Source: Trichaptum fuscoviolaceum (taxonomy: Eukaryota > Basidiomycota > Agaricomycetes > Hymenochaetales > Trichaptaceae). Taken from it: a stretch of DNA of 64,000 bases. Shown here piece after piece: positions 1 through 64,000 of the stretch. The stretch spans positions 2,497,040 to 2,561,039 of the forward strand of contig CAJSYZ010000009.1 of NCBI GenBank assembly GCA_910574455.1, given 5' to 3'. Within the stretch, counting starts at the first letter, position 1. Each line of letters opens with the position of its first letter. Position numbers and translations under genes: made by a program. The notes beneath the pieces are model-generated. The model was not told the origin of the DNA and did no database searches. It was given only the letters and a program-made list of their open reading frames with translations.

Positions 1-1084
1 TTCTCCAGACCCGGCCGGACGTATGGCAACTATCTGAACGTTGATTACCAGATCTTGCAAGGCCGGTGGAGTATTAGGCATGTGCTGCTGTCGAAATGCA
101 AGGAACAAACGCCTAAATAACTGTCGATTTGCAACCTTAGGCGCCAGTGAAGCGCCCTACCTTCCTAAAGAGGTATTCGAGACGTCGGTCACCTCTATCA
201 CGCAGCCCCTGATCGTCGTCGTCCGCAGCACATCATTTTTATCTTTAAGTGCGGTGCAAGAAACCGACCCCAATAAGAAGTTTCGCTTTTTTTTTTGCGC
301 AGATTATTGCCGTAAGGTTGCTCGATCGCGACCGATTCGGGTAGATTAGGAAGCCGCTTTCTCCCTTATGCAAGACTCGGGAGAAGTGGAGCATGTGGAA
401 CAATATCCCCGGAAACCGTGAAATTTGTTTTCGAACTCACCCATTATGCTGTACAAGAAGAGAAAACTATTAGCCTTAGGCTGGAGGAAACTCAGAACGA
501 AGAGGCAGGTTAAAGGTCCAGGCTACTCCAGGTTTCTGGGACATAATGACCGAGAAGCCTAACCAATGCAGGCCACAAAGAAACATGTGTTTCTGGAGTT
601 CTTCTAATGATCATCGCGGCCTTTTGGATTACCTTCACTTGTCTTCCGATTCGAATAATCCACGTGGCCTCGATTTGTGAAAGGGACCACATGGTGGAAA
701 GGAAGAGGACGAAATATTAACTTAGCCTTTGTGTACGATCGGTCGATCACCGGGAATAGTGTGCGATAGCTTCTATCTGCTGAGATGTCACTATCGCGAG
801 CATATGGTCAGGAACATTACTGCTACTACATAGCTCGAAGACGTTTCAACTCGAGGTCAATGGTGCGAATTTCATATATCGTGTTCTAACGCTGAGCATT
901 TTGAGGGGCAATCCGTAGCGAATATTGGGGCGTCAGTGATGCAGGACTTTCGGGTTCAAATGTGAGTACATGTACAGCGCTCGTTATTACTCATAACACT
1001 CAAAATTCTCCAGTGACAGTGAGAAAGTCTTTACCGCATATACTGTAACCGAAGGTATGTCCGAGTCCTTGTTCTCCGAGCTCC
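1..1084. other. no gene recognised
   Basis: Only short unconvincing frames are visible on either strand and no protein family is recognised. The stretch lies downstream of the MYND-type relic in that relic's orientation and may be decayed spacer. Confidence 0.4.
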
Positions 1085-1560
1085 CTAGTAGCTCGCCCAG
1101 AAGCAGCTCTACTCATGCCTGCGTTACGGCGTCATACTCCGAGATCGCATAATGGTGACCAATCGTCCATACTTTCGTTGTGCGCCGGACGGTCTTGTCA
1201 ATGACATACTCAGCTTCAAGCCTGAGGGAAAGCTTTCCGGTCTCACGAAAGCAGAGCTTGTAGCGTTTCACCCTCCTAAAGCCTCGCCTACTTCTAAGCC
1301 AGACGCAGGCTGCGCAATAACAGGCCCCGTATTGTCAAGTTCTACAAGGCGATATGTTGAAGTGACTTGATCAAGAAACACGGGACAGAAATCCGTGCGT
1401 GTTTCGAATCGTATCGCCGCAACCCAGATTGAGTCGAAAGATCCTATTGTAAGCAAACGGTCAGTCCATCCATGCACGTCGGTACGTTGGAAGACAGTCA
1501 GCAATGAATCTCTGCGCTGGCTAAGATTTTTAGTGGCTTTCAAACACGGCATGAACAAGA
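1085..1560 (-). pseudogene. decayed 3' fragment of a MYND-type zinc-finger gene
   Basis: Read on the minus strand, this segment resembles the last ~130 residues of the intact MYND protein at 35885-38148. The clearest match is YRLVELDNTG against YRLVELDKTG in the intact gene, preceded by a related IGSFDS...FCPVFLDQV stretch (LGSYDP...VCPEYVDSV in the intact copy). After a stop near 1268 the similarity resumes in other frames, as LCFRETGKLSLRLEAEYVID (intact copy LCLTVPGRPALIAAEYDIID) and then LLLGELLGSS. The in-frame stop and at least two frame changes show that it no longer encodes a protein. No MYND cysteines are visible upstream, so the 5' part is lost or too diverged. It is probably an old duplicate of the MYND gene. 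Confidence 0.75.
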
Positions 1561-1785
1561 GGAGTTGACTCAGAAGATCAAACATCATTTGACAATGGGC
1601 TCCATCGGTAAATCCTTCCAGACATGAAGCAATAGTAGTTGGGCACAATATGAGTGGTAATATATTATGATCATTGAGACATACAGCACAAATGTGCCAA
1701 AGAGTAAGCCTGCTCCGATTAACAAACAGGTATTCTTCTTGGGCGCCATCGCTGAAGTCCTCCCATCGATTTGGATGGCGTGATG

Positions 1786-1800
1786 CCCCCCCCCCCCCCC
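1786..1800. repeat. C15 homopolymer
   Basis: Fifteen consecutive C bases in non-coding sequence. A G15 run of the same length occurs at 32928-32942. Such runs are prone to length errors in assembly. Confidence 0.95.
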
Positions 1801-2358
1801 TCTGTTTCCAGAACGAAAATCTCGGCTCATACAAGTGCGAAGAGGGAGGTCTGGTATCTTTTCGCACATCGTTCACCGAATTCCTGGACCTCTTTACATC
1901 CTCTCCAAAAACACTCTTGGCATATCATTGGAGAAAAGGAGAATCGTCCTCAAAATTTCCAGTTAGAAACTATCGGCATCTACTGTGAAAGAGGTTGTTC
2001 TTATAATGTCAACGTGGCTCTAAACCAGGTTTCAGGACAACAAATACAATGAAGCGTCGTGGGAGTCACCATGTACAATGTACAATAGTACAAAACACCA
2101 AATGCTGGCAGGACATATATACTAAGTCGTCAGGTCAGCTCCATCTTAGTACTTAATGTTCTTGACGGTTTTGCTGGCGTGAGGCCCTTTCATGGTTATT
2201 TTGTCCAAATTACCTCCATCTATACCTACACACCGATCGAAAAAGAGTTGAAGAAATAAATAATATTTCCAGATTAAAGCTACACAACAAGTTGCATAGC
2301 ATCAAACCAAGTGCCCTTCCAATTCCCCGTTGAGATCTCTGCTATATTCTTCCAAATT

Positions 2359-5300
2359 CTATATGGGGAGTATTAGAGCATATTGAAGCTGATCAAGATC
2401 AAGGTATACCTTTAAATAATCATTCAGAGATGTAATTCCTACAATGTAATGAAAATATCGCGTAAAGTCGCCGGAACGAATTGCCTTCGCTCCCTCTGGA
2501 GACCTCGCTAGGCGGCTTGCCAGCACCAAAACATCATGCATGAAATTTGCATGTTGACCACTACTCTCGAGTTCTGCAGGTGTTTCCCGTAAAAGCGGAG
2601 ACTTTGCCAGGATACTCGAGGCTACAAGATAAAAAGATAGTTGGAGAATCTGCGTATTGCGGCGTCTATATGGCCATAGCTCGCGCACGAAATTCGTCAG
2701 AACGATATCTGGGAGAGGTTGTGAGGCGAGGGCCACTCGGGACTCGCGCATTCGGTCTGATTTTCCAACACAAGCATGAGAAACAAAAGCATAGAGTAGC
2801 AATCAGAAGACCTGATTTCTCACCTAAAATTATTTGGCTTGTCCGGAGCAGCTTGTTGATTATATCGGCACGAAAAGGTCGCGAGAATTGTGGCTCGGCG
2901 GCAGCAAACCTGGAGATTTCATTAACAATGTAGCACAAACAACGTACGAAACCTGATAACTTACGAGACCAATGGTCGAAGAGTGATCAACTCTCCCTGG
3001 ATTTTCAGCTCGCGATGACGCAGTTCTTCATCTACTCTTTTAAGAGCGTGACCCGGGGCTCGCTTTGCTGGGTCGGTTGGCATGACTTTCAGGACGACAA
3101 GGATCAGACAGGAAGGTAAACACGTTGTTGTATCGCGAATCTCACCTCCCCGGACGTATGCTTGAAGTAGAGTAAGATAGCCAAGTTGAGAATAGAGCAT
3201 ACTTCCGATGCGTTTTCTCAGAGTCCGCCGAGCAGGATTCCGCAGTATAAATAGCTAGATACCCATCATTATCATATGTCTGGTGACCAAAAAGAAACCA
3301 ACGCTTGCCTGAAAGACTGCCGATATTCCCAGAGCAACACCTAAAGTCGTGAAGGCCTTTCCGAAGCGAAGTACTGGAGCATCGTAGTGCGTATTCTTGA
3401 GATACTCCACATTTATCCACTCCAGAATAAGAACGGTACCTGTATTCTATTCTTAATTTCTGTGTCCAATACTGCATCATATGTATGTATGAGTAACCAC
3501 CCACCTGTGCCATTGAGCGCGAGAAGCGCAGCTATGAAAAATTTGGGCATTTCATAGAAAACATACATTAGAGCGAATGCGTAAGGTAGCAGGAGACAGA
3601 TGATGCCAAATCTGTTTGAACAAGAAGTTAGATGTATGCTATAAAGTGAAGATGTGTACCCCACGGATTGAAATGATAGCCGCCGACATTGTGGAAGATC
3701 TATTAACATGTTACAGCTGACTCTGAAAGAGATGCGAGCCCGTCTCACCTCCAGAAGTATGAGAGCCCAAACATATCCAAAGCCTGAACCGGCAATCTGA
3801 AACAAAAAGGCCAATATACTTTGACCTCTACAACGAAAGCGAGGCCTTGAGCATTAGACGCTCAAGTAGTACCGTGGGGCATCAAGCTTACAATGTTGGC
3901 GTTAGGGCAGTCACAATGGTCAGCGTACCACTGGTCAGACCGAAATTTATGAACCATGGTCTCGGTACGGGATGGAGGATGAGGACCGCAAATATCGTCG
4001 CCGCAGCTGCTGTTTTGAAAGCATAGATACTTGTCGGGCTTCGCAATAATTGTTCGACTTCTTCGAGTTTCTGCCATATGTTTGACGGAATCTTGGTGTA
4101 CGGTGTCCCCTCCAATAGTGCAAGTGCTTCGGCGACACTTAATTCTCGGAAGGAGTCTTTGCTCGGATCATCACCTGGGGAAGCCGAATCCTCGGAAACA
4201 TTTGCTGTGGAACCCGATATATCGCTTAACTTTCGATCGACGGGTGTTTTCTTGTGGGGCCGGTGAAGATTTTCGAAGAAGTGGACATGTAGCCCACGCT
4301 TGTGGTCACGCTTGCTCTTATGATACAGAACCTCCAATTCCGTCACAAATTGTCTGTGCAGAATACAGACATATGAGCTACATTCACACATGATGAATGG
4401 GGGAGAAACGTAAGCGAAACTTACTCCATGGCAAATAAAAAGGAATACACCCGAGTCAAGCTATGGTGGCTAGCTGCAGATGTTTCGTCGAATTTCTGTT
4501 CCGCAAGCGTCTTCTCTCGCATCATCTCGTAGAATATATTCTCCGACCGTTCTCGCTTCTCGCTTTTCGAAGTTGTCGGCGTAGAGGTGGGGCTCGGGGG
4601 AGCGGATTCCATCCATGTTCTCCGTCTCCTCCTGACGCGCGGGCTATGAGGCTTTCCCGGATCGTCAACGGGAACGTAGCGGTATTGGTAAGTGTCTTGT
4701 AAAGACGGAAGAGGATCATGAAGGCGCAGGGTATCGTCAGCTCCGCCGTGAAGATTTCCTTCCATAAGGCACTCTACGAGGATGTTGTGCTGATCCGACG
4801 CGAAACGATCGTACACATGCCTTAAAGAGCGGATACAAAACCCTGGGCTTCGCCGGGGCGATTGGATGTGTGGTATTTTAGGGGTGGTAGGTTGAGTGGC
4901 TGCAGGTCTGTCATAACTCGATTCTTTGGCAACGGGCTCGTCATCCGCATTAGTAGTTTCTCCTGTTGTAGGTAAATCTGGTTTCGTCGTACCCTCTTCC
5001 GTCGACGGCATATGAGAATGTCCTGTCTTCACGTGTAAGGCTTCATCATACGTGGTGGTCGGGCTCTCTGAATACTCGTCGTCTCCAACTTCCTCAGCCA
5101 GTCGACGTGAGACAGAGTTCAGACGTTCATCTACGCTATCGTCTTCAACAGTCGAGGTTGTAATTCGGCGAGCCAAGCTTAAGCTTGCGGACGATTCTTG
5201 ACGCTCGATATCCATATATTCAGCGTACCCCGCAGAAGTAGCTGGCAGTTCCAGTGGCCTGCATCCTAAGGAAAGGCTAATGTCCCGCATAGTGCTATTT

Positions 5301-6681
5301 AAAGCTGACGTTATGGCATGAGCGAAAGTGAAATGGACGGGACCTTTCAATTCCTCACCTCCTCGAAGTTTAGTAAAGCTTTTGATTGTACTAGGAAGAA
5401 AGCGGGTCTTGAACAGTTCTGCATCTTTCTTCTCAACATTGACAAGACTTGAATACGCTGTAATTAAAGCCTTCAGACGTATTTCTATTAGCGTTTGATG
5501 AAATTGGGACAGTCAAAGTGGTTACCAATTGCATGCCCCGAGTTCTCGTTACAAAACACTTCAAGAAATTAGCACTTCAGTTTATGAAACCTTCAACAGC
5601 ATAAGTACCTGATAATCTGCCATAGAGAACCTCGAGAAGTTTATTTCAATGGACGTTTCATCAATTTTCTGCATGGGATCTTGACTGTCAGAATGTTGGT
5701 GCAACAAGTGAGGTACTCCATTTACCTGCATGAGAAATCCGAAGTCTGCCTAGCGTTCCCGAATAAGACAACTTATACCAAAGTACACATGGAGCTCACT
5801 CTAATCGTTTGCGCCAAGTGCTCTCTGGTAGCTCTTTCTTCCTCTGTGATTTCCAGTGTATAGCCCTAGAAGTTGTCGGTATTCATCTGCAAAAGAAATC
5901 GAATCACGCTCACCTTCGCCAATAAATGTGTAAATGTGGCAACATGTTCCAAACTGAGAATAAGCGTCCTCCGCAGTTCCTTCTCGCTTGATATCGGGAA
6001 CACTGTAACATTGACCACAAGGACGATTACAGCAGACCAGCTATTCAAAGATCAGGATCGGAATGTCATGAATCACAAAATTAATACCAATAAGCCTTGA
6101 TATATTCCTTGAGATACGCGCTTTGAAAACTTCCAACTAGTAATCTAATGATCAGTTAGTACATAACTTACTTGTGCATAGAAATTACTTACGATGTATA
6201 GATACCGTTAAATGCCATGAGAATCGCAAGCAAAGCCAAAGTGAACCATTTGAGACCTTGAGCCTTGATCAAAGCGAAGAAATAGACAATCGCAGCGAAT
6301 ACGAATCCTTGTGCCACTTGACTGCTATGTAGTTCAGCTAGGATCACGAAGCACACTGACCCAAGGCAAACACCAATGAGAGCAAGTCCGGTAGCTTGTA
6401 CACATGCACCAACAGATTTCCCTGGGCTACCCACTAAAAGCAGGATTGTCATGGAAGTGAACGTAGCGGGGAACTTGTTCAAAGTGTCGAACTTCTGCGA
6501 GAAGATGAGAATGAAGCCAACGATGTATGCCAAAACACCTAGCATTTCCGGGTGTCAAAACCCTTCAAGAGCTGGAAGTATGGGACACACCTTTGAAGAC
6601 TGCTATGGCTCTCCGCGAACGAGCATACCGTCCCAGTGCACTGACTTTCCTGGCTAAACCGTAGTAGGCGTTCCTCGCCAT
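2359..6681 (-). CDS. ArAE_2/BRE4-family multi-exon membrane transporter
   Basis: A fungal integral membrane protein of the aromatic-acid-exporter-like family (ArAE_2_N, FUSC-like and DUF2421 segments). The ATG at 6681 opens a basic amino terminus (MARNAYYGLARKV). Exon 2 (to about 6194) encodes a hydrophobic 6-TM block with GSPGKSVGACVQ. Next comes a loop with the family pattern KELRRTLILSLEHVATFTHL, then YTLEITEEERA and EINFSRFSMADYQ, separated by introns of ~50 nt. A long acidic, low-complexity cytoplasmic loop fills 5400-4430. A second TM block follows (LRSPTSIYAFKTAAAATIFAV then PRPWFINFGL, 4100-3900), and more TM exons run to the stop at 2359. Exon phases checked from 6681 to about 3780 are consistent, so the gene looks intact; the last ~1.4 kb was not fully modelled. 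The substrate is unknown. A DNA-level copy of its 5' end lies at 41139-41550. Confidence 0.85.
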
Positions 6682-6689
6682 CTTCCACC

Positions 6690-7840
6690 AGAGTTGAAGA
6701 GATGCACGACTGCGGACAGAGTCACTAGTAATGGTTGAAATGTAAGAACTCCGGCTGAGACCGTTTCATGAATGTATAAATGTACGCACTTCTGTTATTG
6801 GACCGTTCTCATCAATTTGAATACACTGGCCCGGGCATCACTCGGGCAAGTGGAAGTTCAAGTTACATCATGATCATGATGGGCTACTGCTAGTACTAGT
6901 GCTTACTACGGACTTGTTATACTTAATAGAAACTACTTTTTATGTAACTATGACATATTTTACAGTTTTTACTTACTTGGATAATAATAGACACTGTAAG
7001 TCTAGCTTAAGGAGCTTGAATAAGATCATTATCATATATACTTAGGTTCATGCTATCATTATATACATACTAATATGTACATAAATAAATCAAGTAGTAC
7101 TTATATGTACTTTGAATTGATTTTATCTAAATTTTCTTAGGAAGTTTGAGGTCGAGCATTTGAACTTTCAGCAACAGTATGTGAACGAGATATTGTAGGG
7201 AGTGGGTTACTGCTGAGGTATTCGTAGCATTCAAGTTATGATGTTACATATAAGAGATGCAACAAACGGGTTCAGCTTCTCGGACTAACGCCGATGTGTG
7301 AATGGCCACTGGCGATTGCCGCCCTGTCTTCATAACACATCAGATTCTGACGAACCCACAAAATATAGCATCAGAGTATACTACCAGAAGCAAGTGTAGT
7401 ACTTGACTTATATCCCGCTTGTTGTATGTTGTTTTGGACTTTTTGTCGATAAAGAAAATATTTTCGAGTGACAGGGGGCTTCATAATCGCCTTGAGCTTT
7501 ACATACGGACAAAGATAAGTTTAGCTATAACTCACTGTCGGACTTCAATAAGTAGTACGAATTGTATTGTACTGATCATATTAGATGTGCACTCGATTAA
7601 TCATATCTTCATGTAGGACAGGCACTGACATGCTTACCGGGTCAAGCAACACTTTGCTAGTGTATAGCACCCACGGTGGGTCATTTAAGACTATCATAGT
7701 CTATCCACAGCCACGATACACGCATCGATATCGATACAATAAATCCTATCTTGAGCATCTTTTTATGCCGCTGCCGCAAGATGCAGAGAATATTCAAGTT
7801 GAAAGATGAGCGGCGCCTGGCAAACCCATGCCAGGCACTC
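6690..7840. other. AT-rich intergenic spacer
   Basis: This is the 5' flank of the ArAE gene followed by AT-rich sequence (6890-7140) with no supported gene. The first ~60 bases are also present, diverged, at 41510-41550. Confidence 0.5.
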
Positions 7841-7900
7841 CATATTTGTACTGCAACAGAAAGTGATCTGCCCTCCTTTTTGATACTCCGATGTCAGATG
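7841..7900 (+). repeat. left arm of a ~60-bp inverted repeat pair
   Basis: The reverse complement of this segment closely matches 11807-11863. The shared core includes ATCGGAGTATCAAAAA followed by GGGCAGATCACTTTCTGTTG. The two arms bracket about 4 kb that contains only degenerate repeats, so they could be terminal repeats of an eroded element or two dispersed copies in opposite orientation. Confidence 0.8.
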
Positions 7901-8039
7901 CCGGTCGGCACATGCCATGACCCCAGGTACTTCTTTAGTCTATGTACTACTTCCAGTAGTACTCAGTTTAGTAGCATATAACTAGTAATAAAAACTAATA
8001 TTGCAAAATGGGCTGCCACAGCGGTTGCGCATATCCGGG

Positions 8040-8250
8040 GCTTGGTTTACAGTGCATCGGAAGCAGCACCCGGTTTGTGCAGGAGCGGCGAAGGCGAATC
8101 ACTCGACAAGCAGTGCAAGAACCTGAATCACTGGAATGCGACGGGCGAAGTATAGGCGAAAGTTGGAGTGGTTGCCAGTGGAGAGCTATTATAGCTGATG
8201 AGCTTGTCGTTGCGAAGTTCCTTGGAAGAAATGAGACTTCTATAATGAAA
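8040..8250 (+). repeat. degenerate dispersed repeat, copy 1
   Basis: It shares an interrupted similarity with 10503-10870. Common blocks include CCTGAATCACTG, CGGGCGAAGTAT/GGGCGAAGTATT and GACGAGCTTGTCGT/GATGAGCTTGTCGT followed by AAGTTCCTTGGAAG. It lacks roughly 200 nt present in the other copy. No protein family was recognised. Confidence 0.7.
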
Positions 8251-8426
8251 AATCAAAGCCCAAAGGAGTGTGTATGGTACTATGTACAAGTACGAAAGAG
8301 AGAGAAAAGTAAGAAAATAGATCAAAGGAGTGTGTGCAGTACCAAGTACAGGAGAGGAATACGGATAAGAAAGAGTCACAGAAAAATACTGTCCCAGAGA
8401 CGTCGAACGGACTTGCGTGCTACCAA

Positions 8427-9150
8427 GAATTCCGGATAGTTGACGTGGTCAAGTGCTTTGCCCGAAAGCAAAGGCTGATCCACAACAGCAGAAAACGATA
8501 ACCAACTCTCCCTACAAGAGTGGCCGTCCCCGGCGAAGTGTAGTACCTTCTAGTAGGCCGAAACAGTGATTGCCAGTCGGTGTCCAGTAATTACGAGTGG
8601 AAGCTCACAGGACTCCTTAAGGATCGAGCAAGACTAGGATATATAAGAGGAGACTGAGAGAGAGTATAGTCAGTAGACCTATCCAAAGAGCGTGACAAAG
8701 AGGCGAATCAGTGTCAGATGGAAGATAGTCCTGATATCGAACGGTCTTGAAGACCACCAGGAATTCCGATTGTTTGGCGTGGTCCAGTGCTAACTTGAAG
8801 CCCAGCAGCGAAGAGAAATCATGTATGGAGACGAGATTAAGGAGGCAAGAGAAATTGCCAGTAGACCCTTCCAAAGAACGCGACAAAGAGGCGAATCAGT
8901 GTCAAATGGAAGGCGGTCTTGATGTCGATTGGTCTTACAACAACCAGGAATTCCGAAAGGTTGGCGAGGTCAGTGCTAAGTCCGGCAGCGAAGATTTTCT
9001 CACAACCAATAGTGTATATCTTCTAATAGGTCGAAGCAGTGATGCCAGTCGTTCCTCGGTAATTGTGTTGGTACTGTAGTTCACTTGAGTATCAAACATC
9101 GTCTAGCAGGAGATTAAAACGGAACGAGTCCGGGTATATATAAACAGAAA
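8427..9150 (+). repeat. degenerate tandem repeat, LTR-like
   Basis: Related segments start at 8427, 8759 and 8947, each opening with (A)GGAATTCCG-type sequence and a GTGGTC/GAGGTCAGTGCT block. The first and third also share CTTCTAGTAGG/CTTCTAATAGG, CAGTGAT(T)GCCAGTCG and a TATATATAA-like box near their ends (8638-8646 and 9133-9142). The spacing is about 190-520 nt. This could be the remains of LTRs or of another tandem repeat. No coding capacity remains. Confidence 0.6.
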
Positions 9151-9159
9151 AGACGGGTC

Positions 9160-10500
9160 AACTCAGAGCAGGAGTCAATCCAGGCTGCTTTCCAGAGCTA
9201 TCCCAAGGTCCATAGGTGAGGGGGAAAAGACCGCAGAAGCAGAGCGAGTAGAGTGTCCTACAGAGCTAGGCAAGAGTGGCAAAGAGCAGAATGTCCAGGA
9301 GTGATAGGCGTCATTGCAGTCTTGGGAGGAGTCTTTGCGCGGAGAGCTGGAATCGTGAGCGCAAGAACGTGTGCGCGTAGTGGGCAACCTTGACTCCGCC
9401 GAGACTGAGCCTGGCCTAGGCGCAGTCTGTCTAGTGAAACCTTGCAGCATTATATCTGGCCTAAGATCTGCAGCTGATGAGGAAATGCCTGGCCTAGGCA
9501 GAACCCCCAGCAGGACTGTGCACGGTCCTCCTGTTGACAAGGAACCACAATGTCAGGTGAACGACGATCGACCAAGAGTGGCTGAGAGGGTCGATTGACT
9601 GGGTTGCCGCATAGATTCTGTTGCTAAACTCAAGCCTCTTGAGACTTCAGGACGGGGTGTCTCTACTCTTGATGACTTCTTTGCTACTAGTAATCTGCTC
9701 TCTTGGGATAGGGGACTGCTGAGCACGGCTGGAATGGATCCCTTTCGATCATTGCTATAATGAGTTAGGATGGCACCGCGTAACAAAAGGAAGGTGCACG
9801 CACAGCTTCGAAGAGGGGCAGCAAGTAGCAAATGTCGTGCAACACGGGACTTGACACGACGCTCGCCAGGATCCTTGTGGAAGGCAACTGGCAAACAAGG
9901 GGGGTGCTTGGCACTAGTCCGACAAGTCGCATGTATCGTAGGTCACTGACAGGCAAATGTCAGAAAGCCGAGGAACTGTCGTGGCTGAAGCCGCAGCAGA
10001 TGATTAACGAGGTTGGTCAATGGACGCAAACTCGGGCGCGTAGGTACTTGCACCAGGACCTAGACTGAGGGTGAGAAAGATAGCAAGCAGATAAGATTGT
10101 AAACGCTCACGTTTCCAGAAGTGGTCTGCCTCTTAACAGATTGGACCCAGGATGATGGATATCTGGGTGGCAACTTCCTACACTGCGTCTGAAGGTGAGC
10201 ATGGTATTCATGAACGGAAGGAGAAGAATATGCTTACGTTTTCGGAAGGAGACATGCCGTCCAAGCTAATGGACCCGAGGCATACACTAAATCTGAAGTT
10301 CAGTAAGCGATCGAGCGTCGAAAAAAAGTGCTGCCTACGAAGTAATGAAAAGCCTCTGCTATACCGGCAATGTGGAGCTGACAATGCCAACTTATTTGCC
10401 CCGCGAGTAGCGCCATCAAGAAATGTGACTGAGGATATGCTAGAGCGGCGGAGGCAAAGGCGAGAATCGATGAGTGTCAAATCGATGGATGGATGTCCGG
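9160..10500. other. no intact gene; probable decayed repeat sequence
   Basis: Frames of 60-127 codons exist on both strands but none has a recognisable domain or plausible splice structure. The position between related repeat copies suggests transposon-derived sequence. Confidence 0.4.
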
Positions 10501-10502
10501 GG

Positions 10503-10870
10503 TGCATCAGAAGCATCACCCTGTGCACTGGGTAATCGAAGGAGGCGAATCAGTTGACGAGTAGCACAAGAACTTGGCGGACGTTTTGGGGGTTAGGGTG
10601 CTTGAGTTCGAGAACTGGGCTAGTCCAGCCACTGATCGGGTAACACGGACAGCGAGAACAAGAGTACTCTCTATTGAGGTTCAAAGGTCGAATCGAGGTA
10701 GTGTCGAGCAAACACCACTCGAGCCAAATGGTGCAGATAGTGACGAAGCAGAGAGCCTGAATCACTGCAAAGCGATGGGCGAAGTATTAGCGGAAGTCAG
10801 AGTGGTTGGATAGCTGTAATAGCTGACGAGCTTGTCGTGGCAAAGTTCCTTGGAAGTAATGAGACGTGAC
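10503..10870 (+). repeat. degenerate dispersed repeat, copy 2
   Basis: This is the longer relative of 8040-8250, with the same order of shared blocks (GGTGCATCAGAAGCA, GGCGAATCAGTTGACGA, AGCCTGAATCACTG, AGCTTGTCGTGG, AAGTTCCTTGGAAG) and about 200 nt of extra sequence in the middle. Confidence 0.7.
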
Positions 10871-11806
10871 CAAAGGGGAAAAGAGAAAAGAATAGCACAT
10901 ACCATGTTAGGTTACCCGATCGCTGGCATCTCAAGCCATGGCAAGTACTAGCACTTGACTCGGTAGCTGGTAATATCACTGAGATATGGGGTTGTCCTTC
11001 GGATGGCTTCTCATCGGACGAATAAAGATCTCCAATGGCGTCGGTTTCCGTAAAGATACTTACTATCCCGTCGGTTTGGGATTCATCTTCGGTTTGGTTG
11101 TAGTCAGGTGTGCTGTAGGAGAATTCCGGCTCTCCAGGTGGCGCAGCGTACCCGACAATCTTCTGCGTCTCGAGACTGATGTATGCGAGGTGTGCCTCAT
11201 CGACCTTACTTGCTGAACGAAAGAATGTGCTGTAGGCGTCGGCCTATTTGATGGCAGCGCCTACTGCGCTGCTCAAGAGTGCCTCGTGTCTGAGGTGTCC
11301 AAGACTAGCGAAGCGGAAGGAAATCGTGATCATCGCTGCCGCTGTTCTGAGTGAGGTGTTGAATCCCCGAAGTTTGCAAAAGCCAATTTCCTGCTGACTG
11401 TTTGGATATCGGAATTAACAATGCCAGTGTGGGGTTTATGCATAGTGTGCCGTTCAAAATATGTTCATTCTAAGAAAGAATTGCGGCTGGTTCAAGTCCG
11501 CTGGTTTTCCAACAATCCAGGACTGGTGCATCAAGCTTCTTCTACAAAAGTAAAACTTAAAGCAGTCCTCTCAGCGGGCACACTCAACAGCCCAGTAGGC
11601 CTTAAAGCCAACGTTGACGAGTAGACAGATCTGAGGCAAGTTGAGCTATAGAACTTGAATGCCAGAAGATAGTAGACATGAGCGTTCGCACGAGATGACT
11701 TAGTAGACAACAATTTGATAATGTCGCACGCAATTACTACATATACCATATACAGTAGTACTACTACTAAGCTGGAGTGTTCCGGGTCCTACTACCTTTT
11801 TAGGCA
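10871..11806. other. no gene recognised
   Basis: The sequence between the second dispersed repeat and the right inverted-repeat arm has only short frames and no recognised product. Confidence 0.4.
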
Positions 11807-11863
11807 GATGGACATCGGAGTATCAAAAAAAGAGGGCAGATCACTTTCTGTTGCAGTATATTT
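11807..11863 (-). repeat. right arm of a ~60-bp inverted repeat pair
   Basis: Near-identical to the reverse complement of 7841-7900, with a few substitutions and a one-base length difference in an A run. It ends about 120 nt before the start codon of the carrier gene. Confidence 0.8.
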
Positions 11864-11984
11864 GGACACCGGCGGCACGATGCTGTTCAAGTTCGTCTAA
11901 GTCCGACGTGCATGCTCCGTTACTCAGGCTTTCGTTCTTCAACCTTCATCGTAGACGACTCTGTGCTCAAGGTCGTTTCAAACA

Positions 11985-13702
11985 ATGACGACAAAGGAGG
12001 TTAAACGTGAGTACTCATCGTTATAATTCTCAGGCGCTTCTCATGGTGATCCACCCAGCTCTCCCGTTCATCGCGAACTTTACGGCCGGAGCTATTGCAG
12101 GAATATCTGAGATCCTTACATTCTATCCTCTCGGTGCGTTCTAAGCATGTCTTCTTTCCTTGCGGAGATTAATTGATGATGGGTGCTTAGATGTGGTATG
12201 TTTCTGTTTGTGCAAAACTATAAAACCATGAGATCACGCGAACTGTCTGCAGGTCAAGACACGGATGCAGCTTGAGAGGGGGAAGGCTACGCATGGTCTC
12301 GTAGGAACTTTCAAATCGATTATCGCTGAGGAGGGGTATGTGATAACATTGCACAATATCTGCCACGCTGAGTAGTGTTCTTCAGATTCGGAAGGCTCTA
12401 CCGAGGTGCGTTAAACGCGTTAACGCTCTATTCCCGCATCGCTAATGCTAAGCTATCTGATAGGCCTTGTCCCGCCTCTACTCCTCGAGGCACCGAAGCG
12501 TGCCACAAAATTGTGAGCAATTGCGCTGTAGATATTCTTATATCCGAACTAACCGAGTGAACAGTGCCGCGAATGACTTTTGGGGAAAGACGTTCATGTC
12601 TTGGTCGGGAGAACAGAAAATGACGCAATCGTTGTCTGTTTTGACTGGCTGCAGTGCGGGTGCTACCGAAAGTTTCGTCGTGGTCCCATTCGAACTCGTG
12701 AAGATCAAGTGCGTAAGACGAACTGCATCGAGGGAGGGCCTGGTGCTCATGTTATGTAGACTTCAAGACAAGAATAGCGTGTACGCTGGTCCTATGGACG
12801 TCGTCAGAACAATAATAAAGAAGGATGGAGCTCTGGGCCTCTACGCAGGAATGGAAGCTACATTCTGGAGGTAATGCAAGCTCCTCGACTTCCTATTTGT
12901 CTAATTGCAGCATGTTCACTACATTGCACTTCTCGTAAAAGGCACCTCTGGTGGAATGGTGGCTACTTCGGGTCAGTACTCTTCTCATAGTCTGGACTTT
13001 ATTTTTCATGACTCGACTATACTATCGTAGATCAATCTTTCAAGTACGGGCTTTGTTACCAAAAGCTGAGGTACGTTCGAAGAAATGAGTAGTTCGTAGG
13101 TATTTAAGTATTGATTTCGTGTTCAGACCCCTCAAGGAACTCTCCTGAACAACTTCATTTCGGGCTCTATCGGTGGCTTTATTGGAACGGCTTTGAATAC
13201 CCCGTAAGGCAGAACCGCTATCCTCTTGTTGATCCGGACCTGAGTCGTTCTATCGGCTGCTTTATTTAGCTTCGATGTGCGTTGAAATAGTCTATATGGC
13301 TATTGCAAAAATGCTAATATTTTGATGCCGTTCTAGGTCGTGAAATCCCGTATACAAGGCGCTGAAAAAGTCACTGTGGGGACCCCAAAATATAACTGGA
13401 CGTATCCAGCGTATGTATTTCTCTTTTGCGCAATCTCTCACTGTATCTCTCTTGCTGTGGGAAGCTTGTTGATGGTCGGACTAATAGGCTCTTAACTATC
13501 CTTCGCGAGGAAGGACCAGCCGCGTTGTACAAAGGCTTCGTGCCTAAGGTTCTTCGGCTGGCACCGGGCGGCGGCGTTCTTCTTCTCGTCGTAGAATTCA
13601 CACTCACGGCGTTCCGGAAAGGTGCGTTCTCCCAGTCCGATCTCATTTCTGATTGTGCTAACACGTTTCTGTCCTTCAGCTCTTGGACCGCCGTATATAT
13701 AA
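11985..13702 (+). CDS. ODC1: mitochondrial 2-oxodicarboxylate carrier (SLC25 family)
   Basis: An inner-membrane carrier that exchanges C5-C7 oxodicarboxylates such as 2-oxoadipate and 2-oxoglutarate. The spliced product is 297 aa, normal for the family. It starts MTTKEVKPLPFIANFTAGA and ends ALGPPYI. All three carrier signatures are visible: PLDVVKTRMQLE, PFELVKIKLQDK and PFDVVKSRIQG. Fifteen exons: 11985-12006, 12059-12133, 12191-12195, 12253-12335, 12386-12405, 12464-12512, 12565-12708, 12760-12870, 12942-12971, 13031-13070, 13127-13203, 13270-13276, 13337-13410, 13488-13621, 13680-13702. They sum to 894 nt with every phase consistent. Exons 3 (5 nt) and 12 (7 nt) are microexons inside the first and third signatures. 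Assignment to the 2-oxodicarboxylate subfamily rests on overall resemblance, so a related carrier is possible. Confidence 0.9.
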
Positions 13703-15416
13703 AACATAGATGGTTACATTTTCTCCATAGAACACAGCGAACGCTAAGCTTATTGGACTTTGACACGGAGAATGCCTCAGAGAACCATGGATAAGCGACC
13801 GTGAACGGTCCGAAGCACTTTGGGCAAGCAGCAGCCTGATTTCTGAGGGTCGAATGGTCTGGCGTAGACGATTTCTTGTGAACGGTACCGTCAGGGAAAT
13901 ATGGCGATACTGTACTCATTTGCAATGCGAATCTGTGGAACTCGACCACTTACACTGTATACCGCGCAGTCAGGGAGTTCCGTCATCCTCAGCAGGCGCG
14001 CAGTCACAATTACTGACGTAGATAACACCCAACTACGCATAGCTGAACCTGGTCAATTGCTCCCGAAACCGCTATCCGTGACCTCTAGGTGGATGGATGC
14101 TGTTGCCCTCGCCTATAGTAATTATGTTCAAAGCAATACTCAGCTTTGGGAGTAAAAGTTTCGTGTGAGAGGGCCAAGGTGATAACGGAGGCACCCATCA
14201 CTTACTGAAAGGGAAATCTCGGAGTCAGTTCTTCCCCCACGGTTCGCGATTCTGTACTTCGGCCGAGCGCTGAAGGCAAGGTTCAATCCCTGGCGCATAC
14301 TGTAGGATCACCTTTTGTCCCAGCATCTTTCCTGGTCGTTGGCTAGAGTCAGGTCAAGGAAGGTAAGGATGTGAGTTCGGCGGTTCGATCGGGCTAGTTC
14401 CGTTGATGCTGTCCCTTGAGGTGGTCGAACTTGGAAAGGCCTTGTCTGTTCGCTCGGTATTACGGTGCTTTCTCCCCTAATGCACGAGAAAAGTTGTACC
14501 ACGAGAGGGCCACGACGATGGATGAAGGCTTCTTGTGGTTATCGATTGCACGATAGACCCGCTAATCCACTTCTCAGCCTTATCTAGTCGGAGGAGATCA
14601 ATTTACAATCGCTGATCGCCGTAGAGAAGTCTTCCTTCTCCGCAAGGTGCCCTCTCGATTCCCAAGGTGTTCTTGAGATTTCATGGGATGCTTCTCACTA
14701 CTTGAATGTACACAATGAACAATCGCTCTCGTGGTGTCGATAACGTCTGAGTAATTGCACGGTTTGAAAATACCTATGCAGGCTGCGAAGCTCGACTCAT
14801 TCCCTCAGACATTGCGAATGGCAACTCCGCCTTAAAGGCTGAGTGCTACTGGTTGTATATGGACTCGTTTGAAAGCGATCATCGGGCGCTCAAAGCAGTT
14901 GCCTTAGGTGTGTTATAAATTGTGATAAGGCTTTTGAACAATAACTTACTATCTAATATGTAGATTGAATCGTAGCATAAACATCGAAGGACAAGCATTC
15001 GATTCAAAATAGCGATGACTGTGATAATAACGTTGAATTTTAGCTTGTTCGCTGCTAAGTGAAGCATGTACTACTTGGCACTGGACAATAGGACAATAAA
15101 GGGACATGTTGTTATCTGTCTATTCAATTTATGACTTTTCTACTCAGGAATACTATCATAGGAGCAAGATTTGGCCTGACTTACAAAAGAATATCCAAGT
15201 TGAACATGTAGTTCTAGTTCACAACTTTTCTATTTCCACAGAGTTCTCTCAAGCTGTAAACAGAACGCTACAATCGGAGTCTGAATGTCTCGCACTTTGC
15301 CGATCATATCGCAACACTGCGTGGCGGCGTGGCCGTTGTTATACTCCGAGTCTTCGCATCTTCGACCTGACCTGCTTGCTTGCCGAACATTCTTTCTACA
15401 ATTAAACTACCTAACG
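13703..15416. other. intergenic, no gene recognised
   Basis: 3' flank of the carrier and 5' flank of the UBC7 gene. AT-rich from 14880 to 15100. Short frames show no recognisable domain. Confidence 0.5.
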
Positions 15417-16393
15417 ATGAATTCACGAGGTGGAAACTCGACAGCTCAGAGGCGACTTATGACTGAGTATAAACAACTGACAGCTAATGGTATGACTTCT
15501 GTCGAATCAATGTAATGGTCGTATGGTAACACATCTCGCTTCGCTTTCTCTCAGGCTCTCCCGACGGAATGTTCACCGCAGGTATGCGAAGAAGATATGC
15601 ACTGAGCAGTCCTCGGCCTTGAGTAACGTTTGCGTGTTTCATAAGGACCCATATCTGAGTCGGACTTCTTCGTATGGGAGGCACTCATCTGTGGTCCAAA
15701 GGATACGCCATTTGTGCGTCGCGGCTTCGCTGTACACTGAGGATACCTTTCTCACCTGCCTGCGGCATGATTAGGAGGGTGGCGTCTTTGCGGCGAAGCT
15801 TACCTTCGTATGAGTGCTCGATGATGACATTCCCCCCAACGTGTTCATGATTCTGATTCGCATCTTCCTTTTTGCTTCTTATAGCCCCCCGACTATCCTC
15901 TGTCGCCATTCAAGATGAAGTTCGAGCCGCCTATCTTCCATCCTAACGGTAATTAGGCCATCTCCAACAGGGCCGCGATTCTCTTCTTATTTGCTACTAC
16001 ATCCTTAGTTTACCCCGACGGGACGGTGTGTATCTCCATCCTGCATACGCCAGGCGACGATCCCACGCATTACGAACAAGCTTCAGAACGCTGGAGTCCC
16101 GTTCAATCTGTCGAGAAAGTAATTCTCAGCGTTGTTTCGATGCTAGCGGGTGAGCCTCGTGGTTTCGTCGTGTCACCAAGGTGGCGCTTAGGTTTCTCTT
16201 CTCCATTGAAACTTCAGAACCGAATTTAGAGAGCGGCGCAAACATTGACTGTTGCAAGCTATACAGAGATAATCGCGAGGTAAGCACGTTGTGCCCGAAG
16301 GACTATAAATCTCGTGCGCACATCGTACTTAAAAGTTGATAGGAATATGAACGAATCGTCAAGAATTCGATTCGTGAACAACTTGGGTTGTAG
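15417..16393 (+). CDS. UBC7: ubiquitin-conjugating enzyme E2, Ubc7/UBE2G type
   Basis: An E2 enzyme that accepts ubiquitin from E1 on a catalytic cysteine and works with ER-membrane E3 ligases in ER-associated degradation. Eight exons give 172 aa: 15417-15489, 15555-15581, 15646-15713, 15775-15807, 15885-15948, 16009-16149, 16218-16279, 16343-16393 (519 nt, all phases consistent). The UBC fold motifs are clear: [21 protein letters not shown], then [21 protein letters not shown], then [18 protein letters not shown] with the active-site Cys in DGTVC. The Ubc7/UBE2G hallmark is the acidic insert just after that Cys ([16 protein letters not shown]). The protein ends SIREQLGL. It is convergent with the lactone oxidase gene. 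Confidence 0.95.
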
Positions 16394-16929
16394 CATGGGA
16401 AATGTAGTCGGTTTCAACCTAGCAATGGGCAATGCTCTGTACTTTTATAATGAGATTTGGCTGATCGCACGCAATCTGCATAGGGAAGTGATGCAGAAAC
16501 GTATGCTTCCGCCGATAGTTCATTTAGGCATCATGCAACAGTTCTGTAGCACAGAATCTGGTCGCGCTCAACAGGTTTCCAGAGCTTGAATCACGGAGTC
16601 ATTTGCTTGGTAAGCCAGAAGTACAAACTCTACTCAATAAAAATCCCGACTACCAGTCCATTAATTAAGTGTGCGCGGCCCGCAGTACTCTATGGCGCGG
16701 TGAAAGTATAATGTTGCAATTGCAAAATAAGAGAAGTTAGATTGGAGAGGGAGAGAAAGATTGGAGAGGGAGAGAAAAGTCGGAAACGACGTGCAATCGT
16801 AAATAAATTATGCTGACATTTTTAACAGACATGTAGTATTAGATGGATACTAGTGCGGATGGAAGGGCCCGAAAGCAGTGGAATCATCACGCAAGAATCT
16901 GACTGAAATCAGGCAGGATAGAGCTTTAT
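16394..16929. other. convergent intergenic spacer
   Basis: This lies between the 3' ends of UBC7 and the lactone oxidase gene. Apart from the duplication at 16741-16778 nothing is recognised. Confidence 0.5.
16741..16778 (+). repeat. two-copy 19-bp tandem duplication
   Basis: The unit ATTGGAGAGGGAGAGAAAG occurs twice in direct succession, purine-rich and non-coding. Confidence 0.9.
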
Positions 16930-18717
16930 CTATCGCCGCGTAGGTTTAAAGACGCGACCATGCACCTCGCGACCCTCCTCTCCAAATATGTGTCGACGGA
17001 CGTATTCGTTGCGGAAAACGCCGTTAGGATCGTATTCCTCTAACACGCACACAAAATCATCGAACTTCGGATAGAGCATTCGCAGGTCGGAAGGACGGAG
17101 ACCGTGCGCTTTCGCCCAGTGCGGCCTTCCACCATGCCGAATCACGATCCTCTCGTAAGCCTCGAATAGCCGGCGATAAGGCACGTTGAATCCGTATGGC
17201 CTGGGTACATACAACGAAAAGAAAACAGCGCAAACGAACGGATTAGCGAATCAACATTGTGAACGTTGGAACCGAAACCGCGGACGTACTTGTACTGTAC
17301 AATCCCGATCCAACACATGCGTTCGCCGTATCCCGGACTTAACCAGATGTCATCCGCCTCGGTAAATCGAATCTCGATCGGAAAGTGTGGACGTATGCCA
17401 TTCGGATCGGCAAGCTCACTGTCAATCCATGCTCGAAATTCACAGAGGCAGCGTTGAGCGTGTTTCAGAGGCACAGCCCATTCGGTGGTGTACTGTGGAT
17501 ACTGAAAGATTTACGTTAGTACAAGCTGTAGCATGTGGATCTTACTCCAAGCGAAAGTTCATAAATCGGTGAGCTACACTTACCCTGCAATCCACGTTGA
17601 AGATACGATGGCTCTCATCAACTCCAATGGTCTCACCGCGGATCAGCCATTCAGCGAATAATGCTGTCCATGTGTTGACGACCAGGAAGAATCGTCCGAT
17701 AAAGAGCATCATCTGAATGACATGATAACCAAAGAATCGATGCCAGAGCCAGCTTCCTGCGGACTTCGCATCCTAAAAACAAAGCCTGTCAACGACTGTG
17801 AAAAGCAACAACGACAGATAATGCTGACTTCATTCGTTCGATCGGCGTAGCTAGCGCGAACGAGGTCACTCTGAGGGAACCACCAGAAACGTACGTGTTC
17901 AGCCGATTCTATCAGTACGTCGAATGTATCGATGAGAGTATCAAACGTGATGGTGTTTTGCACCTCTTTGAGGCGATAAGCAGGCTCGACTTGCAAAGTG
18001 ACAGTAAGGATGAGACCTGTCGCTCCCAGACCACATAGTGACGCTTTAAAAAGCTCGTGATGCTCTGTCGGCGAGCACGTGACCTTGGTCCCATCCGCGA
18101 GCATAAGCGTAAGCGCAAGGACGTGTGTAGACAAGATACCAAAGTTCACTCCCGAACCGTGGGTTGCCGTCGTTATCACGCCTGCGAGAGTCTGGTCAGA
18201 AATAGAGCCCAGATTTGACATGGCCAAGTTGTGCGCGGCGAGCTTTTCGTGGAAATCGTGGAGAATAATACCGCCTTGTACTACGACGTAGCTCTTCTCC
18301 ACGTTCACCTGAAACCAGCCAGGCCATCCGGCACAACACGTCAGCCAAGAGACGAAGCACAGTCAGTTTGCAGTCTCGGAAATGTAGGTAATGAAACGCA
18401 TTGCTTACCTCGAGCAGCCCGTTCATCCGCGTGGTACGAAGCATATAGTCCGTAGTACACGCAAGGTCGCTAGGGCTATGCCCGACACCAGCGAACCTTA
18501 CGCGCTTCTTCTCGCGGCGCGCCAGCTCAAGTATGAGGACGCATTGCTCTTCCGTTTCCGGCTCGAAGATAGCCAAAGGAGTGCAGGTAAATGTGCGTCC
18601 CCAGTTGGTGAATCGGGAGCGAGAGCAGTAAGGAGGAACTGTTATCGGGCTGAGGATGTTGTAGAGCGCTGCCGTCGGGATTTTCTCTAGCTGCATTGGA
18701 TTCGAGCTGAGTGCCAT
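16930..18717 (-). CDS. ALO1: D-arabinono-1,4-lactone oxidase
   Basis: An FAD-linked oxidase of the VAO/PCMH aldonolactone oxidase group, catalysing the last step of D-erythroascorbate synthesis. Five exons (18717-18409, 18308-17829, 17772-17584, 17501-17290, 17200-16930) total 1461 nt and encode 486 aa, close to the usual family length. Near the amino terminus is FTNWGRTF followed by the FAD-binding segment with RFAGVGHSPSD, in which the His of VGHS is the usual FAD attachment site. The central FAD domain contains SDQTLAGVITTATHGSG. The carboxyl end has the family motif GGRPHWAKAHG (HWxK) and ends KPTRR. Introns are 47-99 nt. The yeast enzyme is in the mitochondrial outer membrane; localisation here is inferred. 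Confidence 0.93.
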
Positions 18718-20013
18718 AGTATGCGAAGCACGAAGGTTAGGAGCAAGGAGAGACAGATGTGCGACCGCTGGAATGTACTGAGCTCAGACGGATGTGCATT
18801 TATAAGTTTTGGCTGACCGTTTTAGCTGAGGCCGGACCCGGGAGACCGTCGGTGTTTCCATATTACCTAAGTTTCATAATACTAGGAATATTCTTCATCT
18901 CAGCGGCAGATTCCGAGCCTCATTTTCCGCAACTGCGACTCGGACACACAGCGTACGATGGGAAGAGTTTGCCGTGGATCTAATCTCTGTCCCAGCTTCA
19001 TGGTGCAGGGAGTATACAGGAGCTTCAGGAGCAAGAATTCGATTAAAATGTTGTTTTTTATTCATCGTGGTATAGTGAACATGTACGCACCAACGTTGAC
19101 CGATGCGATGTCGAAGGTGTTAAGCTAAATTGCGTCTTCCACACCTGAGTCGGCAGCATCGTCTCTTCGGACGTTCTTGTCTACACTCCCTCCTGCGAGC
19201 CGCCGATTTCAATACAACCGCGAAATTCTTCTAGCGAGAACGGGATGTGGTGAACATCGGACCCGTACACCGCAAACAAAGATTGGCGTTACTGTTTTCA
19301 GGGAGAGAAACAGGGTGGAAACGCTTTCACCCATCCTCATAGCTTCCGCCCTGCCAGTGCTATTATATTGTTACAGCATTGCTTCGTACTTGCGTATGAA
19401 ACAATTTAACGTACGTTCATGATGAAATCGACCGATCTTGATTTCAAAATGTCACTTCGATTGTGCGTTTTCTGTGTCCGAAGCTCGGTGTGATAAGAGT
19501 AACTTTCCTGCGCGAGTCTAGGCAGAAACCACCCCAAAATCTCGCCCTTCGCCGTAACTTGTCTGGCGGATGACATCGACCACACGCTTGAAGATCAGGG
19601 CAGTTTGTGTCGGTAAAACCTTAGAGTCCAAATCTCCGGCGCCTATAAACCGTTCAATGAAATATCATGTGCTTACGGCATCTTTATCTCGAATACGGCA
19701 ATTTTTGCGCACGTTTTTGGGAATGCCAGTGGCCGTTATATCCGTAGACGATTTCAAGCAGCTCCCCGTCTACTCATGTCTCCGTCATCCACACGATCCA
19801 ACTGCCCTCAAAACAAATTAGATTCAGCATGTATGAACACGTAAAGATATAGGCCTAGCTCGTCCTGGTACGGAGACATGAAAGAAGAGTAGAAGAAATG
19901 CAATGATCCACATAGAACGTGTGCCAATTGGCCAGTAGCCAAAAAATCGTCAGAAACAATAACCGCCCTCGGGGAAACAGTAAGGTACAGCCGCAAACCT
20001 CCGGCCCAATAAA
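18718..20013. other. intergenic, no gene recognised
   Basis: This contains the 5' flank of the lactone oxidase gene and the 3' flank of the HSP70-like gene. Short plus-strand frames at 18759-18983, 19177-19422 and 19570-19821 have no supported splice structure or recognised domain. Confidence 0.45.
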
Positions 20014-23000
20014 TCACGAGAGGAAATCGAATACAACCCTACCCCACTCCTGTCCCTCGTACAGGAGGATACCTCGGACTTCTGCACTGTCCAGCTCGAG
20101 ACCGAGTTCAAACTCTGATACGAAGTTCCCAATGGAAGCGCAGTCAGCCATTCATTTCATAAATTTCAGAGCCCGACAGCGACTAAAAGTGCCCCCTGCC
20201 TCGATAAAGCACTCACCGGTGTAGAAGCCGCTCTGTGCGATATTAGCCTGATGCTGGAATGAGGGTAGATTGCCTAAATCGACGGTCCATTTACATAGCT
20301 CCATAGTTTCTCCCTGTAGGACAAATGATCAAGTTCCTCTGTCATTGAACTACGCTGGTTACGGCCATATTCTGGTATTCGTACCTCATCAGTATATCGC
20401 ATGATATTCTCTGAGTCTGAGGTGTAGAGAATCGCAACAAACAGCCGGTCTGCGCCCGGCCATATAAAACCGCCGATCCAGAGCGCGTGTTAGCGTAAGG
20501 GACCAATATCAATCATCGTTACGAAATATGCGTTTAGCGTTTGGAGTCCGATCAGAAGCTGTTTAATTGAACACGGAGAATGCGGTAAATCTCACCTTGC
20601 GGATTCTGAGAAAATTTGCTGCATTAAAGTAAGGGAAAGCCACGAGTCAGCATGATTAAAAACTCCAATCTGCTCGCTTTCATCGGAGGCAGTATAAAGT
20701 ATATCCCTTACCAGAACTTTGTCTGTACCCGTTGCCTGGAATGCAAATAGTATGAGCAGATATTCAATGAAGGGATTTGGAGTAGCTTCGCCGAGGTAGG
20801 AGTCGAAGCCTAGGAATTTACTCACCCCTTCCGCAGAATCGCACCCTTTGTTACGAGGTACTGCAACCTAGGGAGCGATTACACGCGCAGGCAATATCAA
20901 CCGCCGTTCGCCGTGTCATTCAGCTTAAGCCCGAGGAAAAGGTAACATTGACTTCAGTCGCACCTATTCTCGCAAATATACACACCCGCATTGTTTTGCT
21001 TGATGTAGGCTGGTCGCTTTTGCCAGTCTTCCGGTTCTGCGGGAAGTTTAACCTAGCGCGGATGAATGATTAACCTTCAATTCACTAAACTCGCTCAAGC
21101 AGATTGCATTATAAACGTTCAAGGTGGACCAGGCAACAGCGCAAGTCTCGCAAGAATGTAAAGAAGTGATGGAATTGCGCACCTTCATAATGTAAGACCG
21201 AGGAGCAATGACACTGGAAACCAGCGGTCTCCTCGCCAATCCGTACTGCGCAGCACCACGACATGTTGCAGTATCCGCATCGGAGGGCCGTGCAATGACT
21301 TTGATTCGAGAGCCGAGTTGGTCCTGCACAAATGGGGGGAAGCAAGACAATAGTTAGCACGCGAAGGCAACAACTCCATTGTAAGAACACGCGGAAAGCA
21401 GCACTCGTGGAAATAGCAGATGCCAGAAGCGATCGATAGACGTGGATGGGGGAGGCTAGTTATCTGAAGGGGAATAACGAGATGGTCACATACATCAACT
21501 CGCTTGAAGAGATACTCGCTCCCTGAGAATCCTCCCACAAGAAGCAGCGCGTCGATCCGTTGGTGGACTCTCTTCAATTGCTCTTCAAGCAGCTCCAGAA
21601 CCTTAAAATAGTTTAACCTATTTTAGTTTCACCCTTAAGGACAGGAAATGAATAGACAGACGGAGCGCTCACCTGGTTGACGACAGGGTCGAATACCTCG
21701 CGCCGAAGTAGATTGCCGGGTATCGCCAGCTCGCCATTAATGAGTCCGACTGAAGGATCGTCGGGGTCGTCAACATTGAAGCACGTAAAGTAGAACATTT
21801 TGTCTGTGGGCAATGGTCAGATTATCCGTAGTTCAAGACGAAAGATGCAGCAAGGGCTCCGCGGACTCACTATCGTCACTTTCTCCCATGTAGGCCAGCT
21901 TATCGGTCTCGCTGAAGGCATGCATGAAGTAAGCCAAAGATGCCGGGTCAAGGTGAGCGGGATGGTCAGATAGAAGCGTTTTGACAAGTTCACGAAATCG
22001 TAGGTCAAGGAATAGTGATCCACAATTCGCTCCTGAGCGAGCACAGACCTCCGCAATTTCCAAATTTGCTAGTTCGCCAATAATCTTATAAACGGCCAGA
22101 TCCTATACATGCAAATTGAGTTTGACAGTTAATGCCGCGTGCACCATCGGTCCGGAAGTCAGACACAAGAAAGTAGGAAATACATACGACAGTACCACCA
22201 CCAGCATCACAGATCATAAAATTTTGGCTGGGCCTCAGCTGATGTAGATTTGTCAAGTGAGCGCAATGCACAGCAGCAGCTTCTGGTTCGCTAAAAACAG
22301 GTGTGATCAGTGTAAAATAAGACGACAAACTAGCCAACTTCACGAGCTTCTTTTCCCGTTTCTCGCGCCACAAAGAAAGATGAGAAGACGGAGAAGAACC
22401 GAAGAAAATTCTATTGTATATTAAGGAGCGGAAGAGACGCACGTAATGATATGCAAACGGTCCGCCCAATTCCGATCATTAGCAGAGAACTGCTGAACGA
22501 GACCGGCAGAAATAGCAGCTTCCCGCATGATTTCGCACCCTTTGGCGTCCCACGCCGCAGGCACAGTGAGCCAGACATCCGCAGAATCTTTTTATTTGGA
22601 GTGAAGGCGGGATGCATGTTTAGCGCTACGGATCAAAGGGGATAATAACGAGAGCAAGGAGCGACATACCCAAATCTGCTACGGCACCGATTTCTCGCGT
22701 AATCTGTTCCTTTGCGTACTCCCACATGCATGAAAGGAAATCAACAATGAGATCTATGGCTTTCTTCCCCGGCTATTTACCGACAAGAATAGTATACAGA
22801 CACTTCAATCAGCTAAGATGCAGAGCACGCGAGGTGAGAGAATCTTACGGGAAGACTTGGGAGTCGTGGGTCAATATGACCTTCGCGCAACGCACGAGGT
22901 TCCAAGAAGAGTTTGAACCTAGAGTCATAAGATTAAGTACACATATAGTATACAGGTGAAAGCACTGCAGGCTCACCATTCACATCGAACTGTACCAGGC

Positions 23001-23841
23001 ATGGGACTCGCATTCTTCGCCTCGAGGCCCCATGCAAGGACCCGACCGCTTTCATCATACAACAAGCAAGTAGGTATTTTTCTGAACGTCTCGAATGATC
23101 CGGGCCATTGTAGGATCTGCTGAACTTTGCCTTGCGAAATACGCGATGACCCATACGCCTAAGGGCACGTTCTGGTATAAACGGAGCTATTCACGAAATT
23201 CAAGAAGCAACACGTACAACTCCAGAGAATGTCGTTCCTGGTGAGGGTCATCAATAAGCCGCACTGTGGAAATAACGAGAGAGTAGACGCTTACCGAAGT
23301 CTATTGACACCGACATCTTCCCTTCGTCTACAAGAGGCGTAGAGTCTGGTCCCCTCAAAGTTGATGTAGTAACATTCGAGGTGGTTATCATAGATGGATT
23401 GCCTGGAATACCAGGGTAAGAAGGCATCGGCCGTTGCAGCCCTCCATTAGGTACCATTCCATTCGTCGTAGTGAAGTTCTGAACGCTTCCTATTCCGTTC
23501 AAAGTTGTACCTGTAAACTGAGAGGACACAGGCGCTGGTGATGGCGAGGAGCTCTGCCCGTATGGATTGAATGGAGAGCTTGCGCCTGGCGGGGGTGAGT
23601 GAGGCTGTTGCCACTGTTGTTGCTGCATGAAGGGCATATTAGATCCATTTACAACTTGCTGCCCACCGAACTGTTGTACAGGAGGAGGTGATGGGATATT
23701 CGGCGGCTGAAATTGCTTTTCCTGATATTGTAATCCAGGATGCGGGGATGGCTGTAGATTTGTTGGATGCCCAGCATCTAGTATGTCTCTCTTCCCATTA
23801 TTTACATCCTGCTTCTCGTATGGCTCACCACAGCAACCCAT
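20014..23841 (-). CDS. HSP70-like ATPase (HSPA12-type) with proline/glutamine-rich amino terminus
   Basis: An actin/HSP70-fold ATPase of the divergent fungal HSPA12-like group. From the ATG at 23841 the protein starts MGCCGEPYEK, a possible N-myristoylation/palmitoylation signal. A Pro/Gln/Ser/Gly-rich region of ~180 residues follows, and then the ATPase domain. The phosphate-1 loop is split by introns but reads DFGTTFSGVAYGSSR. Further motifs are FSEPEAAAVHC and ICDAGGGTVV (phosphate-2) near 22300-22190, then ALLLVGGFSGSEYLFKRV (adenosine loop) near 21540. The end of the protein is in small exons: YLVTKGAILRKG (~20850), ELCKWTVDLGNLP (~20290), and a last exon with ELDSAEVRGILLYEGQEWG before the TGA at 20014. 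Many introns of about 50 nt; I did not fix every boundary. Client and partners are unknown. Confidence 0.85.
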
Positions 23842-26800
23842 CTTGAAGTCTGTAGTGAGGGAAGGACTAGGCGGGAGGAGGTCAAGGTTGTCCAACAAGT
23901 CGAAGTAGTGCAAACAGCGCTCATGGCTGTGTTCCCCTGCCAGTGGCAGTGAAGCTGTGCATGATTGGCGCCGGCACTAAACTACTTACTACTACATGTA
24001 TATTGGGTAGCGCTGACCCAACGTTTACTGTATGACTAATACATAGTATACTTGTATTACTAGTAATATAATTACGTAATATCAAATTTAAACAAATTGT
24101 GCAATACGATTAATTGCCTTTCTAAAAAAACTAGCTATACTGAAGACACAAGGTACATAATTATACACTGGATAAGCATGCTCTCATTAAACCTACAAGC
24201 ACAAAATAAGTGTATGTAAATACAGGTAGGAAACAAAATATTTTGTCTACGCAAGTTGCAACACTGCGTATACCTGATAAATGCAACATGCAGTATAGTA
24301 ATGATTCGACTATCGAACATGATATATTGTATATTGTTGTTGAGGGCAATATGCATATTCTCCTGACCTGCCAAAAGTAAAAGATCGGTCTGGTATTCAT
24401 GTACAATCAGCACCATAGATACATGTATTACTGATAGATACCAGTAACGGTATCCCCAATAAATGGCATTCCAAACGATAAATACCATGTTATGTAACCT
24501 CTCTTTTATAGTGGCAATAGCGGGAAGTGGGGGCGTGGTGGTACGAATCAAGGTCACATGGACTTGAGTTTGAGACCGCGAACAAAGCCCACACATGAGA
24601 AAGTAGACCAGCAAAGTCCTAATACAAGGACCATGTTATCGTTTATTACATGCCCACACAATTGTACAGCCGGAAGGAGTAGAGGCATTCCATGCGTGAG
24701 TCGCCTGTCGTAAGAGATTCGCGTAGAGGGTTTTGCAAGAGGTACCGCACAGTGTGAGATATTGACTGAGTAATTCACACTGCCAGTGGTAAGTACCGAG
24801 CGCTGGTAGTTTCAGATGCCATCTCGCGATCCTCCGTGTACATGAACGGGGCTTCGAGCAGACTTGAGCGTGGCATTAAGAGGCTCTCTGCGCTTGTCTG
24901 AAAGTATACTCAGACCACATGGATCATAGACGGGCTCTATGCATTACGGCACAGATAGCAATCAGTAGCGCTCCGTTCCTTTCGGATTCAAGCGCCGAAG
25001 CCCAACCTGCGAACATGTGGAGGCGGAAATGGAGGCTTATCCAAGAAAACCTGAACGCCTTCAGCGATGCAATACGAAATCACTGGATGGTGCAATATTT
25101 GTAAGCATTTTTCTTCAACGTTGCAACAACCGCTCTCTATTAACTGAAGTAGGCTGCGACTTACTACCAGAGTAATCGGGGTTCCGGCGTTCTGACGTTG
25201 TCTACCCCGGCTAGCACATTGCTAAGAGTGCTCGCGGAAGAAATATGAGCTAGTAGAAGAGGTCCAGATATCGGAGATAAGCACATACTTTGGAGGCACC
25301 AGCATTCCCGCTCAGGATCACGTTTCATTGTGGACATCGTAACTCTGTCCTGTCGGCTACGCAAGATAATTTGCAATTTAGTAGATATGCCAACCACAGA
25401 GAGAATGACTTACGTGCAATGGATCCGAGAAGGGAAGCCATTTTTAATTACGTCTACATAACGGAGAGGTTTGGCTCTGAAGTAGTAGCTGCAAGGCACG
25501 AGCTACGTTCCCCAACCCCCCGGAAATTTCAATTGACTTGCATGTACCAGGTCGCCGTCGAGAAACAAGGTAAGTAAGAGACTTTTGTCGAGCCTTGATT
25601 AACTCACAAGCTCCTGCTTCTGAGTATATTATATTCGTATTATAGTTTCCAGGGCAGGGGAAGGAATAAATCCGTGAGCAGTCATAGTAACTTACAAATT
25701 GCGCAGCGATTTTTCAAATGCCATCATGGTCAAGGGGCATCATTGAGAATAAGCCATGGGCATCATTTCTTGCCAACACTGAATTTGAACTCGGATGCGC
25801 GAGATTAAAGCAATGCGGACTTTAAGAACTGCGAACATTAGGCCTGGAAAATACTAGTTCTGTATTGCACGCTTCGTGAGTTGCTGCGAAAATTTGCTTG
25901 AATATCAATGTGAGGCTTACGGGATGAGTTTGTGCTTCTTTGCAGCATTAGATACCGATTTATATCGTGTCCAACAGGACCCGGTGGGATCAGCTGTGCT
26001 AAAGCGGCCCAGAAATCGTATAATTTCTGTATCCTCGGATGTTTCACAGAATTCATCCTATCGTTCTAGACCGTTTATTATCACTTACGAGTATGAGGCT
26101 AACTTGTCGCCTACGAAGATGAAGCGCAGAGACATTCCAAAAAAAATGAGGATGATGTCGGCTAGCCACGCCGTTTGAAGGCGCTTTAAGATTGCGCAAT
26201 GGGACTTGCACCTACTTCTGTATAACAAGATATTACTATGTGGCTTGGTGAAGTAAAAGAAAGAACCCACTGGTGGTCAATGCAATCCTTCTTATGAAAG
26301 TTTGAATTCAAACGATTGCTTTAGACGTGTTCTACGGAGTGTTTTAATTCACATACCCTAAGGATGGTTTGTTGCAAGAGTATACCTTCATCATCCGCAA
26401 CTACTACTAGTGTGATCATACTAGTAGTGACTGACTGCAGCGATCTGTGATGAGTTTGTATCCGAGTCCGACTCATTCTTGGCTTCATGTTCTCCAAATC
26501 TTGTCCCCACTATAAAACTCGGATACAGTCTTTCCTTGACCTCGAGTCATTTCCAGACAGGCCAACGTATGGAAATTTGAGTGAGCTATCTACACGAAGT
26601 GAAGGTCGAGAGTGGACTCGGACAATGAAACTTCTTGAGAGTCACCAATTTGAAGTCACGTGCGTAGTACAACAAGTACTATTACATGTAGTAGTTGAAG
26701 CCTGAGTCTCAGTCTCAGTCTGAGACACGGTCTTCACTTTACAGTCTTTCTGGCGGCGAGGAGACGAAGACATTTCTTCACGGCTTAGATAATGCCTTTG

Positions 26801-27323
26801 AGAAACAATGCTGGTGCGGTTGTGGGGGTATAGTTGACACATAATGGGATACAGGAACAAGAAAGCTATATAGCAATGCAAAAATATACGGAATATAAAT
26901 GCGAAGGGAAATCCGACCACTCCAGAGATTAATCCACGAAATGGCTAAAGATATTCGATGTGTGACAGTGAGTCGCAAAAGGTCAGCGGTAAAACATGTT
27001 GCAATGAGTGTGTGATAGTAAAAATGTAAAAGGCAGAACTTGGGAGTCAGCGCAAATTGTCCAAGATATGGAAATCAGTAAACCAACGTAACCATAAAGA
27101 AAAACGAAAAACAACGAGGGTGAAAGTGGATAGGAAAAGCGGAACTCCGCGAATTATGTATGATACCTTCAGAGACATAGCCTACGAGCCCTGCTCAGAA
27201 GAAGTGCGGACGAGCATAAATCTGCGTCTTCATTAAAGTCGTTCGTGCACAGATTCAGATTCAAGATGCATTCGCTAGAAACAAGTCGGTATATCAGTTT
27301 CAAGTGCAGATTCGGGCATCCGA
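23842..27323. other. 3.5-kb stretch without a resolved gene
   Basis: 23960-24600 is AT-rich. Between 24.9 and 25.6 kb the minus strand has a few possible exons flanked by plausible GT-AG sites (e.g. 25397-25164), but I could not join them in one frame. At 26642-26980 minus-strand frames are hydrophobic. A palindrome (ACTACTAGT...ACTAGTAGT) lies at about 26403-26428. No family is recognised. Confidence 0.35.
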
Positions 27324-30300
27324 TCAATGACCTTCAGTAGTTGTGCCATCTTCGGCTTGGTCTGGCTTCAAGTCTTCATCGGTTACGCTGATCGCCTCGG
27401 TTATTACAGGCTCAGTGGCAGGTTTATCCTCCTCTGGTTTTGTTTCCTCCTTTGACACAAGACATCAATGTCTAATAGTTCTCGCTACGCGCATTACTCA
27501 CCGTAGGTTTCGCTGGGTATTTCTCCTCTGTGCTCCCTGAGGTATCGGGCTGTGCTTCAAGAGCTGGTTCTGAGGGTTCGGGCACATTATCTGCGGCTGT
27601 TGGTTCGGGCTGAAGGACATCAGGCGTTGATGCCTGAGTAGTTACGGGTTGCGTCTCCTCAGGGTCAGATACAGGGGATTCGAAATTTGGAACAGGCTCT
27701 TTTACAGCTGCCGCAGGTTCGGCAAGGTCGATGGTTTCAACGGGCTCCTTCTCCAATGCTTGAACTTCATCCAAAGATGTTGCCTGTCCTGCAACGGAAT
27801 CCTCAGGCTCGAGATGCTCTTGTACAGAATCCGACCTAGAAGCTGTTGTCTCCTCAGATGTTGCAGCCTTCGGTACATCTGCATGAGTTGGAATTTCAGA
27901 TTCAGAACCAATGTCCTCTACTCCTGTGGTTCCCTGTTCATGGGCATCGATTTCTGAAGGTGCAGCATCCAAGGACGGTTCGAGAGCTGCAGGGATCGGC
28001 TCTGGAGGTGTATGTAGCTGCTCTACAAATCGAGACCCGTCTGCACCGGGACGACGGTTGACCACATCCTCTTCAGTTTGGGGCTCCTCGTTAGAAGACA
28101 ACTCCTTTTCTGGCTCAGAAGGCACATGTGGGGTAGCATCTGCGACATCCTCCTCGTGAACTGGTTCAATATGATGCTCCACCTCATCCGTAGCTACAGG
28201 GCCTGACGTGATCGCAGGAGTTTTTTGTGTTTCGCCTAACTTCTTGACATCATCTGCTTCTGCAATAGGTTCAGCAATCACGGGAGGAGGCACAGGCTCG
28301 TGATGTGCACAATCCACAGACTCTGCGGGGATCTCAACACTATCCGAAGGCTTCGGTTCTTCTGCAATATCCTGCGATGATTTTGCTGGACCCTCTGATT
28401 TTGTCTCTTCCTTCGCCTCCGGGTGGGATTCTGGCTCCTCTCCCTGTGTTCCGAGAGGTGCAATTGGTGCTGGAGCGGTAGCATCCTCGACAGATGGCGC
28501 AGTAGAAGGCTCCTCCACAATAGCCTCGGGAGCTTCACTCTTCACTACCTTCTCGATGGCAGGTGAGTCTTCAGTAAGGGGGCTGTCAGCAGCAGCTTCG
28601 CTTTGAACCTTTGCCTTCGTTTCTGATATGTCGATGGGAGCTTGTTCATGCTCATCAACCTGAGAATCTTTCGCAGGTTCTGGTGCACTCTCCACCTCCT
28701 CCGAAGCAGGAATCACTGGCACTTCAGAATTCTCGGCAGCCACCACAGCGGGTGCCTCTATAACTTCCGGGATGTTCAACGCGTCCCTTGAGTTAGGGAG
28801 AGCTATAGAAGCATCCTGCACCTCCCGCGCCGGAGACGCAGCTTCTTCAACTGAAAGCAAATTGGCTTCTTCCGAGTTAGGTACGTCTTCTGTTGACACC
28901 AACTTTTCCGCAGGGGGGTGAGCTTCTCCTTCAGCAACTGTGGCGACAATGGGGATGGTCGATTCGCCTTTGGTTTCCGTTGCTGCTGGGGAGACTTCCT
29001 GGCCCGCGGCAGGCACAATAGCTTCTTCCTCAGGGACAACTACGGGATCAACACCGTTTTCTTTCGCCTCCACATCGCCTTTTACTCCAGCGGTGTCTTC
29101 AATCACAGACTCTGCCTCGACAGCTTCCTTCTGCACACTCGGCTCCGTAGCCTCTGCTGGTTTCCCTGCCGTGTTGCTTACTTCAGGCGCCTTCTCAGCT
29201 GTGGCGGATATGACAGCGCCAGTGCTTGCGATTGCGGCGCCAGCAACAACTGCAGCCGCATTCTTCCCACTTGCATCACCGGCTTGCTCTACCTTCGATG
29301 TGGCCTCATCCTTTATTGGAGAGGTGGGGTAGGGTTCCTCCTCTCGAATGATCTCACCCATTTCGCCAACCTTAACGCCCTTTTCCGGCCTTTTCGCCTC
29401 CCTGGAATCAGACGGGCTAATAGTCGCGGCTTTATCGCCAGATGTTCCACCTCCAAAGAAGTTGAATCGCCTTCGGGTGGCCGAGAACGTCGAGCTGACG
29501 CGACCTGCCATGCTTGGGCGACCGTCCGCTTCGCTACGAATACTAGGCTTCGGTGAACTAGCACGACGAACTGGGGAAGGAGGCTCCTCCACTGGTGGAG
29601 GTGGCGCAGTAACAAATTTCTGCTCAATCACCAGCCAGGTTATCTTGTTTTCTCCCAACGATAGTGCGAGACTCGGTTTGAGTTGACACACAACAAAGGA
29701 CGGCCATGAATCAGAGATAGGGTCGATAAGTGCATCATTCCAAAAATCAATGAATGATTCATCAACTTTGACAACGGAGATGAGTGTGGACTTGTAGATT
29801 TCTGGGGCAGCAACCGAGGTCGAGGGAGTAGGCGTTTCGGAACTGGATGGCATTGAAGCGCCTGGTGATCGGCCACGCTTCTTTTGAGAACGGCGGCGAG
29901 TGACCGGAGGTGGCTGCGTCTTCTCAATATCGGTATCCAAGAGTGTCGCCGCAAGACTCTGCCCTGTACTTGCTTCTCCAAACCCTGCAGATGAAAAGAA
30001 GTTCCAATCGGACGCGATCGGACTTTGCTCCGAAGTTGCTTCCGACACATTTCTAGACACAGTTGCAGATCCATTTGTCGGTTTTGCCTTCCCATTCAAC
30101 TTGACACTCGGTTTCGCAGACTGTGAGGCTCGATCAGAACCTACTGCGAACGCAGTGACGGTCGGAGGAAACTTGTCTGTCCTGTCGGCTTTCAATGAAA
30201 GTAAGCTAATAGTTTCGTCAGAAAGGATCCGAGAAAGGATTGCTTGGGCGTCAGGCTGATCGATTAAGCTGGTCTGCTCTGAAGGTGTTGTGCCTATCCT

Positions 30301-31735
30301 CTTGAGTTCCTCCCATCGTGCTATGACCTCCGTTTCATCAGACGCACCCCCGGTTTCTGACTTCAACGCATTCACAACCACCTTCAACGGGAGACGCTGC
30401 TCCGAAGATGGCTTTACGCCAAGGGGGATCTCCGACGTAATTTGAACGTAGAGCGCATCATAAGCACGAGTAGCAAAAGCTGCTGGTCGAGGGAAACGAT
30501 CATCGGTCACAGAGTATGGATATTTGGAGATTAACTCTGCCAATCGTTTCGGGACTTTCGATTTCGAATCTTCATCTCTATTCCTTATTAATTAGAGAAG
30601 AAAACATGATAGTGCAACAATTCTAGACATACCGAAGATTCGCCAAGAAAATATGCTCCAATGCCCTTCCTGCACGTTCCCAATTGGCGTAAAAAGCCGG
30701 CCAATCCCCAAGATCAGTGACATTGTTTCCTGTCAGCAAATAATACCCGAGAGACATAGAAAGTCTGCTTCCGGAAACGCCGTTCATCTCTGAATGACTT
30801 GCCAGACTGGAGAAAAGATTTAATGTTGCATTCAATAAGTCAACGTGTGAGGGCTTGATTGCAGGCAGCAGAATCTCAGAATACGCCTTCGGTGGGTATT
30901 GTTTAACCTTCTCCTCTCCCGCAAATGAATCATACCAGCCAAGAGTGCCATTCCCATCCTTCCCAAACGAATTGCCATCAAGCTTCAAGTGACGCAATGC
31001 CCAGCGAAAAACGGCTGCGACGTCGTGAGGGTCACGAGCGTATTCTAGTTCATACTCGAAAGCGGAGGCCACGCTATTTGAAGATACGGCAGAACCTCTA
31101 AGAAGAGAACCAAGGTACAGTGAGATAATCTTGCGCTGAACCGCTGGCGACGAAGAGTGCCAATGAGGATGCATGATACCCAAAGTCTCTAGTCCTATTG
31201 AAAATAATGAGCGGTTTCTTGCACCAACGTTGAAAGACTGCATACCTCGACTTGAGATGACACTAGAGCAAGCGAGCATAAGTTTGAGTGCTTCCGACGC
31301 GTTTAATCGTTTCTCCCCTAGCTCTGTATCGCTAAGAACCGCAACACTCTCATACACAACATCCAGATCTCCATTCTTCTTCGTGTCGTCCTTCAAGCTA
31401 GGCAAATTCAGATTGAGAGTCAAGTGTGGAACGTCCTCTGGCTTTCGCGATGACGTTGCGGCAGTCTTCGTACGCGACAAAGGGCGAAATAATGCTGGTT
31501 TCTCCTTTTCCTTTGCTTTCTCCGCTTCTTTCTCGCGGTCAGTCTCACCGGTCTTGGATGCTGAAGGTGAGATTGCAGGAGAGACGGCCTCAAATTTGCC
31601 CTCTAGAAGGGAATGAATAGACGCACGCTTCCCTTGCTTGGAGGTGGGTGACGCCGGTTCCTTCCCTCCATCCTTTCCTCTCTCTCTATCCTTATCCTTC
31701 CCCCGCGAAAAGACTTTCGAGAAGAAAGTAGGCAT
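27324..31735 (-). CDS. MSB1: Msb1/Mug8-domain protein, morphogenesis-related
   Basis: A homologue of the fungal Msb1/Mug8 group, linked in yeasts to polarity, Rho signalling and glucan synthesis at the cell cortex. Three exons (31735-30633, 30583-27502, 27449-27324) sum to 4311 nt and encode 1436 aa. The amino terminus is basic and low in complexity (MPTFFSKVFSRGKDKDRERG). The conserved domain spans roughly residues 90-480, with FSIGLETLGIMHPHWHSSSP, AVFRWALRHLKL and ADFGDWPAFY-like DLGDWPAFYANWERAG, then RLAELISKYPYSVTDDRFPRP. From about residue 700 on the protein is a very long acidic Glu/Pro/Ala/Ser/Thr-rich disordered tail. The last intron (52 nt) removes a stop that would otherwise truncate the protein by 41 residues. 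The function is inferred from the family. Confidence 0.88.
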
Positions 31736-33062
31736 TTTGATGAGTTTTGAAACGAGTGGGAACGAGTAATCTCAGAGAAAGGAGTGGGACTTGCGTGTCC
31801 AGGCCGGCTGGATATATGGTCGCGTTACTCTAGATAATTTCGCAAAAACACTCAAATGTTTCACTCACGGAGAGACGGACAGGCAGTAAGGTATCGCAGC
31901 TGTTGCCGCCGCCGACGTCGATGGCGGTGGGGAGGATAGTGGGCGAAAGAGTTAACCTCCAACTGCAGGCACGTGTCGGACCCCGGAAGCATGTGCGTTA
32001 GTTTAATTGTTAAACTTTATGCGCTCCTCCAAAGCTCCTAGTTAATGGTACCAGTACTGACTATGCATATAACGTCCATAGTGACACATACTATGTAGTA
32101 GCGCGATACGTGAATAACAAACAATCTAGATATATTAGACAGGTTTTCTTCAAAGCCTCCTATAAAGCAATAAAAAACTATAGAGCTTGAAGTCGGCAGC
32201 GCTGTCACTGCCTCTGTCATGTTTCGAGAGCACGCGCTGCCTCAAAGAGCTACGAAGATATGGCAGTGGGCTGAAGGATGTGATCAAGCTCAGCGCATGT
32301 ATCGACTCGAATTTCCAATACTTATCATATGGTTCTTATTTTTGTATTTTCTCCACACATACGGCATTTGATAAAGGTGTTAGAAAGAGTCTACAAAGAG
32401 TCTTGACGATTGTACACTCTAGAGTTTGGCCAGAAGAGTACATGCTTTACCAAACGTCCTGACTGCAATCCACCGTGATGGTTAGGGGATGAATGAGTAG
32501 TGCTATCGGTCAATACAATGAAATCATTGAATGGAGTACTCATATATTTCCTGAGTCTCAAAGCAAGGACAGGTGCTTTGAAGTTGCTAGTGAAATATAT
32601 ACATGTCCGAGTGTTGGAAATGTCTGAGACGATTGTACCAAACAACAAAAACATATGATCGAAAGCGAGCCTGAGGTCGGACTGGCAGAGCCAAACTTGA
32701 AGGCTCCTTCGAATGCCAGTGATTGTGGGAATATTTGGCGGAGTTTGCGCGCGGCGCTACCTTCAAGTTAATAAATTACTACTGTACTTCAACTGCAATT
32801 TTGGTCGTACCAATTCGCTTCAAGCATGATCACTTATTTCTCTCTGTCTTTCGTATGTTCAGTTGACACTGAACACATATTGGGGCCTAAGGGAGCCTTC
32901 TCGCAATGCTAGGAGCTCTGAATGTCAGGGGGGGGGGGGGGGAAACTCCGACAACGGTCAAGTTCAATAAACCACATAGCATATACCGTATGCTTTAGAT
33001 TCGAAACCGCAATGGAATATATATCACAAGTATAGTATCAGAAAATCTCCACATCATCCGCC
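31736..33062. other. intergenic, no gene recognised
   Basis: 5' flank of the Msb1 gene, then AT-rich sequence with short frames only. It contains the G15 run at 32928-32942. Confidence 0.5.
32928..32942. repeat. G15 homopolymer
   Basis: Fifteen consecutive G bases in non-coding sequence, the same length as the C15 run at 1786-1800. Confidence 0.95.
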
Positions 33063-34745
33063 TTACTGAGCCTTGGATTTCCTGCCTTCCCACCACTTAC
33101 TCACCTCAGACCGCGTATCATATCTATAGAAACTCTGGAAACGATGCTTATCGTGTTCACTCGGGTTTTTGAGCCTTGCGTCTCGAGCTTCCTGTTCCGG
33201 TCCATCTGGAGTGCGATAAAACTTCTGGCTCATCCTTGCCCCTATCATCGCGTCTGCACAGCGTTGTGCTCGAAGACTCTGAAACGCTAACATGAACTCC
33301 TTAATCTCGTCTTTAGAACTAATGTGCGAGAAGATTGCTCCTAGCGCATCGGCGTCTTCGACCTGCAACAAACGCTCAGCAATTTCATTTGGCGAAGAAT
33401 GTGTGGAAGGGCAATTCACAGCTATTCCTGCTCCTTGTGCGCGATAAGGCTGTCAAAATATTGGAAAGCAAGACACTGAGTACGGACCCATTAGTTTATA
33501 CCAAATAACGTACCAGGATTGGATGGCAAGCATCGCCAATCACTACAACCTTACCCAGATCGTGAACCCAGTTGCTTATCGGTGGGCGGTCCATGAGCTT
33601 CCATAAGTATGTTGACTCCACCAAGGCCAGAAGCTTTTGCACCCTACGTTAGGCAGACAAACATGAATCAAGGTTACATGTGAACAGAAACTCCGAGCAT
33701 ATACATACCTCGGCTCAAAGTCTGAGTAAACAGCTCGCATTTTGTCCGGATCGCCTCTGAGGGTCCACGACTCCACAGTATGGACTTTACTTTCATGTAG
33801 CATCACAATATTAAACTCTTTCATAGCGCTCTAGCGCCATGCCTAATATTCAGTCCTAAAAACCTATACAAACATCCTGGACACTCACAATATTGTATGC
33901 AACGAGATGCCTCTCCGGAGACAGCCATACGCGCACATATGGCTCCTCAACGAAGCTCGCAAGATCAGGGTCCTTCAACATCAAGCTCGTGGGGATCACC
34001 GATCTAGCGAGAGTTAGTATAATGATTAGAATGGAGTTCAAGTTCTGACCGATAAGCAGAGTCTCCCGTGTCAGAAGCTCGATCACTCTGGCCTGTTACC
34101 ACGGGGCGGATGACCGACTTGATTCCATCTGCTCCAATTACAATGTCGCCTGCAATCGTCTCTCCATCGCTGAGAGTTACCACAGGATCACTTGAATCGG
34201 AACCGCAAACCACATTGACTACCGGCGCATTGAAGCGTATTGAAATGTTATCTCTCTTTATGGCTAAGTTATAAAGTTCTTTGACAAAGTGTCCCCTCTA
34301 TGATATATGTGTTTTGAACAAATCAGGAACGGGGAAAGAACTAGGAAGACCCACATGAACAGCATAGCTAGGAGCATCATAATATTGCTCTACATTTCCC
34401 GTCGTATCTGTCCCCAAGATTGCTCCGTTTGTATCTAGAGCGTCGGTGCAAATATTAGAAGCTGCCGTTTTAATTGCATAATTGATTTAAAGATTACGCA
34501 CATCTGAGGTAAATAAGACCTTTGTTCTGCACTCCTCGTTCTTTAAGCCAATCACCAAGACCGAACCGTTGAAGAGCCTTCGTTGCTGATGGTTGTAACG
34601 TTAAACCAGCGCCCAGCATGGTCAGTTGATCTTTAGCTTCTAGGACCGTGATGTCGTGCCCATATTCAGCAAGGGCGAGGGCAGCACATAAGCCAGCAGG
34701 TCCACTGCCGACGATAACGAATTGAAGCTTGAGGGCAGTAGACAT
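33063..34745 (-). CDS. FAD-dependent aromatic-ring monooxygenase (salicylate hydroxylase-like)
   Basis: A group A flavoprotein monooxygenase that would use NAD(P)H, O2 and FAD to hydroxylate a small, probably aromatic, substrate. The amino-terminal Rossmann motif is VIVGSGPAGLCAALALAEYG. The DG motif is GDIVIGADGIKSVIRP (about 34140). The third family motif, VVVIGDACHPILPYRAQGAG, is split by an intron near 33513. A 57-nt intron (about 33419-33363) then restores GAGIAVEDADALG. Six or more exons with introns of 50-60 nt. I chose the ATG at 34745 (MSTALKLQF) because the flavin motif follows directly; an in-frame ATG at 34805 would add 20 residues. The carboxyl end (WWEGRKSKAQ) stops at 33063. 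The substrate cannot be told from sequence, and no biosynthetic cluster partners are visible. Confidence 0.87.
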
Positions 34746-35884
34746 GCTAGTCCGCGATTGATTCTTTTGCAAGACCAGAGGTAGTTGACGAGCGAAGGGA
34801 GACACACCAAGCCTCAGCTTTAATAGTAGTCTCGTACTTCACAGTAGGAAAATCAAGCAGACTTCCGTCCGATCTTGCAGCGGACATCATGTATCATGAT
34901 GTGGTTTTGATTACCGCATTGTCATATCTTGAGGAGAGCTTCTATCCGATTATCGTGAGTGTATTTTGCAGGCGGCCACGAGCATGGGAATTTTGTGAGT
35001 CAAAGCCTAGTACTACTGGTTGTCTCTAACACCGGTACCTGAAGGTCTTGAAGCTTGTCCCTGTTCTGTGTTTTGGTATAGAGCGAAGCGTAATTACAGT
35101 TCCTTCAGTTTTGACAGTTGCTCGTAGTAAGCAAGAGAGCAGCGCAATTCCAGCCGATCGGAGATCACATTAAAGGACCGGAAACTCCCACGGAAAACCG
35201 GACGATTACCCCCGTGCCACCGTGCTTCCATCTGACGATTCGATGATACTAAGTAGTATGATAGGGTGGTTAGAGAAGGTGGTTGAAATGAGCAAACTGC
35301 TGTAAAAGAAGGGAACCTGATGCATACCGATGATGAAGCGCCTTGACATAGACCATTGAAGATCGTTTCATAGCCAGTGTCAGAGTAGCCTCGACGACGG
35401 CTGGTCGATTGAGTACCAAGGCAAATAGGGACTTACTTACGGTATCTTTCAGCACCTTCTCGAGGATCCTAGTGACACCATAATAGATCCGTATAGCCAT
35501 TACGGGCCAAGTGTACAAGACATGTGAAAGGAGTTCATAAGGCGGGTGCAAAAAAGCGCCTGGGGGCGGAGGTTAGCAAGCGTCACATGGCCTTCAAGGA
35601 ATTGCATGTCAGACAACGGATGGTCTGAAGTGCATATTCTTATTCCTCTAAAAGCCCATGTTGTCGTGGTTGATCACCGTGCCGTTCGGTCCGTGCAATA
35701 ACGGCTAACCTTCAAGTTCAAGTTCAAGTTCGAAGTTTGACTTTTTGCCGGTGCTGCATTCAAGTTCAACTTGAATTTTCTCACGCCGCCCTTTTTGTGC
35801 TTTCAACTCAGTCACGTTCGCGATCATTTATCATTTATCTGTCCATTAACTCTCTACCGTTCGTTAGTAACTACTTATCTAAAG
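34746..35884. other. divergent intergenic spacer
   Basis: This separates the divergently transcribed monooxygenase and MYND genes. A minus-strand frame of 93 codons (35551-35270) has no recognised domain. A short TTCAAG tandem repeat lies at 35711-35730 in the MYND gene's upstream region. Confidence 0.5.
35711..35730 (+). repeat. TTCAAG short tandem repeat
   Basis: Three direct copies of TTCAAG, with related TTCAAGTTCAACTTGAA sequence 30 nt further on (35760-35775), in the upstream region of the MYND gene. Confidence 0.85.
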
Positions 35885-38148
35885 ATGCCATACGAACCGT
35901 CTCCTCTTTCGATAGAAAATCTCAAGCCGGGAGATTTCAAAATTATGGATGCAACAGCAGATAAGGAAATGGCCAAACGACGCTTTCAGGTCAATCCCCG
36001 ACAGGTACGTCCGTTGAAGCAGAAGTTCAACCTTTTCGCTTGCTGAATACTTGACATAGACTGTGAAATGGATACAAGACGGTTCTTATTTTGATCTCGG
36101 CGCAATCCTATACTTTGGGGGTTCGAACTACAAAGCAGTGCCTCGATCACTGCTCGTACCTTTATTTGAAGCAATACTAGCGAACCTCGAGAAATTCCAG
36201 TGGTACAATGCCCGAGGCCCGAGACTTTTTAGACGTGCTCGACACGATCACGTTTGGATGCTTTTGCATGCCATCACCGTGTTCGATGAAGATTTCATCA
36301 GGCATAGCGATGAAATGGCCGAGCTCATCCTCAAATCATGGTCAAAGATTATCAAATGGCTGCGCATTCTTACCGAGGAAACAAGTGAGGATGCTGTCCA
36401 GTTCTTCTTTGCCAATATGGGCCGATGTGGTTGCATCGCAAGCTTAATTCAAAACCTCGCGGCATCCGAGAAAACGAAACACATCCCTCGAGAAGAAGAA
36501 GTCATTGCATTTGTCTTCGACTATTGGTCACGCTCAGACCATGAATTCAAAACTTTATCCTACGCCTCTAGCATACTGACCAACAGTATCATCGACGTTG
36601 AGAAGAACCTCCGGATGCTGGTGAAGATCTCGAAGTGGGATTTACACCAGATTATGGACTTGATGCTATCTCGGATTCATCTTGCGGCCTCTTACGCGTC
36701 GGAGAACCCATTCTTGGTAAAGTGCTTCGTTGACCTACTTCAAGTAACTACATCCCAAGGTTACGAACCAGCAACCGCCTTGGTCCTTGGCCGAGATGCG
36801 AATGGCGCGCTTCTTCATGTTGTGAAATGTTCGCTTGACTGTAAGGAAGTGCCCGATTGCGAAATTTCACAGCATGTGAGCTTGGTCAATAATTGTCTTG
36901 GCACGATAGAAACGAATTTCCAGCAGTTTACCGATTCTGAATGCATTCGAGCGTTTGAACGGGCGCTTCGCAATGGAATGCTCGAAATATACTTGACGTT
37001 GAGTACACATTGCCCGTTAGACAATGACGATGAACAAAGCTACCCGAATATACTCCTCCGGACTCATCTTCCACGATTCCTTATATTTCCCTCTTGTGTT
37101 CACGAAACTGTGAAAGCTATACAAAAATTGAGTGCATCGGCGTTGTCAGCGGTATCTGAGGGATGCGCAGCGTATAGGAAGGCATGGTGTGACCTTCAGC
37201 GACTTCTTTCTTACAGATTGGCCTCAACAGCATACTTTAGTTCCAATAAGCCTCTCCATCGGTGCTCGAGTGTGCGTATACGTTTAAAAAGGAAGTGTTC
37301 AATTTCACTAACAAGCAAGCTATCAGATACAATGTGAAACGACAGGAACAAGATACAGGTTTAGAAAATGTGGTGGATGCGAAGAAAGAATATACTGCTC
37401 TGAAAAATGCCAGAGAGACGCTTGGAAGTTCCAAGGGCACCGGAAGCTATGTGGCCACATAGCTATAGAGACAGGTGAGCTCACGACGTAAAGAGGATTT
37501 CTTTTACTGAAAGAGTCCGTGTTACAAGGGCATCATATACATCTCAGCGTTAGTTATAATACGCATATCACTTTGCTGGCCAAGGCCGAAGTGTCTCGCC
37601 ATTTGCCTAGTCTTCGTCGTATTGCGGCCATCGAGTTTCCAGGCATTGATTTTCAATCCCTTATCTTCGTCGTAGACTTCACGACTAATCCTCCCACATT
37701 GAGACTTGAAACCCCAGACTCAATGAAAAGAGAAGAATATGAATATGTCGTCGAGGACTTACTGCAAAGGGTACTAGGATCTTACGATCCTAACCGAGTC
37801 GCGCTGCTGCGGATTGAGCCTCTCATGGACGTATGTCCTGAGTACGTCGACTCCGTGTATCGCTTGGTGGAACTTGACAAAACGGGGTTCTCTGACGTGC
37901 AGCTTACGGCCATTCTGGAGTCAGGCAAAGTGGCAGGAGGGAAAGCACGCGAACTTTGTTTAACAGTGCCCGGAAGGCCAGCCCTAATAGCGGCCGAATA
38001 CGACATCATTGACGAAATTGTCCGACGTGCTGATGGAAGATTAAATGATCAACCAAAACTTTGCAATACTGAGTATGCAACGATTATTGAAGAAGAAGTC
38101 GCGTCACTTCAGGCCGAGCTATTTGGTGGGCCTTATTGGACAGAATAA
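35885..38148 (+). CDS. MYND-type zinc-finger protein
   Basis: A basidiomycete MYND-domain protein of unknown role; MYND fingers bind proline-rich peptides. Four exons (35885-36004, 36060-37271, 37327-37474, 37529-38148) sum to 2100 nt and encode 699 aa. The first exon gives MPYEPSPLSIENLKPGDFKI. About 400 residues of helical, repeat-like sequence follow. The finger at about residues 440-490 is encoded largely by the 148-nt third exon. Its ligands are visible as CSSIQC, KCGGC, YCSEKCQRDAW and HRKLC. The remaining ~200 residues contain VYRLVELDKTGFSDVQL and end PYWTE. All splice phases agree (introns 54-55 nt), so the gene looks functional. Its 3' end is about 20 nt from the first CATGA repeats of the large element, so that insertion probably lies in the gene's 3' flank. 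A decayed relative is at 1085-1560. Confidence 0.88.
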
Positions 38149-38186
38149 ACTACATTTGAACTCAGATCATGTGAAAGAACATCCAA

Positions 38187-38236
38187 ATCATGGATTATCA
38201 TGGATTATCATGGATTATCATGGTTTATCATGAACA
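38187..38236 (+). repeat. ATCATGGATT decamer tandem repeat
   Basis: Three perfect copies of ATCATGGATT are followed by ATCATGGTTT and ATCATGAACA. This is the first part of the CATGA-rich subterminal block at the left end of the large element. Confidence 0.95.
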
Positions 38237-38277
38237 CACCATAACGGGATCATGAATTTTCGTGATTATTCATGATA

Positions 38278-38712
38278 TGGTGCCGTTCACTTAGAGACCG
38301 CTACTTTTGTGCACCCCAAATAGAAAAATCAAAAAAATAGTTATTTAAAAACCTTTAGTGGAAATGCGCCTTTTAGTGAAAGGAGCACTTCCACTAAAGG
38401 AATTAATTCTTGGAGCAAAACTGGCGAAGATAAATTTTTGGGGTTCACCCAAATTGGCGGAGTCCTCAACATTTACCTTTTATGGTATGCATTTGTCATA
38501 CAGCTTCCGTTTTCGGACACGCTGAGATAACTACTAACTTATTATTCCCTAATATATTTTATGTTAATCAACCTTATTACTGCAGATTTGAGCTTTTCAC
38601 AGAGTCCACACTAATATTCTCAGAAATTTTGCGAGTTCTTTTCTCAAAATTTTTTGCTGAGATCCAATTTGGCGGCTGCACAAAAGTAGTGGCCTGTAAG
38701 TGAACGGCACCA
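38278..38712. mobile_element. 435-bp non-autonomous MITE with TA duplication
   Basis: Terminal inverted repeats of 36 bp (38278-38313 and 38677-38712) begin TGGTGCCGTTCACTTA and match at 33 of 36 positions. A TA dinucleotide flanks both sides (38276-38277 and 38713-38714), as expected for a Tc1/mariner-type insertion. The interior has no long frame. It contains a second, perfect 12-bp inverted repeat (CCTTTAGTGGAA at 38352-38363, TTCCACTAAAGG at 38389-38400). Removing it rejoins CATGA-rich sequence, so it inserted into the subterminal region of the larger element. Confidence 0.88.
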
Positions 38713-39145
38713 TAGATCATGAAGTCACCATGAAGTTTGCCAAAATTGGTAGATAACAAATAAATACTAAAATTGATATTCTAAAACTGGATATGGAAAA
38801 CTTCAGGGACATCATTGATGACATCATGGTTTTCATCATGGTGCCATCATGGTTCTAGCGTTTGTCAGCAGAAGTTTTACAAGTTATTAATAAATTTCAA
38901 AATTTCTATTTCTCCGGATCATGAAGTCAATCATGATATTTCATGGTCATCAGATAGTGAAAGTGAGAGTTTAGTTATAGAATATGGAAACTGAAACTCG
39001 GCCATAGATAATTGAATATGATAAAGAAATTATTATAAAGAAACATTGAGGGCATCATGATGTATTCATGATAGACTTATGAATTAAACTTAGAGTGTGA
39101 CATCTCACTAGCACGCTCTCACTCTTCACGTCGAATGCGATCACA

Positions 39146-41040
39146 ATGGAGGGCCCTAACATTGGTGGGGCACCAGAAGACATACTTGCTCGGATTCGCA
39201 CACAAGAGCGGCAGCTTCTCGTACGAGTTGACAATGTTCTTACGCGTCAAAGAGGAGATCCAAACCGTATGGTGCAGGCACGACAGCGTGCTATGGAGCT
39301 TTCGCAAACTGCAGAGACTGTGAGTTGGTATAAAGACATATCATAATGAATTCTACACTAATTTACATCAATGCAGCATCAGCATGTATTCGCTGCTGAG
39401 GAGTATGGTATCTTTCAAGCATCCATGCAAGACATAATCAGGGAGCTCGATGTTGCCATATACGAAGCAAATGAACCATCAGATGAACCTCCTTTGCCAG
39501 TAACCCAGACAGTGCGAAGGGGCGGTCGGGGCCGACCTCAAGTGGAAATCGATGAGACGTTTCTGCGATCGGCATTTGAGGTGCGCGGCCCCAGTTACAT
39601 CGGTGATCTCTTGGGAGTCTCCGCAAGAACAGTTCGTCGTCGCGCGTTGCAGCTCGGACTTGTTGAACCCCAAGCTCCGGTGTTCAGCACTGTTGAAGGC
39701 GAAGACGGAGAACTCATCCACCTTCATACGACCTCCACAAGGCCTGTGTCCACCTTGACCGACGATGAGCTGATGGGGTTTGTTGTCCAGTCAACTGAAC
39801 TGTTTCCTTATGTCGGAGCGCGTAGCATCAGGTCCGACTTGCTAAACTTTGGACACCGTGTTCCATTGAAACGAGTGTCAGCTCTCCTCAACCGAGTGCG
39901 AGGTGTTCCCGGAGACTTCGGGATCAGGTTTATTGAACGTAGGGTATACAGGGTTGCCGGTCCGAATGCTCTATGGCACCATGATGGCCAGCATGGTATT
40001 TCTTCACGTTTTCATGCATTGAATAAGTTTGACGTTAGCATACAGGGCTCATCAAGTATGGTTTTGTCATACATGCCTTCATTGACGGGTACTCCAGACT
40101 CGTTGTTGGCATCCGTGTTAATAACAACAACCGGGCTCAGACAGTACTCGACCTTTTCACTGCCGCAATGCAGGTATATGGCGAGCCTAGGCGCATTCGA
40201 GGAGACCACGGCACAGAGAACCTTCGAGTTGCTGCATGGATGGAAGAGCGCAACGGGCCAGACAGCAGGTCATACATATGGGGACCGTATTATTCACCTA
40301 AACCTAATAGTGAGTAGACATCCTAACAATACATCTAATTTACTTCCTTTCTATAGGAGTGTCCATAACTCCCGTATCGAGCGCCTCTGGTATGACGTGA
40401 CAGTGGGATTCGGTCGGAAATGGAAGGAGATGTTTCAACACCTTGAAGCGCAAGAGGGACTTAACACTGCTTGCCGACCTCATAAATGGCTGCTTTGCCA
40501 CCTATTCCTTTCGTCCTTGAACGATGAGGCCAAACGATGGCAAGGTTATTGGAACAACCACATGATGTCAATTCGTGGTAAGTATTAATGATATCAACTT
40601 GCCAGTACACCTAGAACTCACGTATAACAGGTCAGCGCACCCATAGCCCACGAGAAATGTTCATGTTTGGTCACATCCGCGAAGGGGCGCGAGGCCTTCA
40701 CCCGACCAATGACGATGTTGCTGATGCCAATGAGTACGGGATTGACTGGGAAGCAATGAGAGAGAATCGTAACGGCTTCGCAGACGAATTGGTTAGGGAA
40801 GAGATGCGCAGGTACTTCGAAGGTGCTCCACAGGTTGAAGGTGCTCCACAGAACGCACCTCGAAACCTGGCACATGTCCCTTGCGAGCCTGCAGATTGTC
40901 CTTTAGAAGAAGATCAAGTTGCTCGCTTGGATGAGCACATTCGAGCTCATTTCCCGCAGTATACGTCCAATGTAGTGACACGCAGAGAGATTTGGGCTTC
41001 CGCTCTGGCAATATGTCAAGAGATGTCTGACGAATTTTGA
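39146..41040 (+). CDS. rve-type DDE integrase/transposase
   Basis: The presumed transposase of the large element. Five exons (39146-39319, 39377-39995, 40046-40286, 40357-40577, 40631-41040) sum to 1665 nt, encoding 554 aa, with all phases agreeing. The middle of the protein has a helix-turn-helix-like segment (SYIGDLLGVSARTVRRRALQ, about residues 140-160). The catalytic core follows. The first Asp is in NALWHHDGQHGL, then FVIHAFIDGYSRLVVGI, the second Asp is in RIRGDHGTENL, and the Glu is in SVHNSRIERLWYDVTVGFG. The carboxyl region (NDEAKRWQGYWNNH, PREMFMFGHI) is typical of this eukaryotic rve group. The reading frame is undamaged, so it may be active. The first start fits MEGPNIGGAPEDILARIRTQ; no better upstream ATG was seen. 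Confidence 0.9.
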
Positions 41041-41138
41041 TGAGTGTATATACAGTAGATCGAACATTAACAAGTTACACACCTGGCAATACAGTCCATA
41101 TGTTATTGATTTCGAACGCAGATAAGCAGCTCAAAGCC

Positions 41139-41550
41139 ATGTAGTTCAGCTAGGATCACGAAGCACACTGACGGAAGGCAAACACCAATGTGAGCAAGTC
41201 CGGTCGCTTGTACACATGCCCCAACGGATTTCCCCTGTGCTGTCCACTGCTAAGCAAAATTGTCATGGAAGTGAATGTAGCGGGATACTTGTTCAAGGAC
41301 CAAGGTGTCGAATGTGTATGCCAGAACACCTAGCATTTCCGCCTGTCAAACCTCTTCAAAAGCAAGAAGAATGAGACTGACCTTTGTAGACTGCAATGGC
41401 TCTCCGCGAATGAATTACCGCTCCAGTGCACTGACATTCCTGGCTAAACCGTAGTAAGCGCTCCTCGCCATCTTCTTTAAGACAACGCTGTTAGCTCATT
41501 TTATCGATGCACGACTGCGGACAGTAATGGTTGAAATCTGAAGAACTTGC
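41139..41550 (-). pseudogene. captured 5' fragment of the ArAE transporter gene
   Basis: This segment matches 6327-6750 of the ArAE gene in the same orientation. It covers the 5' leader (GATGCACGACTGCGGACAG and TAATGGTTGAAAT), exon 1 including MAR(N/S)AYYGLAR, intron 1 with its splice sites, and most of exon 2. Relative to the source, it lacks about 33 nt of exon 2 (the GFILIFSQK region) and has small indels and frameshifts, so it cannot encode the transporter. Because the intron is kept, the copy was made from DNA rather than mRNA. It lies between the integrase gene and the next gene. Confidence 0.92.
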
Positions 41551-41595
41551 GCAAAGCTACTATATTCAGATATAAGTTGAATTACACTCTACATC

Positions 41596-44345
41596 CTAGA
41601 ATGGCGTAGGCCTATGTTGTACCAATGCATTGTTAGTCTTACTACCCGCTTCCACTATTGCTTGAGCTACTTGTAAGACAGTCGCTTCCTTCCACTTCAG
41701 GACAGCTATTTGATCTTCTGTATAAGGAGTGTTCGCGGTACCATAGTTGAAAGCCGTCCTGTCAAACAAAAGTCGTGCCTGTGTCAACCATGTCCTCGCT
41801 AAAGTGTCGATATTAGTCAAATCATTCGTAGGCCCCGCCGGCTCGCCCTTCTTATCACTTTTCCCAAGGAAGGCTTTCGTTCTGTGGAGTTCGCGCAGGA
41901 AGGGATCGGTCAAGGTCTGCAGTTGTAGGATAGCCTTCCACATCACTACATAACGATTATACGTCGAATGGAGTCCTTTGCGAGTCGTCGACACTTCTGT
42001 CCACTTAAGAGTATATCGAAAGATATCTTCATTCGAAAATGTTGCCGGTAGAAATTCGCGCCTTGATGTCAACATATCCCGTATTTCGTGGAACATCACC
42101 AGTCGACGGGCATTACGAAATGCAGTCTCTGTCGATCCTCGCTTCAAGTGTTGCAGTTCCGCGTTCTGATCTGGAAATGTCGTTTCAAGGAAGGCGATAA
42201 CATCGTTTGGTAAAGTCGTGGGATGCATCTAGTGTATATGGTTCAGTAAACGAATTGATCGCCAAAGAGTGGCTAGCAACGTACTCCGACAGATTCATTG
42301 AGTTCAGGAATGCGGTATACGCAAATGATATATACGGGCGCGCGTGTGGAAAGATTATAACGAGTGTTCAGAGAGCGAGTGGTCCCATTTGCTAAAGCTG
42401 CTATTAACATAAATGACGTGGTGAATGCTCCTTCTAAGGTGCATAAGTCCTGATATCCTGCCTCCGGACTTGTGTCTGGTCCGTATGATCCGTCCTCATA
42501 CAAATGACGTGTTGTAGCAACCATAAAATGGCTGTAAGGGACGCACGTCGCCAGCTTGACACGGATTGCATGGCTCTCTGGTAGCCGACTCAGGAGCCAA
42601 GACAGGTCCATCTGTGTATGGAGTTCGACCCAATTAAGGGTATCACTACTCTTCACTACACGAGGATGAAAGGACAGTACAGGTGTATCGTCCACGGCCT
42701 GTTTAATAGAAAGAAAGACGCCAATCGAGTTGTCATCGCCCAATCCGCGCTCGTCAGGTTGCATAATTATTTGATGCGTAGTAACCTCGCTCGCCCGCAG
42801 CTGGGGCACTCCTCTGTCACGGCTAACTTCTCCTCGCTCTGGTATAGCGACGCTTCCCCTCTGCATGGCCGGAAGAAGTGTTGCTGTTGCGTTACTGAGT
42901 GGCCGGTTCAGTTGAACAGGCGTCTGACGTGGGATTTGCACCTGTAGTGACGGAGGAGGCGCTTCCGTTGCATTACTAACTGCCAGAGCATGCTGCACTG
43001 GCAGGTGACTGAGAGCTTGCTGAGCAGCAGGGACCTGTAGGAAAAGTTCACAATAAGCTCCTTGTAAAGGCCTGCATTCATAGCTAATTTCATTTACCGT
43101 CTCCCTTTCCCGATCATTCATTCCTGTGGGCCTTGGACGTACAAATCTTCGGAAGACTGGTCGTCTAGTCCCCACTCGGCACACTGGTTGCGTTTGTGGC
43201 CCCGGAGTCCCTTCTTCCGCCACCATCCGCTCTGTCTCCGGGTTTGGCTGCGTTTGCGGCATGAGAGGCGTCGCCGCAGCTTCGATTCCGTCTGTCGTTG
43301 CAGGCTGTCCATCCATGATGGAATTTTGGGCCTCTTGGAAACGACTTTCAATAGTCTGTCTCAAGTCGGAGTATTCTACATTCAATGCATTCGAATGCTG
43401 CGTGCTCGAATCCTGGACGTTTTCGTTCGATGATCCAATCGAGTCATGGCCCCCCCCTGCTACTGTTATTTCCTGCGCGGGTATCAATGCCAGATTTTCA
43501 ACCTGCGTCACGCCAATCTCGCCGGTGTTCAATTGTTCCACATGCGAGTCTCCTTGTTCGGCATTATTGTTGTTCAAGCCCGTCAATCTCATTTCACCCC
43601 CCTCTAAATCATGCAGTCAGAACATCAGACAGGGAATGAAGGCCTTGTAACTCACCCAGAGTGATTAATCCCGTTTCCAATGCTCTAAGCAGAACGTCAA
43701 GTTCCGTTGGCATCTCCCCCAAAGCTGTCGCATTGACAATTGTTTGGTGCATATCAGAATCTGTACCTACGAGTCAGATCATTGTTCTCTATCTGAATTG
43801 GATACCTGTGTAACTGAACTCACCATTGCAGTTGAATACTGTAGGTTCTAGTAGCTCTGCCAATGTTCGTTCGTTTGCTTGTTGTCCTTTACGGGTTATC
43901 AGCATCGAGACCTAGACTGCAATGTTTCTACTCACCGACTTCTGTCTCGCTAATAAGATTTGCTCCCATTGGATCCGCATCTCCAACGTGTACATTCTCC
44001 GTGCCACCACTTAATTCGCCGCCTTGTACATTGGTCTGTATGTCTTCCGAGATCTGCAGTTCTGTCCGACAAATTTAGCCAGCACATTCAATGCGGACAT
44101 CGGTCTTTCGTACCTGTACCAACATCGTCACCATTGCACCTGGCCCCTGACTCGGTCAATGAGTCGCGCACTGGAGGCGTCGACGACTGCATATCCACTA
44201 TTGAACTGCCTGCTTCATCTCTCACATTTGGACCATCGGACATATTGAGAATTCCACCGTCGCCTCTTGCTTTCTTTCCGCCTCTACCTTTGCCTTTTCC
44301 TTTCCCTTTGAACCTTGTCTTGTAGACGCCCAACGGTCTCGCCAT
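41596..44345 (-). CDS. uncharacterised cargo protein with basic Lys/Gly-rich amino terminus
   Basis: Family not recognised. The ATG at 44345 starts MARPLGVYKTRF, followed by repeated Lys-Gly and RGGKKARG, a likely nuclear-localisation or nucleic-acid-contacting segment. The next ~300 residues, in several short exons (44345-43860) and a long exon (about 43592-42290), are polar and low in complexity (Gln, Thr, Pro, Glu). The conserved-looking part begins near 42700 (VKLATCVPYSHFMVATTRHLYE) and continues through a 57-nt intron at about 42287-42229 into a final 211-codon exon. That exon starts MHPTTLPNDVIAFLETTFPD, contains RYTLKWTEVSTTRKG and ends VQHRPTPF at 41596. The frame is open across the modelled exons. 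It faces the integrase gene convergently. Confidence 0.65.
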
Positions 44346-44468
44346 TGCAACAGGACCGGAGTCAAATTTTGTGGGTATCGGCGATTCAGTAACAGATGAT
44401 TAATCAGCCGAGACCCTGGGCACCCCGGGTCTCAGTTCTCTTAACATCCGCTTCCTGTCTTTCAGACG

Positions 44469-44537
44469 CAGACGAATTCTTTGTTAATAAAGTCATTTTA
44501 ATGATGATCAATTTGCTAACCTATTTGAATTCGTCTG
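44469..44537. repeat. 11-bp perfect inverted repeat
   Basis: CAGACGAATTC at 44469-44479 and its reverse complement GAATTCGTCTG at 44527-44537, with a 47-nt AT-rich spacer. It lies just downstream of the stop codon at 44540 of the minus-strand gene, so it could act in 3' processing. No function is demonstrated. Confidence 0.85.
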
Positions 44538-44539
44538 TT

Positions 44540-45700
44540 TCAACGAGGGTTATCCCCTTCTTTGATGCACAGCTTTCCAATCCGACTGTTTTTCGTAAAG
44601 CATCCTTCTCCGTCTAACGTCACGATCAGGCCAGTCGTATAACCGATTCTGGACCACCCCAAAGGATCCACGCTATCGAGTCAGCGATGCTCTTGTGAAA
44701 GATCAATTTTTAAGAAGCAACGCGATAATGCGATGCATACTTACATCCAAGAAGCTCTATCCGTAATCCCAGAGTGCATCCGCAGCTTATGGCTAGTTAT
44801 TTTCGGCGTTTGATGCATTACCTTGATGCATTCTAGAATGATCTTTTGTTTCTCCGCGGCTCTGCACATTCGTGAGTTCAATAAGTGCTGTATTCGTGCA
44901 TTAGGATTCATTTCCAGACTAAGGATGCATCAGATATTAGCACTGAAGTAATCTTCATCAACTTACCGACCAACTGCAATATTGCCCTCCTTTTCAGGCT
45001 AGCCCGATCGACTCGGATCTCTTCTGGTCATGGCCTCGTTCATCTGCGTCGTTCGTACTGGGCTATCGGATTATCCGCACGTCAGTTTAGTCTGTATTGT
45101 ATCCTTGTGTCTAAATTTACTGGTCTTCGCACTGGTCACCCCTCGGCGTCAAAAGAAGTCCTTCAATCCGCATGCCTCAAGTCCGAAGTCCATCTGTTTA
45201 ACTTTGTTTCTGCATGTCTTTGTGTTTGTTCTTCTTTCACAGCCGTCCCAACACCTCGTTTTCAGTCACGGACTTCTTCGCTGCCGTCCCGTGTCCTTGC
45301 ATTCCGATCATCACAGCATCTTCGAGTCAGTTTGTACATTGAAGAGAAGCACTTGCAAAGTTTCGTATCAAACACGCGCATTGCATCTATTAAGAAGGGC
45401 CGGACTTCGGACCCATGAATGCAGTTATATTTAGACTTGTGTCGCCGCTCAACCCACTCTCCGTCATCCTCTTGCTTGACACCTACGCCAATGCATTTGT
45501 TAGTCTCTATCTAGTCTTCCTGAACGTTGCATACACTCACTGAGTCTTTCGTACCTTGCATGGACACAGGAAGGCGAGCATACGGCCGGCTAATGGTCCA
45601 GGGTCTTTGATGGAAGAAGCACCCTCTTGAAGCAGTTCGCCGTCGTTCTGATTAGACTGATATAAGGTTTAATGAACTCCAATGACTCTACTCATCTTCC
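44540..45700 (-). CDS. uncharacterised minus-strand gene, exon model incomplete
   Basis: Two well-supported coding stretches lie on the minus strand. The 3' one (about 44999-44540) joins three introns in phase. It reads PEKEGNIAVGRLEMNPNARI, then RMCRAAEKQKIILECIK, LRMHSGITDRASWI and VDPLGWSRIGYTTGLIVTLD, ending EGDNPR before the stop. The 5' one (about 45640-45250) includes SSIKDPGPLAGRMLAFLC and, after an intron, DDGEWVERRHKSKYNCIHGS with VRPFLIDAMRVFD. I could not join the two stretches or find a convincing start, so this may be one gene with unresolved introns, two genes, or a partly decayed gene. The family is not recognised. Confidence 0.45.
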
Positions 45701-45785
45701 CATGCTCTTGAATAGGTATAGCTGTATAATCGGTATAGCTATGCACCGTGCGCAGTTGTTCTTTCGTTGAAGGTCCTTGAGCACT

Positions 45786-45792
45786 ATAAAAT
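45786..45792 (+). promoter_or_regulatory. TATA box of the 130-aa gene
   Basis: TATAAAA lies 113 nt upstream of the ATG at 45905 on the plus strand, with pyrimidine-rich sequence in between. A promoter role is inferred from position. Confidence 0.5.
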
Positions 45793-45904
45793 CTTCGTCA
45801 GTCTAACATACGTATTCTATCATCGCACTCATCTGCTCCTGTTCCACATACTCTGCCCCTTGCATCTCTCTTCTTGCGCCGCTGACAAAAAAAAACCCCT
45901 CGCC

Positions 45905-46412
45905 ATGGCCCACCTCACCGCTCTCGACCTTTCCAACTACTCTACGGTCGATCTGTCGGTCGACGTCGAGTTCTTCAACGGCATCCTCGCAGACAACTCC
46001 AGGCAGCGTGCGCGCCTTGGTAAGTTGGTTTGCGACATAGCGATGACGCTTCGGAATGAGATGGACGTTAGCATTTGGAAGATGCAAGTGTAGTAAGTCC
46101 ATATACTGACGTGTCTTCCATGATTATATGCTTACCGCAATGTCAGTCGAGAGGTTCACAGTAGTGATAGACACGCGACTGTTCGTGCGTTCGACCACCG
46201 GGGTCGGAGGATGGGAACCTTTCATGTCTATGATAAATACTCATGGGTAAGCCATTTCCTCCACTTCAGATAATCAAAGAATACCGTGACTCATCTCGAC
46301 TGTACAGACGGCTTCCATGGAAGCCACTACGTGGGTTGCGCATGGGCAGTACCAGCGCACATACCCATTGCGCAGCGTCCGGACCTTCTGGTGGGGCGTC
46401 GACATTGCTTGA
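45905..46412 (+). CDS. small uncharacterised cargo protein (130 aa)
   Basis: Family not recognised. Three exons (45905-46092, 46147-46246, 46308-46412) sum to 393 nt and encode 130 aa, and both 54- and 61-nt introns have GT-AG ends in phase. The protein starts MAHLTALDLSNYSTVDLSVD and has a helical middle (RARLGKLVCDIAMTLRNEMD). A basic segment follows (DRHATVRAFDHRGRRMGTF), and it ends with an aromatic stretch (RTFWWGVDIA). No signal peptide or membrane segment. A TATA box upstream and the exact frame closure support a real gene. A (TTC)n repeat starts 3 nt after the stop. Confidence 0.65.
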
Positions 46413-46415
46413 TGT

Positions 46416-46443
46416 CTTCTTCTTCTTCTTCTTCTTCTTCTTC
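46416..46443 (+). repeat. CTT microsatellite
   Basis: About nine copies of CTT immediately downstream of the stop codon at 46412. The antisense frame across it encodes poly-Arg and is not a gene. Confidence 0.95.
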
Positions 46444-47157
46444 GTCTAGCGAACCCTTTGATATCAAATGTATAATAGAGCAATCAAGCGTGCCTTCTGC
46501 GATTCCTTCTTCTTCTTTCGTATCTTTGTCATGCGCTGTATCTGTATCATTCTGTAAGCTTACATTTTTGTAATATAATGAAGTTTTCCATGAAATATGT
46601 CTACGGCAACGAGTATCAGTACATTGGTGATCGCCGGATATATTATATCTAATCATCTTACATATATCTGTGGGGGCCTTGTGTAGATCAGGGACAGGTA
46701 ATCCATCTAGATTCCTTGCACGTGCAAGAGGTGAATATGGTGGACGTCTGTCTATAAATAGACCTTGACTCTATGATCCCCACACCGCAGCTTTCCTAAT
46801 GCCTAATCCTCTAAATTCTAAATTGAAATAGCTTCCGCTGGTCAGCTCCTTGACAAGATAGGCTACATTGACTGATAGTGGCTTACTTTTCATTACAAAC
46901 AAATCTATTTTCAACTGCTGGACCTTTGTTTCATGCAGGGCATCTATTCCGTACATTTGGCGGAAACTTAGATTGCTCCACTTTTCAACCATCATATCTG
47001 TTCTTCACCTTATCAGGGTTCACACTGACATCCTTTCACGAATATTATGTTTATAAAATATCGCCAATTTGCAGTCTATTGTTTGGTCCCGGACCGCTCT
47101 ACATTGGAACGCTATTCATATCACTTCTATATGCCTCATACTCCTCGTCTTCAACCT
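46444..47157. other. spacer between convergent cargo genes
   Basis: A TATAAATA sequence at 46753-46760 (plus strand) has no supported gene downstream. A 99-codon plus-strand frame (46878-47177) overlaps the end of the next gene and is doubtful. Confidence 0.4.
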
Positions 47158-49911
47158 TCACACTTTCATATAGTTAGCGATGTACCGCGCCGCTAGCCCT
47201 CGAGAAGCCTTGTAAAGGCGCTTCGTTTCCATTTCACATCTCAACGCATTTCTCCACTTAGTAGAGGTTAGTGGATTATAACCTTTGTCTAATATGTCCG
47301 AGCGCCGTGACTGGAACCATTGCTCGCAGCGGGGTGTCCAGACACCTAAATTTAAACCACTTTCTTCAAATTTGTTGAAAGTCGGCCACCACGATGTCTC
47401 AGTCGGCGCTGCAGTGTTGGACGCTGTGTTGAACGGCCGTTAGTATTGTTCACCCCACATGATGTCGAACAGTCACTCACTTTCCAACCGATACAAGCCC
47501 ACATATGTGGCTAACTCCTCCAATGACATATCGTCATCGAAATACTCTCGCGTTACGCCGTCAATGACAATGGCGACTCGCACGACTTTTCCTGCCGCAT
47601 CCCATACTGGCCCATCCAACACAGCGAATTCATCGACCAGACCCTCTGCCAAACGCGATATTACACCCCCTCGTTTCACAACTGCTCGAGCGATCCTCTC
47701 GTCCTGGACAAGCTTCTTTTTCACAGCTTCATAGGCGACGTAGTCGGTGAGATCGAGAACGTGTCCTATCGGCCTTGGGCCCAGTCCAATTCGCGTACCT
47801 AGGAAATTCTCAACTTTGGGCAGAGTTCGTCCCTCGTTCTCTTTACTGATGCCCGGGATAGGCCTTAGCGTGTAGAAAGGGGTTTTTGTGCTAATAAAAT
47901 CGCGAGCGAGCTCTGTAAGAGATGTGGGCATGGAACGCATGCACCGCACAGCCGTACAAGGATCTCTCACTGCCAAGACCCAATCCGGATTCCTTTCTTC
48001 TTCGACGTGTTGTATGATGTATAACATGGTACCCATGTAGACTGCTTCCTGTATACGAACGGTAGAACGGCGATGCCCTAAGAACATCCGATTGTCTGGG
48101 TATAGATCACATAGTACGCTTGGAACCTCGCAGATGTTCACATCTGCATGCCCGACTGCATCAAGGTACATGACATATTGGATGACACTTGCTTCTGCTC
48201 CTGATGCCAATTTGTAGACCGGAGTTACGAAACCATCGCCTATGATGCGAAGAGCCTTCTGCAACTTGATCGGTGGTTTGGGAAACGTCTCGTATTTAGA
48301 ACCAGAGACGTAAGCATACCCGAACTGAAGCGTGATCAGTTCCAGTGCATCCATCACATTTTCGCCTAGATCACATTTGCCACGCGTTTCGATATCGTCC
48401 TGGGTGAACGAATTTGTGGCAAGCAATCGTTCGTCCAACTCGACTTCAACTCCATCCTTCGTGAGCCAACCAGTTGAAGTGACATTTGATTGTTCATCAT
48501 ATTCAAGCAGGTAATCGTCATATTCTTCGTCAATATCATGGGGTATAGTGTTTGGGTCCAATTCAAGACATAACTCCCATTCGTTTTCCACGCAGTTGTA
48601 CCATCGATGGCTGTCAGCGAACATGTACCAGGCCTGCTCCACGTTAGCTCTGTTGACTCGCGAACGGACAGGTCGCTGGCACTCATCCCTGTCCCATTCG
48701 TATACAATTGCTCCTCGCACTCCTGGACATTTAAATGCCTTCGCCGCCTCTTGACGTTGCTTCCACTTGTGGATTTTCCCTTCGTCCGCTTTGCACATTG
48801 CATTTTCAATGAGGATCTTTTTCATTTTAATCCATTCGTGAATGTCAATGTGGGGAGCTGTCAATGGTGGATACGCTGTGTTGGATGTCTCTTGTTCCGT
48901 TGGCTGGGACGTAACACATTCTACTTCGTTCACGTCTTCGACCTGAACCTCGTTCGTTTCAACCTCCTCAGAGTTCTTCGGCATGTTGAATGGGAGGGGC
49001 TTTGGAGGAACAGGTGGCGTTTTCGGTGGTGACAGCCATGCCTTGGCATCCGATATTTCCTTCTCGCTAGGACCATACATTTCCATCAGTTCCGGATTCC
49101 ACGTGAATGGGAGAGCGTTGTATGGACCCGTTCCCCATTCTATCCATACGGGAACGTTCGATAGAATGAGGGCGGGGAGCTTCGAACTGTACAACCATTC
49201 TTTCGGGTTTCGCAGTATGAGTCCTGATCGTCGAATTCCAAAGTCGCAAATGGAGGACATGCGAAGTTCGTACACCCACGCGTCATGCACCCCTGCCTTC
49301 TCTATCAAAGTCTCTATCCACGATTTGTCTAGAATGGGTTCCAAGTCCACTCCAGGTGCATAGAACTCCCATAGTGTCTTGCCTCGATGAAGGATTGCTG
49401 CCCACGCAGCGTGAGCAATGAGAGGCTGGAACGCATCCCTGGATCGTTGGATTGCGACTCGAGCCGCATGTGGCGAGGCGTATGATTCCATGTATCCTTG
49501 TAGATGGGGAGGAGCAGGGAATCTGTACTCTAATGGAACCATTGGTCGTGTCGTATTCTTCAATAGACAAAGCGCGACACCCATTAATGCTTGTTCTAGG
49601 GATCGCCAACGCGCAGCAAGCGTCCGATCCAAATGATATCGAGAGCCGATCTGGACGACAGGGAAATGTTCAATAGTTTGGGAGAGGCGTCCAAGAATAG
49701 CACCGGAGTAGTCCGGAGCTGCCGGAGTCGCACATAGATAGGGCAGTTCTCTAGATTCGTATACTGGCAGATGCAACCGTCGCAAAGGAGGTGTATGCCT
49801 CGGATCAATACGAGATGTGAACGGTCCTATGGCGTTGTATGCAATGACTATATTGCCGTCGATTCGCATGACATGTCGCCTAGTCGTGAACTCTTTTTCC
49901 CAGGTCGCCAT
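47158..49911 (-). CDS. 893-aa protein of an uncharacterised fungal family
   Basis: This resembles large hypothetical proteins that I recall as common in agaricomycete genomes; no function is known to me. The main exon (49911-47481) and a terminal exon (47408-47158), separated by a 72-nt intron, sum to 2682 nt. The start MATWEKEFTTRRHVMRIDGN at 49911 is preferred; an upstream in-frame ATG would add 5 residues. Recognisable family-type segments are YESRELPYLCATP, IEHFPVVQIGSRYHLDRTLA and RSRDAFQPLIAHAAW in the first 200 residues. An acidic central linker (EEVETNEVQVEDVNEVEC) follows. The terminal exon contains TSWWPTFNKFEESGLNLG, WTPRCEQWF and STKWRNAL. No catalytic motif was identified. A minus-strand TATA box lies about 240 nt upstream. 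The long frame is intact. Confidence 0.75.
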
Positions 49912-50152
49912 GTATGAAGAGAGCAAATTTCACTAACGACAGCCCGTACCATAGAATTGTGAGCGAATGATAGACATTAAAGAATCCTGAACTGCTTACC
50001 TGCGTCAGAAAGATGGTATCTGGGATGTAGTTCTGGGCGGACGCATAAAAAGGTCTATGGTCAGCAGATGGATGATGGATGCAAAAAACGAACACGTACG
50101 CTCTGAGAAATGAAATCGAACCATTCCCAAATCGGTGTTCAGCCCTCTAGTC

Positions 50153-50162
50153 TATTTTTATA
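50153..50162 (-). promoter_or_regulatory. TATA box upstream of the 893-aa gene
   Basis: TATAAAAATA on the minus strand, about 240 nt upstream of the ATG at 49911 and downstream of the remnant of the preceding gene. The role is inferred. Confidence 0.45.
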
Positions 50163-50390
50163 GCGCGCCTCTGCGGAAATGCTGATGTCTTGATGCACAC
50201 AATGCACAACGAAAGACCTTTCATATTTGAGGATGAAACAGGCAACGGTGAGATCATCAGTCTATGATACATGGAGAACTTCTATATACATAGATATAAA
50301 CATACTTCGAGTGTCCGATAGTCTGTATTAAAACTGGAGTGAGCAAGAATAGAACCAAGTAACGACGACAACACGAGAGAACAAAATATT

Positions 50391-50452
50391 TCAACGGAAT
50401 AAAATCGAGCCATTTTTAAGAGGATGATCTCGAAAGTACCACTTTTGAGCCG
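50391..50452 (-). pseudogene. separated 3' end of the H3-mimic/PHD gene
   Basis: Directly beyond the left edge of the Ngaro-like insertion, the minus strand continues the reading frame that is broken at 55681, for about 20 codons (starting AQKWYFRDHP), to a TGA at 50391-50393. This places the insertion in the last exon of that gene, about 60 nt before its stop. Confidence 0.65.
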
Positions 50453-50656
50453 ACTCACTGGGGCTCCAGGTCTTCTTCTTTGAGAACATGTATTAAGTGT
50501 ATAATTAAAACAGCCTATTTATTACATTAGAAGGTTCACCCCAAAGTGGGTGAGGGCTCAGCGAAAGTAGGGCCATGTTTGAGTCGTCTCAAAGCATACG
50601 GCTCCGCCCTACTTTTGCTGGCTCTGTGTTGCGCCGCGGGTGGACGACGCTCACCC
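50453..50656 (-). repeat. split direct repeat B2
   Basis: 204 bp, starting ACTCACTGGGGCTCCAGG and ending GACGCTCACCC on the plus strand. It appears the same as 50844-51047 (B1) and forms the 3' terminus of the retrotransposon. Confidence 0.92.
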
Positions 50657-50696
50657 GAGGCGTGCAGGTGAACCATGCTAGGAGAGGGTGGGTGGG

Positions 50697-50843
50697 TGCA
50701 GCTTGAGAGTCCGATAGTTGTAGTGAGTGCGAGAGATGCGATGGCAAGTGGTGCAGCATCGCGCGACGCGCGATGCCAGCCTGAGTGCTCTCACGTGACC
50801 CTCCGCTTTGGTGAGTCGTTGGACTCCTTTCTGAGTCCTTTCG
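50697..50843 (-). repeat. split direct repeat A2
   Basis: 147 bp from TGCAGCTTGAGAGTCC to GAGTCCTTTCG on the plus strand, matching 55534-55680 (A1). It directly abuts B1, the junction expected after integration from a circular intermediate. It includes the palindrome CGCGCGACGCGCG-like tract near 50760. Confidence 0.92.
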
Positions 50844-51047
50844 ACTCACTGGGGCTCCAGGTCTTCTTCTTTGAGAACATGTATTAAGTGTATAATTAAA
50901 ACAGCCTATTTATTACATTAGAAGGTTCACCCCAAAGTGGGTGAGGGCTCAGCGAAAGTAGGGCCATGTTTGAGTCGTCTCAAAGCATACGGCTCCGCCC
51001 TACTTTTGCTGGCTCTGTGTTGCGCCGCGGGTGGACGACGCTCACCC
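50844..51047 (-). repeat. split direct repeat B1
   Basis: 204-bp internal copy of B2. The end of the tyrosine recombinase frame (stop at 50927) lies inside it. Confidence 0.92.
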
Positions 51048-52297
51048 AAACTCTCCGGCCGAGCCGCAGCCGAAGAACACCCGCGGCTCCCCAACTGAGA
51101 AGGCTCGGGTGTAATTGTGGCAAACCGGACATGGCGAGGAATGATGAAAGAAAGGTTTCGCCAGTATCGAAGAAAAGAATCAGAGGTCCATCGACCATGG
51201 GTACGAATGATGTCGGGGCTGATACCATATGAAAGGAGATGGGTAGCACCACCAATGCGGAATGAGTGACCAGTAGTGTGAGAGAAACCATGAAGAGACC
51301 ATATGGAGTTGCATCTGGAGAGAAATAGTTGTTTATCGAGGGTGGAAGACCCGGTGGGTGAAGAGAATGAGAAAAGAGTGTCGTTTGGAGCAGAGAAATT
51401 TAGAGACAGGTGAAGTTTCATCATGTGTATAGGGTCGAAAGGCTTTTCTTGAGGGCTTATGATGATCTGCTGACCCTGCCAGCCTTTAGTTTTGGTCCAT
51501 GGTAAGTTGAGCACGAAAGAATCATTGACGGAAGGAAGAAAGGCTTGTTTGCTGGGCAGGCGTGATAGAGAGCCAGTTGAAGCAATTGGTAATAATTCTC
51601 CTAATCGGGCCAGACCCCAAAAGGCAAGGAGTGCGCAAGCAAGTACAGCGCAGTCCTCGGGGTTTTGATGCGACAAGTTATCAAGAAGGATATGTAGCAT
51701 GTCAAGGGTGACAGGTTTACGAGGTGGTGTGGATTGTGTGTTGACAGTAGAACGTGCTAATATGGTGAGACGCTCCGAGCGGTGGAAGTCAAAGCCGTTG
51801 GCAATGTGCCAAGCTCGGATACCCGACAGGATGTTTTTAATGGTGTTGCGCGTGAGGGATTCGGCCAAGTGAGCCGTGAAGGCACATAAGAGGTATTCAT
51901 TTGCAGGAAATATTAGTGAATGGTGAATGTTGTGTCTGTGACAGAAGTGCAGGTATTTGTTGATGCCAGTTGTGTAATTTTTGATTGTAGCTGGAGCCCA
52001 TGCACGTGAAAGGGCATTGTCAATTGATTCTTGAAAGGAATTGGGCCAAGTGGACTGATTAGCCGCAACAAAGGCCGGTATGGAGAATGGTCGAGCATTG
52101 TGTGGTTGAGCTGCACTGGTAATGAAGTTGTTATTACTGGTTTTGCGAAGGGACTTATCATATGAAGCAATTGCAATGGCTGAGAATGAGGGCCAGGAAT
52201 TGGACATGACGGAAGTTGTTGAAGAGGTAAGCGGGCAACGAAATAAGCGTGAGGGTAAGTTGCCGTGTTGAAGTGGCTGACCTTGTGCAGCTGACAT
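50927..52297 (-). CDS. retrotransposon tyrosine recombinase
   Basis: A 456-aa frame encoding the integration enzyme of the Ngaro-like element. The core-binding part is near WAPATIKNYTTGINKYLHFC. The catalytic domain has the first Arg in FWGLARLGELLPI, then TTGHSFRIGGATHLLSYGIS (HxxR), and HGRWTSDSFLRYWR, which supplies the His/Trp position and the tyrosine nucleophile. It would join the circular cDNA to target DNA without a DDE integrase. The first ~60 residues overlap the region just downstream of the RT stop. The carboxyl ~70 residues run into repeat B1 and are Arg/Ser/Ala-rich. Confidence 0.92.
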   Translation of the reverse strand: MSAAQGQPLQHGNLPSRLFRCPLTSSTTSVMSNSWPSFSAIAIASYDKSLRKTSNNNFITSAAQPHNARPFSIPAFVAANQSTWPNSFQESIDNALSRAWAPATIKNYTTGINKYLHFCHRHNIHHSLIFPANEYLLCAFTAHLAESLTRNTIKNILSGIRAWHIANGFDFHRSERLTILARSTVNTQSTPPRKPVTLDMLHILLDNLSHQNPEDCAVLACALLAFWGLARLGELLPIASTGSLSRLPSKQAFLPSVNDSFVLNLPWTKTKGWQGQQIIISPQEKPFDPIHMMKLHLSLNFSAPNDTLFSFSSPTGSSTLDKQLFLSRCNSIWSLHGFSHTTGHSFRIGGATHLLSYGISPDIIRTHGRWTSDSFLRYWRNLSFIIPRHVRFATITPEPSQLGSRGCSSAAARPESLGERRPPAAQHRASKSRAEPYALRRLKHGPTFAEPSPTLG

Positions 52298-52327
52298 AGG
52301 TAGTACATTGTATATCTATACTAGTAG

Positions 52328-54020
52328 TTACAAGCGAAGCAACAATGAGTCTAAGCTGGAGTCGAGAGGTATGTGAATGTTAAGTCGAGAAGAAAGAGGC
52401 GGGAGATTACCACGCGAAATGGGATCTGCGGGATTGTTTGAGCTTGTAATGTAGGTTGCAGAGAGAAAATTTGAATGCGAAAAGAGAGTGGCAAAGAAGC
52501 GTGATAACGAAGCATTTTGGTGAATGCCTTTTGAATGGCCTGAATTTATAGCACCAATTACACCCTGATTGTCGGAAACAACAAGGAAATGAGAATGGGA
52601 AGGAAATAAAAGGGATAAAGCAGTGACAGCAAGTTCAATTGCAACCATTTCGCCCCATCCAATGTCGCGACCATTTGCGAGAGCGGAAGGGGTGAATTTC
52701 CATGCAGCCCATTTATTATCAATAAGAATACCTATGCCGAAAGATGTGGAAGCGTCAACAAAAATGGAGGTAGACAATAGAGGAGGAGGGCATGCAACTT
52801 GACGGCCAACAAAGTAGTGTGATAGTTCCGATGACCACCATGTGAGCTCGTTGTGAAGAGAAAAGTTGATTGTCCGAGAAGCAAAGGGGTTGTTTGAGTG
52901 AGCAAAACTTGCGATGAAGCGGTTGAGGTGTAGGAGGCGAGACCGGCCATGAGGGACAACTAGACAGCAGTGGTTTAGAGTGCCGGAGAGTTGCTGGGCA
53001 TCTTTGAGTGTGTGTTTGGAACCAGGAGGCCAGTGAGAAAGTCGTTTGAGATATTTGAGCTTCTTGTCTTCGGGAATTTGTACAGAGCGAGCCTTTAGAT
53101 TCCAGAGAAAACCAAGATATTTGAAGGTTGAGCTGAAGTCATGGTGCTTTGGTATAGACCAAGGCCAACCTAGTTCTGTAGCAACGTTGAAAAGTAGGGA
53201 AGCATCAAAGGCATAGCAGAAGTGAGGACCGTCATTAGTGGGGTAACGAGCAACAATGAGGTCATCAACCCATTTGAGGATGAGGTCAACACCACGTGAC
53301 AAGCAGATGGCAACAAAGGCATCAGCCACATGACCAAAAAGGCCACATGCAGACGCAGACCCAAACGGAGCACAGTGGTCAACGTAAATTTGCTCTTCCC
53401 AAGATATGCAGAAGTGGGGTTGGTCGTTAGGGTGAATAGGAATGATCCGGTATGCATTTTCGACATCAAAGACAGCGACTTCAGTACCAATTGGGCAGCG
53501 GGACACGAAGTAATAGCACTGGGGAAAGGTCCCCCATTCACACGGAAAGTCATCAGGAGAGATTTCGGAGTTGACAGAGGTAATATGAGGGTCATTGCGA
53601 GGAAACGATAGATCCTGGATCAAGCGAAATTTGGACGAATTAGGTTTGGGGACAACACCTAGAGGAGCTGTTTTGAATGGGCCAATGAGTCGGAGAAGTT
53701 CTTGAGGGGAGTAAGGACCCGAATAACGGTGTAGACGAAGTTCGTTTGCGATATGCTCAGTGACAAATTGCGAATGTTGAGTGGCAGAGGCATGGTTGGG
53801 AGGAATGAAAGTGTTGGCGATCGCAGATGAAACGCCAGTGCGGAAACCATAGCGTAAGCCCGTTGGGACATTGGGAAAGGAGAGTAATAAATTGTGTTGC
53901 TGCAGTGCATTTTGCCATGCAGTCCATGGCAACGGAGTGGTGATGGTGAGAATGTCATGCAGAGCAATGTCGTGCGGCATGAGAGGTGCGGCCGCAGACT
54001 GTGCATGCGTGGACTCGGGT
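52328..54020 (-). CDS. retrotransposon reverse transcriptase-RNase H
   Basis: Pol of the Ngaro-like element. The frame is open from 54583, but above about 54020 it overlaps Gag in another frame, so I take the coding start near there (PESTHAQSAAAP). RT motifs in order: VPKPNSSKFRLIQDLSFPRN, EVAVFDVENAYRIIPIHPND (first catalytic Asp), YVDHCAPFGSASACGLFGH, and LILKWVDDLIVARYP with the VDD form of the active-site box. RNase H follows with TSIFVDASTSFGIG, GEMVAIELAVTAL, VVSDNQGVIGAINSG and NPADPISRG. No protease is seen. Expression probably depends on frameshifting or reinitiation after Gag. Confidence 0.9.
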
Positions 54021-55518
54021 ACATCTATCACAGGAGGAAGGGTTGTTGTTCCATTTGAAGCAGATTTGCTTGTCGCCAGTGGGCGGTAGCCAGTTGCCCG
54101 TGGGGCCTTTGCGAAGGTATGTTCGAGTTGCACGGCAGTCTCGGCTGGTATGGCCTTCTTTGCCACAGACAATGCAAAACTCTGACTTTGCGTTGGTAAT
54201 GCCGCGTGGCGGCGAACGAGGGGCGGGCCCGGCTGAATAGCTTTGCGGACGAAAGGACTGAGATGATGATCCTCGGGAGGTCTGTGTATTGCGATCCATT
54301 GCCGTGAAGAGGTACTGTCGTTCATAATGCTGGAAGACATTTGTGTACCAGCGACTGATTGTGACTTCTCGCTGCACAAACATCTGTCGCATGTGGATGC
54401 AATACGACAGAAGCATGGGGAAATGATCCTGGAATTGCGAGTGCTTCTGGACAAGAGTGAAATGTGTTTGGAAGTCGTCCGCAATCTGGTTACGGTTGGG
54501 CCGTGAACAGAATAAACGGATGCATTTGACGAGATTATCCGAGGCTTGGTAGTAACCGAGGATATCCAGGTATTTCTCTCCATCGGTTGAGGCAGGTTTC
54601 TGAACGACCGAAAACTGACCTGGTGCGTCAGACGAAGCTATGAGAGTCTGGTGAGAGACAGGATCACGCTGAAATGTTGATATAGCTGATTTTGTGAGGT
54701 GATGTAGGGCAATATGAGTGACAAAGCCGTTGCGAAGAGCAGTTATAACATGATTAGGATAGTTGGTAACAGAGGGATTGAGGTTGCCATGTTCATCTAG
54801 GTCGTCAGGTAGTGACCCTATTGGCAATACAAAGTGGTTATTGCGCACACGACCCGGGGAGACAGGTCTCAGTTGAGGTGATGGTTCACGAGGAGGAGGC
54901 ACCAGAGGTTCAGGGTTAACTATGGCGGCAAAGGGCAATAAGTGACTGATATTAGAATTGATAATGACAAGGTAATTGGCTATGGCTGCAATGGCTATGG
55001 CTATGGCAATGGCTATGGCTGCAATATTGGCTATGGCAATGGCTGAGTAGCTTACCTGGATCAAGATCACGCAGTGGCTCGGGGTGTTGACGATGATGCT
55101 CAAATAAGTCGGCAATTCCGCGTAGTAAAGCAGCACGTCGTTCTTCACCAGCTTCATTGTAAAGCATGAGGTGGTCTTCATTATACAGATCCCTAAGAGC
55201 AGGTACAAATTGAGGGGGAATTGGATGCAAAAGCACGGGTGGCACAATGGCGGGTGGCACGGGTGGCATAGCCGGCTGAGGTGGATTTTCGTCGGGCAGT
55301 TGGTCTGGGTCTCTGCCAGCAGGTGGAGGTTGATTTTCCGGTGGTGCAGGCGGGTCTTGTGGCTGAGGTTGGGGAGGTGCGTTGTCTGGCGACAGTGCGC
55401 GCGAGTTGTCGCGTGAAGCGCGACGTGCTTGAGCAGCGCGGTTACGCGCCCGAGTAGCTGCGGCTTTGAGAGCTCGTGCACGGAAATCGATAGGCTTGCG
55501 AGCTTGTTTCGGGGGCAT
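53955..55518 (-). CDS. retrotransposon Gag-like protein with CCHC zinc knuckle
   Basis: Two exons (55518-55056 and 54919-53955) sum to 1428 nt, encoding 475 aa. The start MPPKQARKPIDFRARALKAA opens a basic region. A long Pro/Gln-rich segment follows. The intron (54920-55055) contains a GGCTAT hexamer repeat, and splicing joins DLDP to VNPEPLVPPPREP in phase. Near the carboxyl end is a zinc knuckle, CIVCGKEGHTSRDC, and a second cysteine/histidine cluster (CDRCTRVHACTVCGRTSH). Its role is RNA packaging. It overlaps the Pol frame. Confidence 0.85.
54978..55044. repeat. GGCTAT hexamer repeat in the Gag intron
   Basis: Interrupted copies of GGCTAT/GGCTGC/GGCAAT lie entirely inside the predicted intron of the Gag gene. 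Confidence 0.85.
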
Positions 55519-55533
55519 AACGCGAAGCAGGAA

Positions 55534-55680
55534 TGCAGCTTGAGAGTCCGATAGTTGTAGTGAGTGCGAGAGATGCGATGGCAAGTGGTGCAGCATCGCG
55601 CGACGCGCGATGCCAGCCTGAGTGCTCTCACGTGACCCTCCGCTTTGGTGAGTCGTTGGACTCCTTTCTGAGTCCTTTCG
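55534..55680 (-). repeat. split direct repeat A1
   Basis: 147-bp 5' terminal repeat of the Ngaro-like element, matching A2 (50697-50843). Its outer edge (CTTTCG) meets the coding sequence of the interrupted gene at 55681. Confidence 0.92.
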
Positions 55681-57576
55681 TTTGAACATGCATGGGTTGC
55701 AAACCGGAAGGCATGACATGTGTACCGCCAGATGCATTGCAGACACGACACTTGAGACTGACCCTAGATTTGGACATGTCATGCGGGTCATGCTTCCTGC
55801 GCCATGGTGCAACAGAACCGCACTTGTCGCACATCGCACGAGGAACAAGACCGAAAGGTCGAGTACTGTCTGAACCCCAAGTATAAATACGCCATCCGCC
55901 AAGTGCAAAGAGATTGATGCAAGCGTGACTCCCGACGTCACTGCCTATGAGATGTTTTTCCAGCGCGTGTTCAAACTTCTTTCGGCTGACATAGAAATCG
56001 TACAGAGTTGCCGTTACCAAATTCAAGGCCAAACTGGGATGAAACTTCACAGCGCCGAATGACATGATATGCTTCACAATGCCGCTAGTTAACACGGTAT
56101 CAGATCAAGGAAGCGCACGGAATCCGGGAGTTCATACCGTCCGCTAAGTGCGTGAATCGATTGCATTTGCGATGCATCATCCATGTACGATCCACAACAG
56201 GTCAGAACCATGGTGGCTGTTCGCTCGAAGAGGAAATCTGCCAATTCGTTTCCGAACAACCAGTCGAAGAACTGAATGCATGTTAGAGTAGGCCATATTG
56301 GTAAATATATGACTTCGGCTTACTTCACCGAAATCAGTAGCACCGTTGACAGTATGATAGATCAAACCCTCTGTGTTCGAATGGGAATTGACGATAAGAA
56401 GAACTCGACGGTAGCGATAGTAGCAGTTGCCATCGGAGAGGCGTCGAAGAATATCAGCACGCTTTGCCTCCAAATCGACATCCTCAGAATCAAACGGAAT
56501 TGATAAGTAGCACAACTGTGGAATATATAAGTCTAATCAACATGGAGTGAAATTGAACACACATACGTCGTCGGCACGCTCCAGATACGACAACTTCAGT
56601 TGTGCATGGAATACCATTCCGATGGAAAGGTTGTTCAATGAAGACAAAGAGAAATCGAGGATGAGAAGAGGTGATGTATTCACGCCTGACCTATAATCGC
56701 GAACCGTAGGCGACCTAAGAATAGTCCACTTGAGTGGTGGGGATTGGACACAATCAGCATACGGGAATTCAACTTTATAGGAAGATCGTGGAACCCACAG
56801 GATATGGTTTGTTCGTCCCGGGTGTCTGCGGCTTCTGGACGGTGATATTCCAACACGAGGGGCATACGAATTCGAAGCTACTCCGTGCATCGAAACGTAC
56901 ACATTCGGAACACATGACCAGAGGACATGGAGTTCTAGAACAAGTAACAAGATCACCACCATCGTGGCAAAAGCAACAATGCTGCAGGAAGCATGGTCAA
57001 ACATAGTCGGCTTAAGGTTTATCGCTGTCACTCACGTCGTCAGGCTGAACCTAGACAAGATGATGAAATAAGTATATCGAGAAGTAATGAAGACCGGTAG
57101 TAACTCACCTTCGTATCTCCCTCATCAAGTTCTAACTGTGCGTGATGCATCTTTTGCTGTTTCCGAGGAAGCCCTTCCGGCAACATGGCGGTGTCTCTGG
57201 GCCTCTTCAAAAGTGTACTAACCGTTGTGACCGGAGCATGGGAAAGAGCCAATGCATTGGTATCACTGCCAGCGCATACTACCGAATAGAACATGAGTAC
57301 AAAGTTGAAAGATGTAGGTATGTAGTACACACGCACCGACAGCATGTGTGGCCTGCATGTTCCCTTCTTGTGTACCTGCCGGATAATATATACGATAAGA
57401 AGCAAGAGGTGTAGATGGAATGGAGCTCACTCCGGATCGTAACGCTGCTGGCACCACGACCTGTAACTGAGGAGAAGTGAGGGCGACTTCGGATGAAGTC
57501 CAGACGGGGTAAACTCACGGGGTTTGTAAGGCGCACACCCCCCCGTCGATTTCGTTCCCGTCTTTCTGGGTGCCAT
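55681..57576 (-). pseudogene. H3-tail-like/PHD-finger cargo protein, split by retrotransposon
   Basis: The gene starts at 57576 with MAPRKTGTKSTGGCAPYKP, strikingly like the histone H3 tail ARTKQTARKSTGGKAPRKQ. Short exons follow (LQVVVPAALRS; MQATHAV; a 57270-57110 exon with LKRPRDTAML and LDEGDTK). A PHD-like finger is in the exon starting at 56981: HCCFCHDGGDLVTC, PLVMCSECV, FVCPSCW. Downstream are SPLLILDFSLSSLN (~56660), a segment with RRVLLIVNSHSN and later TMVLTCCGSYMDD whose His and Cys could be a CHAT/caspase-like dyad (speculative), then FEHALEKHLIGSDVGSHACI and a zinc ribbon (MCDKCG...KCRVCN, ~55830-55730). At 55681 the frame runs into the Ngaro-like element, which appends 16 foreign codons. 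The native end continues at 50452. Without the insertion the gene would look intact. Confidence 0.75.
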
Positions 57577-59277
57577 GAGGAGGAAGAGCTGAAAGTAAGA
57601 AACGAATGGATGGATAGATTCAACAGTGAGCCTACACCGAGTGCTTTCGCGCACGGTTCAGCCAAAGTTGACGAATGAAGGCAAAAAGAGGGAATTATAG
57701 TTAGAAAGAAATGGATGTGTAGATGGTTAATAAAGAGGAGAAGAAAACGAAAGGGAGATGTGGGATTGAGTGAAGTACAATTGGGTGCGGAAGCAAAAAG
57801 CCTATCTCGATTCAACACGTGTGGCGAAGGCAAATGTGGCGGAGGCAAAAAGGTAAGTACGCACGGGAGCAAAATGGCAAATACTTATGTAATCAAACGG
57901 TGGGCGTAAGACACTGGCAGAACGCCAACTTCAGCGTTCTTTCAACGTTGATCTCGACTGACATCGCGCGAAAGCACAATGCAGCCTGAGCTTCATGTAC
58001 TTCAACGCAGCTCGTATCCATTTCAGCGGTCCATGGTCTTCTTATCGCGAAGCACAATCAACGTCCGAGGTCGCTTCCACCTCGTGTGTTCCTGCAGGAG
58101 TCCTATTCTCGTCGTGCGGCTGAGGCCACCCGGACGCAGTCTTAGGACAGTGTTCATCCCTTCCTTCTTTCCTGGCTGAGGCCACCTGAACGCAGTCTTA
58201 GGACAGTGTTCATTATCTCCCGGCTGAGGCCACCCGGACGCAGTCTTAGGACAGTGTTCATCCCTTCCTTCTTTCCTGGCTGAGGCCACCTGAACGCAGT
58301 CTTAGGACAGTGTTCATTATCTCCCGGCTGAGGCCACCCGGACGCAGTCTTAGGACAGTGTTCACCCCTTTCCTTCTTTCCTGGCTGAGGCCACCTGAAC
58401 GCAGTCTTAGGACAGTGTTCATTATCTCCCGGCTGAGGCCACCCGGACGCAGTCTTAGGACAGCGTCTATTCCTACCCTTCGTTACTTGCTTGGGGCCAC
58501 CCCAGATTTCGTAGTCTGCCGCGACGTACTTATCATTCTGGTCGCACGGTCAGAGAACGTCTATTCATGACGCCGAGACACCATGTGAGTACCAAGGTAT
58601 GCGATAGGTACGAAACATGGGCCTTACGAAGGTTCCTATCTAACTGTCCGTCATTATAGGTCGAATGATGCTGTGGGACAGGTAGTAAGCGTCAAGATGG
58701 ATGTGTATGAGGGCAAACAGATGAGTGGTCATCATGAATATATATTGATGGTCGTGACTCACTTATAGGACACCGGAAGGTACAACGTTGCAGATGGGAT
58801 TCATAGGCAGTGCTACCACGAGGCTTGATAGATGGCAAGATTACACCTCACGCATCTTTCATTGGAAGTAAATATAGAAAGATGAGTGATACATCATTCA
58901 TTCTCCTTATGAAGGGTGCAAGTGACCTCTTCCATAGAAGAAGAACACGGGCCAAGTTAGCACCTCAACTTGTGTATGTTCTATTCTCGAGGTAGTTGAA
59001 TAGAACAGAAATGGTGTGGGAGGCCGAGGACTATAATCAGATGAGTTGTGCACACCTGACTCGTATGTCGCAAGTTCTTAATGCCGCACAGAATACCCCA
59101 CGACGACCGCGAGCGAACCTTAAAGTAGGTGGTCGCATGATCCGGTATGCATCAGAGACCACGTAAGTGGTAAGGAGAAGAAAGCCAGAGGTATTGCATA
59201 ATATATGTACCCTATGAAGTTCCAGTGTAATGTACATTAAATATCATTCAATTCCATTCTACCGTGCCCGAACGTCA
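57577..59277. other. spacer between cargo genes
   Basis: This contains the upstream region of the H3-mimic gene, the minisatellite at 58118-58464, and 58.5-59.27 kb, where only short frames (e.g. 58810-58995 plus) are seen. Confidence 0.45.
58118..58464 (+). repeat. higher-order minisatellite, 104-nt unit
   Basis: Seven copies start with GGCTGAGGCCACC at 58118, 58174, 58222, 58278, 58326, 58383 and 58431. Spacing alternates 56, 48, 56, 48, 57, 48. The first type continues CGGACGCAGTC and ends in CTTCC/CTTTCCT; the second continues TGAACGCAGTC and ends ATTATCTCCC. So the true repeat is a 104-nt dimer. Confidence 0.95.
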
Positions 59278-61192
59278 TCAACTTCTACCATACATTGTGG
59301 ACTGCTCGATGAACGTGGAATGAAGCCAAGCCTCAAATAATGAATCTCCATCTTCGACCTTGTCATTTAGCATGTTGCGCATGCCTTCATCAAACTTGAC
59401 TTTCATGGTGGAGAAACACGTACTGAACGACAATCCCTGTAATAGAGTCCTGTTAGTGGACAAGGCTGATCGTCTACAAAACTGAAATACGACATACCTT
59501 ATTCTTCATCAATGGTATCTCTGCAGGCGGTGCACTATTGGGGTCCAATTCCCCGGTTGCCTTCACCTCCTCGAATGGTTCGTAGTTGAATTCAATCTGG
59601 GTTTCGATAAGCCTGAGCACACGCATACTGACATATGATCTTACCTTTATCTTAGAAAGGTTCAATGGCAGGGTATAGCTACCGGTCACGGCCCGCACAA
59701 AGGCGCGAGATCGAACAAGCTCGGGTGTACCATGGTCGTGCTCCATCACAACGGGTGTGACACCAGGACCGTTGTACGCAGGTGGACCTGGTCGTTTTAA
59801 ATGTTCCCTGAACCGGCGCCAGAAAGCATGCATATGAAGAGCTTTAAGATCCATATACGAATTGTAGTCTGCGTCGTCGCTCTCCACTGTTAATTGACCA
59901 TCAGAGTCAGGATTGTAGTCGCCAAAGTCAAGTCGATTAATGATGTCCTGCGGATCTTGCACGTTATACAGGGACTGAATTAATCCCTTCCCTGAAAAAG
60001 GGTCGAGAGCCTGCGAGTACGAAGGTGAGTGCATTCAAATAGTCCGGGAGATAATCACTGACATTGGCAATCGATACTCCACCGTCTGAGTACCAGTTCA
60101 ATCCAACAGTGAACGCTTGGATCTCTGGTCTTTGCCAAGGAGCAATATGTTCCATGGTCTTGTGCATGACCAGTGATCTCAGCAATTGCGTGCGAACGAG
60201 GGGTTCAATGACACCGCTATAGCACGACGTCTAAATTCAAGAAGTTCGTAAATCCTATGAATATGCACGGCGGGATAGTTCAATCGACTTACGTCTAAAC
60301 CAGCTTGTATAAAGCAGCCAGCTAAACCATCATACCCACGAAGAGCATCTACATCACCATCCCAAGCTTTGATCAAATCCAGCACAATATGTAGTTCGAT
60401 ATCCACTGAACGTAGGAACTCGTCGTCGTAGCCAACACCTTGCTCCCCATCGAGAGATAACCAAAGGAGGACAGGAGATACTGGTAAAGGTGCAGATGCA
60501 CTTTTGATGATATGCAGCATGGTAAGGAAGCCAATGGCCTTGTGCTGAGCGGTCCGTAGAGGAGATATGGTATCAATGCCTGAGCATTTCGGCACCCAGT
60601 ATGTGCCTATCATGCTTCCTAATTCAGGAATAGAGGTAAGATGCTCTAAGGCTGCTATGATACTGGACCGCTCGGGCCCCACGAACACGCCAGCACCTCT
60701 GAGAACAATGAGCAAAGGCGAATAGACAAACGATGGAAAAAAGAAAGCTCACATATGGAAGTCCGCACCCTTTACAAGATAGCGAACGTCGAGGTAGCCA
60801 GGTGGTCTATGCGAGCAGATTGGGTGCAATGGATCTTCCAGATTGAGTTCGTATTCGTGATTGAATTCGTTTGCTGATTTTCCTTCGAAGTATGAAATGA
60901 CATAGTTGGCGAGGTACTCGCCCATAGGCTTGATCAAATCGGACGTGCAATTAAAAGACAGCACGGACTCCGGCACTCCTGCGCCACGTCTCACGTCCCG
61001 AACAAGCGAGCGCATGTCCGAGACGTCGAACGCTATAGTATCATCGATGCTTGGAAGTCGCGGGAGCCTGAATGCTTCCTTTGGCTGTTGACGTAGACAG
61101 GTCAGTTTGTGTTAGTCAATGAGCATTTATGGCTTACGCACCGACAGACCCCTAGGCGTTCTGGTTGGAGTACGCACGGCTGAAACAGATAT

Positions 61193-61229
<37 letters not shown>

Positions 61230-63630
61230 AGAGCAGGAGCAGGAGCAGGAGCAGGTGCAGGAGCAGGGGCAGGGGCAGGGGCAGGGGCAGGTGCAGGTGC
61301 AGGTGTGTTTACTGGTGCACCAATCGGCGGCGCCAACGCAGATCCAGCCTAGCAAGTATGTAACAAAGTGAGTATAGTTATAGATCAGATCAACTACCTT
61401 GGTGCTCACTGTAGTCCCTTGGTTAGCCGTCCGCCTCCGGATGCGCGGAGGTGGCTGCATTTCTAACGAACGGGCGTCTGACTCAGCTCTTGGTCTTGTG
61501 AGATCGGACGATGAAGTAGAAGGCTGCTGAGTCGGTGTTGTCTATAATGCAAGGAATGACTAAGGTGCATACAAGCCATTATTTTTCACTTACTGGCCGC
61601 CTGATTTGTCTGTCCCGGCCAGCGTTGATCAAACTATGAAAGTCAAGTGCACTCGTCGTAGAAGAGCTAGCTGAAGGTTCGTTCTGGGGTTATGTAAGTA
61701 GTGGGTCACTGCTTATCTGCGGAAATGGACAAATAGTCATTACTTACCGGCCTTGGCGCATTCAAATGCGATGTATCAGCAGTGCGCGGAGGCTCCGCAG
61801 CCTATGCCACAAAATTAACCTTCTACGTCTGGAGAAAACGAAAAGAATAGAGCTTACGCGTCTTGGCGGTGTAGCCCATCCATCATCATGAATGATATCG
61901 AAGTTGTCATCCATACCTGGTAACTCGTCGTAGGAATAGAGAGGAGACCCCTCCTCTGGACAGTCACCCATGCAATCACCGTTGTACTCAAGATTATCGA
62001 ACAAGGAGAATTCGGGTGGCATTTGTTCCTTGATGGCGCGTCCCACGTGAAATGCATAGCAGGCATGAGGCAGATATGCGCGAATGCGTTGTGCTTTATC
62101 TGCATCGTCAATGAAGCGCTGGACAGGAGCTCGCAGGTGCGTTTTTGCCGGACCTTCACGAATGAATGTTAGTGATATGTATGCAAGATGAAGAAGGCAA
62201 CTCACATATCATGAATATCTGATGGTTAGCAAAACTCGGAGTCTCGGGATCGGCAGGCGCGGTAAGGTAGTTCGCCATAGTACGTGGGCCCTTCGTCGTA
62301 AAGGATGTGATAGTGAATTCACCGGTAGGGATTGGCCTCGTAACCCACTTGAAGATACCATCATTGGCTGGGCGTTGGTTCCTATGCATAACATGGTAGG
62401 CGAGGGACATCGCATTCGTTCCATCATAGTTTGCAGGAAGGTCAAGGTCCCAGCCCTTGGTGCGAGCGGCTTCGACAAACTTGTCGGAAAGGAAAGTGAA
62501 AAACACCTTTCGTGACGCCGTAAACTCGGATTTACGAAACGTAAAAGACAAGCCATTATTATACAGAAGGTTTTGAAAGACCCCTTCCGCCAATGACGAA
62601 AGCTTTAGATCTGGTACGAGCTCGGCTCGGCCATTACTAAAGTCTTTACTAAGCTAACAGGATGTCAGTGAGTGAACAATATCACTAAGATTCTTGAGGT
62701 CGAACTCACATTGAAGGGTACTACCAAAGCTAGTACAGAATCGGTGTCAGGTAGCCGCTCTGTGGGCGGTGGAGCAGCCTGTCTGGAACCTCCTGCTCGA
62801 TTGCGATTCGGGGGGATAGACATTTGGGTGGAGCGTGTCCGCGACGAATTAGAACTTGCAGCCCTAGCATGCATACGCTCTGCGCTCTCCATGCGCTCAC
62901 GATTTACATTGCTTGCATCTCTAGGAATCATCCCCGCAAATGCGGCGCTTGCGGGAGCCATAGGACGAGCCACCGATGGTGGTAGGGGAATGTGAGGTCG
63001 AACAGGTGGTATGGGAGTAATGGAATTAGAGGGAGGTGGAACCAGTGCTACTGGGGGTGTAGACTGTTGACTAGATGGTAAGACAGTAGCCGGAGCATTG
63101 GAAGTCGAAGGGGCACAGATGTCGACGTGTTGCTGCCCACTGTCAGCTTGCCTTGACCCATGCAAGTCCCAAGGAGGTTGAAGTTCGGTGCATGAATGAG
63201 CACCAAATGGTTCACCACATATGCAAAGAGCATGAAGGCCAGTTGAACCATCATTTCTCTTTGAAAACGATTGTCATTGTTTATACCATTTATAATAGAT
63301 CATCTTCAACTCACCGGAGTAAACCCTGGACATTGAATCCGAGCACCTTGAATGCCATATCGCTTGCCAGCTGGATCCACACCAATAGCTCTGAAGCATT
63401 CTTCCATCAAGAAATGATCGGCGGCTTTGTCACCACAGAAGTCACATTTCTCGTATCCATCTAGTGGTATCTGGTATGTCTTGTGAGACTTGTTATGCTG
63501 TATTGTCTGCAAAGATATCGTGACATACCTGTTCTGTCTGTCCGTTTCTTAGTTTCGTGAACCCACCACAATGTCTTCCAAACAAGAGACATTTAAGACA
63601 CCACCGTCGCGGTGTCATAGGTGCAGCCAT
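59278..63630 (-). CDS. large HECT-like cargo protein with cysteine-rich amino terminus
   Basis: The outermost gene of the large element in this window. It starts at 63630 (MAAPMTPRRWCLKCLLFGRH). The first exons encode a cysteine-rich part (WCLKC, HCGGF, KCDFCGDKAADHF), a Pro/Ser/Ala-rich linker (63150-62710) and a conserved-looking exon (LAEGVFQNLLYNNGLSFTF, 62600-62210). A second acidic exon follows to about 61860, then short exons and a Pro-Ala repeat (61303-61194). The carboxyl half includes GVFVGPERSSIIAALEHLTS (~60690), LTMLHIIKSASAPLPVSPVL and VTGSYTLPLNLSKIKV. The last exon has LSFSTCFSTMKVKFDEGMRN and FEAWLHS. The TCF cysteine and surroundings resemble the catalytic end of HECT E3 ligases (HTCFN). 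I recall similar proteins labelled HECT-domain in agaricomycetes. A ubiquitin-ligase role is inference. Not every exon boundary is fixed. Confidence 0.65.
61194..61303. repeat. GGAGCA/GGGGCA hexamer repeat coding Pro-Ala
   Basis: About 18 hexamer copies. In the minus-strand gene it encodes alternating Pro-Ala in a linker. Another frame gives a Cys-rich peptide that I regard as spurious. Confidence 0.9.
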
Positions 63631-63709
63631 GCTGGGTGTAGAAAGGTGTCATGTATCGGGGTGAATGGGAGGAACTCAGCAGAGGCAGGGAATTTTGTGT
63701 GCGGTTGTG

Positions 63710-64000
63710 AAATTTTCATCATGAAGAAATCATGAATTTATTATGATGTATATAATATTTCTATATCAATTTCAACAATTTCATTAACTTGTTTACACAT
63801 TTTCAACTGTCGTTCATGACTTTTCATGGTGTGATCATGAATGAAACATGATTGTCTTGATGTTAAAGTTACTTTTTCTGCACTCGATATAAGAAATTTA
63901 AATTTACAAGTGATTACATAATCTGTTTGAGTTCATGACGACATCATGATGCCATCAATGTGAGAACATAATAATTCATGATAATTCATGAATATTCATG
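63710..64000. repeat. CATGA-rich subterminal sequence, right side
   Basis: AT-rich sequence with many TCATGA/CATGAA/CATGAT words (63718, 63730, 63816, 63823, 63836, 63843, 63933, 63944, 63978, 63988), upstream of the HECT-like gene. It mirrors 38168-39100 upstream of the integrase. It is cut by the end of the window. Confidence 0.8.

Follow-up and report, generated by a model that had tools for sequence, protein, structure and literature searches.

A 26-kb DDE transposon with exchanged, putative chromatin-type cargo in Trichaptum fuscoviolaceum

The stretch of 64,000 nucleotides from T. fuscoviolaceum analyzed here (the window) contains a DDE transposon of 26,004 bp, the copy C9, which extends from position 38122 to window coordinate 64125, 125 bp beyond the right window edge. 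In the reading that we consider probable, the element is moved by its predicted integrase, and cargo exchanged between such elements helps transposons to withstand host chromatin silencing. Comparison within the genome assembly establishes the element and its ends, eight related loci with a common gene order at seven of them, target duplications and a recent cargo exchange; the anti-silencing role of the cargo is putative. Besides the integrase, C9 contains the genes G2, G6, G3, G4 and G5. All gene models were produced by our own gene finder without RNA data and may miss exons. The features are as follows.

38116..38121: left target site duplication GAGCTA, a 6-bp direct repeat on both sides of C9
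38122..38149, + strand: left terminal inverted repeat TTTGGTGGGCCTTATTGGACAGAATAA, exact break between the copies C9 and C11
38173..39080: left subterminal CATGA/TCATG repeat block
38277..38712: MITE-like insertion with 41-bp inverted repeats, missing from C11
39146..41040, + strand: DDE integrase/transposase, model of 554 aa, five exons (39146-39319, 39377-39995, 40046-40286, 40357-40577, 40631-41040), reading inwards from the left end
41596..44243, - strand: G2, adjoining the integrase
44668..58478: cargo block (G6, G3, G4, minisatellite), 91-95% DNA identity with the elements C5/C4, nested retroelement excepted
45905..46459 (ends approximate), + strand: G6, small gene convergent with G3
47158..49911, - strand: G3, about 893 aa
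50453..55681, - strand: nested retroelement of the tyrosine-recombinase type (DIRS/Ngaro-like); its ORFs are RT- and recombinase-like, and its direct repeats are split
55682..57576, - strand: G4, with H3-tail-like N-terminus, PHD-like finger, NSH...CCGS region and C-terminal CxxC pairs
58117..58478: 48/56-bp minisatellite, located upstream of G4 and marking one border of the exchanged block
59278..63630, - strand: G5, about 1,150-1,180 aa, shared by the eight integrase loci
63712..64000: right subterminal CATGA/TCATG block, which extends beyond the window
ending at 64125: right terminal inverted repeat
64126-64131, just outside the window: right GAGCTA copy, direct repeat

Ends, target duplications and related copies

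The first-pass annotation had placed a transposon end near 38160 and had advised extending the contig to the right and looking for inverted termini with a target duplication. Rightward extension located the outer end at 64125, and both signatures were found: the left terminal repeat pairs, imperfectly, with the right end, and GAGCTA flanks C9. Thus, a left end does exist, but its position had to be corrected to 38122. The proposed size of at least 25.8 kb agrees with the total length but is inflated by nested insertions, the net length being 20,340 bp (20.3 kb). The insertion replaced the final codons of an ORF running into C9 by element sequence.

The CATGA-rich blocks described at both ends were borne out by counting. 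CATGA/TCATG occurs 26 times in the first kb of the element and 26 times in its 26th kb. In positions 1-38121 of the window the average is 2.1 per kb, and no kb there holds more than 10. The two terminal kb together hold 52 occurrences, the maximum in 1,000 two-base-block shuffles being 17. These subterminal palindromes are lineage-specific, TCATGA in the C9 lineage and ACGCGT-like in another.

A profile search of the genome revealed at least 14 PF24764 matches at at least eight loci. At all eight integrase loci found, G5 occupies the far end and is oriented opposite to the integrase. At seven of them, which belong to four integrase lineages, G3 and G4 lie in fixed order between integrase and G5, so that the further copies of like gene order which the first-pass annotation had suggested seeking are indeed present. 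The exception, C11, contains neither G3 nor G4, although its integrase is intact and a target duplication flanks it. Consequently, these two genes were either absent when C11 moved or lost from it later.

Six elements were delimited at both ends. Perfect 6-bp repeats flank five of them: C9, C11, C5 and C4 (GAGCTA for C9; CTTTAT, CGCCCC and TTTATT among the other three) and a short relative of 3.7 kb (TGGAAT). The sixth, C4b, is flanked by the 7-bp repeat CAGTATC, and the word at its left end did not recur at right ends. C12 and C6 were delimited at the left end only, and no ends of the C2 copy were found within the 1.5 kb examined. Nearly identical copies occupy unrelated sites: C9 and C11 are about 99% identical, C5 and C4 99.7% over the longest block, and C4b, C12 and C6 99.3-99.8% over the 2.6-3.2 kb compared. 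The elements carried by this integrase type span 13.5 to 36 kb and combine a conserved backbone with an interior that can be swapped. Inverted ends, 6-bp duplication, copies at new sites and a gene order kept at seven of eight loci thus support the cargo-carrying DDE transposon originally proposed.

The integrase and the genes it travels with

The single rve-type integrase reported to read inwards from one end is the gene at 39146-41040 (+), which matches PF24764 rva_4 (E 1.4e-55) and PF00665 rve (4.1e-10). Its catalytic D/D/E residues lie in WHHDG, RGDHGTEN and NSRIE. No cysteine precedes the first catalytic D and hence an HHCC domain is absent. The NCBIfam matches point to IS481 (3.1e-10, 40 bits, below the cut-off of 224) and IS3 (1.1e-6, 28 bits, below the cut-off of 160). 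A homolog search returned 358 homologs of this integrase type; the ones named among the 120 listed all come from what we take to be Agaricomycete genera.

For G2, no Pfam match above cut-off was obtained among the pieces scanned; a gene weakly similar to it by eye occupies the equivalent position in C5. G5 is fast-evolving and gave no profile match; its pS between C9 and C5 is 0.80. Its earlier description as HECT-like was not upheld: hmmscan reported no HECT match, a genome-wide PF00632 search up to E 5 picked out five loci, all of them elsewhere than G5, and PDB searches returned nothing with the single sequence and only weak dynein matches with a profile. A VTG...P...TC arrangement in G5 is visible by eye only.

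A profile built from two G4 sequences gave 19 PDB matches at E <= 10, five of them at E < 0.05, with AIRE as the best (E 0.0026). Seventeen of the 19 are, as we take them, PHD-finger proteins, the other two being RBBP6 and DNMT3B. G4 thus combines a Cys/His zinc-binding pattern of the PHD finger with a profile match; the Pfam PHD matches of single G4 sequences were all below cut-off. When 5,076 ATG-started peptides were ranked by likeness of their start to histone H3, G4 of C9 came first (44) and unspliced G4 of C5 second (39), the latter ahead of the next peptide (38) by one point only. The spliced C5 start outscored all 5,000 shuffles. The H3-tail-like start was seen in three G4 copies, and a motif scan did not find the H3-like stretch in two further copies from the second context described below. 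Finger and H3-tail-like start are therefore moderately supported as sequence features. Of the chromatin- and ubiquitin-related cargo claimed at first, the chromatin part stands in this form, while the ubiquitin part is without profile support. In the middle of G4, where a caspase/CHAT-like His/Cys dyad was sought, NSH and CCGS are identical between two copies of 57% identity; no Pfam or PDB match was obtained there.

In C9 the nested retroelement sits inside the last exon of G4, and the final ~20 codons of the gene have been moved to about 50394-50452; the retroelement site is empty in C5/C4. The Pfam matches of the retroelement, RVT_1 (0.022) and Phage_integrase (0.0037), are both below cut-off. 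Its recombinase-like ORF (50927-52297) was considered as a Starship captain and rejected, as it belongs with the RT-like ORF to the nested retroelement.

No known fold or family was found for G3, the predicted structure of which has a mean pLDDT of 58.

Exchange of the cargo and its possible role

The integrases of C9 and C5 are 65% identical (pS 0.72, dS 2.5), with synonymous sites near saturation. In contrast, dS is 0.037 for G3 and 0.087 for G4 between the same elements, and the cargo block shares 91-95% DNA identity. Diverged integrase lineages carrying such similar cargo (dS 0.04-0.09) indicate a recent exchange. In a second context, relatives of G4, G3 and G6 adjoin a SWIM-like motif and an Ulp1-type gene in another dispersed repeat, three compared loci of which are about 99% identical. 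The G6 relative adjoins G3 there as well (29% over 91 aa, E 2e-8, a single comparison). Between the two contexts G3 has a pN of 0.25 against a pS of 0.79 (dN 0.31); on these substitution rates it is under long-term purifying selection.

In the mechanism we propose, the IS481/IS3-like integrase would bind both the inverted ends and the subterminal palindromes of its own lineage and integrate the element at target cuts staggered by 6 bp. G5, which stays with the integrase, and perhaps G2 would be helper proteins. G4, G3 and the small G6 may target histone H3 or the proteins that read it, much as the TET/JBP cargo of other fungal transposons is believed to target DNA methylation. A narrower version, which we hold only tentatively, is a mobile anti-silencing kit: the H3-mimic PHD protein, the 890-residue protein and the small partner would pass between unrelated giant transposons and hijack or decoy the H3-based silencing of the host.

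Less probable than the preferred reading is a transposon as described with cargo that is a passive hitchhiker, exchanged by recombination and without a role in transposition or silencing. It would account for C11, which moved or persists without G3 and G4, and for the minisatellite at the end of the exchanged block, a possible recombination spot; moreover, in the excerpt available Kojima has TET/JBP passively transferred between transposon families (PMC12730594). Such a passenger is harder to reconcile with a G3/G4 order kept in seven of eight elements of four integrase lineages, and with the purifying selection on G3 between contexts (dN 0.31, pS 0.79). We regard it as unlikely that the cargo block is a SWIM-like/Ulp1-kind transposon nested in an IS3EU-like element, the gene set reflecting chance nesting. 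The second context with its ~99% identical loci would suit this origin, but place and orientation of G3 and G4 are constant in seven of eight elements at several divergence levels, and no Ulp1 match was found among the C9 and C5 gene models scanned, a set that does not include every model.

Two further readings deny the kind of element itself. The rve integrase and the 6-bp duplication would also fit a Polinton/Maverick or virus-like element; this is very improbable, because Pfam gave matches to neither PolB nor any ATPase, protease or capsid family in the models scanned and NCBIfam points to IS481/IS3. That host genes are clustered beside a lone integrase and flanked by CATGA-rich DNA can practically be dismissed: target duplications, exact ends, near-identical copies at unrelated sites and the replaced final codons of the interrupted ORF speak against it, and a second copy flanked by another target duplication refutes it.

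Under the preferred reading, an exchanged cargo that probably counters silencing, the exchange of chromatin-type genes between transposons parallels that of TET/JBP and makes a putative transposon-borne anti-silencing function directly testable.

Comparison with known systems

Discussion of cargo-carrying giant transposons in fungi has centred mostly on Starships, which use a tyrosine recombinase. The giant cargo elements described here have a DDE integrase of IS481/IS3-like type; should further rva_4 integrases prove to lie in elements of this kind, many mushroom "integrase core domain" genes would mark cargo vehicles. Starships are giant transposons of ascomycetes, reported in Tremella too, and in the excerpt at hand resemble our elements in their size, cargo and recombinase gene at one end (PMC13066641). 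Their captain is a tyrosine recombinase, whereas the end gene here is an rva_4/rve integrase, as the first-pass annotation had recognized.

Polintons/Mavericks share the rve integrase and 6-bp duplication (PMC10045372, in part); unlike in them, neither PolB nor ATPase nor capsid genes were matched among the scanned models of our elements. For Mutator-like elements and relatives, the portion of PMC6446971 used here reports ORFs of accessory or anti-silencing type and zinc fingers of the PHD and SWIM kinds; these fingers recall the PHD-like finger of G4 and the SWIM-like motif of the second context; here, however, the finger lies in a cargo protein and not in the transposase. Kyakuja-Dileera-Zisupton (KDZ) elements and other TET/JBP carriers are likewise fungal and have an epigenetic-type gene common to superfamilies, but differ from our rva_4 elements in transposase and cargo (PMC12730594, in part).

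Our literature search, based on partial texts, found no description of this gene set. The initial statement that no such basidiomycete element had been described was too strong as to kind, since cargo-bearing IS3EU elements are known from rust fungi, with TET/JBP between transposase and alpha-kinase (PMC12730594, in part); it holds for the gene set, which is different. No Pfam TET/JBP or alpha-kinase match was found in the gene models scanned, although the layout is alike. IS3EU (IS3EU/GingerRoot) elements, as far as the excerpts describe them, differ in several respects: their termini are TA..TA, whereas here right ends begin with TAT... inwards and left ends with TTT... in three of three lineages; the far-end gene G5 is not recognizable as an alpha-kinase; the cargo is G3/G4/G6 and not TET/JBP; and our elements have net lengths of 19-20 kb (two elements, nested inserts subtracted) and lineage-specific subterminal palindromes. 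Because of the termini we call the elements IS3EU-like and do not place them as members. The likeness comprises an IS3/IS481-related rve transposase without HHCC domain, inverted ends with 6-bp duplications (five of six delimited elements here), a transposase at one end and an opposite-strand gene at the other with cargo in between, and cargo genes that pass between transposon kinds (PMC10045372, PMC12730594, both in part), the transfer of TET/JBP being passive according to Kojima (PMC12730594).

Delimitation of the element and its copies

The element was delimited by aligning copies within the source genome (12 contigs, 59.1 Mb in total), including the 40 kb to the right of the window and the regions round related integrases. 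Copies are named after their contigs, C9 being the copy in the window, which spans C9:2497040-2561039. Comparison of C9 with the C11 copy revealed agreement that starts at window position 38122 and ends after 64125, with differing flanks. The first-pass annotation had proposed looking for inverted termini and a target duplication, and both were found at the C9 copy. Its ends form imperfect inverted repeats (left TTTGGTGGGCCTTATTGGACAGAATAA; right, read inwards, TATGATGGCTTTTATTGGACAAAAATAA), and GAGCTA borders it on both sides; the C11 copy is bordered by CTTTAT. The terminal word TTATTGGACANAAT gave 21 genome matches versus 1 for the reversed control. An ORF at window 37519-38148 runs into the insertion and reads ...LQAELFGGPYWTE with the element versus ...LQAELGSSAQNLIYL with the flanks joined, its last codons being replaced by the element.

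The integrase, a rve-type DDE gene at the left end, was searched for in the genome with an exon query, which gave 14 matches at 8 loci, and with profile PF24764, which gave 14 matches at the same 8 loci, all of these counts being lower bounds.

Elements delimited at both ends, and inserts nested in C9
C9 copy: 26,004 bp
C11 copy: 13,549 bp
C5 copy: 26,022 bp
C4 copy: 36,142 bp
C4b copy, C4:4921643-4944999: 23,357 bp, 7-bp flanking repeat
Short relative of the same family: 3.7 kb, flanked by its own target duplication TGGAAT
Window 50453-55681: DIRS/Ngaro-like retroelement with RT-like and tyrosine-recombinase-like ORFs (both Pfam matches below cut-off) and split direct repeats (206 and 147 bp)
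Window 38277-38712: MITE-like insert, ~435 bp, 41-bp inverted repeats, apparent TA duplication, absent in C11

Perfect 6-bp duplications were found in five of the six elements delimited at both ends; the sixth, C4b, has the 7-bp repeat. The C12 and C6 copies share exactly the left end of C4b within different flanks, with 99.3-99.8% identity over the 2.6-3.2 kb compared. The left-end word of C4b matched the genome 4 times (control, 0), at the three left ends plus one further site, and no right end was among these matches. In the 1.5 kb examined upstream of the C2 integrase no element end could be discerned. The sequence shows 6-bp duplications at several sites and near-identical copies; the element is almost certainly a transposon.

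C5 and C4 have no insert at the site of the retroelement. In C9 the retroelement lies in the last exon of G4, the H3-tail-like/PHD gene, ~20 codons before the stop, and the severed codons remain at ~50394-50452. Without nested inserts the C9 element measures 20,340 bp, and the C5 element 19,319 bp after removal of a 6.7-kb LTR-type insert. This LTR-type repeat (C9:2577351-2584056; ~825-bp terminal repeats) occurs once in the C5 and twice in the C4 element, with 98.5-99.6% identity among C9, C5 and C4. The giant C4 element itself sits 10 bp inside the left-end terminal repeat of the 3.7-kb relative (about C4:4345242-4385116).

Backbone, lineages and exchange of the interior

Gene models are computed predictions, and gene order in C4b, C12, C6 and C2 was taken from match coordinates. 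The proposed search for other copies with the same gene order was successful: the order integrase, G3 (893-aa gene), G4 and G5 (far-end gene) recurs in the same orientation at 7 of the 8 integrase loci. The exception, C11, has neither G3 nor G4, and its G5 match is confined to residues 1-226 of a 484-residue query. Since G5, on the strand opposite to the integrase, occupies the far end at all 8 loci and G3/G4 occur at 7, integrase and G5 constitute the backbone. A further G5 fragment at C2:6373593 has no integrase match. The main exon of G2, the gene beside the integrase, matched in C9 and C11 only; a C5 counterpart beside the integrase shows weak similarity, by eye only.

The integrases fall into four lineages: C9/C11, C5/C4, C4b/C12/C6 and C2. 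The D-D-E motifs are intact in C9 and C11, which differ by three amino acids, and WHHDG/GDHG/NSRIE motifs are present in C4b, C2 and the frameshifted C6 copy. The named sources among 120 listed of 358 integrase homologs are all genera which we take to be Agaricomycetes. Ends are alike in three lineages (left TTT[G/C]GTG..., right TAT...). Subterminal repeats differ by lineage: C9 carries CATGA/TCATG at 26 per kb, and C4b carries ACGCGT, ACGTGT or ACACGT words, with 15 in its left-hand 700 bp and 13 in its right-hand 500 bp; the first kb of the C9 element has no such word. Both TCATGA and ACGCGT are palindromes, and such lineage-specific words suggest lineage-specific binding by a putative element protein.

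The C9 and C5 integrases share 65% identity over 512 codons (pS 0.72, dS 2.5, synonymous sites near saturation) and their G5 proteins 33% over the full models (pS 0.80). In contrast to this near-saturated backbone, the cargo block (window 44668-58478) shows 91.6% and 95.4% DNA identity in two stretches flanking the retroelement, with a dS of 0.037 for G3 (20/560 synonymous sites) and 0.087 for G4 (28/339). This difference shows that the interior was exchanged between lineages long after the backbones diverged.

Cargo proteins and their relatives

Pairs of G3 and G4 relatives, ~60% identical, were detected in a second context, at six loci without the element's integrase (C5:1780k, C12:1512k, C1:1065k, C5:1650k, C5:6182k and C4:907k). 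Three of the six, compared directly, are 99.1-99.3% identical over 6.8-7.4 kb, and two of these three 98.9% over 14.5 kb. The order is G4-G3-G6 (G6 being a small gene convergent with G3 in the element), and the next gene has a SWIM-like motif that scores below cut-off (E 0.051); the C12 locus also has a Ulp1-type gene (PF02902, 2.8e-16, hand-joined piece). Ends of this repeat were looked for and not found; because of its copy number it is probably mobile. Between contexts G3 shows pN 0.25 and pS 0.79.

The PHD-like finger pattern of G4 is largely kept between contexts, part being absent in the second-context model. Searching PDB with a two-sequence G4 profile gave 19 matches at E <= 10; five fell below 0.05, the best being AIRE (0.0026). 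We take 17 of the 19 to be known for PHD fingers (AIRE, NSD1-3, ZMYND8, TRIM24/33/66, CHD4), the others being RBBP6 and DNMT3B. Among these fingers are several readers of the H3 N-terminus. Single G4 sequences gave Pfam matches below cut-off only. The predicted G4 start in C9 and C5, MAPRKxGTKSTGGCAPYK, is similar to the H3 tail in the K9-K14 region and is also present in C4 (equal match of residues 1-38). For H3 likeness, the unspliced start scores 44 in C9 and 39 in C5, ranking first and second among 5,076 ATG-started peptides from element and related-region DNA (next, 38); after splicing the scores are 59 and 52. In 5,000 shuffles of the spliced C5 start the highest score was 46, short of 52. 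The H3-like start did not turn up when two second-context G4 copies were scanned for the motif. The chromatin-related cargo of the first-pass annotation finds moderate support in the PHD-like finger and in the H3-like start of three copies. Its HECT-like label for G5 is not retained, as a HECT match was sought and none found. For G3 no known fold or family was found when sought.

The integrase would act on the element ends, with G5 and perhaps G2 assisting it, and the cargo might counter chromatin silencing, a role that we put forward tentatively as somewhat improbable.

The 15 G3 homologs found (P0001-P0015; down to 35% identity) are all in lgn or ena assemblies; named NCBI or UniProt records contributed none. 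A 48-56 bp minisatellite upstream of G4 (window 58117-58478) is homologous (~70%, 420 bp) to a minisatellite upstream of second-context G4 (C12 about 1518k). Its family turned up at 29 loci, most without a nearby G3/G4 match; C9:4996k and C11:1877k each have it next to distant relatives of G3. Distant G3/G4 relatives lie near contig ends (C1:5k; C2:70k and 137k; C3:27k; C7:5401k and 5420k; C9:279k and 4999k; C12:10k, 41k, 128k and 146k), some paired ~18 kb apart (C7, C12), which suggests further elements or a subtelomeric family.

Comparison with known systems

In basidiomycetes, the cited passages report Starships with tyrosine recombinases in Tremella (PMC13066641) and count IS3EU sequences in Ganoderma, there without mention of cargo (PMC8955403). 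PMC10045372 describes IS3EU families as having TA..TA termini, duplications usually of 6 bp and no HHCC. Every TET+ IS3EU family of rust fungi is described in PMC12730594 as carrying TET/JBP between the transposase and an opposite-strand alpha-kinase. The Trichaptum element has the same gene layout as these rust families but departs from them in its left terminus, in its far-end gene and in its cargo; we therefore call it IS3EU-like.
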